Below, piece after piece: positions 1-64,000 of a DNA stretch of 64,000 nucleotides; position 1 is the first letter of the stretch; the number at the start of each line of letters is the position of its first letter. The notes beneath the pieces are model-generated. The model was not told the origin of the DNA. It saw nothing but the letters and a program-made list of their open reading frames with translations, and ran no database searches. Origin of the DNA: Faecalicatena sp. Marseille-Q4148 (lineage in GTDB: Bacteria > Bacillota > Clostridia > Lachnospirales > Lachnospiraceae); the NCBI GenBank assembly GCA_018228665.1, contig CP073692.1, positions 1,810,046 through 1,874,045 of the forward strand. The letters are read 5' to 3'. A program made the position numbers and the translations under genes.

Positions 1-462
1 GTAAAGCGTTTCTTTTTGTTGATAGTCCTCTCGATAAGAAAGAAATTCTTCTTTAGAAATCAGTTCGTCTTTGTAATCTTCATAAATTGACTTTTTCAAC
101 TTCTTCACTCTTTCAAGCTCTGCTTTTAACTTTGTCAGTTCTATGTCTGTTGATTTTCTGATTTTTGTTGCTGTGAAAGATTGTGATTTTACAAGTTCCT
201 GCAAGTTCTCTACATTGCGGATAATCTGCTTTAAATCTCCCAGCACAATATCATTCAATACTTGAAACGGGAGCGTGTGCGGAGTGCAATAATCTTTTCC
301 ACTTCTTTTGTAAGTTCCACAATAGAATGAATAGGACTTACTTCCGTCAGCACGTCGCCAGAAATTTTTCATCATTGCCCGACCACAATCGCCACACTTG
401 ATAAAACCTGCAAAGATATTTTTATTTGTTTCTAAATCAATATCCCTAAAAATCATTAAGGC
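1..462 (-). pseudogene. Large serine recombinase, C-terminal fragment (TndX/TnpX type)
   Basis: Reading the minus strand gives a continuous frame that runs off the left edge of the window. It starts with MIFRDIDLETNKNIFAGF, then the recombinase zinc beta-ribbon (IKCGDCGRAMMKNFW, second Cys region YCGTYKRSGKDYCTPH), then a lysine/glutamate-rich coiled coil (KLKAELERVKKLKKSIYE). This order is typical of the C-terminal DNA-binding half of large serine integrases of Tn4451/Tn5397-type elements. The N-terminal catalytic domain with the nucleophilic Ser is absent: upstream of about 457 the frame meets a stop within a few codons and the other strand becomes histidine-kinase coding. It is therefore a 5'-truncated remnant, and may be the recombinase of a decayed neighbouring element. 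Family assignment is good; which element it belonged to is unknown. Confidence 0.8.
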
Positions 463-991
463 AAAAACAGATTATCTCACGGATTTAGTACAAGAGTTTT
501 ATGATTTATCTGTGATAGAAAATGAGCAAGTTGATGTTGAATGTGAGCGTGTTGACATAAATAGAATTGTTACAGATTGCTTAATTGAAAAGTATTATGA
601 ATTTGGAGAAATCCAACCAACCATTCAAACAGAAAATACTCCTGTATGGATATACGGAAATAACCTTATCTGTAAACGAATTATTGAAAATTTAATTGTA
701 AATGCACTTCGTTATTCAGATAATTACATTGAAGTTTCTATCAATCAAAAAGGAGTGTTCACAATTAAAAATTCAACAAAATCCCTTGATGATATTGATG
801 TAAACTTATTATTTAACAAGTTTTATACTGTTGATAAATCACGCACCAAAGGAAGTTCTGGTCTGGGCTTGTATATTGTAAAGGAATTGCTGAAAAAGAT
901 TGACGGTAAAATTGAAAATGTAAGTTACGAAAAAAATATTTTGTCTATTAGCATTTGTTTTCCCTTGTATAATGATAAAAAGTTACTGTGA
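458..991 (+). pseudogene. Sensor histidine kinase, C-terminal fragment
   Basis: From about base 458 the plus strand encodes the end of a HisKA dimerisation helix (YLTDLVQEFYDLSVIENE) and a HATPase_c domain with N box (ENLIVNALRYSD) and G box (GSSGLGLYIVKELL). Sensor and membrane segments and the phospho-acceptor His are missing. The open frame can be read 20 codons further upstream, but those codons are antisense to the recombinase zinc ribbon and are not kinase sequence. The gene is 5'-truncated at a recombination junction near 457-463. Kinases of this style often sit with ABC transporters for antimicrobial peptides or in van clusters, but nothing here shows which. It is almost certainly non-functional. 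Confidence 0.8.
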
Positions 992-1021
992 TCAGAACAT
1001 CTGAATACAGTAACTTTTTTA
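978..1021. terminator. Bidirectional terminator
   Basis: Perfect arms AGTTACTGT (981-989) and ACAGTAACT (1007-1015) are followed by a T run on the plus strand and preceded by an A run, so it can end transcription from both sides. It overlaps the stop codon of the kinase fragment and lies between two convergent genes. Confidence 0.8.
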
Positions 1022-1027
1022 GTAGCT

Positions 1028-1381
1028 TTAACTCTCTTTTATAAGTTTTTCAAAATATTCTCTTTTCTTCTCTGGAAGTTGATTTAAAAATTCTTCCAGC
1101 CATTTTTCTTCTTCTTCTAAAATTCCCTCGTCCTCATAATACTCTGGATATTCCAAATATATTTCATGTTCTCTTTCTTCTCGTTCTTCGTCAGCTTGTG
1201 CTAAGTCCATATATTTTCCAATAAGGAATTGAAGATATTGACTATACCCAAGAGAACTAACTAAATAAGTAATTCGTTCATAGTCTTTCAATGTCATTTC
1301 TTTTTTTCCAGTTAAAAGGTCATGGTCGTAAGAAGAACAAACTTCTAAAAATTCCTGTTCCTGCGTTTCTGCTTTTTTCAT
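1028..1381 (-). CDS. Hypothetical acidic protein
   Basis: A 117-residue protein I do not recognise. It is very rich in Glu, especially in the second half (EEREEREHEIYLEYPEYY, EEEEKWLEEFLNQLPEKK), and is predicted helical with no membrane segment or signal peptide. Its start overlaps the broken 3' end of the SpaA-like gene, and I see no good ribosome site before the ATG. The gene may therefore itself be truncated at its 5' end by the same junction (about 1383-1395). Expression is doubtful. Confidence 0.45.
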   Translation of the reverse strand: MKKAETQEQEFLEVCSSYDHDLLTGKKEMTLKDYERITYLVSSLGYSQYLQFLIGKYMDLAQADEEREEREHEIYLEYPEYYEDEGILEEEEKWLEEFLNQLPEKKREYFEKLIKES

Positions 1382-2972
1382 TGTTCATACGGAATTTTCC
1401 ATAAGGTAAGAGGTCAGCAGAAGTAGAAGCGATACCCTCAATATCGGTACGAATTATCTTTACCACTTCATTTTTCTTGTATAACTTGCCCTCAACCAAT
1501 ACCGCATTATCATTTAAGGAAATGATGTCAAAGGCAGTATCTTTCAAAGTAGCACTTCCTTGTGGCTTTGTATCGCCCGTTTCTAAATCTCGTTTCTGAA
1601 TTTTGACACCGCCACGGATAACCTTGTCTGATACGGAAAACTGGTTACTTCCAGTAAGTACGGCAAGGTCGCCGTCCTCTGTAATTTGTGTAAGGTATAA
1701 GCCCTTAATCTGTTCGGACTTATCGCCAGCCTGCATATATGCACCGTCCAGCAAGTAACCGTTTGGAGCTTTTGTTTCTTCTACGGTTAGTGTTCCAAGT
1801 GGAAGAACTGCCTTGCCGTCCTGCATATAGAAACTGTCGCCAGATACTTTGTATGTGTCCGCTAATTTTGTAACATAATGGATTGTACCGTCGCTGTCTG
1901 TTTCGGCGATTGTCTTTGTAACCCATGTTCTTGTAGCTTCGGCAGGGAGATTGTCTTTATTGTAGAAGCCAGTATAATACTTCCATGTAAATTCCGCACC
2001 TGCTAAAGAAGCGTTCCCCTGCGGATTGTCTTTCTGTGTTTCCATATCAATCTTGAAGAGTTCAATCAAAGTGTCTGTTACCTTTGGTGTATCTGATACG
2101 TTCAAGGTCGCTGTCTTTCCAGCTTCAACCTTTAAGGAATATATATTTGTATCAACCTTATATCCTGCTGGTGCGGATAATTCCTTGATATAGACTGTGT
2201 CAGCCTTTACCTCTACGACATCTGTATTTCCGTTTTCATCAGTCGTAAGGGTGGCAAGCTGTTTCGTGCAGTCCTTATCAGCAAAGACACCGTATGTCGC
2301 ACCAGCGATAGAGTAATTCCCGTTACCGTCTGTAATGCTGGTATTACTGGAAGTCTTTTGAAGTTTCGCATTTCCAACATTGAGTTTCGCCCAGAATTGT
2401 CCCAATTCCTGCCCCTCGCCAGAGTAGATATAACCGCCACATTCATAGCGTCCTTTATTCTCTTTGACAAAGGCTCTTGCACCAGAGAAAACTTCGTCCT
2501 GCGTAGCTTTTGGAATTTCATCATAAGAAGCTCGCACGTTGTCGCACTGCCAGCCAAGATGTACGCTCAATCTCTGCCAGACCACACATTGTTCCAACAG
2601 ATAGACTTGCTTGTAGTTCAATTCCTTGTGAGTTTCGCCATACTGTTTGACATACTCTAAGGATAACGCCACATCTGAAATCTGGTTGGCACTCATACGT
2701 GAGCTTGCGTCAGCTCTGGTCTTGTAACCATTCTTAAAATCTGTATTGATGTCGATACAATAGGCAGTTTCGCCCTCGACTTTCATATAGCCCTCATTGA
2801 ATGTCGAACCGATAGAACCGTCATTCATTACTTTTTCAATGATACCGACACGCTCTGCACTTTCCGTCCAGTATTGCTTACTTTCTGCATGGACGGGTGT
2901 AGTCGGTAAAGCAGTAACGACAGTTGCAAGAGCTAAGAAGCCCGTACACAATCGTTTTAACATCTTTTTCAT
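1320..2972 (-). pseudogene. SpaA-type thioester surface protein, 3'-truncated
   Basis: Secreted cell-surface adhesin-type protein. The ATG at 2972 is preferred because AAAGGAGC lies about 10 bases upstream and a clean signal peptide follows (MKKMLKRLCTGFLALATVV, cut near VHA-ES). The N-terminal domain has a thioester-domain look (YCIDIN, later LLEQCVVW). It is followed by SpaA-like prealbumin repeats with isopeptide-type Glu (VYIKELSAPAGY, LTVEETKAPNGY, VKIQKRDLETGD). The last recognisable repeat stops at LLPYGKFRM near 1395. The final 20 or so residues are an out-of-frame reading of the neighbouring gene. The LPxTG-like anchor and membrane tail are lost, so the product would be released rather than wall-anchored. 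It resembles the SpaA proteins of Tn916/CTn-like elements. Confidence 0.75.
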
Positions 2973-3000
2973 AAAATCTAATGCTCCTTTCATTTTGGGT

Positions 3001-3031
3001 ATAAAAATAGACGCTCATTTCTGAACGTCTA
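3001..3031 (-). terminator. Hairpin with T run upstream of the SpaA-like gene
   Basis: On the minus strand, AGACG and CGTCT enclose a 12-base loop and are followed by ATTTTTAT. It lies between the 3' end of the broken upstream frame and the ribosome site of the SpaA-like gene, so it either ends the upstream transcript or attenuates the adhesin. Confidence 0.55.
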
Positions 3032-3053
3032 CATTATTGAAAGGCTTGTCCTC

Positions 3054-3143
3054 TCACACATATTCTATTTTAATAGGTACAACAGTTGCCTTTCTCCTTG
3101 TATTTTCGTTGTTTTCATCACTTGCGTTATCTACAACCTCCAT
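3054..3143 (-). pseudogene. 3' end of an unidentified gene
   Basis: Thirty codons in one frame end in RRKATVVPIKIEYV and a TGA. Its 5' side joins directly, at about 3143, to the duplicated relaxase tail, so only the tail of the gene survives. I do not recognise the family. Confidence 0.4.
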
Positions 3144-3380
3144 GTGGTGGGGAAGAAATCTCTAATAGATATTCCACATTGGCCCGAACATTATGAAGTT
3201 CTTTCATATCATTTTTGGCCTGCTTATAGGCAGAATAGGCTTTCCGTTTTTGTTCCAGAAGATCGGTGTATTCCTCTCGGAGAGATTTGACAGAGGGGAG
3301 CTTTTTGATTCCCAGTTCGTCAAAATGATTCTTCGCTGTCTGGTGCAGTAAGATTTCCGCCTCATGTGCAACACGGAATT
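3143..3380 (-). pseudogene. Second copy of the relaxase 3' end (fragment)
   Basis: These 238 bases align without gaps to 7267-7504, the 3' part of the complete relaxase gene. I count about 17 mismatches by eye (roughly 93% identity), most of them in the last 70 bases. Coding content is the coiled-coil C-terminal tail only; no catalytic residues are present. It is the remnant of a second, closely related ICE or of a rearranged copy of this one. Together with the full gene it brackets the thiamine operon in direct orientation. Confidence 0.9.
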
Positions 3381-3410
3381 AAAAGGCTGAGCGCCAGCGG
3401 AAAAGATACC

Positions 3411-3520
3411 TCCTGTCTACGCATTTAGGGCGTTAAAAGTCCACGGAAATCAAGGGTTTTTCCGCATGGCCGGCAGGCAGGTGGATAAAGTTATCCTGTT
3501 CCCCGCAAAACGGGGTTCTA
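3411..3520. other. Non-coding oriT-like segment (copy A)
   Basis: No gene is visible here. The reverse complement of 3411-3465 matches the intergenic region at 11817-11864: both contain AAAAACCCTT, then ten variable bases, then GACTTTTAA, then TAAAT and GCG..GACA. Just to the right lie a perfect palindrome GGATAA-AG-TTATCC (about 3483-3496) and a hairpin CCCCGCAAAACGGGG. Non-coding conservation next to relaxase sequence in two places suggests a transfer origin, but no nick site has been identified. Confidence 0.45.
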
Positions 3521-3543
3521 AATGCGGGAAAAAGGACAAAAAA

Positions 3544-3591
3544 GAAGCGCCAGATGCAGAGGCTTTGATACCTCTGCGCCCGGCGCTTTTT
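3544..3591. terminator. Bidirectional terminator after the thiamine operon
   Basis: An outer GCGCC/GGCGC pair and an inner GCAGAGG/CCTCTGC pair form a strong stem, with T runs on both sides (CTTTTT on plus, TTCTTTTTT on minus). It overlaps the stop codon of the Nudix gene, the last gene of the operon. Confidence 0.85.
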
Positions 3592-4082
3592 CAGCCTATT
3601 AGCTGATCTACATAGGTAATTAGAGGGTGCAGATGTTTCAGGCGAAACATCTCAAATAACTTATCTGGATTTACCCATTGAACATCCACAACTTCTGTTT
3701 CCTGTAAACGCATTTCTTCAATCTTTATATCCTTATGAAATAGCCAAACATCGTAAAAATCCTGCACATTTTCCCGTCTGCTCTGATAAATCAATTTTTC
3801 ACTTCCGGGAGTAAGCAGTATTCCTAATTCTTCTTTTACCTCTCGGATTGCTCCTTGTAAACTGGTTTCCCCGGAAAGTACAGAACCACCCGTACATTCC
3901 CAATAAAGAGGGTATTGCTTTTTCGGATGCCGCTGTGATAAAAGATACTGCCCCTGCTGGTTGACGATCCATACACTCACAGATAAATGATACAGCCCTT
4001 TGGGTATGATTTCTCCACGGCACACTGTTATTCCAGACTTTTCCCGTTTTGCATTATATAAATCCCATTTTTCCATTTTCAT
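3591..4082 (-). CDS. Nudix hydrolase of the thiamine operon
   Basis: A 163-residue Nudix-family pyrophosphohydrolase. The Nudix box is complete, starting GSVLSGETSLQGAIREVKEE and continuing LGI, with all metal-binding Glu in place (about residues 68-90). It is the last gene of the thi operon and its ATG overlaps the stop of the HAD gene (ATGA), so the two are translationally coupled. The substrate cannot be read from the sequence. Its position suggests either removal of damaged or oxidised thiamine diphosphate, as described for Nudix proteins of the Tnr3 type, or hydrolysis of a thiamine-pathway pyrophosphate. It could instead be an IPP isomerase-like or general housekeeping Nudix enzyme. Confidence 0.85.
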   Translation of the reverse strand: MKMEKWDLYNAKREKSGITVCRGEIIPKGLYHLSVSVWIVNQQGQYLLSQRHPKKQYPLYWECTGGSVLSGETSLQGAIREVKEELGILLTPGSEKLIYQSRRENVQDFYDVWLFHKDIKIEEMRLQETEVVDVQWVNPDKLFEMFRLKHLHPLITYVDQLIG

Positions 4083-4735
4083 ACCTCTTTGTGTGGGATC
4101 GGTGCTTGCCGAAAATCAAGTAAGTAAATATCCGCAATCCTTTCTATTTCTGTACGCTGATCTGCGGAATACTTATCATAAATCCCGCCTGCTAACATAC
4201 GGGCTGCCTTTGCGCTTTTAATTGCTGGAAGCACATCATCAAACACAATACAGTGTTCAGGTGCAACCCCTAATTTTCTTGCGGCCAATTCAAAGACATC
4301 CGAATATTCTTTTCCCCGCTGAACCTCATCTGTTGAACATAGAGCGTCAAATAATTCTAAAATAGAATTGTTCTTTAAGCATGGAATATAGAGCTTTTCC
4401 GGCAACCCCGTAGCAACTGCAAGTTTTATTCCATGTTCTTTTAAGCGCAGAAGATAATCAAGGGCATGGGGCAGCAGACCGACATGGTTACTGTATTCCT
4501 CGACCGCCATATTATTCCATTCCTCAATAATTCCCTCTACCGTTTCCTGCAATCCAAAAAGATCAATGGTATATTGTGCGGCTTCCTCAAAACTCCTTGC
4601 ACATATTTCAGTTACATAATTTTCCGGGACAGGAAGATTTCTCTTTTTCAAAAACTGAATATCTATATGCTCCCATACATCCATTGAATCCAGAATTGTT
4701 CCATCTAAATCAAAGATTGCCGCATTAAAATCCAT
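4079..4735 (-). CDS. HAD-superfamily phosphatase of the thiamine operon
   Basis: A 218-residue haloacid dehalogenase-like hydrolase of the phosphoglucomutase/phosphatase (subfamily IA) type. Motif I with the nucleophile Asp is DLDGTILDS (residues 9-17), motif II is the Thr of AVATGLPEK, motif III the Lys of RGKEYSDVF, and motif [11 protein letters not shown]. An alpha-helical cap lies between motifs I and II. It overlaps the end of thiE by 11 bases and the start of the Nudix gene by 4. In some organisms HAD enzymes linked to TenA dephosphorylate thiamine monophosphate; that is the most attractive role here but is inferred only from the neighbours. Confidence 0.85.
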
Positions 4736-5366
4736 GTTTCTTTTCCTTTCCGCAAAATAAATCTTTCAGTTCCGCAGCAGCAGCTTTTATATCGGACTGC
4801 GCTATGATGGCAGATACAACAGCCAGCCCGTCAATTCCCATGGGCTTGAAACGCCCTGTATTTCCTTTATTGATACCGCCAATAACAACGATCGGCAAAG
4901 AAACGGCTGTGCGGATTTTCTGTAATTCCTCCATTGATACAGAATCAGCGTCGGTTTTAGTTCCAGTAGGGAACATTGCGCCAACTCCCAAATAATCTGC
5001 ACCATCCTGTTGTGCCTGTATTGCTTCTGCAATGGAAGATGCAGATACTCCCAACAGCATATTTTCCCCAATTACTTTGCGGACGGCAGCCGCAGGTAAA
5101 TCATGCTGTCCAATATGTACCCCCGTAGCCTGCACAGCCATTGCAATATCTATCCGGTCGTTTATGATAAGGGGAATATGGTATTTATCCGTAACCTGTT
5201 TCACGGCAACAGCCTGATTGTAAAATTCTAATGAGGACAATTCTTTTTCTCGGAGTTGTATCATTGTGCAGCCTCCTAAAATTGCCTGTTCTACCGCTTC
5301 TGTCAGGCTATCGCAGCTCATTAGTTGACGATCAGTAACAAGATAAAGTGTATAATCAAAGTTCAT
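4725..5366 (-). CDS. thiE: Thiamine-phosphate synthase ThiE
   Basis: Joins HMP-PP and thiazole phosphate to make thiamine monophosphate. The 213-residue protein is a normal-length TIM barrel with family signatures [42 protein letters not shown] (the GxxxxTxTK-type phosphate loop) and [10 protein letters not shown]. It starts 11 bases after the thiD stop and its 3' end overlaps the HAD gene. The operon has no thiazole-branch genes (thiG, thiS, thiM), so thiazole phosphate must come from elsewhere in the cell. Confidence 0.95.
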
Positions 5367-5377
5367 TTTGCACCTGC

Positions 5378-6181
5378 CTATTCTTTAGATAAACCATGCT
5401 GATACAATTCGTAGAAATGGTGCGTTGGGCCACAGCCTTTTCCAATCGCAAGAGAGTGTTCGATTGCCATTGTGACATAAGCCTTTGCAGATTCGACTGC
5501 AAGCGGAACACTTTTTCCCTTTGCAAGCTGGGAAGCGATTGCAGAAGAAAAGGTACAGCCTGTCCCATGAGTATTTTTCGTATCAATGCGGGATGTTTCA
5601 AAATGGTAGAAATTTTCTCCATTAAATAGGACATCAACAGCATTTCCTATATGATGTCCACCCTTGACAACAATCGCCTTACAACCCATGGCATATATTT
5701 TTCTTGCGGCAGCCTCCATATCTGAAACTGTGGAAATCTGCATATCTGCTATTTTCTCTGCCTCTGGAATATTCGGAGTAAGTACATCGGCCAGTGGAAT
5801 TACTGTGTCTATCAAGGTGGAAACCGCCGTAGGATTCATCAATGGGCAGCCATTTTTGGCATACATAACCGGGTCGATTACGACATTTTGGGGCTTATAT
5901 TGTAATAGTTTCTTTGCCACCGCTTTCATACATTCTGGTGTAGAAAGCATACCGATTTTTACTGCGTCCACTTCAATATCTTCAAATACGGCGTCAATCT
6001 GTTTTTCAATCATATCCGGGGTAATATCTTGGATGTCGATAACACGGCTGGTGTTCTCTGCAACAACAGAAACAATAACACTCATTCCAAATACACCGTG
6101 AGCAGAAAAAGTTTTCAAATCAGCCTGAATACCTGCACCTCCGCTGCAATCTGATCCGGCAATGGACAATACTTTTTTCAT
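5378..6181 (-). CDS. thiD: Hydroxymethylpyrimidine (phosphate) kinase ThiD
   Basis: Phosphorylates HMP and HMP-P to HMP-PP for ThiE. The start at 6181 is chosen because its ATG overlaps the tenA stop (ATGA) and gives the conserved N-terminus [20 protein letters not shown]; an upstream in-frame extension would lie inside tenA. About 267 residues of ribokinase-like fold follow, with the catalytic and anion-hole motif [14 protein letters not shown] near the C-terminus. Length and motifs are normal for the family. Co-transcription with tenA and thiE makes a complete pyrimidine-salvage route. Confidence 0.95.
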
Positions 6182-6852
6182 TTTGCATTTTCCTCCATTC
6201 TCTCGTTCCGATAGGCCATCTTCCAAAAAGCAAGCTCTAACAAACTTGCTTTTTCAAAAATATCAGCCAGATACTTTTTATTTGCTACTGATAACCCGGC
6301 ACATTTATGCTCTGCAAAAGCAGACCATTCTTTGCAGCTTTCTGCATATTGTTCATCCGCATAATCTTTGATAAAGTCCCAATATCTTGACTGTCTGCTT
6401 GTAGGAACAGCCGCCAATTTGCGGAATATATAGCTGTAACTTAGCATACAGGGAAGAACCGCCATTAAAATTTCTTCATTCTTTCCATGTGACGCAATCT
6501 CAAACATGAAATCAATGTAATTTTGATTTTCAGGCAGAGGAGCGATCAGTTCAATATCATTATCCGTCATGCAAAATTGCTTTAGATAATCCAGACGCAC
6601 TTCTGATTCCGTATCATTTACAAAATTCAGCATGGAATAGTAAAGCTGAATTTCTCTTAATGTATCAGCATGAAAAATTGCCTTGCCGTATATACGGGCA
6701 TAGTTTTTCAGATAGATACTATCCTGAATCATATATCTCTTGAACTTTTCAAGAGGTAGCTTTCCAGTTTGCACTTCCTGCACAAATGGGGTAGCTGCAC
6801 ATTCTTCCCAAATGGGGATGTTGCGGGTTAAAATGTCTTTCATAAATGCCAT
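6178..6852 (-). CDS. tenA: Thiaminase II / aminopyrimidine aminohydrolase TenA
   Basis: First gene of the thi operon, 224 residues. TenA-family enzymes recover HMP from degraded thiamine (formyl-amino or aminomethyl pyrimidine). The family all-helical pattern is visible, with the catalytic Cys in LPCMLSYSYI (about residue 133) and the late conserved Glu in ASLLELAFWKM. The start has AGGAGG seven bases upstream. The ribosome site lies directly after the terminator of the second TPP riboswitch, so expression is expected only when thiamine diphosphate is low. Confidence 0.92.
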   Translation of the reverse strand: MAFMKDILTRNIPIWEECAATPFVQEVQTGKLPLEKFKRYMIQDSIYLKNYARIYGKAIFHADTLREIQLYYSMLNFVNDTESEVRLDYLKQFCMTDNDIELIAPLPENQNYIDFMFEIASHGKNEEILMAVLPCMLSYSYIFRKLAAVPTSRQSRYWDFIKDYADEQYAESCKEWSAFAEHKCAGLSVANKKYLADIFEKASLLELAFWKMAYRNERMEENAK

Positions 6853-6869
6853 GTTTGTTCCTCCTAAAA

Positions 6870-6906
6870 TAAAAAAATAGAGCCTCTAAAACAATTAGAA
6901 GCTCTT
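6870..6906 (-). terminator. Riboswitch-controlled terminator 2 (proximal to tenA)
   Basis: On the minus strand AGAGCTTCTAA pairs with TTAGAGGCTCT and is followed by TATTTTTTTA, ending just before the tenA ribosome site. It is the expression platform of the tenA-proximal TPP aptamer. Confidence 0.85.
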
Positions 6907-6929
6907 TCAGACGCAATACGAGCGTAAGA

Positions 6930-7012
6930 AATTGCTTCCCTACGCCGGTATTAGCCGACAGGTCCAGAGGTCAGGTCTTACCTTTTTCAACTTGTTCAGT
7001 TCCCTCGCAAAC
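6930..7012 (-). promoter_or_regulatory. TPP riboswitch, proximal copy (degenerate)
   Basis: Minus-strand RNA contains the thi-box signature ACCTGACCTCTGGACCTG, then GGCTAATACCGGCGTAGGGA, with P1 closed by UUUGC near 7009 and GCAA near 6933. Compared with the distal copy the J3/2 element reads UGAAA instead of UGAGA, and UUGAACCUG has become CUGGACCUG. Ligand recognition may therefore be weaker or altered. A terminator follows immediately. Confidence 0.85.
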
Positions 7013-7033
7013 ACATATCATATCTTATTCAAT

Positions 7034-7070
7034 TAAAAAGGACATTCCCAAAACAGAGAATGTCCAAAAA
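7034..7070 (-). terminator. Riboswitch-controlled terminator 1 (distal)
   Basis: A GGACATTC/GAATGTCC hairpin followed by TTTTT on the minus strand, placed between the two TPP aptamers. It is the expression platform of the first aptamer. Confidence 0.85.
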
Positions 7071-7087
7071 ATACGAATCTGTATTCT

Positions 7088-7170
7088 TTAGCTCCCTGCG
7101 TTGGTATTAGCCAACAGGTTCAAAGGGTCAGGTTTTAACCTTCTCAACTACAAGGTAGTCCCCCTGCTTG
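7088..7170 (-). promoter_or_regulatory. TPP riboswitch, distal copy (canonical)
   Basis: The minus-strand RNA shows the classic THI element: GUAGUUGAGAAGG, then CCUGACCCUUUGAACCUG, then UUGGCUAAUACCAACGCAGG. It lies directly downstream of the operon promoter, so both riboswitches are in series in one leader of about 330 bases. Confidence 0.93.
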
Positions 7171-7176
7171 AGTATT

Positions 7177-7205
7177 ATTATAGTTAAGAAGTCCCGGAAA
7201 GTCAA
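7177..7205 (-). promoter_or_regulatory. Promoter of the thiamine operon
   Basis: The minus strand has -35 TTGACT (7200-7205), a 17-base spacer and a perfect -10 TATAAT (7177-7182). It sits in the gap after the relaxase stop codon, so the thi operon is transcribed on its own and not only as read-through from the ICE. Confidence 0.85.
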
Positions 7206-7232
7206 GGTCTATAGAATTCAAGTTAGCAAACC

Positions 7233-8642
7233 TTATTGACGGGATTTTTCTGTGCTGCGCTGCGGTTGTGGTGGGGAAGAAATCTCTAATAGGTATTCCA
7301 CATTGGCCCGAACATTATGAAGTTCTTTCATATCATTTTTGGCCTGCTTATAGGCAGAATAGGCTTTCCGTTTTTGTTCCAGAAGATCGGTGTATTCCTC
7401 CCGGAGAGATTTGACAGAGGGGAGCTTTTTGATTCCCAGCTCGTCAAAATGATTCTTTGCCGCCTGGTGCAGCAGAATTTCAGCTTCATGTTCTGTTCGG
7501 AATTTTTTGCTGTACCCGGCTTTGCGATATTCTACATAGACAGCCCGCGTTTTCGCATAGTTTACGATCTGTTTTTGCAGCTCGGCATTGGCGTTCATTT
7601 TTGACTCCAGATCTTTGATCTGAACGGATAAGGTATTGAAATTAGTGGTAGTGGCGTTGGCTTTTTCCAGAAGATCCTCATAACCCATATCGCCATGTTC
7701 TTTTAAGTAGAGCACTGCCTGAGAAAGCTGCTTTAGGTTGAACACTTTTGCCCAGCGCTCATAACCAGGGCCCTTGCCGGAACGGATTGCAACTTCAATA
7801 TCAACCAGCAATCCAACTTTGGAAACCGTTTTTTTAGAAAAGGCATGGCGGGGTTTTACTGTCCGTGTACCGGCAATCCGTTCTTTGATGGCTTGTTCTG
7901 TATAATCGCCTTTGAGCGTATCGCATCGGGTATAATTTTCTTGTCCCGGAACTCGGAACCGAAGATGTTTTCTTTCACGGTTGACTTCCAGCCCAGCAGT
8001 TTCCAGCTTCTGTAGAAGTTCCTCAAAATCTTTTGGCTTTTCCTCTAATGCAGCATCAATAGCAATGCGTATCTGCTCCTGAAAGGAAGGCTGCTTTTTA
8101 TTCCCCAGCCATGTGCCATAATGCTCCCGGCTGGGTTTCGGATTTTCTACAATCGAAAGTCCATGTTCCAAACACAGCTTGTCATTCATTCGCCGGATTG
8201 CCCAGGTAGAACCCCAGAAGTTGCGAAATTTTTTCTGACAGTCCAGTGTAGTAGAGTTGATAATGATGTGATTATGGACATGGTGCTTATCCACATGGGT
8301 GCAGACAACAAAGGCATGGTTTCCTTTTGTGAGCTTCAGTGCCAGCTCCCTGCCGATCTGATTAGCTTCTTCTGGCGTAACTTCGCCGGGCTTAAATGCC
8401 TGACGGAGATGGTAGGCGATCACATCATCTGCACCCTGATTTCTGCCGGTCAGATTTGCATACTGTCGTTTGGACAGAAGAAACTCTGCATCAGCAAGCC
8501 GGGTATCACACTCATAGCCATAAATGAATTTTCCAAAATCGGTTTTCTGCGGATTTTCTACATAATCAATAATATCTGAGATCGCAGTAGAGATATTCCG
8601 ACCTTTTCCTACATGCAGAGGCATCAGTCTTGTGGTCGCCAT
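7233..8642 (-). CDS. MOBP-type relaxase (VirD2-like), Tn1549/CTn2 family
   Basis: Nicks oriT and is covalently carried into the recipient. The start at 8642 (MATTRLMPLHVG) is preferred: GGAGG lies eight bases upstream, while the GTG three codons earlier overlaps that site. Visible features are the candidate catalytic Tyr (IYGYECD, about residue 43), the metal-binding His cluster in HVDKHHVHNHIIINS (about residues 115-129), and a long coiled-coil C-terminal half. Length (about 470 residues) fits the family. It follows mobC and a small membrane protein, but a terminator-like hairpin at 8690-8722 separates it from them. Its 3' end is duplicated at 3143-3380. Confidence 0.93.
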   Translation of the reverse strand: MATTRLMPLHVGKGRNISTAISDIIDYVENPQKTDFGKFIYGYECDTRLADAEFLLSKRQYANLTGRNQGADDVIAYHLRQAFKPGEVTPEEANQIGRELALKLTKGNHAFVVCTHVDKHHVHNHIIINSTTLDCQKKFRNFWGSTWAIRRMNDKLCLEHGLSIVENPKPSREHYGTWLGNKKQPSFQEQIRIAIDAALEEKPKDFEELLQKLETAGLEVNRERKHLRFRVPGQENYTRCDTLKGDYTEQAIKERIAGTRTVKPRHAFSKKTVSKVGLLVDIEVAIRSGKGPGYERWAKVFNLKQLSQAVLYLKEHGDMGYEDLLEKANATTTNFNTLSVQIKDLESKMNANAELQKQIVNYAKTRAVYVEYRKAGYSKKFRTEHEAEILLHQAAKNHFDELGIKKLPSVKSLREEYTDLLEQKRKAYSAYKQAKNDMKELHNVRANVEYLLEISSPPQPQRSTEKSRQ

Positions 8643-8689
8643 TTTCGTCACCTCCTTAACTTAATTTCAATCAGAGAAGTTATAATTGC

Positions 8690-8722
8690 AGAAAAAGAGC
8701 GGGGCTGCCTATGCGCCCCGCC
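8690..8722 (-). terminator. Terminator/attenuator before the relaxase gene
   Basis: On the minus strand GCGGGGC and GCCCCGC enclose a nine-base loop and are followed by TCTTTTT. It lies between the small membrane protein gene and the relaxase, so it would limit read-through from the mob operon into the relaxase. Confidence 0.75.
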
Positions 8723-8730
8723 AAATCTGC

Positions 8731-9021
8731 TTAACCAAATATAAAATCCTTTAAGGCACTGTTTGTCCCACCAATGATCCCTACCAGCCATGCAGCCGCC
8801 AGAGGCAGACCGTATGGACTGATAAGAAAGGCGATCATAAGCCAGGCAAGACCCGGCAAAAATCCTGCGACAAAGAACAGCACCAATGCTGCCAAAAAGA
8901 TGATCCCGGAAAGAATCCCAAGTACCGCACCGGAAAGGACCACCAAAAATTTACATACCAGATAAAGAATCCCCGTAACCAGCATAAAGGGAAGTGCCAG
9001 TAATTTACCTATCAAACGCAT
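8731..9021 (-). CDS. Small membrane protein, CD1845-like ICE protein
   Basis: Ninety-six residues, almost entirely hydrophobic, with three or so predicted membrane segments (MLVTGILYLVCKFLVVLSG, IIFLAALVLFFVAGFLPG, LPLAAAWLVGIIGG). Proteins of this type are found between mobC and the relaxase in Tn1549/CTn2-like elements. The function is unknown; a role at the transfer channel or in relaxosome anchoring is only a guess from position. Confidence 0.7.
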   Translation of the reverse strand: MRLIGKLLALPFMLVTGILYLVCKFLVVLSGAVLGILSGIIFLAALVLFFVAGFLPGLAWLMIAFLISPYGLPLAAAWLVGIIGGTNSALKDFIFG

Positions 9022-9106
9022 ACGCTTTGCCTCCTTTCAGAAGGGCATCTGCCCTTATAAAAATTTTACCGTGACGGCAAAAAGAAAGCAACGGCTTTCC
9101 GGCTGT

Positions 9107-9451
9107 TTATGAAATGTTTGCAAATCCCCGGATCAGTTTGTCCATGCCATCCCAAAGGCTGTCCAGACGGGTGCGGATGTCATCTATATCTGCGGCATAA
9201 ATATTGCCGGTCTCATTGGCCCGTCTGGTATATTGGTTTAAGTTATTGGAACAAATGCGGAGAAGCCGGATCATTTCCTGAATATCTCCCATATCAAGGT
9301 GAATGATGTAACCGTCTACGGCCATCTTTCGCAGATATGCCGACAGGTTGGTAATGCCAAGTTCCGCCATGCGTTCTTTTACCAGTTCGGCCTCCGGTTC
9401 GGACATGACAAATTCGACGCGGACGGATTTTTTGTTATGCCCGCCCTTCAT
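9107..9451 (-). CDS. mobC: MobC-like relaxosome accessory protein
   Basis: A 114-residue protein with a basic N-terminus (MKGGHNKKSVRVEFVMSEPE) and the MobC-family core LSAYLRKMAVDGYII followed by ICSNNLNQYTRRANETGNI. MobC proteins are ribbon-helix-helix-type DNA-binding partners that melt or mark oriT for the relaxase. Its ATG overlaps the stop of the upstream gene (ATGA), so translation is coupled. It is normal in length and well conserved, and should be functional. Confidence 0.9.
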   Translation of the reverse strand: MKGGHNKKSVRVEFVMSEPEAELVKERMAELGITNLSAYLRKMAVDGYIIHLDMGDIQEMIRLLRICSNNLNQYTRRANETGNIYAADIDDIRTRLDSLWDGMDKLIRGFANIS

Positions 9452-10146
9452 CGTTCCAACCCTCTTTTATGAGATGAGACCTCCTGTGTTGAAACCACCG
9501 TCTTTGCTCTTTTGAGTTTTTCCCGCAAGGTGGTCTTTTCCAGCTTATCAAGATATTCCTCCAGATTTCCGGCTGTCGCATGATAGCTGCGTTTGAAGCG
9601 TTCCCGTTTTAGAATCATCATCAGCTCCGGCTCATTTTCCGGCAGATAAGTCATTGTTTTAGGGGCTCCATGCTCTGGCATAAACCGGTTCATAAGCTGT
9701 CTCCGTTCCTGATAGGGAATCGTGATAACATTTCCATCCGCAAATGCAACGGCTACATTTCCGATTGGACAGGTCAGCTTTTTCATCCGTTCCACATGTT
9801 CTCTATAATTTAGCGGATAGAGATTGCCAAATATTTTTCCGTCCCTGACTTCTTTCAAAGAGATGGCATAAGCCAAAACGGGATCATTTGTCTGTTCCTG
9901 GTAAAACCGCCACACTTTATTTTCATGGCTTCCATCCAGATAAACTTCCCGTTCGCGCAGGGTATAGGTTCCGCAAGGGCGTGACATCCAAAGAAGCTGT
10001 TTATCCTCTGAACGGTCTGACACAGCCAGTTTTGAAATCAGTTCCTTATCCAGGTCAAAGTCCTCTTTATAATGTTGGGTATGAAGATCTACGATACGGG
10101 AAAGAGCACCCAAAAGATCTACATCCTCAAATCTTACCCCGGCCAT
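9448..10146 (-). CDS. Conserved ICE protein with C-terminal shared motif
   Basis: A 232-residue soluble protein of unknown function, recognisable only as part of this ICE type. It is rich in charged residues, with no signal peptide or membrane segment. The C-terminal 29 residues begin KTTLREKLKRAK and form one of ten examples of a shared tail motif (here with Thr in place of Ser; DNA 9514-9537). It ends -GLER. It overlaps mobC by four bases and its start abuts the stop of the 306-residue protein, so it lies in the mob operon. Confidence 0.7.
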   Translation of the reverse strand: MAGVRFEDVDLLGALSRIVDLHTQHYKEDFDLDKELISKLAVSDRSEDKQLLWMSRPCGTYTLREREVYLDGSHENKVWRFYQEQTNDPVLAYAISLKEVRDGKIFGNLYPLNYREHVERMKKLTCPIGNVAVAFADGNVITIPYQERRQLMNRFMPEHGAPKTMTYLPENEPELMMILKRERFKRSYHATAGNLEEYLDKLEKTTLREKLKRAKTVVSTQEVSSHKRGLER

Positions 10147-11066
10147 CAGCGTTCCCTTTCCGGCACAGGAGGGATCATCTGCCTTGCTTCATGCTCCGGT
10201 TTGTCTGCTTTCAAACGGTCCATCAAAGACGGCTTTGCTTCCGGCACCAGCTCCCGGATTTCTTCATCCGTCTGTCCGTCTGTCAGATCCGGGCGCACAG
10301 GAGGTTCGTTGTTCAGCCTGCCATCCAGCATATTGTAGTTCCCGGTTTGTCCTTCCTCATAAAGTTCCGCATTGCGAAGATAACTTTCCGGCGCCTGAAA
10401 CGGCTGTCCGGCAAACAGGATTTCTCTTTGGGTGGTAAACTGTGCAAGGACCCCATTTTGCAGTCTCGCAAATTCTTCATACTGGCGCAAGGTAAGCCCT
10501 CGTTCCAACATTTCCGTCTGGGTATGCGCCCAGCCTTCTCCATAAAGAAAATAATACATATCGGGCTGATCACAGACAAAACACAGGGAACCGTCCTGAT
10601 TGTCATAGTAAGATGGCTGCATATCCTGATAATGGCAGCGTTCCTCACGCCCCAAATATACACGGTTGTCTGCACCCAGCATAGCGACCATGCCTGCGTA
10701 ATTACTATGAACCGCAGAGCGGATTTCTACCAGCGGATCTGTTTGAGAAGGAATCTGTCTGCCCGGAATCTCATTTTGTTTTTCCGCTGCATCATTTCTT
10801 GGTGTCACTTCTTCATGGCTGCGTGCATCCAGCTCCGGTTGAGATGTTCCTTTCCGAACAGCACCGGGTTCCGGTTCTTTTTCTTTCACATAGTATCGGA
10901 CATTTGCCGTCGTATGCTCGTTGGCTTCCTTTGCATAGTTTTCAGCATCGGCTTTGCTATCAAATTCCAACGGTTTTCCATTTTCCTTGCACCAGCTTTG
11001 TGCTGGTCCGAAAATAGAAGTGCTGCTTCGTACCGCCCATACACCATAGGTCAGTTTCTTTTCCAT
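10146..11066 (-). CDS. Accessory ICE protein (DUF4316-like) with shared tail motif
   Basis: A 306-residue protein. The first 65 residues (KKLTYGVWAVRSSTSIFGPA ... FDSKADAENYAKEAN) look like a small self-contained domain, followed by a disordered linker. The middle holds an acidic globular part. The tail contains EAKPSLMDRLKADKPE, the clearest example of the shared C-terminal motif (DNA 10212-10235), and it ends -PERER. The combination of several small domains and linkers is typical of polyvalent accessory proteins in conjugative elements. The domain name is from memory and uncertain; function unknown. Confidence 0.65.
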   Translation of the reverse strand: MEKKLTYGVWAVRSSTSIFGPAQSWCKENGKPLEFDSKADAENYAKEANEHTTANVRYYVKEKEPEPGAVRKGTSQPELDARSHEEVTPRNDAAEKQNEIPGRQIPSQTDPLVEIRSAVHSNYAGMVAMLGADNRVYLGREERCHYQDMQPSYYDNQDGSLCFVCDQPDMYYFLYGEGWAHTQTEMLERGLTLRQYEEFARLQNGVLAQFTTQREILFAGQPFQAPESYLRNAELYEEGQTGNYNMLDGRLNNEPPVRPDLTDGQTDEEIRELVPEAKPSLMDRLKADKPEHEARQMIPPVPERER

Positions 11067-11079
11067 TCCGCATCCCTCC

Positions 11080-11712
11080 TTATCGTTCCTGCTGTTTGGA
11101 AGTTTGTTGCTTTTTTACCGGGTCTACCAGTTTTGTTGCTTTTAGCTGCTGGCGGAGAGAATTCTTATGCTCCGGTTCGGAATCTGTGATGTTGACATAT
11201 TCGCCAATGATACAGAGCGCTTCTCCATAACTGCCGGAAGCAAATACCCGATCAGACATTTCTTTTGCCTGTTCTTTCAGACCATGCTCCCGCAAAGTAC
11301 GAGAAGCAATACCCAGCAGATTAAAAATGTTCCCATCTGCTCCGATCAGTGGACAATCCGGTTTATCTGCCAACGCTCCCGGTGTTTCTATAAATCCGCC
11401 TAAATAATTCGGCCCAAAGCCCGACAGCCATGTGCCACCATAGACTTCATGGGTCTGTAAACGCCACAGGGCAAGTTTTCCTATATCCAGTTTCACATCA
11501 TCAAACGGGTAAAGCAAACAGGTCAGTTCGCCGTGCTGAAAAGTGGCCACATTCTCAAACTGACTGCCATCTTTCAATATGCCTGCATTTGTCAGCATTT
11601 CATTGATCCCATCCACCCATTCTGTCAGATCCCCGCCACAGCCCTGTAAAATCAGTCCTTCCTTATCGGTCATACGACGAAGATCCTCTGCGGTAATCGT
11701 GTTGATATTCAA
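11080..11712 (-). CDS. Conserved ICE protein with C-terminal shared motif
   Basis: A 210-residue soluble protein I cannot assign. A globular domain spans about residues 1-165 (for example GGDLTEWVDGINEMLTNAGI, GTWLSGFGPNYLGGF), followed by a basic tail with HKNSLRQQLKATKL (DNA 11143-11166) ending KQQTSKQQER. The tail is another instance of the shared motif. It sits just downstream (in transcription order) of the candidate oriT region and 13 bases before the 306-residue gene. Confidence 0.65.
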   Translation of the reverse strand: MNINTITAEDLRRMTDKEGLILQGCGGDLTEWVDGINEMLTNAGILKDGSQFENVATFQHGELTCLLYPFDDVKLDIGKLALWRLQTHEVYGGTWLSGFGPNYLGGFIETPGALADKPDCPLIGADGNIFNLLGIASRTLREHGLKEQAKEMSDRVFASGSYGEALCIIGEYVNITDSEPEHKNSLRQQLKATKLVDPVKKQQTSKQQER

Positions 11713-11739
11713 AAAATCGCCTCCTATCGTTTTTGTTAA

Positions 11740-11864
11740 AATATATGTTTTGTCCGCAACTTAACCTCATTTCAAAGCACCGGAGTATTCTTATATAGCT
11801 CCCTTAAAAACAGGTGCAAAAAACCCTTAAAAATCAAGGACTTTTAAGGCTAAATTGCGGACAT
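11740..11864. other. Candidate oriT (copy B)
   Basis: A gene-free gap of about 150 bases. It contains an inverted pair TGTCCGCAA (near 11752) and TTGCGGACA (near 11853) about 90 bases apart, a smaller hairpin CTTAAAA/TTTTAAG (about 11826-11848), and the block conserved with 3411-3465 on the opposite strand. Inverted repeats in a conserved non-coding gap within the mobilisation region are what an oriT should look like. No nick site can be assigned from sequence alone. Confidence 0.5.
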
Positions 11865-11865
11865 A

Positions 11866-12234
11866 TCATGGTTGGTTTTGCCGCTTCCTACGTTTGCGTT
11901 CCCGCTCGGATTTCCGTCTTGCATAGATCCGGCAGGCATCAGAACAATATGCCTGGCTAGTTGTAGGAAGATACGCCTTTCCACACACAGGGCATATTTT
12001 CTGTCTCATGGAGGTGTCCTCGCCGGTAATGGCTGATTCCAGTGCTGCATCCACCGGCAGCACCGCTTTTTCAAAGTACCTGCAATAAGCACCGGTCCAC
12101 CATTTATTCAGCATATAGCAAGGACTGTTCAAAGGAAGGCAGATCTTATCCTGAGAGTCATAGTTGGCGCAAAGCTCCGTAACCAGCTTTCGGATCGTAG
12201 CCCGCTCCGAGCGGTTCAATTCTCTCTCCGCCAT
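11866..12234 (-). CDS. Cysteine-rich zinc-finger ICE protein (Cys_rich_VLP type)
   Basis: A 122-residue protein. The N-terminal half carries spaced Cys (LCANYDSQDKICLPLNSPCY, GAYCRYFEKAVLP). The C-terminal half has a zinc ribbon-like CPVCGKAYLP ... YCSDACRIYARR and a strongly basic tail (RRKSERERKRRKRQNQP). Proteins like this recur in Tn1549-family elements. Nucleic-acid binding is likely from the basic tail and zinc ligands, but the role is unknown. It lies immediately right of the candidate oriT. Confidence 0.75.
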   Translation of the reverse strand: MAERELNRSERATIRKLVTELCANYDSQDKICLPLNSPCYMLNKWWTGAYCRYFEKAVLPVDAALESAITGEDTSMRQKICPVCGKAYLPTTSQAYCSDACRIYARRKSERERKRRKRQNQP

Positions 12235-12239
12235 AACGC

Positions 12240-12623
12240 CTACCTTTCCGGGGCTCTGCTTTGCCGACCGCTGGAAATTTCGGTTGTATCAGTAACATTC
12301 CTAGGCTGTGAAAGGGCATCGGCGATAGAGTTCCGCTTTTTCTGTTTTGGTTCATGGTAAATAAAAAGTTCATTTTTTCCTGGTACATACAACAATCCAT
12401 TTTCTTCGCAGCGGAAAATATCACATTCTTTGTCTGTTGAAACGGTATAAAAGTCTTTGTAATCATAAGGTGCTTTTTGCCGATCCTGATAGGTACACAG
12501 CCCTAAGTTGGGGTCACTTGCCAGCCGTTTCGATATGGCGAAAAAGTCGACTTCTTTTTTGTGAAATTTTCGTATGGGCGTGAAGTGATAACCGCCATAT
12601 TCAAAGGTTTTTCGATCGCTCAT
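12240..12623 (-). CDS. Small ICE protein with shared tail motif
   Basis: A 127-residue protein of unknown function. The first 90 residues form a compact domain (FEYGGYHFTPIRKFHKKEVD ... DFYTVSTDKECDIFRCEENG). The tail contains KKRNSIADALSQ (DNA 12312-12335) and ends -RAPER, matching the shared C-terminal motif with Asn in place of Pro. Its start overlaps the topB stop by four bases. Confidence 0.6.
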   Translation of the reverse strand: MSDRKTFEYGGYHFTPIRKFHKKEVDFFAISKRLASDPNLGLCTYQDRQKAPYDYKDFYTVSTDKECDIFRCEENGLLYVPGKNELFIYHEPKQKKRNSIADALSQPRNVTDTTEISSGRQSRAPER

Positions 12624-14728
12624 TTACGCCTGCCTTTCTTTACTGGAAATTCCAGCTTGAAATTCACATATTTACCGCCGGTATCATCCAGAATCACTTC
12701 CGCATCATAGGTCCTTCCTGTTTTTTCACTGTAAAGCCCGGACATAGAAATGCGGCCCTCTTTCAAAAGAGCCGCTGCCACAGACTTTGTGATAGATTTT
12801 TTCTTGCTGGAAAAGAAACGGTTATCTTTCCAAAGAGCAAAAGAACATTCCCTGTTGCCGCAGAAAAAACCTTTCTTTCCTTCAAATACCGGGGCACCGC
12901 AGCGGGGACATACCCCCACGGCTTCGTGTGCAGTTCCTTTGGAAGAAGGAAACAGATCCGCAAAACGTTCTTCCGGGGTAGTATGTTCTTTTACCAGCGT
13001 CCGGCTCATATCTGCAATCTGATCCATAAAAGATGTTGCCGACAGTTCGCCATGTTCCACTTGTTTCAGCATGGATTCCCATTCTGCAGTTAAGATGGGA
13101 GATTTGATATTGTCCGGCAGGACTGCGATCAGGTTCTTTCCTTTTTCCGTAGGAATGAGCTGCTTTTTCTTTCGCTGTACAAATCCGGCAGAAACCAGCT
13201 TTTCCAGTGTTGCCGCACGGGTAGCCGGAGTACCCAATCCTTTACGCTCGGCATCTTCCGGCATATCTTCCGCACCGGCAGTCTCCATAGCGGACAGCAG
13301 TGTGTCCTCCGTATAGTGTTTCGGCGGTGAAGTTTTCCCTTCACGGAGACTTGCTGATACAGCTTCAAAAGTCTGTCCTTCCTTCAGCACAGGGAGAGCG
13401 GCATCTTCATTTTCTCTGTGTTCCGTTTCACTCTGCCTGATACTCATACGGTGAATCCGTTCCACCTCTTTCCAGCCGGACTGTAAGATGGTCTTTCCTT
13501 TTGCCGTAAAAGTATATCCCTGGCAGTCTAACATAGCGGTGACCGCTTCAAACCGGTTTGCCTGCGTTGTGGCACAAAGCAGTCTGACGGCAAGCAGGGT
13601 AAGCACATCCCGCTCCCCGGAAGGAAGCTCCGACAGGTCTGTCCGTGCAATCTCCACAGTTGGGATGATGGCATGGTGGTCGGTCACTTTGCTGTCGTCT
13701 GTTACCCGGTCAATGTCCGGCTCTCCGGCGCAGCCTTTTCCAAAGGGCATATTGTCACGCAGCCATAGGATCAGGGAAGCGGCGGTTGCCTGCATGTCCT
13801 TCGTCAAATACTGGCTGTCCGTTCTCGGATAGGTTGCTAGCTTCTTTTCATAGAGAGATTGCACATAATCAAGGGTCTGTTGAGCCGTATAGCCATAAAT
13901 ACGGTTACATTCCCTTTGCAGAGTTGTAAGGTCATAAAGGCGGGGAGGCTGTATAGTTTTTACCTGCTTTTCCGCAGAACGCACAAAAGCGGAGTTGTGG
14001 TCACAGTCCATACGGATTTTTTCAGCCTCGGATCGTTCCGTCATTTTTTCGCCGGAAGCAGTAAAACCTCCGCAGGTGATTTCCGGCACATAAAAAGGCC
14101 TGCTGATGAAGGATTCAATATCCGACTCACGCTGTACCAAAAGTGCCAGCGTCGGTGACATAACACGGCCGACATTTAGTGTGACACCATACAGGACAGA
14201 AAAAAGCCGGGTGGCATTGATCCCGATCAGCCAGTCGGCTCCTGCCCGGCATACTGCCGCATCATAGAGTTTATCGTAATCACTGCCGGGACGGAGATGG
14301 TCAAAACCCTCACGGATCGCCGCATCCTCCATACTGGAAATCCAAAGGCGTTCCATAGGCTTATTACATCCGGCATATTCATAGACCAGACGGAAGATCA
14401 GTTCTCCTTCACGCCCGGCATCCGTAGCGCATACCACAGAATCAACCCGTTTGTCCTTCATCAGCCGGCACAAAAGGGCAAGCTGCTTTTTCTTATCCTT
14501 TGGAACTTCATATTTCCAGTTTTCCGGTAGGATCGGAAGGTCCTCATACCGCCATTTGGCGTACTGTTCTTTGTAAGCCTCCGGCTGTGCCAGTTCCAAA
14601 AGATGTCCCACGCACCAGCTCACCAGATAACCGGAACCTTCGAGATAACCGTCTTTTCTTTCCGTTGCGCCTAATACTGCTGCCAGTGACATAGCAACAG
14701 AGGGCTTTTCTGCAATCACAAGTTTCAA
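12620..14728 (-). CDS. topB: DNA topoisomerase III (type IA)
   Basis: A 702-residue type IA topoisomerase of the ICE/plasmid class, which decatenates or relaxes DNA during conjugative replication. The toprim domain starts at residue 2 (LVIAEKPSVAMSLAAVLG) and carries the acidic DAGREGELIF motif at about 105. The catalytic Tyr is in TYPRTDSQYL (about 300). Near the C-terminus is a zinc finger CPRCGAPVFEG ... CGNREC (about 605). The protein is full length. It is translationally coupled to the next gene. A tiny membrane protein gene lies just upstream. Confidence 0.95.
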   Translation of the reverse strand: MKLVIAEKPSVAMSLAAVLGATERKDGYLEGSGYLVSWCVGHLLELAQPEAYKEQYAKWRYEDLPILPENWKYEVPKDKKKQLALLCRLMKDKRVDSVVCATDAGREGELIFRLVYEYAGCNKPMERLWISSMEDAAIREGFDHLRPGSDYDKLYDAAVCRAGADWLIGINATRLFSVLYGVTLNVGRVMSPTLALLVQRESDIESFISRPFYVPEITCGGFTASGEKMTERSEAEKIRMDCDHNSAFVRSAEKQVKTIQPPRLYDLTTLQRECNRIYGYTAQQTLDYVQSLYEKKLATYPRTDSQYLTKDMQATAASLILWLRDNMPFGKGCAGEPDIDRVTDDSKVTDHHAIIPTVEIARTDLSELPSGERDVLTLLAVRLLCATTQANRFEAVTAMLDCQGYTFTAKGKTILQSGWKEVERIHRMSIRQSETEHRENEDAALPVLKEGQTFEAVSASLREGKTSPPKHYTEDTLLSAMETAGAEDMPEDAERKGLGTPATRAATLEKLVSAGFVQRKKKQLIPTEKGKNLIAVLPDNIKSPILTAEWESMLKQVEHGELSATSFMDQIADMSRTLVKEHTTPEERFADLFPSSKGTAHEAVGVCPRCGAPVFEGKKGFFCGNRECSFALWKDNRFFSSKKKSITKSVAAALLKEGRISMSGLYSEKTGRTYDAEVILDDTGGKYVNFKLEFPVKKGRRK

Positions 14729-14731
14729 TTT

Positions 14732-14857
14732 TTATTCCTCCTTCATAGTTTCAAATTCTTTATCCGCAAGTTTTCCGGTTTGCATAAGACACATCAACAT
14801 AACGCCGGAAGCCATTCCTCCGGCAAAGGTAAGGAAATGTGAAATCAGGTTCCACAT
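14732..14857 (-). CDS. Tiny membrane protein, DUF3789-like
   Basis: A 41-residue ORF between the SLOG gene and topB. The ATG at 14857 follows AGGAGG by seven bases; an ATG two codons earlier is too close to it. The sequence begins MWNLISHFLTFAGG, continues with a single hydrophobic segment (MASGVMLMCLM), and ends in a charged tail KEFETMKEE. Short proteins of this kind are commonly found beside topB in Tn1549-like ICEs. The function is unknown. Confidence 0.65.
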   Translation of the reverse strand: MWNLISHFLTFAGGMASGVMLMCLMQTGKLADKEFETMKEE

Positions 14858-14922
14858 AAGCATTCCTCCTAAAAATGGGTAAAGAAAAACGCCCACTTCA
14901 AAGTGAGCGCATCAACAGGTAT

Positions 14923-15432
14923 CTATTTTGTTTTTGGTTTCAAGTGATCCGGCAGGACGATCTCTCCAACCGGGATTTCCCGCAGTTCCTTTTTCATCCG
15001 ATGGGTGAAGCGGATCGTCTTTGCCGTACCGCCGGTTTCCCGTCCGTCATATACAGCGATCACTCGGTCGGAGTGCTCCACCATATAGCGGTTTCTGTGG
15101 GAGTAGACGCTTGGGAGATATTTTTCCTGTATGACAACAACATCCGCACAAGCCTCCAGCAGTTCACGGGTTCTTGTTTTCTTATTCAGGCTGTCCAGAC
15201 GTTTGCGGTAAGGGATCACTGCGATCAGCTCCAGCGCCGGATTAGTCTGCTTTCTTTCCAACACCAGCTCTGCAAAATACTGATCCACGCCATCTGCAAA
15301 GCCACTCATAAAACAGGTAAATCCATCTGTAACGGCAGCATCGATCTCATGTTCCAAAGCGGCTTTTATTTTGTTGATCTCATTCTGCGGCAAATCCCTG
15401 TGTCCGGTAACACAGCAAGTCTTTCCTTTCAT
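14923..15432 (-). CDS. SLOG/DUF1273-family protein (YpsA-like)
   Basis: A 169-residue Rossmann-like protein of the DprA/LOG superfamily. Motifs are VTGHRDLP at the N-terminus (nucleotide-binding loop), the SGFADGVDQYFAEL helix, and DRVIAVYDGRETGGT near residue 130. SLOG proteins bind nucleotides or nucleotide-derived signals and some occur in conflict systems; here the ligand is not known. It is divergently transcribed from the XRE regulator gene at 15582, with about 150 bases shared between them, so common regulation is possible. Confidence 0.85.
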   Translation of the reverse strand: MKGKTCCVTGHRDLPQNEINKIKAALEHEIDAAVTDGFTCFMSGFADGVDQYFAELVLERKQTNPALELIAVIPYRKRLDSLNKKTRTRELLEACADVVVIQEKYLPSVYSHRNRYMVEHSDRVIAVYDGRETGGTAKTIRFTHRMKKELREIPVGEIVLPDHLKPKTK

Positions 15433-15581
15433 CGGTCATCCCTCCATCTGATAGGTAAAATTCTTCACTTTTCATATAGTAATAGATTTAATTTAGCAAG
15501 TCAACGATAATACCCTTTTTCCTTTTGCGGATAATAAAGGGGCGTGAGGTACAATCTATTACAGAATGGGAGGTGAAGGCG

Positions 15582-15896
15582 ATGTATGAAGATTTTGTCC
15601 CGGAACGATTAGCGAAGCTGCGGACACAAAAAGGAGTTTCCGCACGCGATATGTCTTTATCGTTAGGTCAGGCAAACAACTACATCAATAATATTGAGAA
15701 TAAAAAGTCACTTCCCGCTATGCAGTCTTTTTTCTACATCTGCGAATATCTGGGTGTGACACCGCAGGAATTCTTTGATGAAGGAAATACCTACCCGGAA
15801 ACCTTAAAGGAATTCATTGCAGAGGCAAGACAGCTTGATCCTCAATCCATGCAATATATCCTCGGTATTATGAAAGAACTCAATAGCAGAAAGTAA
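15582..15896 (+). CDS. XRE-family HTH regulator
   Basis: A 104-residue DNA-binding protein. The start at 15582 (MYEDFVPERLAKLR) is chosen because GGGAGGTGAAGGCG precedes it; the upstream in-frame residues have no ribosome site. The HTH spans about residues 8-62 (RTQKGVSARDMSLSLGQANN, NNIENKKSLPAMQSFFYICE), followed by a short helical tail. It is the only plus-strand gene within the ICE body and is divergent from the SLOG gene. It is the likely local regulator of that module or of ICE functions. Targets are unknown. Confidence 0.88.
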   Translation: MYEDFVPERLAKLRTQKGVSARDMSLSLGQANNYINNIENKKSLPAMQSFFYICEYLGVTPQEFFDEGNTYPETLKEFIAEARQLDPQSMQYILGIMKELNSRK

Positions 15897-15922
15897 GCGG
15901 TCACGGTAATGGCCGCTTTTTT
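15896..15922 (+). terminator. Terminator of the XRE regulator
   Basis: AGCGGTC and GGCCGCT pair (one G-U) around ACGGTAAT and are followed by TTTTTT, starting at the last base of the stop codon. Confidence 0.8.
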
Positions 15923-16015
15923 CGTGACTTTCTTTATTATATTTTATAATGTTCTCGAAATGTCCGCTCCCTATACCGATAAGTATTCAAAAACTGTTCT
16001 CCAAACAGCCTTTTT

Positions 16016-16429
16016 CTATTCGCCGGTACTGCCAAAGCTGCCGGTTCCTCGTTCTGTTCCCAGATCGGTTACAAAATCCGCAATGACGATCGGCGTGATC
16101 ACAAGCTGCCCGATACGGGCTCCCTTAAAAAGAGACTGCGCCTGATTGCTTACATTGCTGATGATCGCATGGATCTCTCCACGGTAGCCGGAATCCACAG
16201 GTGGCAGTTCACAGACCAGACCTTTTACCGCCATACTGGTACGGGGAAAGATATATCCCGCATACCCATCCGGTATTTCCAGTCCAAAACCAAGAGGAAT
16301 TTTGGCGATTTCTCCGGGCTGTAAGGTGCAGTCATAGGGCAGATAAACATCTGCTCCGGCATCATTGCCATGCGGACGGTAAGGACGCTGGTGCTCCGGT
16401 ACGCCAAAGTCAATCAGTTTTATTTTCAT
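16016..16429 (-). CDS. dut: Deoxyuridine 5'-triphosphate nucleotidohydrolase (dUTPase)
   Basis: Hydrolyses dUTP to dUMP. All five trimeric-dUTPase motifs are visible in about 137 residues: DAGADVYLP (1), PRTSMAVKG (2), PPVDSGYRGEI (3), RIGQLVITPI (4) and RGTGSFGSTG (5). The ATG at 16429 is preferred because it overlaps the thyX stop (ATGA) and gives the usual MKIKLIDFG start. Directly downstream of thyX, it supplies dUMP for that enzyme, so the pair forms a small dTMP-supply unit on the mobile element. Confidence 0.93.
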   Translation of the reverse strand: MKIKLIDFGVPEHQRPYRPHGNDAGADVYLPYDCTLQPGEIAKIPLGFGLEIPDGYAGYIFPRTSMAVKGLVCELPPVDSGYRGEIHAIISNVSNQAQSLFKGARIGQLVITPIVIADFVTDLGTERGTGSFGSTGE

Positions 16430-17193
16430 CGGCAGCCTCCTTCCCAAAGAGCAGGATAGTCTTTTTCTAAAATATCCTCCGGCGTCATATCTGCCTCCAA
16501 TTTTCGCCCGCAGGTCATTTTACCTTCCAGACATCGATCCATCTGACAAAAAGGCCCGGTCAGTGATGGGGCAAACAAAGCAGGGCTTAGTTCATAAAGT
16601 TCTTTCCAGACCTTTAGCAGCACAATCCTTGTTTCATCAGTATTTCTCCGGCATACCCGCTGGCTGATGATATGTTTCCACTGATAAGGGGTGGCGCTGA
16701 TGAGCAGTACATTCCGTAATCCCTGGGGCGTGGCATAGCCGGCCGCATCGTGCCCGCTTCCGGCAGTGCACAGGGCTTCATAACATTTCATGCTTTCATG
16801 ACAGCTTTTTAAGTACAATTCCCGTACCACTGCCGGAGCCGTCATAATAGAATACGGGACAGCGAAATCCGCCTGTCCCGTATAGTTGCTGTACTGCAGC
16901 GATGCACTCATAAATTTTACTTCGTTCTGGTGGCGGGTGATCTGCGCCAGAAAACGCCTGCTGGCGCCGACAATGGCTACCGTGATCACCGCAAATTTCT
17001 GGATGGTAGGATGGGGAAGCGCCCCCATAGCTGCTACTGTCTGAACGCTGAATGATTTTTCGTAGAGCTCCATCAGGTCGTCCATTGAGGCAATCTTATG
17101 TCCCTGTTGGGTAAGCCTTGCCGCAAAGACCATGTTTTTTTCTGCTTCCGCTACCGCCTGGCAGTTCAAAATTTTTACTTCGATTCGTTTAAT
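16426..17193 (-). CDS. thyX: ThyX-like flavin-dependent thymidylate synthase (divergent)
   Basis: Expected to methylate dUMP to dTMP using FAD and methylene-tetrahydrofolate. Family features are the N-terminal VKILNCQ strand, ARLTQQG, a central ITRHQNEVKFMSASLQYSNY where classical ThyX has RHRxxSxNExSxRY, and ISQRVCRRNTDETRIV near the C-terminus. The central signature is clearly degenerate (RHQ instead of RHR). An obvious TTG at 17169 has no ribosome site and drops the first beta strand. I prefer the ATT codon at 17191-17193, eight bases after GGAGGG and overlapping the upstream TAA. It is followed by dut. Function is likely but should be regarded as unproven because of the altered signature. 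Confidence 0.75.
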   Translation of the reverse strand: MKRIEVKILNCQAVAEAEKNMVFAARLTQQGHKIASMDDLMELYEKSFSVQTVAAMGALPHPTIQKFAVITVAIVGASRRFLAQITRHQNEVKFMSASLQYSNYTGQADFAVPYSIMTAPAVVRELYLKSCHESMKCYEALCTAGSGHDAAGYATPQGLRNVLLISATPYQWKHIISQRVCRRNTDETRIVLLKVWKELYELSPALFAPSLTGPFCQMDRCLEGKMTCGRKLEADMTPEDILEKDYPALWEGGCR

Positions 17194-17506
17194 TGGTATG
17201 TCCCTCCTTTACAATCGCTTTCAGTAAGAACAGATAGTTCAGACTGTCTGTGATCTTTTCGTCCCATGTGTCCATCGGGTAAACCGTTTCCTCGGCAAAG
17301 CACATATCGTACAGAGAAACAATATGCTTTGCCAGCATACCGGCAAGGGCACGCTGGGGCGTTGTGTGCTGTAAAGCTGCCGCTGCCTTAAATGCACCCA
17401 GCCGGTCCGGGTCATCCCCGGTGTATTCTTTGGTTTTCCGTTTCAAGGTATCAGCACAGAGCCGCACCTGTTCGTCAAAAACGGCATTGACTTCATTTTG
17501 CGTAAT
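17189..17506 (-). CDS. Phage-type nucleotide-modification-associated protein (DUF1599-like)
   Basis: About 105 residues. KRKTKEYTGDDPDRLGAFKA, TPQRALAGMLAKHIVSLYDM and WDEKITDSLNYLFLLKAI match the pattern of small phage/ICE proteins associated with nucleotide modification. An open frame continues upstream to a TTG at 17569, but that extension is just the perfect hairpin 17535-17566. AGGAGGG (17514-17520) lies seven bases before an ATT codon (17504-17506), giving ITQNEVNAVFDEQ, which I take as the true start. It overlaps thyX by five bases under the starts chosen here. The exact role is unknown. Confidence 0.6.
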   Translation of the reverse strand: MTQNEVNAVFDEQVRLCADTLKRKTKEYTGDDPDRLGAFKAAAALQHTTPQRALAGMLAKHIVSLYDMCFAEETVYPMDTWDEKITDSLNYLFLLKAIVKEGHTN

Positions 17507-17519
17507 ATAGCATCCCTCC

Positions 17520-17566
17520 TTTGAAAACAAGAAACCGGCTATTCTAAAGCATCTTAGAATAGCCGG
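17520..17566 (-). terminator. Perfect hairpin after abiEii
   Basis: Arms CCGGCTATTCTAA and TTAGAATAGCCGG form a 13-base-pair stem with a six-base loop, followed by TTTCTTGTTTTC on the minus strand. It probably terminates or attenuates transcription between the AbiE operon and the thyX module. Confidence 0.75.
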
Positions 17567-17589
17567 CAAATAAATGGATATGTAATTGT

Positions 17590-18588
17590 TTATAGTGTAT
17601 TGATCTCTTTTTCCAGTTCCTGGACCGCTGCTATGACTGTCTCAAATGTCGGAACATCCCCATACAACATATCCTGCATAGAGTTATAGTCCGCTTCCAA
17701 TGCTGCAAACCGATATTCCGGCGGGAGTAATTTTAATGTGCCCGGCACAGCCTCCGGGTACTTCGCCCATGATCTGGGATAGAATTTCATTTTGAAATCT
17801 ACAACTTTCTTCAGGAGGTCAAGCCTGGAAAAAGCAGCTTCTTTAACCGGTGTTGCAGCCATGCGGTAGAGATCATAATAATGTCTGGAATACCGCTGCG
17901 GCATTTCCAAATGTTCCGGTCTGTTCGCTTCATGGTGCAGGATTGTGGCTTTTTCCCAGAAGGTCCGTTCCGGGGCAACGGTAAGGATTGCGGTTTCTTT
18001 TTGCTCAAAAATCTTCGGATAATATTTTGCCGCGTATGGTTCGATCAGCGCTGTTTTTGCAGGAGTCCACGCTGCCAGCGCACCAATCTCTAAACGGATC
18101 ACCTGTAAAGTCGCCGTATTCGTAAAAAGGTGCGGATAGGCGAAAATGACCGTCTGTTTATCCTTTTCATCTATGTAGACATTTGCTTCACAACCGATTT
18201 CCTGGGATAAGCCGGCTTTGACTGCCGGGCAGAATGTTTCGGACAGAAATACCTCTGCACGCACATTGGCTTCTTTGTTAAAAGCATCCTGTTTTGTATT
18301 GGAACGTTTCTCCCATGGTTCATCTTTGCCATATCCCAATACACGCCAGTCCAGAATCAAATCAATATCTTCTGAAAACCGGCTGATCAGGTGAAAGGCT
18401 TTTGAAAGGCTGGTACCACCCTTAAAGGTGATGGACTCTTTCCATGGTGAGCGGTGAAATAAATAATCCAGCGTAAAACATACCCAAAAGTCTTTTTCCA
18501 CGATGGCATCATTCAGCCCCATTTTATCTGCTGTATTTCTGAACAGCTCCCTGCGGTCGTTATCTGAAAGTCTTGCTATATTTCTCAT
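17590..18588 (-). CDS. abiEii: AbiEii-type nucleotidyltransferase toxin
   Basis: Toxin of a type IV abortive-infection/toxin-antitoxin pair; the family transfers nucleotides to RNA acceptors. In 332 residues the nucleotidyltransferase core has the GGTSLSKAF motif (about residues 57-65) and the catalytic acidic SEDIDLIL (about 73-80). These are followed by the AbiEii helical C-terminal region (VAPERTFWEKATILHHEA, SRHYYDLYRMA). Length is normal. Its start overlaps the antitoxin stop by four bases, as expected for a coupled pair. Confidence 0.92.
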   Translation of the reverse strand: MRNIARLSDNDRRELFRNTADKMGLNDAIVEKDFWVCFTLDYLFHRSPWKESITFKGGTSLSKAFHLISRFSEDIDLILDWRVLGYGKDEPWEKRSNTKQDAFNKEANVRAEVFLSETFCPAVKAGLSQEIGCEANVYIDEKDKQTVIFAYPHLFTNTATLQVIRLEIGALAAWTPAKTALIEPYAAKYYPKIFEQKETAILTVAPERTFWEKATILHHEANRPEHLEMPQRYSRHYYDLYRMAATPVKEAAFSRLDLLKKVVDFKMKFYPRSWAKYPEAVPGTLKLLPPEYRFAALEADYNSMQDMLYGDVPTFETVIAAVQELEKEINTL

Positions 18589-19202
18589 TGTACCTTTTCA
18601 CCTCCACAAATCTGCCGTATCGTATCGTAAACCCAATCCGTAGACTCGGTTGCTTCCTTCAAACAAGCCTGTTTATCCTTGTCTGTCAGTTTTTCGGAAA
18701 GCATCTGTATGACTTCTGGCGTAACATTCGATCTGCCAAGCGTTTTTAATGCCTGTATAACCAAACTTGTCATATAGGACAATCCGGTAATCTCCTTATT
18801 GGTCCGGTGCTTAAATTCCAGCTTTGTAGAGTTCCACTCGTAGGTCTTATATGGACCATCGCTGATATAGGACCATACTGCTGTTACCTGTGTTGAAAGA
18901 CCTAACAGGTTCAATGCTGTATTCCCACATGGGGCAATCGTCCAGTGATAACTTCGTGCCAATGCGTTCGCCACCGCTTCCGGGTCTGCCGCCACATATT
19001 CATCCAGAAGTTTGCTATATTTTGGTTTTTCATAAACTCCTTTCAAAATACGGCGCAATGTTCCTGATTGCACTAAACGGCTTAAACTTTGACGAATAGT
19101 GGATGTATCTGCAATATCCGCAAAATCAGACATCACAAAAACAGTTCCATCTTCAAGAGAAAGAACACGCTCTCGTATTCGTTTTGTATATCCGTTGTCC
19201 AC
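18585..19202 (-). CDS. abiEi: AbiEi-type antitoxin / transcriptional repressor
   Basis: Antitoxin partner with an N-terminal winged-helix domain (VFVMSDFADIADTSTIRQSL, LVQSGTLRRILKGVYE) and the AbiEi antitoxin domain behind it. The GTG at 19202 is chosen because GGGAGG lies close upstream; an ATG 18 bases earlier precedes the ribosome site. The family represses its own promoter by binding inverted repeats, and such repeats are visible directly upstream (19219-19250 and 19353-19384). About 205 residues, overlapping abiEii by four bases. Confidence 0.88.
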   Translation of the reverse strand: MDNGYTKRIRERVLSLEDGTVFVMSDFADIADTSTIRQSLSRLVQSGTLRRILKGVYEKPKYSKLLDEYVAADPEAVANALARSYHWTIAPCGNTALNLLGLSTQVTAVWSYISDGPYKTYEWNSTKLEFKHRTNKEITGLSYMTSLVIQALKTLGRSNVTPEVIQMLSEKLTDKDKQACLKEATESTDWVYDTIRQICGGEKVQ

Positions 19203-19218
19203 AATACCGCCTCCCTTC

Positions 19219-19258
19219 ATGTCACGAATATTATATATTATTCGTGACATGATTGCAA
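19219..19258 (-). promoter_or_regulatory. abiE promoter with operator 1
   Basis: A 32-base perfect palindrome (ATGTCACGAAT / ATTCGTGACAT arms around an AT centre, 19219-19250) contains a perfect -10 TATAAT on the minus strand (19230-19235). A -35-like TTGCAA lies at 19253-19258 with 17-base spacing. Binding of a repressor to this site would block RNA polymerase. The AbiEi antitoxin is the obvious candidate. Confidence 0.82.
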
Positions 19259-19352
19259 TAGGTCCTATTCCTCTTATTTTGAGTGTTCCCATTAAAAATC
19301 TGATTTATACATCAAAAATCAAAAATTTTGCAAGGCAGTACAGTTTTCATAT

Positions 19353-19384
19353 ATGTCACATATTTTATATATTATTCGTGACAT
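19353..19384 (-). promoter_or_regulatory. abiE operator 2
   Basis: A second 32-base imperfect palindrome of the same sequence (ATGTCAC ... ATTCGTGACAT), 134 bases upstream of operator 1 and touching the stop codon of the next gene. The spacing suggests cooperative or looping repression. The 100 bases between the two hold no gene. Confidence 0.75.
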
Positions 19385-19866
19385 CAGGCAGTTGGCAGGT
19401 AGATCCAGTCGTGCATCAGGCACACGCTGGGTTCATCCTCCCTGGGAACCAGACGGTAGGTACATTCCCCATAGACCGTGCGTTTGTCCTCGATCTCCAT
19501 GCCATAGGCTTTATAAAAGCGGTATTCCAGATTGGAGATAATACAGCGCAGGGTTTGCAGAGCCTCCCTTTGAGCTGATACGATCAGGTCACGGTCAATG
19601 CTGCGCTTCAAAAACAGCAGCGATTTGTAAAGCTGTACCTCTGTGCGGTAAGGGCGGCAGTCTTTCGTTTCCAGCCATCCGCAAAAAGCGACCGGTCCGC
19701 TCTGGATCACACTGCGGTCCGGGTGATAATACTCATAGCAGTCCAGGTTTGCCGTATTCAGAAGATAGAGCATTTCCCGGACTTCATTTTCCGGCATGTC
19801 GTAAAACCGCAAAAGCGAGCGGTAAAGATGGACATAGCCGGGAATGGAAATCATGGTATTTACCAT
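19384..19866 (-). CDS. Hypothetical ICE protein
   Basis: A 160-residue soluble protein I cannot assign. It is well composed, with a predicted mix of helices (YVHLYRSLLRFYDMPENEVR, LYKSLLFLKRSIDRDLI) and strands, no signal peptide and no membrane segment. The start has AGGAGG about ten bases upstream. It follows the adhesin-sortase gene in the same direction and is likely the last gene of that operon, ending at abiE operator 2. Confidence 0.6.
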   Translation of the reverse strand: MVNTMISIPGYVHLYRSLLRFYDMPENEVREMLYLLNTANLDCYEYYHPDRSVIQSGPVAFCGWLETKDCRPYRTEVQLYKSLLFLKRSIDRDLIVSAQREALQTLRCIISNLEYRFYKAYGMEIEDKRTVYGECTYRLVPREDEPSVCLMHDWIYLPTA

Positions 19867-19892
19867 AAAATAAAATCCTCCTTGTAAACAGC

Positions 19893-19919
19893 AGGTGCGG
19901 GAGCTTTTGCCCCCGCACC
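19893..19919 (-). repeat. GC-rich hairpin between adhesin-sortase and hypothetical gene
   Basis: GGTGCGGG and CCCGCACC arms flank an eight-to-ten-base loop. It has no clear T run on the minus strand, so it is more likely an mRNA processing or stability element than a terminator. Confidence 0.5.
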
Positions 19920-19928
19920 GTCTAAAAT

Positions 19929-22900
19929 CTATATTTCGTTATCTACTTTCACGAGTTTTCCCATGACAAGAAAGCGTCCTGTGCCGCCCGGCGTACAGGT
20001 AGAAAGGGTCAGTACCTTATCGCTGCAGGTCACAGTCACATCACTTTCCACCGCAGAACGTTCCTTCATAGCTGTAAGCCAGGTAGTATAAGCACCGTCA
20101 TCCTTCCAGGAAAGCTGCCAGGGAGAAGTTTTACTGCCGGATTCTTCCGGTTTTGCTGCAAATGCCGTAAAGATCTCCATGACATAACCCCCCTTCGGAG
20201 TAACGAGATACATCTGCCTGTGAGTATCAAAGTAACTTTGTTCATCGTACCGGTTCAGCAAGGCAAACATGGAACCATCCCGCATATTATGACCGTAAAT
20301 GATCGTATTGCGGTCTGAAAAATCTGCCCGGTTTTCATAGTCGGCAAACAGGCAGCCAACCTTGTTATAGGTCCCGTCATAAAGATGGTTCAGGTAATAC
20401 TCGTTGTTGTCGGTATGCGTCACCGGATAATTGAGCACCGTATCAGGAAGAGAAAGCCATCCGATGATGTCCGGTCCATTTTCACGGAGCGTTTCAAAGT
20501 CTACCGAAGGCAGGACAATATCGGCATCGTCCCGTTTTGGTTCTGTCGGATCGGGTGCCGACTCCGGGGAAGCTGTCTGCTCCGGTACTTCCACATATCC
20601 GGCAAGATCTCGATAGGCATCTTTACTCTCAGCATACTGGTTCAAGTCACGGAACACCAAAAAACCGCTGCCAAGAGCCACCAGAACGCAGAGTGAAAGG
20701 ACAGAAACCCCGACAGCCGTTCTTTTCGGGGAAGTCCTGCTGTATTTTCCCTTTTTGAAATAATACACAGCAAATACGCTGCCACCGATCAGTACGGCTG
20801 CCAGCAGTCCGCCATACAGGAAAATATACGGATCATCCCCGGTCTGCGGTACCGGCTTTTGAGGGGTGGAAGGATTGGAGGGAACAGAAGGCTTTTCCGG
20901 GTTCTTTGGGTTATCCGGCTTTTCCGGTTTTTCATTAAAGAACTGGACTGTAGATGTCTGATCTGCCTTGATCTCCACCGTAGCGGCATCAGGAATGATG
21001 TAATCCTTGCTTGCCCGGTTTGCAACTTCTGTTACGGTATAAATACCGACACGAAGGCCCTTAACTTCAATCACGCCGGATTTTGGAGTGGTGAATGTCT
21101 CGCAGTAGGAGCCGTCCGCACTCTTAACCTCGATGGCAAAACCATCTTTGCGCCCGTCGCTGGAATCCTTTGTGATCTTTAAGTTGCCGCGGTAAGCCTC
21201 ATTGGTAAACCCGTGCCCGGCTTCTCCATTTTCCACAACTGCGACCTGTCCATCTTCTGTGATGGAAAAATAGTAAGCGTTTGAGTCAGGCTGATAGCCC
21301 TCCGGCGCTTTGCTTTCTTTGATAAAGTAGCCGCCAGCCAGAAGGTTTTCCGCCGTATGATAGCCTGCATCGGTTTCTTTCAGCGTACCGATCTTTTGAT
21401 CGTCAGGATCATATTCCTGGTTGGCGTTGGAATCCGCATACAGGTCGAACACTGCACCGGGCAGGAAGCGCAGGAAAGAATTCTTGTCTTTCTTATCCTC
21501 CTTTTCCACAGGGGACGGTTCCTCCACAGCTTCGGTTTTAGTTACCTGCACACTGCCGCGGATCAGGGTGTTTTCCACACGGATCTCGATATGCTGTCCG
21601 TCTGCACCGATATATACATGGTGCTGCTGCGGGCTTACCGTATAAAGGTCAGGGGCAGAGATCTCCTTGACGATCCAGTGTCCGTAAGGAATGTTCTCAA
21701 AGGAAAAACTGCCGTCTTTTCCGGTAATAGCAGTAAGCAGCGCATTTTCTTCAGTAAATTCTTCGGTATCAGGTCTAAACAGACCCATGAGCGCACCGGC
21801 AAGCGTGACATCCTCGCCGCCTTCCGGGTTTTCCCCGACTTTTACACCGTCTACACGCCCACGGAGAAGTTCATTGGAAACAGCCTCGCCTTCATTGACA
21901 AGGATCTGTACCAGGGCGGTTTCCTGACCAGCATACTCAAAGACAACCGGATATTCTTGATCCGAAAGGATATAGGCGCCGTTGGTTGTGCGTTCCTTGA
22001 CATAATAGCTGCCAAAAGGCAGGTCGGAAGCGAAGGAAGCGCTGTAACCGCCGGATTCCTCAGACGAAACAGAGACCACTTCCAGAAGTCCACCTGCCGG
22101 GATTACGCTGCCATCTGCCGCCGTCAGGTCTGCGGAAGCATAAAGTCCAAAGGAAATATCCTTATATTCCTCGTTCATGCCAAGACCGAACAGGTCATCG
22201 GTCTCCATTGCCTTGAAAAGTGTGACATCCACTTTCTGGCGTTCGTCATAAAGACCGGCCGCTGTCTGTGTAACCTCTATGGTCTCACCCGCATAGGTCA
22301 GTTCCACATATTCCGGTTGAGGATTCAACACACAGCCGGAAGGCGCCTGACGTTCCTCCAGACGATAACGGCCAAGATAGAGAGACCCGCTTTTCGCTGT
22401 GCCGTCCTCGCCGGTCGTAAGTGTTTCCACAACCATATCTTTTTCTGCCCGCAAGGTACCGTCACCGGTATAAATATCTTCATCTGCGATCACATCATAG
22501 ACCGCTCCAGGAAGTCCGGCAACCTCATATACCGGTTGGTACAGTCCGTCGTTTTCCTGGACAGAAGCAAATACTTCTCCGGTCTTTGTGATGGTAAGCT
22601 GGCCTTTCTGCGGCATATTGTACTGCGTGACCGTCACAACCGCCTCGCTGCCGTCAATGGTAAACGGTACCGGCTGGTCGGAAAGCACATAGCCGTAAGG
22701 AGCAGCTACCTCATAAAGTTCATAATCCCCGGCGGCCAAAGGCTCCGGCAGCATCAGCCAGCCCTCGTCAGAAACATAGAAGGTATTCAGTGTTTCCGGG
22801 TTCGGATAGTAGACGGTCTGGGTGATAAATTCCCCGGTGGAAAGATCCTTGATCTGAAAACCGGTTCCGGTCACAGGGATAATCTTTCCGGTCTCTGCGT

Positions 22901-24839
22901 CACATTTTTCAACTTTCAGACGGGCTGTGATGGTGCGGTTGTTCAGGATATAGCTGTAAGTCTTTCCGTCAGAGGAAATGAATACCGTAAAGTCCGGGAC
23001 AAAGGCTTTGCCTTCCTCGCCTGCGATCTGATGGACCGTATAATGTCCATAAGGAAGCGGTTTACTGGAAGCAAAACCATCCGCATCCGTGGTAAGAAGG
23101 TCACGTTCACTTTCCTTTGCCGCGTCATAGCTCCCGGCTGCCTTTAAGTAAACTTCAAAGACTGCGCCTGCTTCCGGGCGTTCGATGATACCAGCATTGG
23201 GATCGTCGGTATTTTCGCCCTCAGGCACATCCGGGTCCAGGTCATCGGTGTGCTTGACAAGCTGGATACTTCCGTAAATAACCGTTTCCGTCACCTGATT
23301 TTCTGTGGCATTGAGTTCCACTTCATACAGGGAAGGGGATGCACCCACTTCATAAATGGTTTCATTCAGAAGATACCCGGTGCTCGGTTCGATTTCCCGG
23401 ATCGTCCAGCCATCCCCGCATACATAATAGCGGGTCATAAAGCTGCCATCCGGTCCGGTAGTATAAGTGTCGATCAGTTCGCCATCACGGAAGATCCCAT
23501 AGGCCGCCCCTGCAAGCGTGGCATCCCCCTGAGCATTTCCGGTGTCAGCATCACTCTTTACCACATGGACGCGAAATTTCTTCAGAATATTGCTGAAATG
23601 TACCGAAGAAGTTTGTCCGCTTTCAATGGTCACGTACTGTGCGGAAGGGGTCACATAGCGGTCCACCGGCAGCTCTTTTACCAGATAGGTTCCCGGCAGG
23701 AGCTTCTTTTCAATCTGGCCGTTTTCTCCGGTCGTGACTTCCTCATTGACTTCATTTCCCAAAATGTCCGTACCGGAAATATGGAAGGTGATACCGGAAA
23801 CAATGCCGTCCTCACTGGTCTTGACAAGTTTTGCAGTACCGTAAGTTTCCGTTTTGATCTTTACAAAGAAGGAAACCGGATCGCTGGCGCCGGTCATCAT
23901 GGTCTGGTAGCCTGGTCTGCCCCAGATCAGCATGTCATTTGCCACCGGGATATTCTTTCGGAATTCAAACAGCACCGGGTCCATCATCATCTGCCTGCTG
24001 GTAAAGGTGTATTCATTTCCGTTTCTTGTCACAGAAACGCCGCTGCCTTTCAAAGCCTCCAGGTCGATCTTCAAGTTGTTGGTATCTGTGACCGTCAGGG
24101 TATAGACCTTTTTTTCTACATCCCATTTCAGTTCCAGTTCCGGTGCTTCGCTTTTCTTAGAAGAAGTAAAGGAAGGGACTGTGGAATGGGAAGCGACCTG
24201 TGCCAGAATCCAGTCATAGGCTTTTTCAGCCGGTCGTCCGGCGATCACGCTGAAATACTGGTCACCATCTGCGTGGCCGTTTCCGTGGCGGTTGTACGGA
24301 TCGCTTCTAAGCTGCTGCTGGTATTCCCAAAGGATGATCTGGGTTGCCATCTTATAGTCATCCTCGTTGATCCCGGAAACAGGGAGCGCCGCACCGGGTT
24401 TCCAGCCATAGATCGCAGTCAGGGTGATCCCCCTCCTTGCCTCGGCAGGAAGCAGGTTCAGGTATTGGCTGTTGGTCCCGCTTTCTGAAACATAGGTGTT
24501 TTCCGAAGTATGGTAAGGAATCCCGCTCTCCACACAGTAAACCTGATGGCTGATCCCGTCAGAATCCGTCAGCATATAGTGCCGGTAAGCATTGCCCCCG
24601 GAACTGGTGTGTACGTCGATGGTTCCGTCTGCATGGTAGGCAAGATAGGTGTAAGGTGCCGGGGCGCGGTAGTGGTTTCCATCAGAGCCCACATACTGGT
24701 CGCCCAGCCAGGAGCTTGCCGTTTGTCCGACAGACATGGCAAAAGCCTGAGCCGGAAGAAGCCCCAAAATGCTTGCCATACAAAGCAAAAACGCCAACAG
24801 CTTGCGAAAGCCGCGGCGCCTGGTTATGATATGTTCCAT
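19929..24839 (-). CDS. Giant SpaA-type thioester adhesin fused to a class B sortase
   Basis: A single uninterrupted frame of 1,636 residues. It has a signal peptide (LLAFLLCMASILGLLPAQAFA) and a thioester domain with Cys in VYCVESG (about 101) and Gln in ATQIILWEY (about 168). About nine SpaA/prealbumin repeats follow with isopeptide-type Glu (for example YLVKELPVDRY, IVKEISAPDLY, FIKESKAPEGY), then a PKNPEKPSVP linker and a sorting-like signal PVPQTGDDP (about 1330), a membrane helix and a basic stretch. Without a stop there is then a second membrane segment and a full sortase B domain: His in IIYGHNMRDG (about 1516), Cys in TLSTCTPGG (about 1614), Arg in GRFLVMGKL. Normally these are two genes. 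The protein would be a surface adhesin tethered to its own putative processing enzyme, probably aiding mating-pair contact. Confidence 0.9.
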   Translation of the reverse strand: MEHIITRRRGFRKLLAFLLCMASILGLLPAQAFAMSVGQTASSWLGDQYVGSDGNHYRAPAPYTYLAYHADGTIDVHTSSGGNAYRHYMLTDSDGISHQVYCVESGIPYHTSENTYVSESGTNSQYLNLLPAEARRGITLTAIYGWKPGAALPVSGINEDDYKMATQIILWEYQQQLRSDPYNRHGNGHADGDQYFSVIAGRPAEKAYDWILAQVASHSTVPSFTSSKKSEAPELELKWDVEKKVYTLTVTDTNNLKIDLEALKGSGVSVTRNGNEYTFTSRQMMMDPVLFEFRKNIPVANDMLIWGRPGYQTMMTGASDPVSFFVKIKTETYGTAKLVKTSEDGIVSGITFHISGTDILGNEVNEEVTTGENGQIEKKLLPGTYLVKELPVDRYVTPSAQYVTIESGQTSSVHFSNILKKFRVHVVKSDADTGNAQGDATLAGAAYGIFRDGELIDTYTTGPDGSFMTRYYVCGDGWTIREIEPSTGYLLNETIYEVGASPSLYEVELNATENQVTETVIYGSIQLVKHTDDLDPDVPEGENTDDPNAGIIERPEAGAVFEVYLKAAGSYDAAKESERDLLTTDADGFASSKPLPYGHYTVHQIAGEEGKAFVPDFTVFISSDGKTYSYILNNRTITARLKVEKCDAETGKIIPVTGTGFQIKDLSTGEFITQTVYYPNPETLNTFYVSDEGWLMLPEPLAAGDYELYEVAAPYGYVLSDQPVPFTIDGSEAVVTVTQYNMPQKGQLTITKTGEVFASVQENDGLYQPVYEVAGLPGAVYDVIADEDIYTGDGTLRAEKDMVVETLTTGEDGTAKSGSLYLGRYRLEERQAPSGCVLNPQPEYVELTYAGETIEVTQTAAGLYDERQKVDVTLFKAMETDDLFGLGMNEEYKDISFGLYASADLTAADGSVIPAGGLLEVVSVSSEESGGYSASFASDLPFGSYYVKERTTNGAYILSDQEYPVVFEYAGQETALVQILVNEGEAVSNELLRGRVDGVKVGENPEGGEDVTLAGALMGLFRPDTEEFTEENALLTAITGKDGSFSFENIPYGHWIVKEISAPDLYTVSPQQHHVYIGADGQHIEIRVENTLIRGSVQVTKTEAVEEPSPVEKEDKKDKNSFLRFLPGAVFDLYADSNANQEYDPDDQKIGTLKETDAGYHTAENLLAGGYFIKESKAPEGYQPDSNAYYFSITEDGQVAVVENGEAGHGFTNEAYRGNLKITKDSSDGRKDGFAIEVKSADGSYCETFTTPKSGVIEVKGLRVGIYTVTEVANRASKDYIIPDAATVEIKADQTSTVQFFNEKPEKPDNPKNPEKPSVPSNPSTPQKPVPQTGDDPYIFLYGGLLAAVLIGGSVFAVYYFKKGKYSRTSPKRTAVGVSVLSLCVLVALGSGFLVFRDLNQYAESKDAYRDLAGYVEVPEQTASPESAPDPTEPKRDDADIVLPSVDFETLRENGPDIIGWLSLPDTVLNYPVTHTDNNEYYLNHLYDGTYNKVGCLFADYENRADFSDRNTIIYGHNMRDGSMFALLNRYDEQSYFDTHRQMYLVTPKGGYVMEIFTAFAAKPEESGSKTSPWQLSWKDDGAYTTWLTAMKERSAVESDVTVTCSDKVLTLSTCTPGGTGRFLVMGKLVKVDNEI

Positions 24840-24867
24840 GAAAAAATCCTCACTTTCATAAAATCTA

Positions 24868-24891
24868 AAAGGACAGCCTTATTTGCTGTCC
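24868..24891 (-). repeat. Hairpin containing the DUF4366 stop codon
   Basis: AAGGACAGC and GCTGTCCTT pair with AAATAAG as loop, so the TAA stop of the upstream gene lies in the loop. TTAGATTTT follows. It may partly terminate or stabilise the mRNA before the adhesin-sortase gene. Confidence 0.55.
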
Positions 24892-25997
24892 TTGTCGTCA
24901 AAATCATCCTCGGAAAGATATTCCGGTTCCCCGTATGCCTCATCCGGGTCAAAGCCTTCTCCATAACCGTCATCCTCAAATTCCGCATCGTCCTCGGCCT
25001 GCTGTTTCGGACGCACGATTTTTACATAGTAACCGATCCCGCCGACCGCAAGTAAGGCAGCAAGGATAAACAGGATCGTGCCGACACTGCCGGTCTCTTT
25101 CTTCGGCTTTTCCGGTTCAGCCGGTTTTTCGGTTTCCGTCGGCTTTTCTTTTCCTTTGCAGCCACTCAAGTCATTTTTGCAGACCGGACAGCCGGTATTG
25201 ACTTTTCCTGCCTCACATTTTTCGGTGCAGCTGCAGCTTTCTTCCTGGGGAATCATGCTCATGCTGCCATTGTTCTTTTCTGCAAGCGCCATCAGGTCGG
25301 ACTCTGTGACGCCGTTTAAGAAGTAGACATTGTTATCTTCCCGTTTCCCGTCGATCACCAGATAAAAGACATTGCCCGCGTCCGTAGTGATGGTGTAAAA
25401 CTGTTTTTCCCCATCCGTACCGCTGATATTGTCCTGTACCGTTCCGGTGCCTTCCGGGGTAAATGCACCTTCCGGGATCGCAGAAGTATTTTCCTGCTGT
25501 CCGGTACTGTTATCTGAACCGGAAGAATTTCCGCCGCCGGAAGGGGTTGCAGCGTTTGAGCCGGAAGGTTTTTCTTCCTTAGGCGGTTTTGTCTGTGTAC
25601 CGGACGGACTCTGGGGTGCTGCCGCAGCAGGTTTCTTTTCAGGAGCCGGTTCTTTGTAATACGGATTATCCAGCTTTACCACATCAGAACGGTTGCCGGC
25701 ATAATCTTTTGCGTATATGCTTACCTGTTTTTCTGTTCCTGCATAATCTTTTAGTGCAACCGACGCTTTCCCATCGGTGAGGGAGTTGATACGGTTTTCA
25801 TCAACAAAGACCGCCTCCACGCCGGATAGATCGTCACTGCTTTCTATTTTCAGGGCATCGCCCTCCAGGGAAGCAGTCAGCGTTGGCGGTGTGGTGTCTT
25901 TGGAACCGCCGGCATGAGCCGTTACAGGTAATGCGCTGACACTTACAAGAAGCGTAAGCGCCAGCAGCAGGGAAAGTTTTTTAAGCCTCATGCACAT
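24879..25997 (-). CDS. DUF4366-type ICE surface protein (CD1107 family)
   Basis: A 372-residue secreted, membrane-anchored protein. It has a signal peptide (LSLLLALTLLVSVSALPVTAHA), a short Ig-like part (TPPTLTASLEGDALKIESSD), a long Pro/Ser/Gly linker, and the DUF4366 core with NVFYLVIDGKREDNNVYFLN. A Cys-rich knot (CSCTEKCEAGKVNTGCPVCK) comes next, then one membrane helix (GTILFILAALLAVGGIGYYV) and a very acidic cytoplasmic tail. It lies in the type IV secretion block between the wall hydrolase and the adhesin and is probably part of the envelope complex. The precise role is unknown. Confidence 0.85.
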   Translation of the reverse strand: MCMRLKKLSLLLALTLLVSVSALPVTAHAGGSKDTTPPTLTASLEGDALKIESSDDLSGVEAVFVDENRINSLTDGKASVALKDYAGTEKQVSIYAKDYAGNRSDVVKLDNPYYKEPAPEKKPAAAAPQSPSGTQTKPPKEEKPSGSNAATPSGGGNSSGSDNSTGQQENTSAIPEGAFTPEGTGTVQDNISGTDGEKQFYTITTDAGNVFYLVIDGKREDNNVYFLNGVTESDLMALAEKNNGSMSMIPQEESCSCTEKCEAGKVNTGCPVCKNDLSGCKGKEKPTETEKPAEPEKPKKETGSVGTILFILAALLAVGGIGYYVKIVRPKQQAEDDAEFEDDGYGEGFDPDEAYGEPEYLSEDDFDDKDSK

Positions 25998-26226
25998 CCT
26001 CCTTCTCCTGCGGTAAAACAGTTTCCGAAGGGGCTGCCTGCTGTGATTTCAAAAAATCCGCAAGCTGCTGGGGCGTCAGTTTGAAACTGCGCGCCACCGC
26101 CACATAATCGGTATTTTCCAGTTCTGTTTTCTGTTCCTCCAGCTTATGGAGCTTTGCCTGCATTTCCGCAATCTTTGTTTTGGTCTTTTCAATTTCCTTT
26201 TCCAGTTTTTCAATTTTAGGATTCAA
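25981..26226 (-). CDS. DUF4315-type small coiled-coil protein
   Basis: Eighty-one residues. The first half is a heptad coiled coil (KIEKLEKEIEKTKTKIAEMQ), followed by a short helical domain (SFKLTPQQLADFLKSQ). It is typically encoded between the NlpC/P60 hydrolase and the DUF4366 protein in this ICE family, as here, and overlaps the latter by 17 bases. It is possibly a scaffold or chaperone for the secretion complex; function unproven. Confidence 0.85.
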   Translation of the reverse strand: MNPKIEKLEKEIEKTKTKIAEMQAKLHKLEEQKTELENTDYVAVARSFKLTPQQLADFLKSQQAAPSETVLPQEKEDVHEA

Positions 26227-26244
26227 TTTATTACCTCCAATCTG

Positions 26245-28923
26245 TTAAGGCAGACGCCCAAATGTATAAAAATGCTGCTGCCAGTAGCTTGTATTGATGT
26301 TTGCATAAGAAATCGGGTCTCCACAGTGGATCATCATTCCATTTCCCACATAGATTCCTACATGGCTTGCGCCGCTGGTGTTGTAGGTTCCCTGGAAGAA
26401 GATCAGGTCGCCCGGTTTTGCATCCGCACTTGATACCGGCGTACATACACCTAAAAGACCATCCGCGGTCAGCCTTCCAAAATTCCAGCCAACGCCGCAG
26501 TTGTTGATCACCCAGGACACATAGCCGGAACAGTCAAAGGAAGTGGAAGGGCTTGCGCCTCCCCATACATACGGATAGCCAAGATATTTTTCCGCCTCGG
26601 CCATCATTGCGGCAAACTGTTCATCTGCAAGGGCTTCCGGTGGAATGTCATAATCGAAGTAGTTTCCTGTGCCGCCTGAACCAACTTCCGGCAGGTGCCG
26701 TTCGCTGGTATCGCCGGTATCGGCAAAATACAGGGGATTCAAATACTGGCCGTCAACCAGGACTTCTAAATGCAGGTGGGGACCGGTAGAATTTCCGGTA
26801 TTTCCGACCTTTGCGATCACATCCCCGGCTTTGACTTCCTGCCCGACAGAAACAAGGATCTGGGAACAGTGCCCGTATTTGGTCGTCAGGGTATGTCCTT
26901 CGTATGCCTCGCCTTCAATGGCAACACATAAGCCATAACCGCCGGCATTTCCCGCAAGGGTGACCGTTCCGTCATGCCCGGCAAGGATCTCTGTGCCCTC
27001 CGGCATTCCGATGTCCACACCGGTGTGATAGTTCTTTTCCCCACTGATGGGATGTACCCGGTAGCCGTAATAGCTGGTCACATAAGGGAGCCAGTTGGTG
27101 CCAAAGACATTTTTGACATACTGGCGGTTTCCTTTTGTCTGCAGCAGGATCTCGCAGATCTCTTTCTGGTCTGCGTTCATCCGGGAAACGACCAGGTTTT
27201 CCAGAGGTATAACCGTGAGTTTGACATTTAAGATGCGCCATTCATAAGGCACTTCCTCCTGGGTTTCTTCTCCGGTTTCCGGGTCAACGGAAGTTTCTGT
27301 GCGATAACGGATCTCGGTTTCTTCTGAAAAGGACAGGGTATATTGTTCCTGGAAAAGCTGCTGCAGCACACTTTCCACTTCATCGTAAGTAAATCCCTGA
27401 TAAGCAGAAGTCAGATACCCCATCAGCACATACGGGTCATGCTCGATTGCGCCCAGGTTATACCGGTATTCGTCATAGCCGGGGCGGTCTGATTCCACCC
27501 GGTCTATTTCCATTTGCAGATCCGTTTCCCACTCGGTATAGGTAAGCTCCGCCTGGTTGATGTCCTGATCATCTGCAAGATAGGTAGAAGCAGCCAGACT
27601 TCCCAAACCGCCGGTCCCGATATTGGAGAACGTGGAAAACAGGGACGTGATCAGGAAAATTACCAAAAGGAGAAGCAGGAGGACAAGGCAGATCACAGGG
27701 TGCCGTTTGACCGCATGGACAATACCGACGCTGACCCTCTCTGTTGCGACTGCGGCATTTTTGGCCTGTTTCCCGGCTTCACGGGCAGCCTTGGCATACT
27801 GCCTTTTCAGTTTTTGTTTCTGCCACATCCGGGCAAGCACATGTTTCTTCAGATCCGGGTGTTCGTTAAGAGCCTGCCGGTAGGCAAGTCTTGCGTTCGC
27901 CTTTGCTGATTTTTGCTGTAATTTTGCTGCCTTTCGGTAGGGAGCGGTTTTATGCCGGTGATATGCCGTGCGAAGCCCTGCCTCGCCCACAAGTTCAGAG
28001 CGGTGGGCTGCTTTGATCCCCACATTTTCATCCTCTGCCTCATAAATCTTTTTATGGGCGTAACCAATGGCAGTATTGGCGCCCGCCTTGACCGGACGCA
28101 GGGGTACAGGTCCTTTTACATGGGCCTTTTGGGATTTAACCTCCTTTTCAAATTTTAAGTGTTTTTTGGCTTTTCCGGTCTCCGGGTCGGAAACCGTCCC
28201 CATGCGCAGTTTCTTCCGGGCCGGCAGTCGGTTTTGTGCCTGCTCTGCTTTTTGTGCAGTCCGTTCCGCCTTCCGTCTTGCATGGGTGAGCTTTTTATCC
28301 TCTGTCTCCGGCGGTAGTTCATCCGCAGTAAATTCCAGCTTGGATGTTTTTGGCGGTTCGCTATCCACACACTTTTCCTTCTGCGCTGCCTGTTCCTCCG
28401 CCTGTGCCGCTTCCTGAAAACGCTGCTGATATTTGTTCCCATGCTGATGTGTCCGGTAACGGTGTTCCTGACCGGATCTGTCTGTGCTGTCCGGTGTGGC
28501 TGAGCCTTCGGAAGAAGGAGCATATTTTCCGGTATCATGGTCTGTCACATCCTCTGTTACAAAAGAACGCCTGGAAGCCTCCTGCCGGAAATTGCTTCGC
28601 CCGTTTTCCTGTGTCGGGGACTCTGTTCCGGCAACATCCGGTATCTCAAAGCGATCCGAAAAAACATCCAAAGCGGCTGCATAAGCCTCGCCCTGTTCCA
28701 GCAAGGACACCGGTGTTTCCGGTGACAGATGGGAAAATTCCGTCTGTACAGGGATGTCCTGCCTGTGTGTCTTGCCGTTGACAGAAGAAGGGGTGTCCCG
28801 TGCCCTGCGCAGGTCAAAATCCTGTTCGGTCTGCCTGGCTGCCGGTTGATCTTCCCCGTGGGAATCACGCACCGGCATCCGGGTATCTTTGCGCTTCCTT
28901 TGAAATTCCCTGTCGTGTGCCAT
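26245..28923 (-). CDS. VirB1-like bifunctional wall hydrolase (M23 + NlpC/P60), CD1108 family
   Basis: Opens peptidoglycan for the conjugation channel. The start at 28923 (MAHDREFQRKRK) has GGAGG eight bases upstream. The first 400 residues are a long, basic, low-complexity cytoplasmic region. A membrane helix follows (VICLVLLLLLLVIFLITSLF), then an extracellular M23 endopeptidase (HTGVDIGMPEG and GPHLHLEV metal ligands) and a C-terminal NlpC/P60 domain (Cys in FDCSGYVSW, His in SHVGIYVGNGMM). Both active sites look complete. About 892 residues. It directly follows virB4 in the T4SS operon. Confidence 0.93.
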   Translation of the reverse strand: MAHDREFQRKRKDTRMPVRDSHGEDQPAARQTEQDFDLRRARDTPSSVNGKTHRQDIPVQTEFSHLSPETPVSLLEQGEAYAAALDVFSDRFEIPDVAGTESPTQENGRSNFRQEASRRSFVTEDVTDHDTGKYAPSSEGSATPDSTDRSGQEHRYRTHQHGNKYQQRFQEAAQAEEQAAQKEKCVDSEPPKTSKLEFTADELPPETEDKKLTHARRKAERTAQKAEQAQNRLPARKKLRMGTVSDPETGKAKKHLKFEKEVKSQKAHVKGPVPLRPVKAGANTAIGYAHKKIYEAEDENVGIKAAHRSELVGEAGLRTAYHRHKTAPYRKAAKLQQKSAKANARLAYRQALNEHPDLKKHVLARMWQKQKLKRQYAKAAREAGKQAKNAAVATERVSVGIVHAVKRHPVICLVLLLLLLVIFLITSLFSTFSNIGTGGLGSLAASTYLADDQDINQAELTYTEWETDLQMEIDRVESDRPGYDEYRYNLGAIEHDPYVLMGYLTSAYQGFTYDEVESVLQQLFQEQYTLSFSEETEIRYRTETSVDPETGEETQEEVPYEWRILNVKLTVIPLENLVVSRMNADQKEICEILLQTKGNRQYVKNVFGTNWLPYVTSYYGYRVHPISGEKNYHTGVDIGMPEGTEILAGHDGTVTLAGNAGGYGLCVAIEGEAYEGHTLTTKYGHCSQILVSVGQEVKAGDVIAKVGNTGNSTGPHLHLEVLVDGQYLNPLYFADTGDTSERHLPEVGSGGTGNYFDYDIPPEALADEQFAAMMAEAEKYLGYPYVWGGASPSTSFDCSGYVSWVINNCGVGWNFGRLTADGLLGVCTPVSSADAKPGDLIFFQGTYNTSGASHVGIYVGNGMMIHCGDPISYANINTSYWQQHFYTFGRLP

Positions 28924-28956
28924 TGTTCTCACCTCCGATCCATTTTAATTTTTGTC

Positions 28957-29192
28957 TCACGCTTTGGTCCCCGCTACTTCATCCGGTCTTGTGGTAAGCA
29001 CGCTGTACAACAGTGTGTCCTTCGGGAAGTGGTCCACAAAGGGGATGATCACATTTCCAAAGAACAAAAGCCCCTCGCCGGGACCAGAATGGGTCACATA
29101 GGAAAGCTGGTGCGGGGAGATCCCCAACTGCTTTGCCAAAATCTGACGGTCTCCCTGGGCCTGGTTGAGCATATAGATAAAGTCTGAGTTCT
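28957..29192 (-). CDS. VirB4 ATPase, exon 2 (C-terminal part)
   Basis: Encodes the last 78 residues of VirB4 (DFIYMLNQAQGDRQILAK ... TTRPDEVAGTKA). It begins with AGAACTCAG directly after the group II intron. Joined to exon 1 (31982-34220) it restores one frame: 2,239 + 236 = 2,475 bases, exactly 825 codons including the stop, reading ...IENIF-ENSDFIYML... across the splice. It cannot be translated sensibly without splicing. Confidence 0.9.
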
Positions 29193-31981
29193 ATAGTGAT
29201 AGGTAAGCCTCTGATATCATCTCGGGCTTTTCCCCCACTCCACACCGTGCATGCGACTTTCACCGCACACGGCGTTCCATCGGTTAGTATTTTTCATTGT
29301 CTAAACAATCAACCTTTGAATAGAATAAAAACTGTAGTAGTTGAAATAAGATTAAATAGGTTGCATGGAAGCCAACTCACGAAGGTGGTTAACCTTTATA
29401 AGCTGTTTGATATCTAGCTGTAGTAAATCCATATATTTGTAAATAGTTTCCGCTTTTGAAGCATGAATGAGTTTATGTACGGAATTCTTTATGAGAATAA
29501 GATTCTCATAGGCATCCGTACCGCCTAAATGTCGGGGTAACTTATGATGGCAATGAATTTCCCCAACAGAGGAGAATTCAACACCTGTTATAGCACATTT
29601 TCCCCATTGGGCTGAGAAGAGAGATATTCGATTGTCTGCGTATTCCGCACTATTGGAATAGGCTGGTTGACGCATGAGAGCCAACATCATAGGGATGTTG
29701 ATTCTCAGACAGTTGTGAATACCTTCTCGTCCTTCGGGAGTGTAATAATTCCAGCTCTTCTTACGGAAAAGTGGGTTTTTGTGCTGTGTGTATCCTATTG
29801 GATACACGGGCTCATTCGTACCAGCGACATATCGCATCATTTTGGATTTACCAAAACGGGCTTTTTCAAACTCCGTAAGCTCTCGCCCTGTTTTCACAAG
29901 ACGGTTGCCTGTGCGAGTGCTAAGCCTGTTTGTCAGCAAGGTCATGACTGTGCGGTTTAGGGAAGCACAATCATGATTAACATGTGTGGCGATACAGTAA
30001 TAATTCTGCATGCCAGTAACCATACTGTTATAGAGTCTGATTTCCCCCTGTTCGCCATATATTTTGCGAGGGTGAACGATTCTCTTTGCCTGTTCTTTAA
30101 GCTTCTCCCTTTTGTGCTCGAGATTTTTATCTGCGATATGAGATATAACCACGAGTTTGTTGCCTTTTCTGTGAACTTTCATTTTGAATCCGAGAAAATC
30201 AGAGTAATGATTTCTTACATTGACAATCCTCGTTTTCTTTTCAGAAATTTCCAGTTTGAGCCTTTCTTTCAGCCACAGAGTGACTGCACATTTGGTGCGT
30301 TCAGCGGAGTCCTTTGTCCTACAAAAGATTCGAAAATCATCTGCATAGCGAACAATGAACATTTCCTTCAGGTTAGATTTCTTAGCCTGTCGAAAGCCGT
30401 TTTCAGGTCTAGCATTCCGTTTGCAAATCGGACACCATTGCCATTGACTTTCTACCCAGTGGTCTAATTCGTTAAGCACGATATTAGCCAGAAGTGGCGA
30501 TATAATACCTCCCTGTGGGGTTCCTTTGTCGGGTGTGATAAAAGTCCCATCTTCCAGTTTGATTGGTGCTTTGAGAATTCGTCTTATGACAAATATCAGT
30601 TGCTTGTCATGAATACCCATAGCCCATATCTGTCGTATCAGCTTGGCATGATTCACGTTATCAAAGAACCCTTTTATATCGAATTCAATGACATAGTGAA
30701 GATTGGCATGTTGAAGTAGCTGATAACTTCTTGCTATAGCGTTCTCAACCGAATGGTTCGGTCTGAATCCATAGCTGTTTTTGCTGAACTTAGCCTCACA
30801 AACAGGTTCCAATACCTGTTTGATACATTGTTGAACAAGTCTATCCCATATACACGGAATCCCTAAGGGTCTCATTTTACTTGGGTCGTATGGTTTTGGT
30901 ATCTCCTTACGCCTTACAGGTTTTGGGCGATACCCATGTTCACTTCCATTAATAATAAATCTAACTTTTTCAACAACCTCATCGGGGGAACATCTTCCAA
31001 TGTCCTCGATTGTGAGATTGTCTGTGCCACTTGTTTTACTTCCCGTATTTTTCTTGATATTTCTGTACGCTAGAAGAATGTTTTCCCGTTGAAGAATGAC
31101 AGACATTAAATCTGTAAAAACTTCTCAGTTCAAACTTGCCTGGTATAGATTATCAATCGTATTCTGCATTCCGTAATACTCATTGTGACGCAGATTATCC
31201 TCACAGAGCAGTTGCTTTTTCTTTTTCATGGTCATAAGGCATCACTCTCCTTTCTTGGGAAAGTGTCCCTTTTTGTCATACTCATAATCCTTATAAGATT
31301 GAATGACAACAATTGTTTCTAACCGACTAAAGCCCATTCCTCGAGCCCGCCTTTTTCGTAGGGCTGTCGTAGGTTCGAGCTTCGCTTTTCAGCACAGATT
31401 AGGCGGCTTATATGATTCGTCCGCAGATTGCTTATGAGCAACTCTGTACCTTTCCACGTTCCGATAATTCTATCTGTGCATATATCCTTAGGTGTTCGCT
31501 ATAGTCCTGTCAGCTTGATTGTGCCTGTAACACAATACGGAGTTTCATATTTTCGATTCTTACTACACCGCACTGACCCACAATTAAGTGTCCATACATT
31601 TCTATATGGTAAACATCTAGACCCGTACATTCGCGGTTTTCGTCAGTCCGTCGTGGACATTCTCACCATAGATATTTTATAGACTCCCGACGTGTCATCT
31701 GCATACAGTACCTCTACCGCACTTTCGACAGCTGTATTTCTACACTGTTTCGGCAGACTTCCGCCGACTTTATCGAGCTCCAGACCCCAACCATTACAGT
31801 CGGAGCCGGTCGAAGTATCAGAGAAGGCATTTCAAGGCGTTACCCCATCATTCTACCTTTCGAATTATCAGTTGTTACTTACCTCGTAAGAAGGTAAGTC
31901 CGACGATTTTAGCATCGCATGGCCATAAGTCCATGAAGTTTTACCCTCATAGAGCGATGTTTGTGCGTCAACGTGTCGCAC
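29193..31981 (-). mobile_element. Group II intron inserted in virB4
   Basis: 2,789 bases on the same strand as virB4. The 5' end reads GTGCGAC (the GUGYG consensus) and the 3' end ATCACTAT (AY consensus). A clear domain V with GTGCGGTGAAAGTCGCA is located about 50-70 bases before the 3' end. The internal ORF in domain IV is a reverse transcriptase/maturase with an HNH domain. The 860 bases right of it (31240-31981) hold no gene and are domains I-III of the ribozyme. Boundaries are fixed by restoration of the virB4 frame. Confidence 0.93.
29352..31106 (-). CDS. ltrA: Group II intron-encoded protein (RT-maturase-HNH)
   Basis: Helps the intron splice and reverse-transcribe itself into new sites. 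From the ATG at 31106 there are 584 residues: RT domains with the catalytic FIVRYADDFRIFC, GTPQGGIISPLLANI, the maturase X region, and a C-terminal HNH endonuclease (CAITGVEFSS, CHHKLPRHLGGTDAYENL). The usual N-terminus (KHNEYYDMQ-type) is present upstream in the same frame, starting at an ATG at 31235 with GGAGAG before it. That part is separated by an in-frame TGA at 31125-31127 (SLN-stop-EVFTDLM). The protein may therefore be made without its first 43 residues, or the ORF may be decaying. Confidence 0.9.
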   Translation of the reverse strand: MSVILQRENILLAYRNIKKNTGSKTSGTDNLTIEDIGRCSPDEVVEKVRFIINGSEHGYRPKPVRRKEIPKPYDPSKMRPLGIPCIWDRLVQQCIKQVLEPVCEAKFSKNSYGFRPNHSVENAIARSYQLLQHANLHYVIEFDIKGFFDNVNHAKLIRQIWAMGIHDKQLIFVIRRILKAPIKLEDGTFITPDKGTPQGGIISPLLANIVLNELDHWVESQWQWCPICKRNARPENGFRQAKKSNLKEMFIVRYADDFRIFCRTKDSAERTKCAVTLWLKERLKLEISEKKTRIVNVRNHYSDFLGFKMKVHRKGNKLVVISHIADKNLEHKREKLKEQAKRIVHPRKIYGEQGEIRLYNSMVTGMQNYYCIATHVNHDCASLNRTVMTLLTNRLSTRTGNRLVKTGRELTEFEKARFGKSKMMRYVAGTNEPVYPIGYTQHKNPLFRKKSWNYYTPEGREGIHNCLRINIPMMLALMRQPAYSNSAEYADNRISLFSAQWGKCAITGVEFSSVGEIHCHHKLPRHLGGTDAYENLILIKNSVHKLIHASKAETIYKYMDLLQLDIKQLIKVNHLRELASMQPI

Positions 31982-34220
31982 CAAAAATGTTCTCGATCTC
32001 ACGGGAAGCCAGAAGGTCCTTGACGTTCTGCGTTAAACCTGATGGGATTCCGCCCCATTTACGGAAGCGTTTCCAGATCTCCACGCTGAAACTTCCTGTC
32101 TGCCCTTTCAAAAGAAGGTGGAATTCGTCGATATAGAACCAGGTTGTTTTATGTTTGGAACGGTTGGCCGTGACACGATTCCACACCGCATCCTGCATGA
32201 TCAAAAGCCCGATTTCCTTTAAGGCTTTTCCCAGTGATTTAAGCTGGAAACACAGTACACGGTGTTGATCCATCTGGATATTGGAACGGTGGTTGAACAC
32301 GTTAAGGGAACCATTGACATAGATTTCCAGCGCCGTTGCGATATTCTGTGCCTCCGGTTCAGACTGTTTCAAAAGCAGCTCGTAAAGATCGCCTAAGATC
32401 GGCATATTTTCCGGGCATGGGTTCTGCAGGTATTCCCGGTACACCAGTCTGGTACAACGGTCGATGATCGTCCTTTCAATAGGGGAAAGCCCTTCTTTGC
32501 CGCCGATGATAAGGTCACACAGCGACAGGATAAAATCACTTTTCAAAGTGATCGGGTTTTCATCATCGGAATAGTCCAAGTTGATGTCCATCGGGTTGAT
32601 GTAGTTCGTGGAAGTAGGGGAAATATCAATGACCTGCCCCTGGGAACCGAACTGCTGTACCAGCGGCCCATATTCATTTTCCGGGTCAGCGATAATGATG
32701 TCGTCCTCCGTCAGAAGGAACACATTGACGATCTCACGCTTGGCAGAGAAAGATTTACCGCTTCCTGGGGTACCGAGAAACAGCCCATTGGGATTTTTCA
32801 GCGTTTTTCTGTTCGCCATGATCAGGTTATTGGAAAGGGCGTTCAGGCCGTAATACAACGCCTCGCCCTCCTGGAACAATTCACAGGTGGTAAACGGTAC
32901 AAAGATCGCTGTGCTGCTGGTCGTAAGCCCGCGCTCAATTTCAATCTGGTTCGTACCAAGAGCAAGCGAGGACATAAGCCCCTGTTCCTGCTGGTAATCC
33001 AGCCGTTTTAAGGCACAGTTGTATTTCTGTGCCACACCCGAAGCGGCAAAAATATCATTGAACAGCTTTTGGCGTTTGGCTGCGATATTTTCCACCAGTA
33101 CCGTCACAAGGAACATGCGCTCATTGCGGCTCTGTAAATCCTGCAAAAGATTTTTGGCTTCCTCTCCATAGGTGGCAAGGTCGGTGGGAATGATGTCCAT
33201 ATCATACCCGGATCGGACCGCTTTCTTTTGTTCCTCAATGGTCATTTTCTGCAGGTCCGACATTTTGCGTTTGATGTTTCGGATTGCCTGTGCCTGGTCG
33301 ATAGACTGGATATGCAGGTTGACGGTCACGGCGTCGTTTAAGTCAAGAAGATCCGCTAAAAGCCGATCAGTAAGCTCCGGCGCCAAAATCTGCAAAAAGG
33401 AGACAGCACCGGAATGGTCGCCTACCCGGAATGTCTTTCCATCCTTTGAAAAAGACAGCCCGGATGGGGAAATGAAGTCTTTGGTAGAAAGACCGGTCTT
33501 AGGCAGATCCGACCACTGGAAATGAAATTTTTCCTGACCGTCCGGGTGAAGCTGGCTGTGAAGAAGTTCCAGACGTTCCAGTCCGTTTAAGGATCTTGCC
33601 TGGACTCCAAGGGTTTTGAAATTTGCCAGTACATCCGTTTCAATGCGTTCCAGACGCATTTTCGCAGTACGCAGGTCATCTGCCTCGATCCCAAAGGTAA
33701 TGTATTTGCGTTTGGTGAGACCGTTATTTCCTTTCTGCAACTGGTTTTTTAACATATCCCCGTATTCCTTGCGGATTCCGTCATACTCGTCGCCGCGGGG
33801 AGGGATGTCAATGCTTCTGGTAAAATCCTGCATATTGGCCCGCTGGTTGATAAAGGTAAGCTGCACATGGATCGAGGCGTCGAAGTAATTTAAGAAATCG
33901 CAGTAACCCTCGAAGATCTGTGCTTTATCATCTGCCTGTGCAAGCTGATAGTTAATATCAAAAAATTGCACCGTTTTGGTGTAAAGGGTATCGGTCAGCC
34001 GGCAGATCCCATCCCGGTACATTTCACGGTAGGGAATGCTCTGCTGGACCGTCTGCGGGGCATCTGCTTTCAGCCCGGCAAAAAAACCGCCTTTTTTAGA
34101 CGGCTTGGAACGGGCAGACTTAGTTTTGCCCTGCTTTGCATCGGCTCTGGTCTTTTTGGCCTGCCTGATGTTTTTTTGCAGACGCTTTTCCTGAGCTTCC
34201 TGCTGCTTGTTTTTTGGCAA
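31982..34220 (-). CDS. VirB4 conjugation ATPase, exon 1
   Basis: Energises type IV secretion. This exon encodes residues 1-746: a basic N-terminus, the VirB4 N-terminal domain, then Walker A GTPGSGKSF (about 480), Walker B-type DDIIIADPENEYGPL, and the conserved TWFYIDEFHLLL and WGGIPSGLTQN. It starts at a TTG (34220) with GGAGG nine bases upstream, overlapping the prgI-like gene by 101 bases in another frame. Unspliced, the frame ends a few codons into the intron. Splicing to 28957-29192 gives an 824-residue protein. Spliced or not, it is essential to transfer, so the ICE depends on intron splicing. Confidence 0.93.
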
Positions 34221-34554
34221 TCTTTGTAACCTCCTTCTTTGACATAGATTTATACAGGTTATCCGTCCTGTATGGACGGTCCTTCGGCCAGAGCTTATAA
34301 CGGAGCCGGTTCTTCAAGATCTTTTCTGCCGGCTGCCCGTCACGCTCATACATGGCGAAGAAGAAAAAGGGCATCATCAGCCCGATCATCAAAAGTACAG
34401 CCGCCGAATTGCCGATCGCCCCGCGGGTAAAGAAATACACCGGAAGGCCGACAAGCCCGGCAAGGCTGAAACAAATAAGCTGGCGCTTCGTCAGATTGAA
34501 GGCCAGCTTAGTCTTAACTTTGGTTAAATCCTTTGGTACAGGTACATAAGGCAT
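34120..34554 (-). CDS. PrgI-family (VirB3-like) T4SS membrane protein
   Basis: A 144-residue protein beginning MPYVPVPKDLTKVKTKLAFN, with two membrane helices (LICFSLAGLVGLPVYFF, AAVLLMIGLMMPFFFFAMY), then a short conserved cytoplasmic stretch (KILKNRLRYKLWPKDRPYRT) and a Lys/Gln-rich tail. PrgI/VirB3 proteins partner VirB4 at the channel base, consistent with the position immediately upstream of virB4. The last 33 codons overlap virB4 out of frame. Confidence 0.88.
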   Translation of the reverse strand: MPYVPVPKDLTKVKTKLAFNLTKRQLICFSLAGLVGLPVYFFTRGAIGNSAAVLLMIGLMMPFFFFAMYERDGQPAEKILKNRLRYKLWPKDRPYRTDNLYKSMSKKEVTKIAKKQAAGSSGKASAKKHQAGQKDQSRCKAGQN

Positions 34555-34590
34555 CTATACACCTCCCATCGTAATATAATTTCCGGCCCA

Positions 34591-35337
34591 TTACCGTGCA
34601 CCGAAATCGCGTACCGGTTTCTCCACAGCCGGACATTCCCGCACTTCCTGAGCCGCATTTTGCAGCCGTGCCAGGACAGAAACAGCCGGCTCTCTCTGAC
34701 ACAGGTATTCCTGGCTGTCTCGGATTCCGGCAATATTTTCCCGAATATCCATATCCACGTCGAACACATCTGAAACCGGCATAAGCCAACGGTCTGCAAA
34801 GTATTTCAAAGGATTCTCAAGCGCCAGCACATCATCCAGCATTTCATCCCCGAACTCAAACTTTGTTGTCAGATAGGAATACGCCTCCTGCATGGCTGTA
34901 ATTTCAGCAGCTTTTTCAATTAAGGATTCCTTATCTCTTGACATAAGGCTTTCCCGGTAAGCAAAGTAATTCTGTCCCAGCCGTTTCATCAGGAGCGTAT
35001 ATTTGTCCTGTGCGGAAGGTTCGCTTGTGAAATGTTCAAATTTTTGCGCTGCATCAATTTCTTTGAGAAGATCGCAGATCGGGAAACTGTGTTCATGGTT
35101 ATTTTCTTCCCAACACCATCGGGCTACATCCAACGGGTCCTGAAAAGAAAGAAGCGCCTCTACTTCCGCCGGAGTAAATACATGCTCAACCTTCAGATAA
35201 TAGTGGAGTTCCGAAAGTCCCTGTAACTCGTAAATACTGCCGATGTTCTGTGCATCCAGCATATCCGCATGAACCTTCAAACACTCGTCCAGCCGTTCCA
35301 TAAGCAGCCGCTTTGCATCTTGTTCTATCAAAATCAC
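34591..35337 (-). CDS. Conserved ICE protein (DUF3848-like) with shared tail motif
   Basis: A 248-residue soluble helical protein. An N-terminal half (LMERLDECLKVHADMLDAQN) is followed by a domain around LLMKRLGQNYFAYRESLM and FADRWLMPVSDVFDVDMDIR that resembles DUF3848. The tail contains PAVSVLARLQNAAQEV, the shared C-terminal motif with Ala-Val in place of Lys-Pro (DNA 34663-34686), and ends -FGAR. It overlaps the methyltransferase gene by four bases. Function unknown; the domain name is from memory. Confidence 0.6.
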   Translation of the reverse strand: MILIEQDAKRLLMERLDECLKVHADMLDAQNIGSIYELQGLSELHYYLKVEHVFTPAEVEALLSFQDPLDVARWCWEENNHEHSFPICDLLKEIDAAQKFEHFTSEPSAQDKYTLLMKRLGQNYFAYRESLMSRDKESLIEKAAEITAMQEAYSYLTTKFEFGDEMLDDVLALENPLKYFADRWLMPVSDVFDVDMDIRENIAGIRDSQEYLCQREPAVSVLARLQNAAQEVRECPAVEKPVRDFGAR

Positions 35338-35891
35338 CCCTTTCGCTCCGGCATAGTCAGCGTACAGTTCACTTCATTGCCCCATACATCCCAGCCGGGT
35401 GTCTTTTGTCTTGCAAACAGTTCCACTCTGGGCTGATCGCCCATGAGTTTTACGATCTTATCCCGCACCTCGTCCGGTTTCTTGCTGTGCTGCTCAATAT
35501 GGGAGATCACAAACTGATGGATTCCCGCACATTGGCGTTTCGGACGGCCTCTGGTTGCCAGCAGGCAGACCTCCGCGTTTGAGCGGGTCCAAAAGCCCAT
35601 GCCATAAAACCAGCTATCCGCTTTCCGGTTCTGTTTGAGCCATAGAAAAGCCAGCGTTTTATATTTGAATCCCCAGGCATCGATCACCCGGAAGGCTTCA
35701 TTGAGCTGCGGGAAGGTCGCCCACAGAAAAAGGGCACTGTCTTTTGCGGCAAGTTCCGATACCGGCAGGGCACAGATTTCTTCAATGCTCATTGTGGGGT
35801 AATGGTTTTCCGCAACGCCGCTTCCATGTTTCCTGTCATAGCGCCATGGCGGATCGGCATAGATAATGCCGTACTGTTTCGTTTCCGGCAT
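35334..35891 (-). CDS. MT-A70-family adenine methyltransferase
   Basis: A 185-residue S-adenosylmethionine-dependent N6-adenine methyltransferase. The catalytic DPPW is at residues 13-16 (IIYADPPWRYD). SAM-fold elements NAEVCLLATRGRP, PDEVRDKIVKLMGD and DVWGNEV follow. Small MT-A70 enzymes are common on phages and ICEs, where they can protect the element's DNA from host restriction; no cognate nuclease is next to it. It overlaps its neighbours on both sides (one base and four bases), so it is embedded in the T4SS operon. Confidence 0.92.
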   Translation of the reverse strand: MPETKQYGIIYADPPWRYDRKHGSGVAENHYPTMSIEEICALPVSELAAKDSALFLWATFPQLNEAFRVIDAWGFKYKTLAFLWLKQNRKADSWFYGMGFWTRSNAEVCLLATRGRPKRQCAGIHQFVISHIEQHSKKPDEVRDKIVKLMGDQPRVELFARQKTPGWDVWGNEVNCTLTMPERKG

Positions 35892-36343
35892 TAGCGAGCC
35901 TGCTCATTCTTAGATGTGGCCGGTTTGGCCGGCTGTTCTTTGACCTTACCGGCATTTTCTTTCAATGCACCGGTCAGGGAAGGTTTTTCCGCTGCTCCCT
36001 TTGTCGCTTCAAGAGTTGCCTGCAAATTTTCAATAGCCTGCCCGTACCCATCGATTAAGGCATCGTTGAGCTGCTTGCGGAACTCTGCCGTAACCGGCCA
36101 GCAGACATCTTTCCAGTTGCCTCCCTTATCCTGGGTTGCGGGCATATTGACATACAGCCCCTTTTCACTGGAACAGATACGGAAGCCGTCAATCTTAAAG
36201 CATCCGCCAATCGTAACATTGGCAAACGCCAGCAGGTTTCCCATTGGGGCGATCGGACGCACGCGGACATCCAGCTTCATGCCGTTTGCCATTTCCGGCG
36301 TCTGTGTCTCCGGCGCCATTTTTTCTGTATTGGTTTTACTCAT
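35891..36343 (-). CDS. SpoVG-like protein with shared tail motif
   Basis: About 90 residues match the SpoVG fold (KLDVRVRPIAPMGNLLAFAN, GCFKIDGFRICSSEKGLYVN, WKDVCWPVTAEFRKQLNDAL). SpoVG proteins are small nucleic-acid-binding regulators. Unlike chromosomal SpoVG, this one has a 40-residue C-terminal extension carrying EKPSLTGALKENAGKV (DNA 35963-35986), the shared tail motif. It lies between virB6 and the methyltransferase gene. The N-terminal domain assignment is firm; the role in the ICE is unknown. Confidence 0.88.
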   Translation of the reverse strand: MSKTNTEKMAPETQTPEMANGMKLDVRVRPIAPMGNLLAFANVTIGGCFKIDGFRICSSEKGLYVNMPATQDKGGNWKDVCWPVTAEFRKQLNDALIDGYGQAIENLQATLEATKGAAEKPSLTGALKENAGKVKEQPAKPATSKNEQAR

Positions 36344-36381
36344 ATATAAAATCCTCCTTTTTAGAATTGGTTTTGTTCATG

Positions 36382-37245
36382 CTATCTTGCATTAAATATG
36401 GATTTGGATAACGAACCTGTCTTAAACAGGGCAAAAGCCAGCAGTACCGTATAACCCGCCGTTCCCCAGATCGCGCCGTGCACGTCGCCGGACGATGGGA
36501 TAGACTGGACCAGCACTGCATAAATGGCAACACAGATCAGAATCAAAAAACCCTGAAAACCCAGGGCAAAAAGGGAACGCAGATACCCGGTTCCCATTTG
36601 TCCCCATTCCCGGTTTGCCATTGTGGAAAACGGGATCGGTGCAAGGCTCACGGTTAAATAAATCTCGATCATACGGCCATATACAATGACAAAGATCACG
36701 ATGGACAGTACCCACATACACAGATTGATGATGTTGGTTTCCAGCCACAGTCCAATCAGTTCCCACATTCCCATTGCTTCAAGCTGGGTTTCCAGATCAG
36801 ACAACGCCGCCTGCACATCCAGGTTCCCGTTTATGACACCGGCACTTTGCGACACCACATTTTGGGCCACATCAAAGACCGCCATCACAATCGTAAAACA
36901 GTTGGTGAGCAGGTAAGTGGCAACAAAAGTCTTGAAAATCCACTTGAAGATGTTGAATGTATCGAATTCGTGCATGTTGTTCTTTTCGAGAATCATCTGG
37001 ATCAGTTCATACACCAGAACAAAGGTCAGGATCATGCCCGCAATGGGAATGACGACAGTTTCCGAAAGATTTTGGATCATGGAAAATACGCCGCCATTCC
37101 AGCCCTGCGGGGTCTGTCCTACTTGATTTGCCACATCCGCAACCTGATTGTTGACGGAGTTGAAAATGCTGGTGTACTGTCCGGTGATCGCATCGATCAA
37201 GCCCTCTTTAATCCAGTCTGTTATCCGTTCAAACAGACTGCCCAT
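36382..37245 (-). CDS. VirB6/TrbL-like T4SS channel protein
   Basis: A 287-residue polytopic membrane protein with a soluble N-terminus (MGSLFERITDWIKEGLIDAI) and at least five or six helices (for example VVIPIAGMILTFVLVYELI, NLCMWVLSIVIFVIVYGRMI, FLILICVAIYAVLVQSI). It contains the conserved VSLAPIPFSTM segment of TrbL/VirB6 proteins. It lies between the Maff2 pilin-like gene and SpoVG, the normal order of Tn1549-type T4SS operons. Forms the inner-membrane channel. Confidence 0.9.
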   Translation of the reverse strand: MGSLFERITDWIKEGLIDAITGQYTSIFNSVNNQVADVANQVGQTPQGWNGGVFSMIQNLSETVVIPIAGMILTFVLVYELIQMILEKNNMHEFDTFNIFKWIFKTFVATYLLTNCFTIVMAVFDVAQNVVSQSAGVINGNLDVQAALSDLETQLEAMGMWELIGLWLETNIINLCMWVLSIVIFVIVYGRMIEIYLTVSLAPIPFSTMANREWGQMGTGYLRSLFALGFQGFLILICVAIYAVLVQSIPSSGDVHGAIWGTAGYTVLLAFALFKTGSLSKSIFNAR

Positions 37246-37255
37246 AAATCAGCCC

Positions 37256-37471
37256 TTAACCGAACAGGCCGGAAAGCAGCGGAATCAGCGTTGCACCAAC
37301 CAGAGCGATACCTCCGCCTGCCATAAGCTGCTTGATCCCCTGGGATTTTGCACCTGGGTTATCATTTCCGTAACCTTCGAGAAGGTTTACAACACCCCAT
37401 GCGCCCAGACCTGCGCCCAGGGCGATCACAAGGATCTTCAAAGTATCAATCGCGCTTGCAAAAAATGCCAT
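37256..37471 (-). CDS. Maff2-family small membrane protein (VirB2-like)
   Basis: A 71-residue protein with two hydrophobic segments separated by a Gly/Asn-rich turn (TLKILVIALGAGLGAWGVVN; GYGNDNPGAKSQG; GGIALVGATLIPLLSGLF). This is the architecture of VirB2/pilin-like subunits, although the family has not been shown to form a pilus. It lies ten bases upstream of virB6. Confidence 0.88.
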   Translation of the reverse strand: MAFFASAIDTLKILVIALGAGLGAWGVVNLLEGYGNDNPGAKSQGIKQLMAGGGIALVGATLIPLLSGLFG

Positions 37472-37716
37472 AATGTTCCTCCTTTAATTTCAGAAATTTT
37501 AATTTGTGATATGGCCGTATCAGGCCGGAAACAAAAAAAGTCGCCGCACTGTTTTTAGAAAAAAATCTGTTTCAAACAGCACGGCGGCATGGGGCAGGAA
37601 GAATCCTGCGGTTATTTACTTTTCAGGGAGAATCACGAATCCTCAAAAAATCCTCCTTTCATCGTGACAAAAACAAAGCCTGCCGGGGCATCATGCTTTG
37701 ACAGGCAGGAACAACT
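37472..37716 (-). promoter_or_regulatory. Gene-free gap with strong hairpin downstream of virD4
   Basis: No gene fits here. A long stem (GCCGCACTGTTT near 37543 with AAACAGCACGGCGGC near 37574-37588) is followed on the minus strand by an A/T-rich stretch including CTTTTTTTG. It probably terminates or attenuates transcription between the coupling-protein operon and the Maff2-virB6 operon. A promoter for Maff2 may lie at the left end of the gap, but I see no clear one. Confidence 0.55.
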
Positions 37717-39561
37717 CTATAAAGTCTGGGAAGCCAGATCTTCGGCTGTGACTTCATAATTGCGGTATCGTTCACCGGGACGCATCGGCATCCGGGTAGA
37801 AAGAAACTTTTCGATATTAAAAGCGTTCTTCTCATTAAAATCGGAAAGCAGTTTGTAATTTGGGTGTTTGGTTATATCGTATTTCCGGGAGAGGAACGGC
37901 CGCACACCCCTGATCTGCAGCAGACATTTGCCCCCGTCCATAACTGCCAGTTCATCCACCGACATCAGATCCTTTCCCAGCTTTTGAAAATTTTGTCCGT
38001 GGGATTCCTGATTGCCCTTTGTGACACTGGTGTTATACAGGTCGATGGTCTCTTTCCCCAATAGGGAGTTCCAGCTTTTTAAGGTGGTTTCTTCTTTGCC
38101 TCCTAAGAAAAGAGAGGCGTCACAGTTACCGATGACGGTGTCCATGTTGTCTTTATACAGGGCTTTGAGCTGGCTTTGCGCCTGCAGCACCAGGCAGGCA
38201 GAGATCTCACGGCTTCGGATGGTCGCCATAAGACGCTCCAGGTTCGGGATCTGCCCGATATTTGCCGCCTCGTCGATCAGGCAGCGTACATGGATGGGAA
38301 GCCTTCCGCCATATATATCATCTGCCCGTTCGCACAAGCGGTTAAACAAAATGGAATAGATCAGACTGATCAAAAATGCAAAGGTCCCGTCCGTATCACT
38401 CATAATAAGGAAAAGAGCAGTCCGTTCATCCCCCAGCATATCCAGATCCAGTTCGTCATACATGGTAATTTCCCTGACTTCTTTAATGTCAAAAGGAGCC
38501 AGTCTGGAAGCACAGGAAATAAGGATCGACTTTGCTGTTTTTCCGGCAGCGAGCTTATATTTCTTATATTGACGCAGGGCAAAATGATCCGGGTCTTTTT
38601 GTTCCAGCGCGTCAAAGAGAAGGTCAACGGCATTTTTGAACGATTCATCATCCTCACGGACCTCCATTGCGTTCAGCATTTCTACCAGTGTGGCAAAATT
38701 CTGTTCGTTTGCCGGGGCTTCATAGTAGATATATCCGATCAGTGCCGTATAGAGCAGGGTTTCTGCTTTGACCCAGAAATCGTCTCCGGCTTTTCCTTCG
38801 CCTTTGGTATTGGAGATCAGAGTCGTGACGATTTTCAAAATATCTTTCTCGGAATGAATGTAGGCGAATGGGTTAAAGTGCATACTTTTCTGAAAATTGA
38901 TCGTATTGAATACCCGTATTTTATAGGGCTCATAGATGATCTTTCCTTTTTCATTCCGCACAGGCTTTCCGTCCTTGTCCAGCTTTGGCGTGCCTCGCTG
39001 TAACATCTTTCCGCATTCCACAAGGACTGTACCTTTCGGATCGGTGACGACGTAGGAACTGTGCATTTGCATCAGATTGGGCTTGATGAAAAAGCGCGTT
39101 TTTCCAGAACCTGATCCTCCGACTACCAGTACATTTTTATTTCTTGCATTGGCCGGATTTTTGGGCCTTCCGTTTAACATCAGTCCTTCACTTTGGGTAA
39201 GAATGATATTGTTTTCCGGCTTTGGGTCCATAAACGGGGCAATATCGGCTTTATTTCCCCAACGAGCTGAACCGTATTCCACATTTTTGCGGTATTTCTT
39301 AGCGTCTTTCCCTCTAAGATAGACTGCCAGCCGCATAATGGCTGCACCGCATAAACCGATCAGCCAGTCCATTGCCGCCCCCGGCCACATACTCTGAAAC
39401 GCAAGGGCAAAGCCTTCGGACAGTCCTAACAGCTTTTGGGAAGCGTCCGCTCCGGGAGCCAGACGCACCGCCTCGCCCAGCTTGGCAAATACCAGAAGGA
39501 ACAGAACATAAGGCAGATGGAGAATGACCTGTTTTTTCATTGTTTCTGCATCGATCTTCAT
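37717..39561 (-). CDS. VirD4/TraG-type coupling ATPase (CD1115 family)
   Basis: Docks the relaxosome to the secretion channel. 614 residues: N-terminal membrane helices (ILHLPYVLFLLVFAKLGEAV, WLIGLCGAAIMRLAVYL), Walker A GGSGSGKTRFF (about 150), the TraG/TraD motif YVVTDPKGTVLVECG, and Walker B RCLIDEAANIG (about 428) with SQLKALYKDNMDTVIGNCD. It is full length. Its start overlaps pcfB by four bases, the usual gene order, and PcfB is a known partner in related conjugation systems. Confidence 0.94.
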   Translation of the reverse strand: MKIDAETMKKQVILHLPYVLFLLVFAKLGEAVRLAPGADASQKLLGLSEGFALAFQSMWPGAAMDWLIGLCGAAIMRLAVYLRGKDAKKYRKNVEYGSARWGNKADIAPFMDPKPENNIILTQSEGLMLNGRPKNPANARNKNVLVVGGSGSGKTRFFIKPNLMQMHSSYVVTDPKGTVLVECGKMLQRGTPKLDKDGKPVRNEKGKIIYEPYKIRVFNTINFQKSMHFNPFAYIHSEKDILKIVTTLISNTKGEGKAGDDFWVKAETLLYTALIGYIYYEAPANEQNFATLVEMLNAMEVREDDESFKNAVDLLFDALEQKDPDHFALRQYKKYKLAAGKTAKSILISCASRLAPFDIKEVREITMYDELDLDMLGDERTALFLIMSDTDGTFAFLISLIYSILFNRLCERADDIYGGRLPIHVRCLIDEAANIGQIPNLERLMATIRSREISACLVLQAQSQLKALYKDNMDTVIGNCDASLFLGGKEETTLKSWNSLLGKETIDLYNTSVTKGNQESHGQNFQKLGKDLMSVDELAVMDGGKCLLQIRGVRPFLSRKYDITKHPNYKLLSDFNEKNAFNIEKFLSTRMPMRPGERYRNYEVTAEDLASQTL

Positions 39562-40034
39562 CGTTCCGGTCCTCCGTGTTCTTTGTTCTTTACACGGTCA
39601 CGGCCAAGCGACTGCGCCAGTTCTTTGAACTTATGAAGCTGTGTAAGCAGCGACGGTCTGGTGCTGCGTGTAAGGTCTTTCTTTGTATATTCCTTAAATG
39701 CTGCCGTCAGTGCATCCGCCTGGTTTGCCTTGAAATATACCGTCCATTTTGGGGGATCGGTCCCAAGTTCCTTTTCTATATGGTAGCGTACCTGATGTTT
39801 CCTGACATACCGTTCAAAAGAGCGGATTCGTCCTGAAACTTCAATGGTATTAGCTCCGGGGTCTTTATAAGTCAGCCGCTTCATACTGTTGCGTCCGACT
39901 CTTGGCATTGTACGTTCCTGTTCCATCTTTTGGAGTACCGCAGCAATAGCCGCACGCAGTACCCGCCCTGACAGTTTTGCTGCCTGTATAGAAACAGAAA
40001 CCGTTCGTTGTTCGAGATCTTCCTGCAAGAGCAT
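39558..40034 (-). CDS. pcfB: PcfB-family (DUF3801) substrate receptor accessory protein
   Basis: A 158-residue protein beginning LQEDLEQRTVSVSIQAAKLS, with the family motif VLQKMEQERTMPRVGRNSM. A central beta domain follows (GRIRSFERYVRKHQVRYHIE ... WTVYFKANQADALTAAFKEY). In the Enterococcus pCF10 system PcfB works with the coupling protein. The tail STRPSLLTQLHKFKELAQ (DNA 39636-39659) is an excellent match to the motif shared with nine other ICE proteins, and it ends -GGPER. The motif in a coupling-complex component is a useful clue to its meaning. Confidence 0.88.
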   Translation of the reverse strand: MLLQEDLEQRTVSVSIQAAKLSGRVLRAAIAAVLQKMEQERTMPRVGRNSMKRLTYKDPGANTIEVSGRIRSFERYVRKHQVRYHIEKELGTDPPKWTVYFKANQADALTAAFKEYTKKDLTRSTRPSLLTQLHKFKELAQSLGRDRVKNKEHGGPER

Positions 40035-40079
40035 CCTCCTTTCTGATAAAATCGGTATTTATAATATGGAAATAACTTT

Positions 40080-40895
40080 TTACCGGCTTTCCCCAAGAAC
40101 CTGCTGTCGGGAAGCGTGTTCAAAGGCTTTTGCTGCCTGATCGACCTGAATTTTAGCGTGTTTCAAAAGCGTCTTGATGATCGTAGCCGGGCGTTCCTGT
40201 TCCTCCAGATGATCGACCATCCCTTTGCACTCATCCGGGAGGTATTCAGCCATATCTTTCAACACATCGGAAAAGTTACCCATAAAGCCCCAGCAGCTAT
40301 CCGACAGCTCCCCGTTTTTATAAAGCTCAAACCCATAACATTCGCCGCGCAGATAGGAATCGTAAGCAGCGACTTCGCTGCGCATCAGTGCGTCTGCTTT
40401 CTGACGGATAGCACCGGTCATCTTGTCAGCGTCAAATTCCTTTAGGGCATATTCTTTGGAAACATAGATCCAGCCGACCTGTCCGCTGTCACATTCTGCA
40501 TGAGGAGCCCTGCCTGAGAAACTTTCTGTACTCATGGCAAGACCGGAGTGGTCGTAGAGATAGAGGGGGAGCATCAGATACTTTTCCGAAATTACTTTCT
40601 GCATTGCTTCATCGATCGCCCGTTCCTCTGTCTTTGGTCCATGCCGGAAACGGCTGCTTACAATGTTTACCATCCGTTCATAGCGTTTCATGCCAGCTTC
40701 ATCATGTCCTACGGTATCTAAATACATTTCCCGCAGGAAGTCGTCTTTGTCCATATAGTTGTGATGGTCGCCCAGCGCATAGCGGGGATGGAAGCATACC
40801 ATCGTCCCAAAATGTTCATCTACCTCACGGGGAGAGATCAGAATATCGTCCGGCTGCACCATAAGGGCATAAGGTTCATTTACTGCCATTAACAT
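40080..40895 (-). CDS. Conserved ICE protein of unknown function
   Basis: A 271-residue soluble protein. N-terminal part: YALMVQPDDILISPREVDEH, CFHPRYALGDHHNYMDKDDF. Middle: CDSGQVGWIYVSKEYALKEF and LRGECYGFELYKNGELSDSC. Helical C-terminus ending -LGESR. The middle resembles plasmid-encoded proteins of unknown function that sit with antirestriction genes, but I cannot name a family. The shared tail motif is not present in its usual form. Confidence 0.6.
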   Translation of the reverse strand: MLMAVNEPYALMVQPDDILISPREVDEHFGTMVCFHPRYALGDHHNYMDKDDFLREMYLDTVGHDEAGMKRYERMVNIVSSRFRHGPKTEERAIDEAMQKVISEKYLMLPLYLYDHSGLAMSTESFSGRAPHAECDSGQVGWIYVSKEYALKEFDADKMTGAIRQKADALMRSEVAAYDSYLRGECYGFELYKNGELSDSCWGFMGNFSDVLKDMAEYLPDECKGMVDHLEEQERPATIIKTLLKHAKIQVDQAAKAFEHASRQQVLGESR

Positions 40896-40912
40896 AATTG
40901 GCTCCTTTCTTT

Positions 40913-41329
40913 CTACAAATCCGGGCCGGAATGGTGCATCATCGGTTTTTCCCGGTGTTCATTGGTTGCAGGCTGCTTGACTGCAATGATCTCGCCGGCA
41001 ATCCTTGCAAATTTTTCAGGGTACTTGAACTGCTCCCCGTATTTCTCCATCAAGTCCGGGGAAAGGTCTGTAAAATCTTCCTCACCAAGACCAACGATCA
41101 GAAAATTCCCGGACACAATATCATAGATGTGGCCGTCATCGTCAAAGAGAGCTCGGTTCAGAGGCAGCCCCATCAGCTTGCCTTCTTCATTACAGATCAG
41201 AGCCACCGGGTCCTCATACGGATAGACCGCTTGAATATCTCCGCCCACTGCCGCCTGCAAGGATTTCAGACCACTTTCGATCTCCGCAGCATAAGGGGAC
41301 TTGCCCGGCTCTACCATTAACACTTTCAT
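40913..41329 (-). CDS. DUF3846-type ICE protein
   Basis: A 138-residue protein with the DUF3846 pattern: MKVLMVEPGKSPYAAEIESG, LQAAVGGDIQAVYPYEDPVA, CNEEGKLMGLPLNRALFDDD, ISGNF-like VSGNFLIVG. This small domain is widespread in phages, plasmids and ICEs, often near antirestriction genes; function unknown. It overlaps the next gene upstream by four bases. Confidence 0.85.
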   Translation of the reverse strand: MKVLMVEPGKSPYAAEIESGLKSLQAAVGGDIQAVYPYEDPVALICNEEGKLMGLPLNRALFDDDGHIYDIVSGNFLIVGLGEEDFTDLSPDLMEKYGEQFKYPEKFARIAGEIIAVKQPATNEHREKPMMHHSGPDL

Positions 41330-42168
41330 AATTGTATATCCTCCTTCTTTTTCATTGCCGTACCGGGAGCGGTTGGCGTTTTTTCCTGAGTTTTTGCCAC
41401 AGAGAGCTTCCCCAGGACGGAAGGCTTCTCCCGGTTTTTGGGTGTAAAAATACCGCCCTCCGAAACCTCGGCGGCGGCATGTTCCGTTTTGGCCTGTTCC
41501 AGTCCTTCAACCGTATAGCCAGGTAAAAGAGTGCCGTGAACCATAAAATGGTGCTCATATTCTTTCGGGATCGGCGGGGAAATTTCCGTGAATAAATGGG
41601 AATAGGCTTTCTTTCGCCCGTCCAGATATTTTATGGCTGCGTTCTTATCTGTATATCGTTTCTGGTTTTGTCCGGCAATCTTTGCTCCATATCCCTGCTT
41701 CGGGGAATGAATACGGACTTCCCATGTCACATACCAGGCAATCGGAACACTCTGTTTGGTTTCCCGGTCATATTTCGTATCTTCCCAAATACTGCAGGTC
41801 ATCTGATAGACCCGGTTGCTGATTTTCTGATCTGCCCTCCAGTTATCGGTGTCTTTCCACTGGTTGCCTGTATGTTCGATCTCCGGTGTACGAAGATATT
41901 CCAAAGCCCGGTTGATCGTCTGTGTTGCCGCTGCCTGCTGTTCCCACTGTTTTGCGGCAGCCACCACGATTTCATAGGCTTTCTGCTCCCCGTCGATACT
42001 TCCCTGGCGCATGGCTTCCAGGCTATCTGTTCCCATTGTGATCAGTGTAGAAATATCCACATTTTCACAAACTACGCTGTGCTCAATTTTAAGCTCTGAT
42101 CCCGGCGTCAAGTGGTCGCCATACCGGTAGGCATGGTAATCCCTGTTTTCTTCCAAAATGCTGTTCAC
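41326..42168 (-). CDS. Conserved ICE protein with shared tail motif
   Basis: A 280-residue soluble protein. The first 230 residues are two small domains (ENRDYHAYRYGDHLTPGSEL; QMTCSIWEDTKYDRETKQSV ... WYVTWEVRIHSPKQG), followed by a disordered tail with REKPSVLGKLSVAKTQEK (DNA 41404-41427). Ends -EDIQL. This is the multidomain-plus-tail layout seen in polyvalent accessory proteins of conjugative elements. I do not recognise the domains. Confidence 0.6.
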   Translation of the reverse strand: MNSILEENRDYHAYRYGDHLTPGSELKIEHSVVCENVDISTLITMGTDSLEAMRQGSIDGEQKAYEIVVAAAKQWEQQAAATQTINRALEYLRTPEIEHTGNQWKDTDNWRADQKISNRVYQMTCSIWEDTKYDRETKQSVPIAWYVTWEVRIHSPKQGYGAKIAGQNQKRYTDKNAAIKYLDGRKKAYSHLFTEISPPIPKEYEHHFMVHGTLLPGYTVEGLEQAKTEHAAAEVSEGGIFTPKNREKPSVLGKLSVAKTQEKTPTAPGTAMKKKEDIQL

Positions 42169-42174
42169 CTCCTG

Positions 42175-44205
42175 CTATATTTCCGGCTCATGGTTTTTTC
42201 TGGAAACCGTCTGTGCCGGTGATTTTTTATCTGCCGGTCTGTTTGCCGCAAGCTGATCCATCACGGAAGGACGGCCGACGCCGAACATGGATAGCTGACC
42301 GTCCGCTGCCTCACGAAGTTCAGAAACAGAGAGGGGAAACGTTACATCGGCATGGGTCAATAGCTGTTCCCGTTTCAAATCCTGAATGATCTCGTCAAAA
42401 ACAGCGTTGATCGCACGGCGTTCTTCCCCCACAGGGAAGGCTTTCAATACCTCCATTTCTCCGTCTTTACCGGAAACCAGGGTAAGGGCACAGTCGGCAT
42501 GGCCTGCCAGATAATCCGATGTGTAGGGCAGTTTGTCCTTGATATAACAGGCAAAGGCTCTGGCTGTCATTTCCACATTGCTGTCCCAATAACCGCCGTC
42601 TTTTTCACATTCTTTTCCCATGCGTACCGAATTACGGTAAAAATCAGTTTCCGTCCGTCCAATCTGCGGAGCTTCCTGCGCCTGCATCCCGGAAAGCATA
42701 CGCTCAAAAATTTCCAGCCGTTCCCGTTCACTTTTGGGAATTACCCGGCCGGTAACATTCTTCTTAAATGCGCTGATCTGTTCCACAGAGCCGGGTTCGC
42801 CGGACAAAAATGCTTCCCGCAAGACTGCGTAGGTTTCCATCTGTTCCTTATTGCCATACCGTTTCAGAGAGGCAAGAACCGAGGAATCCAGCCAGCTTGC
42901 CGCATTTTTCCGGGTGCGTTCTGTTTGTGCTTCCGTGCGCTTTGCTGCCTGTTCCGGTGTTTCCGGTTTATACTTCATGGTGTCAATGAGTTTTTGGAAC
43001 GGCGCATAGAGGCGGGGCTGTTCTGACAGCATCCCTTTTGTGCCCATCTTTGTACCAAGATAATCGTCAAGTCCATGCCACCATTCATGTGCCAGGGAAC
43101 CGGCCCCGTGCATTTTCGTAAGATTGATGACTGTACGCAAAGGTTCATAATGAGCCGCAGCATTGCCGCTGCCTCTTGCACCAAAAGCGATAGCAAGCGT
43201 ACCCTGATAAGCAATATCTTTATCGCTGATCTTAAGGGCTGACGCCAGATCCTTTAGTGCTTCAAATCCCATGTTAAGGGAGGTCTGACGGTCGTTCTGG
43301 TTCATCCAGTTTCCAAACTCGCCGCCGCGGAACCCAAATGTATCAAGATAATGCTGTCCGGTGATCTCCACACCATTCCGGTAATCCGGCCCAGTACGTT
43401 TGACATGGGCGAGCTGGGGAGGGACAAACCGGATCTTTCCGTTTTTGTTCCTGCCTTTGGCAAGTTCCTGCACCCATTTCAGGGCAGCTTCTTTGGTCTC
43501 AAAATTGGTCCGCAGGATCGAATAGCCTTTTGTCACATAGTAGGTACCGGGGTTCCAGTCCTCATTTTTAGAATAGGTATGTTTCCCGTCGTTGAAGTGG
43601 ATCGCATAACCTTTCGGTATTTTCTGCTCTTTGTAAACACAAAACTGTTCCTTTTTTGCTTTCTGAGTAAAGTTGCGCTCAAAATATTCAGCCGAGCGAA
43701 TCAGCATGGTATTGGACAATTTGTTTGTGATCACGGGATTGTCCTGACCCTTTTTCGTTGCCCGGTAGTGGATTCCGCTTCCCCAGCCCCAGCCCTGTAC
43801 TTTTTCTAAATATCCATTGTCAACGAAAAAGCGGTCATAGGCTTTCGCAGCATCCTCCACAGTACGGACATCTGAAAGCACTGTCTGCAATTCCCGGACT
43901 GTTTTTATATATTCCTTTTGTCTCGCGGTCCGTTTTTCCGGGGTGTCATCCGTGCGGTAATACTGAGGGGAAGCGTTTAAGCCGTCCCTCGCTTTTTTGA
44001 TAAAATAGACCACGCCAAGAGGAATCCCTTCCTCCAGCATGACTGCATAGTCCGGCTTTTTCCAGACATTATCCTTTTTCACAAATTTTTCGGCTTCGCG
44101 CTCATTCATGGCTTCCAGATCATCCGCATACAGCCCGCGGTCTTTCCACAGGTCTTTTTTCGCACCGCCGATCTTTTCACCGAAATCTTCATGCACTCCT
44201 GCCAA
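42175..44205 (-). CDS. Large polyvalent protein with zincin-like metallopeptidase domain
   Basis: A 676-residue cytoplasmic protein. A zincin-type HExxH-like motif is visible as LAHEWWHGLDDYLG (about residues 373-386) inside the LPD1-like region that begins RFVPPQLAHVKRTGPDYRNG. A helical region follows, and a further conserved block MTARAFACYIKDKLPYTSDY. The tail GRPSVMDQLAANRPADKK (DNA 42250-42273) carries the shared C-terminal motif. Polyvalent proteins with metallopeptidase domains are thought to enter the recipient with the DNA and counter host defences. The peptidase activity itself is not proven. Confidence 0.75.
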   Translation of the reverse strand: MAGVHEDFGEKIGGAKKDLWKDRGLYADDLEAMNEREAEKFVKKDNVWKKPDYAVMLEEGIPLGVVYFIKKARDGLNASPQYYRTDDTPEKRTARQKEYIKTVRELQTVLSDVRTVEDAAKAYDRFFVDNGYLEKVQGWGWGSGIHYRATKKGQDNPVITNKLSNTMLIRSAEYFERNFTQKAKKEQFCVYKEQKIPKGYAIHFNDGKHTYSKNEDWNPGTYYVTKGYSILRTNFETKEAALKWVQELAKGRNKNGKIRFVPPQLAHVKRTGPDYRNGVEITGQHYLDTFGFRGGEFGNWMNQNDRQTSLNMGFEALKDLASALKISDKDIAYQGTLAIAFGARGSGNAAAHYEPLRTVINLTKMHGAGSLAHEWWHGLDDYLGTKMGTKGMLSEQPRLYAPFQKLIDTMKYKPETPEQAAKRTEAQTERTRKNAASWLDSSVLASLKRYGNKEQMETYAVLREAFLSGEPGSVEQISAFKKNVTGRVIPKSERERLEIFERMLSGMQAQEAPQIGRTETDFYRNSVRMGKECEKDGGYWDSNVEMTARAFACYIKDKLPYTSDYLAGHADCALTLVSGKDGEMEVLKAFPVGEERRAINAVFDEIIQDLKREQLLTHADVTFPLSVSELREAADGQLSMFGVGRPSVMDQLAANRPADKKSPAQTVSRKNHEPEI

Positions 44206-44235
44206 TCTTCATCACCTCCAGTCAGTGTAAAATTC

Positions 44236-45138
44236 TTATCGTTCCGGGGCAGGGCGGCGTTCTTCGTCTTTGTGAAGTTGTGGGAGGTTTCCTGTGAGCC
44301 GGTCGGTTTCCCTGCGGATCAGTTTGTCCAAAGCGCCTAAATCCTTCGGTGCAATGGCAAACTCCCGGTAATTTTCATACCACAAGCCCGTAGAGACTGC
44401 TGCGATGGGCGCAATTTTCTCCGAACCGGCTGGAAGAAGCCGATACACAGGGGCTTCGTCATAAAGAAGCATCTGTTTTGCCGTTCCCTGTGGTATGCGG
44501 TACTTATCCATATCCGGGTTCTGGGCTGCCTCCATATATTGCATATTCAGGCGTTCTTCTAAATCCTGGGGCATATAACGAAATGCCTGATCCATCCACT
44601 GTCTGAACATCGTGGAATAGTGGTACTGCCATTCCGTAACTTGATTCGTGGCATAAGAAAATCCCCAGCTTTTCAGAGCATCTTTTTCGTAAAGCTCCAT
44701 TTCAGTCCATTCTTTCAGGCTGACCGTGGCCGCTGAACCATCTTTGCGTTCGATATTGACGCCGCAAGGATAGAGGATATTTCTTTTTATATCCTGCCGT
44801 AGCGTGTCTAAATCCATCATCAGGACATCCCCGTACAAGTGACCGCCCTCGCTGCGATCCGTATGAAACAGGAAAGCCCTCGCTCCGATGAACTCCGTTG
44901 TTGAGATCATTTGATGAAGGTCCGCCGTAGAACAATAAGCAAACAAGGTGTCGGAAAGCCACATGTGATTTTTCCCCATGATAGCAATGGAATCAGCCCC
45001 GGTATTTGTCACCAGAGAACGCATATTAAATTCGCATTCCCTAAGAAAATCTCCGGCAAAAATATGGAGCTCATACGCAAAGACGGATAAGTCTGTATCA
45101 CGGATCAAATGAATCTGCGGTAGTGGTTCCTGATTCAA
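44236..45138 (-). CDS. Conserved ICE protein (DUF5688-like)
   Basis: A 300-residue soluble protein. The region LIRDTDLSVFAYELHIFAGD ... ADSIAIMGKNHMWLSDTLFA is one domain. A C-terminal domain with APVYRLLPAGSEKIAPIAAV and TGLWYENYREFAIAPKDLGA resembles the end of DUF5688-type proteins common in Lachnospiraceae. It ends -RRPAPER. Function unknown. It sits in the leading block of accessory genes between the zincin protein and the 256-residue helical protein. Confidence 0.55.
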   Translation of the reverse strand: MNQEPLPQIHLIRDTDLSVFAYELHIFAGDFLRECEFNMRSLVTNTGADSIAIMGKNHMWLSDTLFAYCSTADLHQMISTTEFIGARAFLFHTDRSEGGHLYGDVLMMDLDTLRQDIKRNILYPCGVNIERKDGSAATVSLKEWTEMELYEKDALKSWGFSYATNQVTEWQYHYSTMFRQWMDQAFRYMPQDLEERLNMQYMEAAQNPDMDKYRIPQGTAKQMLLYDEAPVYRLLPAGSEKIAPIAAVSTGLWYENYREFAIAPKDLGALDKLIRRETDRLTGNLPQLHKDEERRPAPER

Positions 45139-45169
45139 TCAAATTCCTCCTTTCATGTGAACCTGACAA

Positions 45170-45940
45170 TTACCGGCTTTCCTTATCATGGGAAGGTGCC
45201 GGCTGCTTTTTTGCCGGTTCCGTTTTTGCTACCTGTTCCCGCATTGCTTCCAAAACAGAAGGGCGCCTTTCCGTAGTCTGTTCCAACCGGGCAAGGGTAT
45301 TAAGTGCCCACTCCGCATTACGGTTAATGGAGGATATAAGGGCGCCCTCCACTTTGAAAGCACCTTTGAACACTCTGGCAATCTTCCCATTTTCTTTTGC
45401 GTCTGTCTCCGCAGGTTTTCCTTGAAGGGTACGGCCCATATTTTTGAAATGCCGCCCCATTTCGTGGTATTCCGTACTGAAAGCATCAATTCTGGCAACA
45501 GCCCTGTTGCTGGCCTGCATACTTTTTTCTGCTGCACTTTGAATGGACTCCAACACCGGTCTGACATGTAAAAACTGTGTGATCCCATTCAAAGCGACAG
45601 TACCGCGTTCCCTGAAATCGGCAAGGATATTCCTGCACCCGTTTATGATCTGGCCTTTGAGTTCGGAAAGACGGTGACGCATAACGGAAATATTCGCCTC
45701 CATAGCTGTATAGCTCTTTTGGAGAGCATCTTTCAGAGAATGGTTCTGTAATCCCTGCATTTCCTGACGCACTGCCTTTAATTCCTCGGTTGCCTCCAAA
45801 AGACGCTGCTCCATCCCGGTCACATGCTCGATCAGCTTGGAAAATTCTTCATATCCCGGTGTGTTGTTGTCTTTTAGGAGAGCAAGCAGTTCTTTGACCT
45901 GCTCATTTTCCGCAATCGGCTGGCTATCTGTCTCCGTCAT
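45170..45940 (-). CDS. Helical ICE protein (DUF6674-like) with shared tail motif
   Basis: A 256-residue mostly coiled-coil protein (MEQRLLEATEELKAVRQEMQ; SAAEKSMQASNRAVARIDAF) with one hydrophobic-poor central domain. The tail ERRPSVLEAMREQVAKTEP (DNA 45242-45265), ending -HDKESR, is one of the best matches to the shared C-terminal motif. It starts three bases after the HTH gene stop region, so they are probably co-translated. Function unknown. Confidence 0.65.
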   Translation of the reverse strand: MTETDSQPIAENEQVKELLALLKDNNTPGYEEFSKLIEHVTGMEQRLLEATEELKAVRQEMQGLQNHSLKDALQKSYTAMEANISVMRHRLSELKGQIINGCRNILADFRERGTVALNGITQFLHVRPVLESIQSAAEKSMQASNRAVARIDAFSTEYHEMGRHFKNMGRTLQGKPAETDAKENGKIARVFKGAFKVEGALISSINRNAEWALNTLARLEQTTERRPSVLEAMREQVAKTEPAKKQPAPSHDKESR

Positions 45941-45943
45941 TCA

Positions 45944-46231
45944 TCAATCCCTCCCATCTGCCGGTAGCGGCCCGCCGGCAATCTTGCCGACAATCTCCGG
46001 ACCGGTTTCATAAATCTGCATGAGGCGTTTTGCTGTGCCGCAGGGCTGTGCAGCTCCGCTGGTCCAAAGACGCACTGTGGATGGGGCAACATTCATCAAA
46101 AGCGCAAAGCCCTTTTCGTTCATGTCCAGCTTTTTCATCAGCGATTTAACCATATCGGGGCTGTAGTCTGGACACCGGGAAGCCTCGGCAATCATCTGCA
46201 AAGCGGTATTTTCAATTTTTTTCATTTTCAA
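45944..46231 (-). CDS. Small HTH protein
   Basis: A 95-residue protein with an XRE-like helix-turn-helix in its middle (LMKKLDMNEKGFALLMNVAP STVRLW, about residues 28-58) and a short tail. The turn spacing matches HigA/MqsA-type DNA-binding domains. It probably regulates the accessory operon, but no cognate toxin is next to it. Confidence 0.75.
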   Translation of the reverse strand: MKMKKIENTALQMIAEASRCPDYSPDMVKSLMKKLDMNEKGFALLMNVAPSTVRLWTSGAAQPCGTAKRLMQIYETGPEIVGKIAGGPLPADGRD

Positions 46232-46257
46232 ATCCTCCTGTTATTTGTTTTCCAGCC

Positions 46258-46482
46258 TTATGCCGGGGCAAAGCTGATCTGGTTGTGTTTCATCCTTTTG
46301 GCAAAGTCCGGCAGCGAATAATTTACCCCGTCAATTTCTGCATGGGTATCATCCAGACGATGGCAAACAGCAAAGTGTCTGTCCCCGTTTCCATAGAACA
46401 GACAAAGTAAACCATTGTCAGGAATGGAAAACAGCGCTTTTCCGGCACTGTCTGTAAAGCAGATCTGTTGAGATCCATTCAT
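46258..46482 (-). CDS. Small hypothetical ICE protein
   Basis: A 74-residue protein. The ATG at 46482 has GGGAGG eight bases upstream; the in-frame extension upstream of it lies inside the primase gene in another frame. The sequence (QQICFTDSAGKALFSIPDNG ... YGNGDRHFAVCHRLDDTHAE) looks like a small beta-rich domain. Unknown function; similar short proteins follow the toprim gene in this ICE class. Confidence 0.6.
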   Translation of the reverse strand: MNGSQQICFTDSAGKALFSIPDNGLLCLFYGNGDRHFAVCHRLDDTHAEIDGVNYSLPDFAKRMKHNQISFAPA

Positions 46483-46495
46483 GTTGAAATCCTCC

Positions 46496-47476
46496 CTAAA
46501 TTGAAACAGCCGCCTCTTTTGGGCGGCGTTGGTGCTGGCTGGTTTGCAGTTGTTCCCGAACCTGCAGCAATTTCTCATTGTAATCTTTTCCCATCCGGGG
46601 AGGGTTGACACTTACCCGGATATGACGGAAACGTTTATCCTCGTGGAGCATGGTCTTGATTTTCCGAGCATTGACAAATCCGGCAAGGTCGCGGTCCATA
46701 TAAAGGGTAACACGCCGGATCTCCGGGTGGCGTTCCAGGAAAGAAGTCAGCGCCACATGGGAAGTACCTCCCAAAGACAAGCGATAACCATTCCATTTCC
46801 ATCCCTCCAACTCTTGAAGTGTTGCATGGGAAAGCGCATCAATAGGAGCTTCAAAAACTGCCACATGCCGGCTGCCCGGACTTTGCGGGGGATAACAAAA
46901 GTTATATCCTTTGTCGCTGCCATAGACATCCTTTTTGAGATTGCCGCCGATACTGCGCATACAGGCGAACTTCGCTTTCCCGGAATCATCTTTCCCTACA
47001 AACACACAAACCGGTTCTCCATGATACCGGGCTTCGTAAAAAATCCCGGCTTGTAAACACTGGCGAATGACTTCTGAGCTGATCCCCCGTTTCTGCAAAT
47101 AGGAGACCGCAGCGGTCGCGCAACGTCTGGCCCAGGGGAGAGAGAATGCTTTCTTTTCCGGCTCCTTTGATACCTGTATTTCTGCCGTACTTCGGTAGGC
47201 CGGTTCCTGCCGGATTTCTCCACCTACCAGAGCATGAACCGCATCCACAAGACCATATCCCCGAATCTGGATCAGGTAGTCCAGCGCATTGATACTCCGT
47301 CCACGGCTGTTCCAGTACCAGTACCTTTTCCCGGTCACATATACCAGACTGTCATGCTCCTTATGCCGGAAATTAGGTCCATCCCGTTTCAGCACGCCGG
47401 GTTCATGGAATTGCAGGTAAGTAAACAAGTCAGCTTCCCGCGCTGCCTGAATCTGTTCTTTGGTTACGCCGGGCAT
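46496..47476 (-). CDS. DUF3991/toprim primase-like protein
   Basis: A 326-residue protein for conjugative DNA replication. The N-terminal DUF3991 part has FRHKEHDSLVYVTGKRYWYW and RGRSINALDYLIQIRGYG, typical of CHC2-less primases of mobile elements. The C-terminal toprim has VAVFEAPIDALSHATLQ and VTLYMDRDLAGFVNARKI with the acidic residues in place. It is likely to prime replacement-strand synthesis. It lies just after the replication initiator-like gene. Confidence 0.88.
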   Translation of the reverse strand: MPGVTKEQIQAAREADLFTYLQFHEPGVLKRDGPNFRHKEHDSLVYVTGKRYWYWNSRGRSINALDYLIQIRGYGLVDAVHALVGGEIRQEPAYRSTAEIQVSKEPEKKAFSLPWARRCATAAVSYLQKRGISSEVIRQCLQAGIFYEARYHGEPVCVFVGKDDSGKAKFACMRSIGGNLKKDVYGSDKGYNFCYPPQSPGSRHVAVFEAPIDALSHATLQELEGWKWNGYRLSLGGTSHVALTSFLERHPEIRRVTLYMDRDLAGFVNARKIKTMLHEDKRFRHIRVSVNPPRMGKDYNEKLLQVREQLQTSQHQRRPKEAAVSI

Positions 47477-47523
47477 AGTACCGGCACAGTGTTTCTTTTC
47501 ATTGTGCTTTGCCTCCTTCCTGT

Positions 47524-47556
47524 GATGAAATGAAAAAAGACACCCAAAGGTGTCTA
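47524..47556 (-). terminator. Terminator after the replication initiator-like gene
   Basis: On the minus strand GACACC-TTT-GGGTGTC is followed by TTTTTTC, beginning at the stop codon (TAGACACC). It would attenuate read-through into the primase and accessory genes. Confidence 0.8.
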
Positions 47557-48426
47557 ACAGCCGTACAGGTCGTGATTGACCTCGGCACGGTAATAGCTGT
47601 CCATTGTAGCCGGGGCATTATACAGCGCCGCCAACAGGTAGGCTTTGATGTTTCCAACCTTCGTCGTGTTCTTGTCGATACAGTCAAAGACATACTCTAA
47701 GTGACCGGAATTGATCTTCAGGAACCGGCTCTTGACGATCTCCCTCGGAAAATCATCTCCGGCAATGCGAATGTAAGGGCGTTTAGACAAAATCACTTCA
47801 AGCATAAGTTCAAGGGCTTCGTCCAGACGTTCCCTGCCATACCGTAAGACCAGTAAGTCATATTCGATATTTTCTTTGATGATTTCACGATAGGCTTCTA
47901 TCAGCTCTATCCGATCCATCCCATCCGTGCGGCTTGCCGCTTCCGGCTCTGCTGGATAGATTGATGGATAAGTTATTGATTTATCTTTTTTTGATTTTTT
48001 TGTTTTTAATGGATTAGTATTTAATTGTGCCGGATTTTCCTGTTCAGGTTCCGCCTGTTTAGGTTTTGCCTGTTCAGGTTTTACCTGTCTTGGATTTTCC
48101 CGTTTAGGTGAAAGCCCTGTGTTTTCGGTACTTACAGGCTGCTCATGGATCGTATATTCAATGTCTCCCAACTGCCCGTTATCATAGCGGAGGCGCTGTC
48201 TGGTGAGATAACCATGCCGCTCCAGTTCCTTCAGGGCAGTAGTGATAGAATCCACACCATCCTTGCAGATATGGGCGAGTCCCTTTGTGGTATAATCCCA
48301 ATCTTCCGGCAGCGACAACATAAGTGATAAAAGCCCCTTTGCCTTTAAGGACAACTCCGTATTGCGCAGATGGTGATTGCTCATTATCGTAAAGTCCTTT
48401 GTTTTCTCTACACGGAATACTGCCAT
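47554..48426 (-). CDS. Replication initiator-like protein (DUF6017 type)
   Basis: A 290-residue protein with an N-terminal winged helix (MAVFRVEKTKDFTIMSNHHL, SLKAKGLLSLMLSLPEDWDY, DSITTALKELERHGYLTRQR) as in RepA_N/DnaD-like initiators. A repetitive linker (PEQAKPKQAEPEQENPAQ) follows, then a DUF6017-like C-terminal domain (YREIIKENIEYDLLVLRYGR ... NIKAYLLAALYNAPATMDSY). It is a candidate for ICE replication or maintenance. It has a clear ribosome site and is second in the leading operon. Confidence 0.82.
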   Translation of the reverse strand: MAVFRVEKTKDFTIMSNHHLRNTELSLKAKGLLSLMLSLPEDWDYTTKGLAHICKDGVDSITTALKELERHGYLTRQRLRYDNGQLGDIEYTIHEQPVSTENTGLSPKRENPRQVKPEQAKPKQAEPEQENPAQLNTNPLKTKKSKKDKSITYPSIYPAEPEAASRTDGMDRIELIEAYREIIKENIEYDLLVLRYGRERLDEALELMLEVILSKRPYIRIAGDDFPREIVKSRFLKINSGHLEYVFDCIDKNTTKVGNIKAYLLAALYNAPATMDSYYRAEVNHDLYGC

Positions 48427-48455
48427 TGTATCGCCTCCTTTCTTCGACTATTCCG

Positions 48456-48977
48456 TTACAAGACATGATCCCTGTGGTCATAATGGAGATGGCCGCCAGA
48501 GACCTTCGCATGGTTTTTCAGTTTCACTTCGCCCCGTTCCTGACTCTCTAAAAATTTCTGATAGCCGGTATCTGTAAGGAACAAGCGCATCTTATCGCCT
48601 TTGTCGCCAACAGGGGAATCGTAAGACAATACATCAAAAACGATCATGTGCCTTACCTCCGGGTCAAAGCGTTCAAGCGCCATGATGTCATGCCCCTTCA
48701 ATTTTTCTGCACCTGATTGCTGTCTGGCCTCGGCGATCTTTTCTCCAATCGTCCGGGCTGGATAGGGCAGACGGTAATTCTTCTGAATATCTTTTACCAA
48801 GTCCATGCACTCTGCATTTGACAGAACACGAAGTTTTGCCATAAGACCTTCTGCCGCCTCCCGCTGCTCGGAATTATTTGAATACCTCACGGTCATATAA
48901 AGTTCATTCAGGATCTTTGTCTGATAATCGCTCTCCACCTGAAAGAGCAGCTTTTTTTCCATTTCGTTTAATTCCAT
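48456..48977 (-). CDS. Conserved ICE protein, first gene of the leading operon
   Basis: A 173-residue helical protein (MELNEMEKKLLFQVESDYQT, GLMAKLRVLSNAECMDLVKD) with a C-terminal GGHLHYDHRDHVL His-rich end. I cannot assign it. AAGGAGA lies about nine bases upstream of the ATG. A possible promoter and a leader terminator lie directly upstream (49009-49076), so it may be the entry point of the main ICE transcript. Confidence 0.6.
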   Translation of the reverse strand: MELNEMEKKLLFQVESDYQTKILNELYMTVRYSNNSEQREAAEGLMAKLRVLSNAECMDLVKDIQKNYRLPYPARTIGEKIAEARQQSGAEKLKGHDIMALERFDPEVRHMIVFDVLSYDSPVGDKGDKMRLFLTDTGYQKFLESQERGEVKLKNHAKVSGGHLHYDHRDHVL

Positions 48978-49008
48978 GGGGATCTCCTTTCTCTTGAAAA
49001 TAGGTATG

Positions 49009-49046
49009 AAAAAAGGGCGCCCACCTATAAAAGTGAAACGCCCTTT
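49009..49046 (-). terminator. Leader terminator before the ICE operon
   Basis: On the minus strand AAAGGGCG and CGCCCTTT enclose a 19-base loop region and are followed by TTTTTTCAT. It either ends the fic transcript or, if the weak promoter-like TTGTAT-16-TATAAG at 49049-49076 is used, acts as an attenuator in the ICE leader. Confidence 0.7.
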
Positions 49047-49092
49047 GGCTTATACACTATTAAATTTTATATACAAAGCAAGTTTGCCGCTG

Positions 49093-49815
49093 TTATGCCA
49101 CATTTTGCTGGTATCTCAATGTTACCTTTCCATCCTGGAACGGATGGATTCGTTCAAACTTCACATGGAAATCCAAAATATCTTCAAAAGTCTTTTCTTC
49201 TTTTCCATTGTACTCTGTCAACAGAACTTTCATTTTATCAGAAACTTCTTCCGGAAGTGCTGTTTCCATTCCGCCAACTTCGTTCGGCAATTTCTTGTAA
49301 TCACCAACAACAAACCAATCTTTTCTGGAATCACTGGTTCCATTCTTCAGAATCAGATGTAGTTCTTTAATAAACTTTTCTGTTAAAGCCGCTTTTGCAT
49401 TATCAATAATCATATCAACGCAACGGAAGTGATTTGCTGCTTCAATCACATCATCTACATTTAGCACTTCGTTTTCTACGCCTATGGTGTTGGTTTCAAA
49501 GATGTATCTGGTCTGGTCATGGGTCAGACGGCTGCCCTCAATATGATTGGAGTTGTATGTTAAATCAATCTGTGTCTTATGGTAAATGCCGCCGGAATAC
49601 TTACTTGCTTTCTGCTCCTGCAGAATATCCAACAAAGTAACTGGCTGCTCTTTCTTTTTGTTTGAGCGCTCCGGTTTTTCTGCATTTTCAGGAATATTCC
49701 AAGTCTTGCCGGTAAGAAATGCACCTGGTACACGTCCCTGTGCACAATAATTTCTGACGCTGCGCTCTGAAACATTCCACTTTTTTGCTATTTCAGTAAC
49801 TGAAAGGTATCGCAT
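49093..49815 (-). pseudogene. HTH-Fic protein, cut within the catalytic motif
   Basis: The ATG at 49815 has GGAGG eight bases upstream. There is an N-terminal MerR-type HTH (MRYLSVTEIAKKWNVSERSV), a linker, and a Fic fold (LTYNSNHIEGSRLTHDQTRY is the inhibitory/start helix region). The Fic core ends in FERIHPFQDGKVTLRYQQNV. Functional Fic proteins continue HPFxDGNGRxxR, so the sequence breaks right after HPFQDG. The catalytic His remains but the ATP-binding Gly-Asn-Gly-Arg is gone, so the enzyme should be inactive. The break marks a recombination junction at the right end of the ICE. DNA binding by the HTH may persist. Confidence 0.85.
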
Positions 49816-49877
49816 CTGCTCTCCTCCGTTATAATTCAAATCAAAATTTACACTTTATTATGATATAGTATATCACA

Positions 49878-50071
49878 TTATCGGCAAATTATCAAATATT
49901 TATTTTTGCTTACATCCTATATTTTTGCCGTTTTCGGCATCATTTATCTTTAATTAAATCCCAAACTATCCTTGCAAATCAAAAATCTGTTTTACAAGGC
50001 ATACTTTCCCTTTTTTGCTCATTTTTTAAGCAAAACCCTGTTATAAGTTTTATCGGCAATTTTGCCGATAA
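49878..50071 (-). promoter_or_regulatory. Operator-like TTATCGGCAA repeats upstream of fic
   Basis: Three related sites: TTATCGGCAAAT (49878-49889), TGCCGTTTTCGGCA (49926-49939) and the perfect palindrome TTATCGGCAATTTTGCCGATAA (50050-50071). They lie in the AT-rich region upstream of the HTH-Fic gene and probably bind its own HTH domain for autoregulation. The region holds no other gene. Confidence 0.6.
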
Positions 50072-50072
50072 A

Positions 50073-50100
50073 GAAACCAGCCCGTTTCCGAGCTGGTTCC
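50073..50100 (-). terminator. Terminator of tnpV
   Basis: AACCAGC and GCTGGTT flank a ten-base loop and are followed by TCTTT on the minus strand, right after the tnpV stop region. Confidence 0.65.
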
Positions 50101-50108
50101 ATTTCACA

Positions 50109-50459
50109 TTATGTATAAATTACTTCCCTGACCACTATTTCCTCCGCCATTTCTTTCAGCAAATTCATGTGCCTTACCCAAGCCATAGCATCCGTTTCCT
50201 TATCCGGAGCCGGATTCTTTTCCAGCAATCCAGCCATAATGACTTCCACTCGTTTCTCTGCAATCTCCTGCACCTCATACAGATGCGGGAACAGCTGCTC
50301 AGTCAGCACCAGATCATCGAAAAATATAGGCTTCTGCTCCTGCAAAAACACTCTGCGCATCCTGCCGTACTTGTTTAAAATCTTGTTTTCCACTGGTTTT
50401 AATTCGATTGTTGGGATAAAGCAGTCTCCCACAGGCATACAGTTTTTCTGATTCATCAT
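50109..50459 (-). CDS. tnpV: TnpV-type transposon protein
   Basis: A 116-residue protein with the TnpV pattern: DCFIPTIELKPVENKILNKY, GRMRRVFLQEQKPIFFDDLV and MLEEIA-like LPHLYEVQEIAEKR. TnpV is encoded by Tn4451-like elements and has no proven function. It is complete. It belongs with the mobile-element debris between the ICE and the chromosome. Confidence 0.8.
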   Translation of the reverse strand: MMNQKNCMPVGDCFIPTIELKPVENKILNKYGRMRRVFLQEQKPIFFDDLVLTEQLFPHLYEVQEIAEKRVEVIMAGLLEKNPAPDKETDAMAWVRHMNLLKEMAEEIVVREVIYT

Positions 50460-50715
50460 TGTATTTTCCTCCGTAAATCTTTATATTCTTACGGCGAAAA
50501 TCAGTTCAAAACATGTATTTTTCATATCGGGGCTTTTAAAAAATTTGGCGTACAAAATGGCGTACTTGAGGGTGTTTGAGTACCGAAAAACGTTAGTTTT
50601 ACGCTGATAAGGAAGTATTCACAACAACTTATCACTAACGCTGACAGACAGGGTGCAAACAGAGAGTTAATCACTTTCAATAGTGGGCGGCTCTCTGTTT
50701 TTCTATCTTCACTTT

Positions 50716-50828
50716 GTTACGCAATAGAACGTCATTTTTGAGGGTAGAAGTATAAAACTATCATCTGAGCATTTTTTACGTTCTGCAAGCCACATAAATC
50801 AAGCGTTTTTCCCCCTCTACTGCGTAAC
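50716..50828. repeat. 112-bp element with inverted ends, copy 1
   Basis: Begins GTTACGCAATAGA and ends TCTACTGCGTAAC, an almost perfect 13-base inverted pair. The interior is about as long as, and similar to, copy 2 (shared GTCATTTTTGAGGG-like and CATAAATCAAGC-like blocks). No ORF of note. It could be a structured RNA, a cis-acting replication site or a MITE-like unit. Confidence 0.6.
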
Positions 50829-50872
50829 AAACCTGTAGTAATTGTCCGAGGGGGCATAGACCGCCTATCTTG

Positions 50873-50945
50873 GATTTTCCTGTGTTGGAAAAGCCTACGT
50901 TGGATTATCCAACATTGGAAAAACCTACGTTGGAAAATCCAACGC
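50873..50945 (-). pseudogene. Tail of a replication initiator-like gene with SNVGF repeats
   Basis: Four imperfect 15-base direct repeats (TACGTTGGAAAATCC and variants). The minus strand reads VGFSNVGFSNVG, a stop (TAA), then SNVGFSNTGKSKIGG. Such short repeats occur in the linkers of replication initiators (compare the PEQ repeats in the gene at 47554). A decayed relative is the best explanation. The remainder of 50460-51366 outside the listed repeats shows no gene. Confidence 0.45.
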
Positions 50946-51119
50946 AATTAAATAAAGATATAAATAACTAAAGAAATACCAAATACGAATTTAATCAAAT
51001 ACCCATTCCCTTCCTATCCTTTCCCTAATCCCTCTCCTTGGGGGCAAGACAAAGCGGCAAAGCCGCCGGAATGAAAAAGAATGGAACGGAAACGGCAATA
51101 TAAAAATATCGTTTGTTAT

Positions 51120-51231
51120 GTTACGCAGTAGAACCTCATTTTTAAGGGTTGGAGTATAAAACCCTTACCCCTGCCCTTATCTTCTCTGTAATGCGCTTAA
51201 ATCAAGCAAGAAGCACACTCTATCGCGTAAC
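51120..51231. repeat. 112-bp element with inverted ends, copy 2
   Basis: Begins GTTACGCAGTAGA and ends TCTATCGCGTAAC. It is diverged from copy 1 inside but the same length and end structure. The two lie about 400 bases apart in direct orientation. Confidence 0.6.
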
Positions 51232-51366
51232 ATTCCATACTGGATAGAGAGCGTAAGCAGTTTATCCGATTGCGCTCTCTTGGCTGCTCAACAGCAAAGA
51301 CAGGGAAAGCCGTCAAGGACACGCAAGTGTGCATTTTATCCTTGACGGCTTTTTCTAACTTTGCTA

Positions 51367-51570
51367 CTACCTGTCAAAACGGAATTGTAGGATAGCCTTG
51401 ATAAGCTGTGCTTTCAGACGGTCTTGAATATCGTCGTTAATATGCCCGCGATAGGTAGACAGATATTTAATCCGCGCTGTGTAATGCCGCAGTACCGCGT
51501 CTATGGCTTCCGGCTCGCCGGCAACAGCTTTCTCAATGGTTTCAAAGGGTATCAGTTTCTTATTCCTCAT
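51367..51570 (-). CDS. Tn916-type small HTH protein
   Basis: A 67-residue protein of the conjugative-transposon HTH type: LIPFETIEKAVAGEPEAIDA, VLRHYTARIKYLSTYRG. It is normally encoded directly downstream of a sigma factor-like gene in Tn916-family elements, and does so here with an 11-base overlap. Regulates element functions in that family; here probably an orphan. Confidence 0.82.
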   Translation of the reverse strand: MRNKKLIPFETIEKAVAGEPEAIDAVLRHYTARIKYLSTYRGHINDDIQDRLKAQLIKAILQFRFDR

Positions 51571-51927
51571 GTTCAGTTTCCTCCAGTTCTTTTCTTAACT
51601 GCTTCAATGCCGCCAGTTTCCAGTAGTTGACTGTACTTCTGCTTCTTCCGTACTCATTCCCGATTTTTCTTTCGCTGTAACCTAGGAAGAAATTCATCAG
51701 CAGAACAGTGCGCCTTTGTTCTGGCAGATTAGCTAATGCGTCGGCTAACCGTTTACTTGTAACGACAACTTCTTTCCCTTGCACAACAAAAACAGTCGGC
51801 TTTTCATAAACATACTGCTCAAAATAGTTGTCGGTTGCAAACGGTTCAAAAGACCTTTCCGACATCAGATAGTCAAGTGATACTTCATGCTTCTGTTTCC
51901 GTCCCAAATCGCGGTACTGGTTCTAGC
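51560..51927 (-). pseudogene. Tn916-type sigma-70-like regulator, 5'-truncated
   Basis: Region 4-like HTH at the C-terminus (LADALANLPEQRRTVLLMNF, SERKIGNEYGRSRSTVNYW) with HEVSLDYLMSERSFEPF and TTDNYF-like ATDNYFEQYVY before it. The conserved upstream part of the family is missing: the frame is open only to a TAG at about 51928, where restriction-like remnant sequence begins. A TTG at 51907 could start translation but has no obvious ribosome site. I judge it truncated at the junction. Confidence 0.7.
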
Positions 51928-52216
51928 ACCAAAGACAGATTTTACCATCAATGAATCCCTTCAGATAAAGAATAGTATCTTTGTAATCTGGCTCGAAATC
52001 CCTTTTGAAAATATCTGGTCTAAGCGACTCATACAAGTCATCGACGGTATTAGTCATCACAAAAAACTCATTCTTCACATCATCATTGCCGACAACAATA
52101 TTGGCTAATCCTCGAAAAAAGACAAATTCTTAAAGGTATTACCATCTTTAACCACTTTGCTAAAATCTACATTATGACTTAGGCCGAATGCTTTTGTAAG
52201 ATCAAGCATCGGTCAA
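51928..52216 (-). pseudogene. Frameshifted restriction-type protein remnant (possibly HsdR C-terminus)
   Basis: Two minus-strand frames join into one sensible protein: LDLTKAFGLSHNVDFSKVVK ... NTFKNLSFF, then after a +1 shift near 52110 GLANIVVGNDDVKNEFFVMT, VDDLYESLRPDIFKRDFEPD, YKDTILYLKGFIDGKI. I think this resembles the end of a type I restriction R subunit, but that is from memory. It is dead as a gene. The remaining bases to 52273 contain nothing I can identify. Confidence 0.45.
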
Positions 52217-52273
52217 TTGGTCAGATAGTTTTCATTTCCATATATCTGCTTTTTAAAATCACCGTTTGTAATC

Positions 52274-52678
52274 TTAAACATCCTGCTCTTCCTTCAAATA
52301 CTTTTCAATTTTTTCAATTAACTCCTGATCTGCTGGTAGCCACTCTACACTGTACAAATTATCTTTAGTCAGCCATGTAGCTGCTTCATGTTCTTTTAGA
52401 ACCAAATCACCAGTTTTAATCTTACATATAAAACAATCCATTGATAAATGGAAATTAGGATAATCATATTCTACGGTATCCAGTAATTCAAGCACTTCTA
52501 CTTCTGTGTCGAGTTCTTCTTTGATTTCTCTTATCAATGCTTCTTCTGGAGTCTCTCCAATATCAATTTTTCCCCCCGGGAATTCCCAACCATCTTTAAA
52601 CTCACCATATCCACGTTGTGTTGCGAATACTTTTTTATTATCAATAATAATTGCTGCCACTACTCTAATTGTTTTCAT
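52274..52678 (-). CDS. Nudix hydrolase (MutT-like), paired with PLD-helicase
   Basis: A 134-residue MutT-type pyrophosphohydrolase. The ATG at 52678 follows GGGAGAT closely. The Nudix box is GKIDIGETPEEALIREIKEE followed by L, complete, with WEFPGG before it as in 8-oxo-dGTP-type enzymes. It begins 25 bases after the helicase gene stop and is transcribed with it. Nudix domains are seen next to or fused with DUF3427 helicases, which supports a joint role in defence, perhaps nucleotide sensing. Confidence 0.88.
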   Translation of the reverse strand: MKTIRVVAAIIIDNKKVFATQRGYGEFKDGWEFPGGKIDIGETPEEALIREIKEELDTEVEVLELLDTVEYDYPNFHLSMDCFICKIKTGDLVLKEHEAATWLTKDNLYSVEWLPADQELIEKIEKYLKEEQDV

Positions 52679-52703
52679 GTTATCTCCCATTGTTTCTATT
52701 ATC

Positions 52704-55661
52704 CTATCCGTTTATAATATATTCGTAAATGTCTTCTCTCACCGGAGTATCTAATTCCCATTCTATTTCTACTGCTGTTTTATCAGTATTGGGCATTATA
52801 ATTTCTTTTACTGCTCCAGTTGACGTCATTCTTCCAAGATAATAGAATTCTTTTGAAATTTTATCATCTTTATTTTTTCTCACAAAAAGTTGTACGTCAA
52901 TCCCACGTTCTTTTGCATTTAAGAAATTCTGTACATCTTCTGATTGAATACTACGTCCACTCTTAGAAATCGCAATTAGGCGATTGCAACTTGTAAAATG
53001 ATCTTCGTATTTTGTTGTATCACTAATATCTTCCTGCTTATCATAGTTTATAAATACTGGAAATGTCTTTGTTTTCTTGTCATATTTATAACCACCGATA
53101 TTCAATGGAACTTCGTTTCTTTCCCACTTTAACAAACGACAAGCATCTTCATAAGTATACTTCTGATATAAAACTAAATCCGTATCTTGATAACGCATAC
53201 TGAAATTTTCTTTATAACGAGAAATGCCAAAGTCAATGAGTTCCTCTAGAATATTATAGAAATCTTCATTCTGTAACATTTCTGCAAATGACTTAGACAC
53301 ACCATAGTCTGAACCTTCTTTCTCCAAGAATACACACTGAGAATATGTTTTCTTAGCTGCATTTGTAGGAAATTCATTTGTCATCATATTTATAACATTC
53401 TCTGCACAATTATCATCCATAGAACAATTATAATTTTCATGCAACGATTTCTTTAAAAACGCCATGATTCCATGCTGATACTTAAGTAATCGTTTCAAAA
53501 TTTCCAGTTCATGAATACGTTTTCCGCTAGCTAGTTTTTTAGAAACAAACTCAATTACTGTTTCTTCATCTTTCGATAGTCGGATTGTATATTCTTTTTC
53601 ATATTTCACAAGGAACTTATAATAGGATCCCAAACTGTTATTGTCGAAAATTCTAAGTACATCCATCTCTCCATATTTATCAAAATCTGCAAGCGCTGGA
53701 ATGTGTCCTAATTTATTTTTTAGGTTCGCATAATTCTCACGGATTAATTTAATATCACTGAAATTCGCATTATCAATCGCCTGGAAAATTCTCTTTCGAG
53801 AAATTTCATCAAAATGAATTGTGCTGGCACCTGGAATCACACGACCACCTTCCGTTACATAACGCCGAATATTATCCTTGTTGTAACTTCTATCTCCAGA
53901 AAGAGCGATTGGAATCATAAAGTTGTTACGATAATTTCCAATAAAATCAATGACAACTACATATTCTTTGCCGTCAGCTTTTCTAAGGCCACGACCTAAC
54001 TGCTGAATAAAAATAATCGGAGATTCTGTCGGACGAAGCATAATGACTTGATTAATTTCAGGGACATCAACGCCTTCTGAAAAAATATCAACAGAAATGA
54101 TATAATCCAATGCATCTTCAGCTTCATCACTAGCAAGTCGTTCAATGGCGGCTGCTCTCACAGTTTCCGAATCACTTCCACATAATACAAGTGTTCTCCA
54201 ACCCTTTTCGTTAAATTTATTAGATAACTCTCTTGCCTCATCAATTCGACTGCAGAAAATCAAGCCTTTTACTCTGTCTCCACTATGACCAAAGAATTCT
54301 GCCTGTTTCATTACATTTAATACACGTTCATCCGATGTTAAATACCTGAAATTCTCAACCTTTTCTTCAGATGATTTACCAGCATCAGCAATAACTTCCA
54401 AATCAGTAATTCCAAAATAATGGAACGGACACAACAAATCCTCCTCCATTGCATTTTGCAAACGAATCTCATATGCAATCTGATGATTAAAGATCTCATA
54501 AATATTCCTGCCTTCTATATTATCATCACGTTTGTCCGGCGTTGCTGTCATACCCAACCATAATTTGGGCGTAAAATAATCCATAATTTTCTTATAACTA
54601 TCCGCAGAACTATGATGCGCTTCATCAATAATAATTAGATCCCAATGTTCTTTTTTATATCTTCTCAGAGTATCTTCTTTGTTTAATGTCTGTACTGTTG
54701 CAAACACAAAGTCGGCATCATAGTCCTGATATTTACCAGTAACCATACCCATAGAAACTTTACCATCAAATACTTTTCGATAAGACTTCAATGCTTGTTT
54801 TGCAATCTGGTTACGATGAACTAAAAATAACACTTTCTTAAATTCCAGTTCTCTTGCTGCAAATGCAGAAGCATAGGTTTTACCAGTACCTGTCGCAGAA
54901 ATCAACAACGCTCTATCTTCGCCAGATTCGTAAATCCTTCGAAGATTATTTATAAATCCCACTTGCATAGAATTTGGTTGCAGACGATATACATCAAAAG
55001 CTGGAACTTCCGCTTGTTTCGCAATTTCTTTCTGTCTCTGGATAATCTTATTCTTTGTATAAACATTCGTGTAAGCTTCAATGAACTGCTCGAACGATAA
55101 GGATTGCTGCGCATTCCATAACTGTTCGAATTCTGCTACAACATTCTGTGTATATTCACCTTGTTCTGTAGAAACAATCTTTGTATTCCATTCACGATTT
55201 GTTGTAAGCGCACTAAGAGTCATGTTAGAACTTCCAACAATAATGCGATACATTTCCTCTTTTTTGAAAATGTATCCTTTCGTATGAAATCCTTCTTTCG
55301 CATTCTCTGTTACATACATTTTCAATTCAATATTCTTAAAATTAGCAAGAATCCGAAGAGCCTTTGGATCACTGAAAGTCAAATAATCTGTTGTAAGTAT
55401 TTTCCCTGGAATATTTCGCTGCTCTAACTCGCTTAGCGTTTGAAGAAGAGGTGTAATCCCTCCCATAGTAATAAATGCAACACTAATGGCAAATTCTTCG
55501 CATAACAAAAGCTCATCTTCAATAGATGAGATAACCTTTCGCCCTTCTTTGTAGTTGTTCGATACAAACTGTGGCTTATAGGCCAGATTTGATAAAGTAT
55601 TTTGATTTATAAAAGCTGTTGTTAAGCCTTGTTTTAATTGAATAATTCTTTCATCCCTCAT
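52704..55661 (-). CDS. PLD nuclease-helicase-DUF3427 fusion protein
   Basis: About 985 residues; I prefer the ATG at 55661 (MRDERIIQLKQG) of three close ATGs because GGAG lies 12 bases upstream. There is an N-terminal phospholipase D-like nuclease (HTKGYIFKKEEMYRIIVGSS), then a superfamily II helicase with Walker A ISATGTGKTYAS, DEAH-box IIIDEAHHSS, motif GMTATPDKRDD, and motif VI QQLGRGLRKADGKEY. A C-terminal DUF3427 domain follows (YEDACRLLKWERNEVPLNIG, HFTSCNRLIAISKSGRSIQS). It is intact. The architecture is that of restriction-like or antiphage helicase-nucleases. Co-transcribed with the Nudix gene. Confidence 0.92.
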   Translation of the reverse strand: MRDERIIQLKQGLTTAFINQNTLSNLAYKPQFVSNNYKEGRKVISSIEDELLLCEEFAISVAFITMGGITPLLQTLSELEQRNIPGKILTTDYLTFSDPKALRILANFKNIELKMYVTENAKEGFHTKGYIFKKEEMYRIIVGSSNMTLSALTTNREWNTKIVSTEQGEYTQNVVAEFEQLWNAQQSLSFEQFIEAYTNVYTKNKIIQRQKEIAKQAEVPAFDVYRLQPNSMQVGFINNLRRIYESGEDRALLISATGTGKTYASAFAARELEFKKVLFLVHRNQIAKQALKSYRKVFDGKVSMGMVTGKYQDYDADFVFATVQTLNKEDTLRRYKKEHWDLIIIDEAHHSSADSYKKIMDYFTPKLWLGMTATPDKRDDNIEGRNIYEIFNHQIAYEIRLQNAMEEDLLCPFHYFGITDLEVIADAGKSSEEKVENFRYLTSDERVLNVMKQAEFFGHSGDRVKGLIFCSRIDEARELSNKFNEKGWRTLVLCGSDSETVRAAAIERLASDEAEDALDYIISVDIFSEGVDVPEINQVIMLRPTESPIIFIQQLGRGLRKADGKEYVVVIDFIGNYRNNFMIPIALSGDRSYNKDNIRRYVTEGGRVIPGASTIHFDEISRKRIFQAIDNANFSDIKLIRENYANLKNKLGHIPALADFDKYGEMDVLRIFDNNSLGSYYKFLVKYEKEYTIRLSKDEETVIEFVSKKLASGKRIHELEILKRLLKYQHGIMAFLKKSLHENYNCSMDDNCAENVINMMTNEFPTNAAKKTYSQCVFLEKEGSDYGVSKSFAEMLQNEDFYNILEELIDFGISRYKENFSMRYQDTDLVLYQKYTYEDACRLLKWERNEVPLNIGGYKYDKKTKTFPVFINYDKQEDISDTTKYEDHFTSCNRLIAISKSGRSIQSEDVQNFLNAKERGIDVQLFVRKNKDDKISKEFYYLGRMTSTGAVKEIIMPNTDKTAVEIEWELDTPVREDIYEYIING

Positions 55662-55751
55662 AATCCACATACACTCCATAAGTGTAATTTATATTTATCG
55701 ACAAAGAACAGTATTGTCCTTATCAATTTCATCTTAGAAGCATCTCTTCTT

Positions 55752-55859
55752 TCAAGCCAAATGTTTGATTGACTCTTCTGTCTCTCCCTGCCTGATATAT
55801 TTTTCAAGTTCAAACTGCTCTCTCCTATTTTCTGCGGAATCAATAAAATCATTACACAT
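55752..55859 (-). CDS. Possible 35-residue ORF overlapping a palindrome
   Basis: Reads MCNDFIDSAENRREQFELEK YIRQGETEESIKHLA. It looks like a real protein tail or small protein by composition, but no ribosome site is visible and the ATG lies inside the 27-base palindrome. It may be the 3' remnant of a lost gene. Confidence 0.35.
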   Translation of the reverse strand: MCNDFIDSAENRREQFELEKYIRQGETEESIKHLA

Positions 55860-55883
55860 ATCTTAGCACTTTACTAAGATATG
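55857..55883. repeat. Palindromic operator-like site upstream of helicase operon
   Basis: Perfect ten-base arms CATATCTTAG and CTAAGATATG separated by seven bases, about 195 bases upstream of the helicase start. Shape suits a dimeric repressor. The 240 bases to the right (55884-56132) contain nothing recognisable. Confidence 0.5.
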
Positions 55884-56132
55884 CTCAATTGAATTTTGAA
55901 AATTGCAATATTCAATTTCAATATTATAGATTTTAAAAGGTACAACTCCACAAAATATGTTTTATCTTTCCAAACCCAAAACAGTTACTCCAAATTGGCA
56001 TACTCTATGATTCGTTATAAAAAAATGATAGCTCTTGAACTGCACATCCAAAAGCTATCCCTTTACCTCATTTCTTCAAACGCTACATCTCCACCGTCCA
56101 TCTCATACATAACCTTTTCCCCTTCCTCCCTG

Positions 56133-57032
56133 CTAATTCGCTTCTTCTCCAATCTGTACCATTTTAAACCCTTCGCCATGAACTTCATTGGATTCGAGTA
56201 CAATTAAAAAGGAATCCGGATCTGCTTTCTTTACAACTTGCTGTACATGGAACATTTCTTTGTTGCTGCAGGCACACATCACTACCTGCTTTTCTTTTCT
56301 ATGATATCCGCCCTGCGCATTTAAAATGGTAGCTCCTCGTTGACAACATTCATCTATCACTTCGCAAATCTTGTGGCCATGTTCTGTGACAATCAATGCG
56401 AGCTTTCCCGAGTTAATTCCATACATTAACTTGTCTACCGCAACAGCAAAAATGAAATTTACAACCATTCCATAAATGATACCGTCAATATCCCGGAATA
56501 GAATTCCACCGACTAAAATGATTCCGACATCAGACCAAAATGCAATTTTTCCAAGAGATAAATGTGGTTTGATTGCTTTCACTGCCATAATAATAAAGTC
56601 TGATCCACCGGTAGAAGAGTTTTTCGAATAAATCAATGCATATCCGATACCGCCAAATACACCTGTACAAAGAGCTGCTAATAATCTGTCCCCCTCATAT
56701 ACCGGAAATAGTGGTGCCACATAGTCAATCATCAACGAAGAAATCAACATACATCGCAGAGAACTGACAAAGAATTTTTTTCCGAGAAGTCGGTAACAAA
56801 TAATCGCCAACGGGATATTTAGTGCAATCGTGGAAAGTCCAATCGGAACATTCAGCAGCCGATATAAGATAATTGAAATCCCTGAAAATCCTGTCATTGG
56901 AAATTTAGCCTGTACAGCAAAATTGTAAATTCCGGCTGCAATGAATACACTTCCTATAAATTCCCAAGTTAATTGCGTTGCAAATGTTTTTACTTTTTGC
57001 ATAGAAAATTGCATAGAAAACTGCGTTTTCAT
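56133..57032 (-). CDS. YitT-family membrane protein (DUF161/DUF2179)
   Basis: A 299-residue protein with five to six membrane helices (FIGSVFIAAGIYNFAVQAKF, GLSTIALNIPLAIICYRLL, GIILVGGILFRDIDGIIYGM) and a conserved NSSTGGSDFIIMAVKAI. A cytoplasmic DUF2179 domain ends it (IVTEHGHKICEVIDECCQRG, DPDSFLIVLESNEVHGEGFK). GGAGG lies ten bases before the ATG. Function is unknown in general; transport is suspected. Typical of the chromosome of Firmicutes, so the ICE debris ends left of here. Confidence 0.93.
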   Translation of the reverse strand: MKTQFSMQFSMQKVKTFATQLTWEFIGSVFIAAGIYNFAVQAKFPMTGFSGISIILYRLLNVPIGLSTIALNIPLAIICYRLLGKKFFVSSLRCMLISSLMIDYVAPLFPVYEGDRLLAALCTGVFGGIGYALIYSKNSSTGGSDFIIMAVKAIKPHLSLGKIAFWSDVGIILVGGILFRDIDGIIYGMVVNFIFAVAVDKLMYGINSGKLALIVTEHGHKICEVIDECCQRGATILNAQGGYHRKEKQVVMCACSNKEMFHVQQVVKKADPDSFLIVLESNEVHGEGFKMVQIGEEAN

Positions 57033-57054
57033 AACTGTTATACCTCCATTTCAT

Positions 57055-57107
57055 CAAAAAAAGAGCGAAAGCGCATTATACATAAATATAATGCGCTTTC
57101 GCTCTTA
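57055..57107 (-). terminator. Strong terminator of the metallopeptidase operon
   Basis: Twenty-base arms (AAGAGCGAAAGCGCATTATA and its complement) around a short AT loop, followed by TTTTTTT on the minus strand. It isolates the M48-like/repeat-protein pair from yitT. Confidence 0.9.
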
Positions 57108-57184
57108 GATCACTAGACTAACATTATTTTACTCATTTTGTCAAGTACTATTTTCCTTCTGCATAATATCTGAATATCGAAATA

Positions 57185-57742
57185 TCAGTATATTCTCCCT
57201 ATAATTTCGTTTCCATGATCTTTCAGCCATTGTTTATGCTTCTTATAATCCGGCATTACCTGTTCGACTTGTGCCCAAAACTTTTTAGAATGATTCATCT
57301 CTATCAAATGACAAAGTTCATGAACAACAACATAATCCACTACTTCATCCGGTGCAAGCATAAGCAGACAGTTAAAATTCAAATTCTTTTTTGCACTGCA
57401 GCTTCCCCACCTCGTCTTTTGATTCCGAATTGTAATACGACCGTAGTTTACATTCATTACTCCCGCAAAATATTTTACCTTCACTGGAATGATCTTCAAA
57501 GCCAGATTTGTCAGCTTTTGAATCTCCTCTACAGAAAGTTTTTGAATGTCTTTCATTTCCCGTTGTCTATCTTCCGCTTTTTTCAGATGCTTTACGATCC
57601 AATCTTCCTTTTCTTTTATAAATCTATTTATCTCTGTATTTTGCATCTGATATGGTGCACGAACAAGGATGGTGGCATCTTGTCTGATTTCAATGGAAAT
57701 CGACTTTCGATTGCTTCTGATCACATTCATATTATTTTTCAT
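57185..57742 (-). CDS. YgjP-like metal-dependent hydrolase (DUF45, M48-type)
   Basis: A 185-residue zinc metallopeptidase-type protein. Motifs are NYGRITIRNQKTRWGSCSAK, NFNCLLMLAPDEVVDYVVVH with ELCHLIEMNHSKKFW (HExxH-type zinc site with the third ligand His) and the WLKDHGNEI end. Proteins of this class often accompany restriction or DNA-repair genes. It begins only three bases after the repeat/nuclease gene, and AGGAGG lies in the end of that gene, so the two form an operon. Confidence 0.92.
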   Translation of the reverse strand: MKNNMNVIRSNRKSISIEIRQDATILVRAPYQMQNTEINRFIKEKEDWIVKHLKKAEDRQREMKDIQKLSVEEIQKLTNLALKIIPVKVKYFAGVMNVNYGRITIRNQKTRWGSCSAKKNLNFNCLLMLAPDEVVDYVVVHELCHLIEMNHSKKFWAQVEQVMPDYKKHKQWLKDHGNEIIGRIY

Positions 57743-57745
57743 TTC

Positions 57746-59281
57746 TTAAATGTCACACCTCCTTGAAACTATATGGGGACATCTAATTTTCCCACTCACA
57801 AAATTGGCATATGCTTTATGTCTTGCGATACGATTTTCTCCAAAATCCACATCAATATCGCCGGCATTCTTATATGAAATAATCTTTCCTACAGTTCCAT
57901 CGTTCATTTTCCTTATTTCACCGAGTCGTTCTTTCTCTTTTCTATTGCGTACCGGTGCTAATTTCGGATGTCCAATGACGCCTTTTTTGAAATCGTTATA
58001 GTTTCGATTTCTAATAATGATACCATCTTCAAAACGAACGTCAATATGATTGGCATCTCTGCAGGAAATAATTTCTGCAACAGCGCCTCTTTTTTGAAGT
58101 TGCCGTTCTCCTATATGATTTTTAATATAAGAAGACGGAAGACCGACCTTGCCACATTCAAAATTTTCCCATTTCACATGGTACACTTTTTCTCCGTTAT
58201 CAAATTCTACTGTATTATTCTTCCATCCCCGATATTCAATTACTGTAGCTATATGTCCGTTGTTCATGATTTTACTTTGGTAAAGCCTCTGCTCTTTTTT
58301 TGCTGCGCTAGTTGCATTTGGATGGGCTATACTCCCCTCTTTAAAACTTCCATAGCATTTGTTATAAGCAATGGCACCGTCTTCAAATTTCACATCAATA
58401 TCCTGACATGATCTCATCGCAATGATGGTTCCAACCATTCCATTTGACATCACATTTTGCTCAAACAGATGAAGATTGCTTCTTTTCCTCTTTCGTATAA
58501 ATTTTTTAATTTCTTCTATATCTTTTTGAAAATCAATTTTCTTTTCATCTTCGTTTAGTATATGGCATACAAATTGTTGTAAGGCTCGTTCCAGTGATTT
58601 TGAAAATGCTTTCGTCTCTTCAAGAATACAGCAATTTCCAGTAATATCAGAGCATTTCGGTTCCCGGAAACGATATAATGTAATTCCTAAATTCATCAAT
58701 AACATATTTTTTTCCAAATCATTTTCACTGGTTTTATGTACATATTCCCCGTCATATTCTACTGCTATTTTGTGTTCCGGATCATATAAATCCAGTTCTT
58801 TTCCGTTCAATCCCATTTCAAAAGACTCTGTGGATTTTTGCGGAATTTTATGAAATCCAAAAGGTTCCAGATAAAATGCCAGCGTCAGCTCATTGATAGA
58901 GATTTGCGTCCCTTTTAATATTGGGTGTGCAACATTTCCGTTTTTAAAATCACGCCCTGAAACATGACTCGCAATTTCTCCATCCTCAAATCGGATATCC
59001 ATATCATGACAATTTCTGTAAAGATCTACAACCGCTGTCATTCCATTGTTCATTCGCAGTTTTGTTCCAACACGCCCGGAGGTTCGCACTTTATGAAACA
59101 TATATTGGTAATTAAATTTTTCATGTTCAAAATAGTGCCAGTTTGTTAGTTTGCGCTGTAATCCATTTTCGAATTCAATCATAAAGTTTTCACAAGAATA
59201 ATACTCGATTACTTTTGCTTTTTTCCCATCTCTTGAAGTTTTTTCCATTCCAATTCTTTCTGACTTTTTATTTTGACCCAT
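57746..59281 (-). CDS. Repeat protein with an embedded PD-(D/E)XK/Vsr-like nuclease domain
   Basis: A 511-residue protein I have no name for. Six related units of about 45-50 residues each have a Gly near the start, a central hydrophobic-Asp-Val-x-Phe-Glu-Asp-Gly core (MDIRFEDGEI, IDVKFEDGAI, NTVEFDNGEK, IDVRFEDGII, IDVDFGENRI; the N-terminal one MIEFENG) and a Phe-x-x-Gly-x-Val/Ile end. Their spans are about residues 20-58, 67-120, 276-321, 337-382, 397-439 and 457-502. Between unit 2 and 3 lies a nuclease-like domain (NGKELDLYDPEHKIAVEYDG, followed by HK and MNLGITLYRFRE), the DUF559/Vsr pattern with Asp164 and Glu175/Asp177. Function unknown. The repeats look like small barrel modules. Confidence 0.8.
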   Translation of the reverse strand: MGQNKKSERIGMEKTSRDGKKAKVIEYYSCENFMIEFENGLQRKLTNWHYFEHEKFNYQYMFHKVRTSGRVGTKLRMNNGMTAVVDLYRNCHDMDIRFEDGEIASHVSGRDFKNGNVAHPILKGTQISINELTLAFYLEPFGFHKIPQKSTESFEMGLNGKELDLYDPEHKIAVEYDGEYVHKTSENDLEKNMLLMNLGITLYRFREPKCSDITGNCCILEETKAFSKSLERALQQFVCHILNEDEKKIDFQKDIEEIKKFIRKRKRSNLHLFEQNVMSNGMVGTIIAMRSCQDIDVKFEDGAIAYNKCYGSFKEGSIAHPNATSAAKKEQRLYQSKIMNNGHIATVIEYRGWKNNTVEFDNGEKVYHVKWENFECGKVGLPSSYIKNHIGERQLQKRGAVAEIISCRDANHIDVRFEDGIIIRNRNYNDFKKGVIGHPKLAPVRNRKEKERLGEIRKMNDGTVGKIISYKNAGDIDVDFGENRIARHKAYANFVSGKIRCPHIVSRRCDI

Positions 59282-59423
59282 TTGAAAAAGTCCTCACTTC
59301 CTACGCAAATCAATTACTTTTCTCAAAAAGTTACAACATCTGCCTCTGTTTACATTACTTCCATTCTAATCTTTTTCTGTCCGGCATTATATATTTTCAC
59401 TATATGTTTATTATATCTCATAG

Positions 59424-59452
59424 TTGTTTCTACCGATAAAATAATGTATAGT
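59424..59452 (+). promoter_or_regulatory. Promoter of the antiporter gene
   Basis: -35 TTGTTT (59424-59429), 17-base spacer, -10 TATAGT (59447-59452), about 50 bases before the chosen start codon. Confidence 0.7.
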
Positions 59453-59502
59453 AGTGGTTAATGTGTTTTACGCAAATGAAAATAAGAAAGAGGAATATAC
59501 AA

Positions 59503-60816
59503 ATGAAAAAAAGTAATCCAATTGCTTTGCTGCCAATCGGAGTATTTCTGGTCTTATATCTTGGTCTGGGAATTCTGTTTGAGTATGTCATGAAAATCCC
59601 GATGGGGTTTTATAACATTCCGATTATCATTGCCTTTTTGGCAGCAATTTTAGTTGCATGTTTGCAGAACCGCAGTGTATCATTTGATGAAAAATTAAGT
59701 CTGATGGCACAGGGGCTTGCTGACAAAAATATTATTACTATGCTTTTGATCTTTTTAACAGCGGGTACTTTCGTTGGTGTTGTTGGAAGAAGCAGCGCTG
59801 AAAGTGTTGCATATTTTATGCTTGGATTAATTCCGGCACGATATGCTGTGGCAGTTCTTTTTGTTGTAGCCTGCTTCGTATCAACTGCAATGGGAACCTC
59901 CGTCGGAACGATTACATTACTAACACCGATTGCAGTTGCGGTTTCAACTGCTTCCGGATTTGATATGCCACTCTGTATTGGTTCTGTCATGGGCGGCGCA
60001 ATGTTCGGGGATAATCTTTCCTTTATTTCTGATACAACGATTGCGGCCTGCAACGGTCAGGGCTGTGCAATGAAGGACAAGTTCCGTGAAAACTTTGGAA
60101 TTGCCTTTCCTGCAGCTTTAGCCACCTTAGCGCTGATTCTTGTTTTATCTTTTAAAACGGAACTAAACGGAGCGGTTATCGAATCTTATCATTTGATCCA
60201 GATTATTCCATATATTCTTGTACTAATTGGCGGCATTGCCGGCATTAACGTATTCGTTGTTCTTTTGGTCGGTATTATTTCCGGAGCAGCCATTATGCTT
60301 GGTACAGGTCAGACAGCTGCAACAGATCTTCTTGCAAATATGGGTTCCGGGGCAGCGGGAATGTTTGAAACATCCATGGTAGCAATCCTTGTGGCAGCAA
60401 TGTGTGCCCTTATTCGTGAATATGGTGGATTTGAAGCATTATTATCTGCCATTCGCAGTATCTTTAAAGGAAAACGCGGCGGCCAGCTCGGTATGGGGCT
60501 TTTAGTCGGTGCAATGGATGTTGCAACTGCAAACAATACGGTTGCAATCGTTATGGCCAACCCGATTGCCAAAGAAATGTCCAAAGAGTATGATATCACT
60601 CCGCGTAAGGCTGCCTCTCTTTTAGATACATTTTCCTGCATTTCACAAGGTATCATCCCTTACGGCGCCCAAATGCTCGTTGCAATTTCTGCCGCTGCTG
60701 AATTAGGATATGAAATATCAGCTTTTGACATTATCCCAAATCTCTTCTACCCTGGATTCTTATTGATCAGTTCACTGATTTTTATTTTCCTATTACCGCA
60801 GAGAAACACAAAATAA
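59503..60816 (+). CDS. NhaC-type Na+/H+ antiporter family protein
   Basis: A 437-residue polytopic membrane protein with ten or more helices. The ATG at 59503 (MKKSNPIALLPIGVFLVLYL) is preferred: AGAGGA lies eight bases upstream and the extra upstream residues are hydrophilic. Conserved stretches are TAGTFVGVVGRSSAESVAYF, MGTSVGTITLLTPIAVAVS, GGAMFGDNLSFISDTTIAAC and GAMDVATANNTVAIVMANPI. The family exchanges Na+ or amino acids for protons. It is convergent with iadA, and the pair (dipeptide hydrolase plus transporter) might act on an amino-acid or dipeptide substrate, but the specificity is not visible. Confidence 0.85.
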   Translation: MKKSNPIALLPIGVFLVLYLGLGILFEYVMKIPMGFYNIPIIIAFLAAILVACLQNRSVSFDEKLSLMAQGLADKNIITMLLIFLTAGTFVGVVGRSSAESVAYFMLGLIPARYAVAVLFVVACFVSTAMGTSVGTITLLTPIAVAVSTASGFDMPLCIGSVMGGAMFGDNLSFISDTTIAACNGQGCAMKDKFRENFGIAFPAALATLALILVLSFKTELNGAVIESYHLIQIIPYILVLIGGIAGINVFVVLLVGIISGAAIMLGTGQTAATDLLANMGSGAAGMFETSMVAILVAAMCALIREYGGFEALLSAIRSIFKGKRGGQLGMGLLVGAMDVATANNTVAIVMANPIAKEMSKEYDITPRKAASLLDTFSCISQGIIPYGAQMLVAISAAAELGYEISAFDIIPNLFYPGFLLISSLIFIFLLPQRNTK

Positions 60817-60842
60817 TATCCGCTTTGATACATTAGAAATGT

Positions 60843-60938
60843 AAAGGCGCTGCTGAACAAAACTCTGTACCGATTCCCAAAAGTTAGACAAAAAATTTCT
60901 AACGATTGGAAGTTCGGTACAATTCAGTAGCGCCTTTT
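60843..60938. terminator. Long imperfect hairpin between convergent genes
   Basis: AAAGGCGCTGCTGAA and TTCAGTAGCGCCTTT outer arms, GTACCGA/TTCGGTAC and TTAGA/TCTAA inner arms, and T and A runs at both ends. It is about 96 bases, larger than a usual terminator, and serves both antiporter and iadA transcripts. Confidence 0.75.
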
Positions 60939-60991
60939 ATAGATGCTTCGTCATCAGTTCCAACGATTGCAATAGAAAAGTTTCTCACACG

Positions 60992-62161
60992 CTATTCAAA
61001 TGTACCTTTTACAAGGATTTCTTTTCCTGACATCATTTGCTGTCCTCTTGCAAATACCGTATCAATCTCCAGTGTGTCCTGATCTGCCAAAACAAGATCT
61101 GCATCCATTCCCTCTGCAATGCTTCCTTTTTGAGAAAGACACAAAATTCTTGCCGGATTTGAAGTTACAACCTTTAAAGCCTTTTCCAGATTAATTCCTT
61201 CCTGTAATACAGCATCTTTCATTTCACGGTAAAGAGAAGTAATCGATCCTACACCCAATCCTGCAAAAGAACCGTCCGGTGCAAAAACCGGAAGACTTCC
61301 CTGTGCATCTGAAGAAAATGTGATTTTATCACAAGAAACGCCTGCCTCTAACGCTTCTTTCAGTCCCTTACTTGCTTTCACTTCATCTGTCGTTGTATGT
61401 TCTACATCGAAACTTGTGGTAAGATCAATATAACCACCATATGTTTTGGCATAATCGATTCCTTCTGTCATCATTTCACGACTGCGATTCACATGAGTTG
61501 GAAGCATATTAGATACCGGAATTTCTGTATTCTCAAGAATATGGCGGAGTAATTCCATTTTTCTCTTTCCGCTTCCCATGTGGATATCTACTACACCGGC
61601 TTTTGCCGAAAGAATTCCCCCTACTCTTGTCTCTGAAACAATTTTTTCAAATTCTTCCTTTGTCGGCTGTGATGAACGATGGTCCGAAACGGCAATCTCT
61701 CCTGTTCCAATAATCCGATCAAACAAAATAATGTCATTCATGATACTTCCGGTAATGGTTCGCACCGGTACCTGATAAGAACCTGTATAAACAAAGGTTG
61801 TAATTCCTTCCTCCTCAAGACCTTTCGCTTTCGCCAAAAGATTTTCCATAGTTCTCGTACAGCCATCTGTTCCGAGGCAGCCTACCACCGTTGTTACACC
61901 GCCCTCGATGATATTGGAAAGCATAATTTCAGGTGTCCTTGTCTTAGCGCCGCCTTCTCCTCCTCCGCCGAGGATATGTACATGACTGTCAATGAGCCCC
62001 GGCATCAGAACCTTTCCCGCTCCGTCGATCACTTCCACACCATAAGATATTTCTGCCGGAAGATCTGTTCCTATTTTCAATATTTTTTCTCCGCCTAACA
62101 AAATGTCCTTCTTTCCGAGATATTCCGGCGCATAAACCTCTGCATTTTTAATTAAATACAT
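60992..62161 (-). CDS. iadA: Isoaspartyl dipeptidase IadA
   Basis: A 389-residue amidohydrolase that cleaves beta-aspartyl dipeptides from damaged proteins. The binuclear metal site is visible as LIDSHVHILGGGGEGG, the carbamylated-Lys region ILSAKAGVVDIHMGSGK, HVNRSREMM and TFSSDAQGSLPVFAPDG. The N-terminal composite beta domain (NAEVYAPEYLGKKDILLGGE) and the C-terminal ILCLSQKGSIAEGMDADLVL are normal. Full length. Confidence 0.94.
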   Translation of the reverse strand: MYLIKNAEVYAPEYLGKKDILLGGEKILKIGTDLPAEISYGVEVIDGAGKVLMPGLIDSHVHILGGGGEGGAKTRTPEIMLSNIIEGGVTTVVGCLGTDGCTRTMENLLAKAKGLEEEGITTFVYTGSYQVPVRTITGSIMNDIILFDRIIGTGEIAVSDHRSSQPTKEEFEKIVSETRVGGILSAKAGVVDIHMGSGKRKMELLRHILENTEIPVSNMLPTHVNRSREMMTEGIDYAKTYGGYIDLTTSFDVEHTTTDEVKASKGLKEALEAGVSCDKITFSSDAQGSLPVFAPDGSFAGLGVGSITSLYREMKDAVLQEGINLEKALKVVTSNPARILCLSQKGSIAEGMDADLVLADQDTLEIDTVFARGQQMMSGKEILVKGTFE

Positions 62162-62306
62162 GAAAACATCCTCTTTTCTTTTTCTTAGTATGATTTGTGA
62201 ATCCTCTGTTTTCTATCATACACTATTTTCTAAAATAGTTCATCCATATTTCGCGCATTCCATTGCTTCCATTTGGATTACTTCCCGTATGTTTCTCTGC
62301 AGCAAA

Positions 62307-62335
62307 AAAGGGAGACATTTCTCCCTCTTTAATCA
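62307..62335 (-). terminator. Terminator of the ferritin-like gene
   Basis: AGGGAGA and TCTCCCT arms with a short loop. The T run on the minus strand is AAAAAA read in reverse at 62306-62311. It follows the ferritin-like gene and precedes iadA. Confidence 0.7.
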
Positions 62336-62342
62336 ATTTTAT

Positions 62343-62777
62343 TTATAAAAATTCTTTTAATTCCTCGGAAAGATTTTCTTCCAGAGTAATGAGATTTTCA
62401 CAGATTTTTTTTGCCCGGTGGTCTGCTTCCGGATAGTCGTTCAAATATCTCCGCAAATTTTTTACTCCCATGTTGCACCCATCTGTCAGCAAGTCTGCTG
62501 CCGTTTCATCGCTGTCATTCATCGCCATTTTCATATTTGTTTTTGCCCATGACATTCCTTTTGCAACCATGCTTGGATCTTTTTCTTCTTCTCTGTATTC
62601 GTTCAGCAGCCCATGCAGCTCATTTCCTAATTTGGTATGTTTTTCTTTGCAGGCAATCAGAATTGCCCGGAACTTTTCACTTTTTATTTTATCCAACATT
62701 TCATCAATGGAAGAAACTGCCATTTTGCTTCCTGCATTGCACTCTTTCAGCAACTGAATTGTATCGTTTAGATTCAT
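62343..62777 (-). CDS. DUF2383/ferritin-like four-helix protein
   Basis: A 144-residue all-helical protein (TIQLLKECNAGSKMAVSSID, ILIACKEKHTKLGNELHGLL, RAKKICENLITLEENLSEEL). It has Glu-x-x-His and Glu/Asp pairs in the helices suitable for a di-iron site. Small ferritin-like proteins of this type are linked to stress or stationary phase in related bacteria. The family name is tentative. AGGAGG is not clear, but GGAGGAAAAC precedes the ATG. Confidence 0.6.
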   Translation of the reverse strand: MNLNDTIQLLKECNAGSKMAVSSIDEMLDKIKSEKFRAILIACKEKHTKLGNELHGLLNEYREEEKDPSMVAKGMSWAKTNMKMAMNDSDETAADLLTDGCNMGVKNLRRYLNDYPEADHRAKKICENLITLEENLSEELKEFL

Positions 62778-62826
62778 TCTGTTTTCCTCCGTTTTTCAAG
62801 AATTTATCTTTATTATCCACACAAAT

Positions 62827-64000
62827 TCAGTTTTTATACACATTCTCCTCATCCATTTCTTCAAGAAGTTGGAGTAATACACAGGATGGCCATGAAAATG
62901 CCGGATCATCATATCCTTCTCCTGTGAATGGATCGTAATTTTCTGACATCAGTCCGATTTCTGTCAGACGGCAGAATTTCTCTGCAAGCCGTTTTGCTTC
63001 TGTAACATATCCATTTTCCCGAAGTGCATCAATCATAAGATAGGTTGTCGGCGCCCACACAGGTCCAAGCCAGTAACCGCCTTTTTTGTAGTAAGGGCTG
63101 TCCGGCGCCTCTGTCGCAAGTCCATACGGTGTCTCAAATGTTTCCAACAGCTGTTTGACAAGCTGCTCCCGCAACGCTTTCGGAAAACGATACCCAATTA
63201 CAAGCGGCAAATACATAAGAAGGCTGTTCCCTTCTCTGATCTTTTCTTGTGAAATCGTTTCAATCGCATACAATCTTCCGTTTTCAAAGAAGCGTTCCAG
63301 AAATCTTTCATACCACTCATCCGCTGTCTGTTTCCATTTCTTTGCCTCCTGGTGGCGTTCAAGTCCGGATGCAATTTCCGAAAGACAGTCCATCTGCCGT
63401 ATGAGGAATGCTGCCAGATCCGGAGATTCCACCGGCATTCCCCGGTAAAATACAGATGCATTATCCCAACCGGAATCATTTCCATGATAATATACCGGAT
63501 ACACCGCCTCATTATGTCTGCGGTATTTCATCCAATATTCTGTCATTTTCACAAGACTTTCATACATTTCCTGCATGAGGACAGGTGCTCTCAGCGCTGC
63601 ATGTTGCTTCATCATTTTGCAAAATGCCCAGCCATGTATTGGAGGTTTGACAAAACTATAGGACGCAAATGTTTCATTCACATAATCCGGATAGCATCCG
63701 CTCTCATCCTGTACGTCGATAAATAGTTTCATCTGATCATATGCTTTTTGAGGATGTGTGTGGCTAAGAGCAATCCCTGCAAAACAATTGTCCCAACTCC
63801 ATATATTGTACATCCAGTTTTTAGACATATACATCGCATCTCTCGTTAATGTTCCTTCTGCATGTACAAAATTCATCCAGGTAATATAAGCTGCCAGCTG
63901 TCTGCTGTCTTCGAATCTTCCCGTTGGATTTGGAAAGCTGTTTTCCCACTTCTGAAGTGATTTTCTCTGCTCTTCTTTCATCTCTTCATATGTGCGATAC
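62827..64000 (-). CDS. Glycoside hydrolase of the GH63/trehalase-like fold (partial)
   Basis: The frame continues past the right edge (RTYEEMKEEQRK), so only the C-terminal 391 residues are seen. The (alpha/alpha)6-barrel pattern is clear: NWMYNIWSWDNCFAGIALSH, GCYPDYVNETFASYSFVKPP, YHGNDSGWDNASVFYRGMPV, GGYWLGPVWAPTTYLMIDAL and YDPFTGEGYDDPAFSWPSCV. The two catalytic acids of this clan are probably in SGWDNAS and the FTGEG region. The substrate is unknown; mannosyl- or glucosyl-oligosaccharides or trehalose-like compounds are usual. Confidence 0.85.
   Translation of the reverse strand, partial: YRTYEEMKEEQRKSLQKWENSFPNPTGRFEDSRQLAAYITWMNFVHAEGTLTRDAMYMSKNWMYNIWSWDNCFAGIALSHTHPQKAYDQMKLFIDVQDESGCYPDYVNETFASYSFVKPPIHGWAFCKMMKQHAALRAPVLMQEMYESLVKMTEYWMKYRRHNEAVYPVYYHGNDSGWDNASVFYRGMPVESPDLAAFLIRQMDCLSEIASGLERHQEAKKWKQTADEWYERFLERFFENGRLYAIETISQEKIREGNSLLMYLPLVIGYRFPKALREQLVKQLLETFETPYGLATEAPDSPYYKKGGYWLGPVWAPTTYLMIDALRENGYVTEAKRLAEKFCRLTEIGLMSENYDPFTGEGYDDPAFSWPSCVLLQLLEEMDEENVYKN

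Follow-up and report, generated by a model that had tools for sequence, protein, structure and literature searches.

Why should ten proteins of one mobile element, unlike in body, carry the same short motif at nearly the same distance from their carboxyl ends? The question is raised by the window, by which we mean the whole stretch of 64,000 nucleotides of Faecalicatena sp. Marseille-Q4148 (CP073692.1, positions 1,810,046 to 1,874,045) that was analysed. Genes for VirD4, VirB4, a VirB6-like protein, PcfB, an M23/NlpC peptidase and a CD1107-like protein lie together in it (Pfam), in the order seen in Tn1549 of pMG2200, and the element is a Tn1549/CTn2-like conjugative element. All ten octapeptides were recovered where the initial annotation had placed them, read from the minus strand; they fall in ten open frames, and the count from the start of the motif to the stop is 28-33 residues. 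The carriers do differ in Pfam family, as it had held: DUF4316, SpoVG, DUF3801/PcfB, LPD34, LPD1 and DUF6674 bodies score above the Pfam cut-off, a DUF3848 match falls below it, and three of the ten carriers have no family. The pattern it had proposed fits eight of the ten in strict form ([KR][PN]S[VIL]xxx[LM]), with KTTLREKL and AVSVLARL fitting a looser form only. The tails are as follows.

9448..9537, minus strand: tail of a 232-aa protein with no Pfam family (9448-10146), KTTLREKL..KRGLER, loose fit
10146..10235, minus strand: tail of the 306-aa DUF4316 protein (10146-11066), KPSLMDRL..PERER
11080..11166, minus strand: tail of a 210-aa protein (11080-11712), KNSLRQQL..KQQER
12240..12335, minus strand: tail of a 127-aa protein (12240-12623), RNSIADAL..RAPER
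34591..34686, minus strand: tail of the DUF3848 protein, below cut-off (34591-35337), AVSVLARL..DFGAR, loose fit
35891..35986, minus strand: tail of the SpoVG-domain protein (35891-36343), KPSLTGAL..NEQAR
39558..39659, minus strand: tail of PcfB (DUF3801; 39558-40034), RPSLLTQL..GGPER
41326..41427, minus strand: tail of the LPD34 polyvalent protein (41326-42168), KPSVLGKL..EDIQL
42175..42273, minus strand: tail of the LPD1 polyvalent protein (42175-44205; judged zincin-like by eye from HEWWH), RPSVMDQL..HEPEI
45170..45265, minus strand: tail of the DUF6674 protein (45170-45940), RPSVLEAM..DKESR

The last 60 residues of each of 48 minus-strand window proteins, which we picked ourselves, were shuffled 20,000 times. 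The strict motif at -28..-33 is present in 8 of the 48, compared to a shuffle mean of 0.0037 with no shuffle reaching 8, and the looser xx[ST][VIL]xxx[LM] in 11, compared to a mean of 0.69 with no shuffle reaching 11. DUF4316 was rejected as a name for the tail, as a 1306-aa protein of Tn1549 has DUF4316 at 898-935 and the tail at its end; in the window DUF4316 protein, however, the motif (278-285) falls within the Pfam match (226-286).

The motif is only part of the signal. It had been described as followed by a basic, disordered tail, a description that overlooked a second half at the extreme C-terminus. The tail is built of two conserved blocks, PSVxxxL at about -31 and a basic run that closes with [EQSA][RLI] at the carboxyl end; the linker between them is variable and of low complexity, and it drifts while the distance from the protein end stays constant. 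At least 12 protein clusters whose bodies are unrelated have the tail at their extreme end (one of the 14 clusters in the set is an antisense artefact), and its last 30 residues have a mean charge of +3.4 in 129 distinct tails compared to +0.6 for a sample of 314 chromosomal proteins. Ten residues are invariant in 22 PcfB sequences, P127 and S128 among them, and a structural model of PcfB predicts a helix break followed by a helix at 129-152; a fold search with this model gave no match at E<=0.001. The low complexity and variability of the stretch between the blocks would suit a functionless, disordered, lysine-rich linker spread by recombination among neighbouring genes. This explanation, already disfavoured, has next to no probability in our view, given the invariant P127 and S128, the end distance kept despite linker drift and the dissimilar tail DNA of neighbours (mean identity 0.31, maximum 0.44, no 12-mer in common), figures by which recent duplication of the tail DNA was likewise ruled out.

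The list of ten carriers stands, although it missed a link to relaxases, which is treated below, and three window proteins that show the terminal half.

40080..40895, minus strand: 271-aa protein, no Pfam family, PATIIKTL 36 residues from the end plus terminal half GESR
44236..45138, minus strand: 300-aa protein, no Pfam family, terminal half alone (RRPAPER), as in 13/14 distinct ends
46496..47476, minus strand: DUF3991/Toprim primase-like protein, terminal half alone (RRPKEAAVSI), as in 18/19 distinct ends

Ends fitting the terminal rule make up 14 of 22 in the family of the 271-aa protein (none of the 22 has the tail at 10 bits) and 7 of 7 in the DUF3848 cluster (2 of 7 reach 10 bits), counts to be read with the looseness of this rule, which also fits 16/314 chromosomal proteins and 10/26 ends of the 48456 family. 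Such partial carriers, and the many relaxases and several element families that have the terminal half alone, could mean that there are two signals, the terminal half being general to relaxases and other substrates in Clostridia and PSVxxxL a separate, element-specific module with another partner. We consider this highly improbable, as most ends of the main carrier families have the terminal half after PSVxxxL (PcfB 45/45, LPD1 20/20, LPD34 20/26 distinct ends).

Of the 119 strict matches across 80 related virD4 loci, 102 fell 30-34 residues from a protein end, a count that took in only 5 of the window's strict motifs at 30-34, as the greedy frame caller drops genes to longer antisense frames; in 22 viral loci the figure was 19 of 20. 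At >=10 bits, 24 of 485 protein ends but none of 1169 internal 70-residue windows matched in 28 loci outside training, which had been fetched with PcfB, itself in the training set; most of the 24 are PcfB, and among the matches listed, 4 are other proteins. The tail was present in most distinct ends of six carrier families, PcfB (45/45), LPD1 (20/20), SpoVG (9/9), LPD34 (25/26), DUF3846-YodL (10/11) and DUF6674 (9/11), PcfB being the most constant carrier (63/63 cluster members). Other carrier families, such as DUF3848, have partly lost it. The element copy of SpoVG has the tail and three chromosomal SpoVG proteins do not, nor was it found on SpoVG-repeat proteins of 209-503 aa from the same genomes, a survey in which, as in that of PF03432 below, frames were misassigned at several SpoVG and relaxase loci.

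At the scale of whole genomes the matches keep to the same neighbourhood. All 9 profile matches at E<=1 in one genome (G001) fall within a single 30-kb stretch of 2.86 Mb, and in four further genomes all 42 matches at E<=0.1 have a DUF3801 (PcfB-family) gene within 50 kb, as do 48 of 53 at E<=10 (34 of 39 without PcfB's own), although only 7-12% of three of these four genomes lies that close. Four of the phylum's 249 genomes examined have carriers other than PcfB, and each of the four is one of the 13 with DUF3801 (chance 4.6e-6), a count that depends on a G129 match being dropped as false because no frame ends there. No tail was found at E<=0.01 in 6 of these 13, which rules it out as a property of all DUF3801 elements. 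Enrichment of the motif at element protein ends together with absence from 314 chromosomal proteins, the check set beforehand, was found in the samples taken. It is very unlikely, then, that the tail directs its carriers to a host factor such as a protease (as a C-degron), a localisation site or a replication protein: end-recognised peptides do have the general form of its conserved carboxyl end, but the full tail was absent from all 314 sampled chromosomal proteins, and the matches track DUF3801 elements, which a general host-directed signal need not do.

The transfer machinery itself lacks the tail: none of 180 distinct ends sampled from seven transfer-module families has it, the families including the following.

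37717..39561, minus strand: VirD4 coupling protein, no tail (0/58 distinct ends), the putative tail receptor
31968..34220, minus strand: N-terminal part of the VirB4 ATPase, the gene being split by a group II intron; tail in 0/30 distinct family ends
36382..37245, minus strand: VirB6-like protein, named by the likeness of its end to annotated relatives; no tail (0/28 distinct ends)

A 441-aa protein at one locus (L132), tried as tail-bearing machinery, turned out to be DUF5688.

Some relaxases of mobilizable elements situated in or beside the conjugative elements do bear the tail. Among close relatives of two mobilizable-element relaxase queries, both halves were found by a loose rule in 97/120 MobA_MobL and 85/120 Mob_Pre proteins compared to 0/314 chromosomal proteins, and 48/120 and 33/120, respectively, reached >=8 bits with a stricter profile. 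At four loci (L006, L143, L282 and L294) the relaxase is the sole protein of the inserted element at >=8 bits, within element bounds that we set ourselves. A third relaxase-like family with the tail, recognized by eye from HxDExTPHxH and apparently inserted inside virD4 (also by eye), was present in the non-training loci. The element's own relaxase lacks the tail.

7233..8651, minus strand: the element's relaxase (PF03432), 472 aa, ending TEKSRQ, without either half under the rules applied

The other 13 members of its cluster (541-578 aa) end in -QER or -HER and all fit the terminal rule, with the full tail in none, and 43 PF03432 relaxase frames sampled across the phylum, part of the PF03432 matches found, gave the full tail in 0 and the terminal half in 6. 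The element's own DNA is therefore not obviously routed by the tail. The full tail was found in 1 of 13 relaxases of named plasmids, and a MOBT relaxase control gave 0/6 frames, a sample that is too small, with only four matches over the family cut-off and one of those frames short.

Our data suggest, with a probability of about 0.65 from sequence comparison, that the tail works as a C-terminal signal for docking to VirD4 of Tn1549/CTn2-like conjugative elements and for translocation; it probably acts as the address by which proteins pass through the conjugation channel to the recipient cell. The export or docking signal proposed in the initial annotation is thus the reading best supported by the sequences, favoured because some relaxases of mobilizable elements carry the tail and the sampled channel proteins do not, and because anti-restriction, zincin-like, SpoVG-like and HepT-like bodies carry it; PcfB, which had been suggested as its reader, is not supported as the receptor, since it is itself the most constant carrier. 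VirD4 would bind the tail, with the PSVxxxL block folding into an amphipathic helix on the receptor and the free carboxyl end occupying a second site. Together with the DNA or beside it, the carriers (anti-restriction and zincin-like polyvalent proteins, the SpoVG-like protein and PcfB) would enter the recipient. Mobilizable elements may have gained the tail on their relaxases and with it the use of the host element's VirD4.

That the tail instead gathers proteins on a donor-side hub (the relaxosome, PcfB or another adaptor) for DNA processing, the carriers not being exported, appears unlikely. PcfB is constant and adjoins virD4, and the terminal half is common to relaxases and primase-like proteins, as such a hub would have it, but PcfB carries the tail itself, and so do relaxases of different families, whose oriT partners should differ. 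To our knowledge, moreover, the zincin-like, ArdA/ArdC, SpoVG-like and HepT-like bodies found among the carriers have no role in donor DNA processing. In extension of the docking signal for VirD4, we tentatively propose, at somewhat less than even odds, that one bipartite ticket serves VirD4-type conjugation in Clostridia-like bacteria, routing anti-restriction, peptidase-like, regulatory and even HepT-type toxin proteins into recipients, with at least three relaxase families of mobilizable elements bearing the same ticket and riding along. A search for the tail would then yield the set of exported proteins for very many gut elements.

If the docking signal is real, the tail predicts from sequence which proteins enter the recipient and gives many DUF and polyvalent proteins a role by delivery. 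It would also explain how mobilizable elements hijack these conjugative elements, and the short peptide-receptor contact would be a place at which to study and block transfer.

Polyvalent proteins of LPD-, YodL- and ArdA/ArdC-type, as among the carriers here, have been proposed to be delivered together with the DNA of the element (Iyer et al., 2017; PMC5512222); the available part of that paper describes no common targeting tail, and the tail here is also on other proteins and on relaxases. Export of anti-restriction proteins is not a necessity, since ArdC of R388 was reported to be required in the recipient and not the donor (PMC7213743). The conjugation machine of F plasmid pED208 delivers maintenance proteins to recipients (ParA, ParB1, ParB2, SSB, PsiB and PsiA), to which the tail carriers may be likened, although the accessible sections of that report (PMC8406263) name no common C-terminal motif and describe the TraI signals as internal. 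In the parts covered of the open-licence literature, no sequence signal selecting protein substrates for Gram-positive conjugation machines was found.

Tn1549 and the elements with a CD1115-family VirD4 are among the closest known counterparts and have the same transfer module as the window element. In the Tn1549 stretch of pMG2200 the tail is present on PcfB, an ArdA-ArdC-M78-YodL polyvalent protein and a 314-aa protein, with none on the other 21 proteins, nor on the relaxase, MobC or integrase. Tn1549 has three carriers. In the window element there are ten, and apart from PcfB they are different proteins.

In Agrobacterium, C-terminal transport signals for the VirB/D4 system were reportedly described for VirF, VirE2 and MobA (its C-terminal 48 aa) by Vergunst in 2005, as cited in PMC10025392 and PMC8406263. 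Like the tail, these signals are C-terminal and positively charged; they are read by a VirB/D4 system and can serve a relaxase as well as separately exported proteins, to which the tail may again be likened. The sequences are unlike, as the arginine-rich consensus R-x7-R-x-R-x-R fits 1 of the 129 distinct tails. The tail differs from these signals in combining a helix-start block at about -31 with a block at the carboxyl end, and in belonging to Gram-positive elements.

The initial annotation had claimed that ten octapeptides form a shared motif in proteins of the ICE; all ten translate as given from the minus strand, and each begins 28-33 residues ahead of the stop. Eight of them fit [KR][PN]S[VIL]xxx[LM], whereas KTTLREKL and AVSVLARL do not. 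This strict motif occurs at -28 to -33 in 8 of 48 chosen minus-strand proteins of the window, against 0.0037 expected from shuffled ends, and none of 20,000 shuffles gave eight. The proteins with this tail (hereafter carriers) are indeed unrelated, with Pfam matches above the cut-off to DUF4316, SpoVG, DUF3801 (the PcfB family), LPD34, LPD1 and DUF6674, a DUF3848 match below it, and three carriers without any match. The tail DNA is dissimilar, therefore recent copying of the tails from one another can be ruled out.

The block at about -31 stands, but alignment of the tails revealed a second conserved block at the carboxyl end that had not been listed, consisting of a basic run and then usually [EQSA]-[RLI]. 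Carboxyl-end blocks alone (the terminal rule) were found in a 300-aa protein family of the element (13 of 14 distinct ends), a DUF3991 primase-like family (18/19), a 271-aa family (14/22) and the window relaxase family (11/12; the sole miss is the window's own copy, of 472 aa vs 541-578 aa), this rule being loose, as it also fits the 48456 family at 10 of 26 ends. P127 and S128 of PcfB are among ten residues invariant in 22 sequences (29-98% identity to the window PcfB), and the AlphaFold2 model of PcfB, at a mean pLDDT of 76.5, shows a break at P-S, a helix at 129-152 and a low-confidence extreme end; P-S may cap the predicted helix.

Two comparisons proposed in the initial annotation, of enrichment near ICE protein ends and of occurrence in chromosomal proteins, came out, for the loci and proteins sampled, in favour of the motif. 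Of 119 strict matches in 80 genome loci fetched with VirD4 (the top-ranking 80 of 579), 102 lie 30-34 residues from the end, as do 19 of 20 in 22 viral-contig loci fetched with the zincin-like protein. The full tail (both halves, scored by profile bits) was matched at 8 bits by none of 314 chromosomal proteins from twenty 20-kb stretches of genome G001, chosen outside its main element; 16 of the 314 fit the loose terminal rule. A 39-tail profile recovered 153 of 2190 protein ends vs 0 of 5379 internal windows at no less than 12 bits, and 167 vs 5 at no less than 8 bits, the ends including the training tails. In 28 later loci, fetched by PcfB and outside training, 24 of 485 ends vs 0 of 1169 interiors reached at least 10 bits, mostly in PcfB, a training-set family. 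Body clustering gave 14 clusters with at least one tail; an antisense artefact and a fragment account for one each.

In G001 (single contig, 2.86 Mb) a ten-tail profile gave nine matches at E<=1, all inside one 30-kb stretch; this profile misses some tails, as L162, a G001 relaxase whose tail is weaker (8.4 bits), is not among them. The same profile found 53 matches (E<=10) in four further genomes, many at scattered sites, and 48 lie within 50 kb of a DUF3801 gene, including all 42 at E<=0.1; the five away from it have E of 0.127 or more. Without the 14 PcfB matches this was 34 of 39, the share of the genome within 50 kb of DUF3801 being 7, 10 and 12% in three of the four. Among 249 genomes of the phylum, a 32-tail profile (E<=0.01) matched eight, in one case (G129) not at a protein end, and DUF3801 is present in 13, including the other seven. 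This co-occurrence is partly circular because PcfB is itself a carrier; carriers other than PcfB occur in four genomes, all among the 13 (chance 4.6e-6).

Two relaxases outside the element core also score with the tail profile:
L006:18085-19824, MobA_MobL relaxase, seemingly of a mobilizable element adjoining virD4
L083:2026-3489, Mob_Pre relaxase, in an insertion beside the element

Among their best 120 database relatives each (of 7014 and 7995, respectively), a loose two-half rule, S[VIL]xxx[LIVM] 31-42 from the end plus [MLIVQ]E[LIRHV] at the end, fits 97 MobA_MobL and 85 Mob_Pre proteins vs 0 of the 314 chromosomal proteins; the 39-tail profile at 8 bits finds only 48 and 33. In loci L006, L143, L282 and L294 the relaxase is the sole inserted-element protein at 8 bits (boundaries by eye), and in L144 and L145 the relaxase tail is weaker (about 4 bits). 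A third relaxase-like family, without Pfam match, in the non-training loci L282 and L294, has an HxDExTPHxH stretch and is apparently inserted in virD4 (by eye). In several hosts, virD4 of these elements contains or adjoins mobilizable elements whose relaxases are MobQ- or MobV-like (L006, L145, L273, L282, L294; boundaries by eye). Relaxase frames from the 249 genomes showed the terminal rule and the 8-bit tail in 9 and 2 of 13 (MobA_MobL), 6 and 1 of 10 (Mob_Pre) and 6 and 0 of 43 (PF03432), in a sample with eight loci lacking a frame, identical ends dropped, some frames wrong and hits fetched in part; MOBT frames gave 0 of 6. For 13 relaxases of named plasmids the figures were 9 and 1, the four terminal-rule misses belonging to plasmids of Campylobacter coli, Ruminococcus albus, E. 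coli and Enterococcus faecium. Small Clostridia and Brevibacillus plasmid relaxases (L308-L311, L318, L319) end in -MEL, -MSL or -MER and lack PSVxxxL.

On the pMG2200 stretch with Tn1549, three of 24 proteins read, some of them proteins of the plasmid itself, are carriers: PcfB, one of 314 aa and one of 1306 aa, in which ArdA, ArdC-N, M78 peptidase, LPD25, YodL and DUF4316 domains are combined. DUF5688, DUF3846-YodL and YodL proteins are further carriers. A HepT-like RNase of genome G092 (L131:1501-1968, minus strand), near a NikA-like frame, has a 30-bit tail and is possibly a delivered toxin; its 109-aa neighbour (nucleotidyltransferase-like by eye) lacks one. Element SpoVG of G001, G003, G005 and G075 coincide with tail-profile matches, three readable chromosomal SpoVG (L251-L253, 90-96 aa) end ahead of any tail, and SpoVG-repeat proteins (209-503 aa) in G001 and G005 lack it.

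The window also holds cargo between element modules (16426-19292, minus strand), namely a thymidylate synthase of the Thy1 type, and an AbiEii toxin whose DUF6088 partner is weakly AbiEi-like. At 19929-24839 (minus strand) one 1636-aa frame, which combines a thioester domain with nine SpaA stretches and carries a sortase domain at its C-terminus, encodes an adhesin-sortase fusion. A TPP riboswitch (7076-7175, minus strand) lies ahead of apparent thiamin genes (by eye), just beyond the relaxase end of the element. A group II intron splits virB4 (28957-34220, minus strand) into 31968-34220 and 28957-29172:
31676-31876, minus strand, group II intron D1-D4-5 (Rfam)
29193-29277, minus strand, Intron_gpII (Rfam)
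29352-31106, minus strand, reverse transcriptase of the group II intron

The tail is real, conserved, confined to elements in the samples taken, and found on relaxases too. Seven families of the transfer module (VirD4, VirB4, VirB6-like, peptidase, Maff2-like, CD1107-like and DUF4315-like, several names being taken from annotated relatives) gave no tail at 10 bits over 180 distinct ends in the loci. One property unites relaxases with anti-restriction polyvalent proteins, with SpoVG-like proteins and with PcfB: they are actual or potential coupling-protein substrates, which channel proteins are not. Since this is their sole common property, and since the tail is like Gram-negative C-terminal signals in charge and place, we read it, at odds of roughly two in three, as a coupling-protein docking and translocation signal, as the initial annotation had suggested; VirD4 would read the tail and the carriers would be delivered. 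The strongest rival is a donor-side hub. Counting against the signal reading, the window element's own relaxase lacks a tail, as do most PF03432 relaxases, some DUF3801 elements have none, and R388 ArdC expression is reportedly needed in the recipient, not the donor (PMC7213743).

The docking and translocation reading has parallels in known systems. The tail differs in sequence from the Agrobacterium signal, with 1 of 129 tails fitting the Arg consensus (R-x7-R-x-R-x-R). The available portion of a 2025 review gives no C-terminal signal of such a kind for Gram-positive systems (PMC12857230). For Gram-negative systems, Agrobacterium effectors are described as having a C-terminal Arg motif, Cre is reported to be exported when it carries the 48 C-terminal residues of relaxase MobA (PMC10025392), and an F-type system is reported to send out maintenance proteins (PMC8406263).
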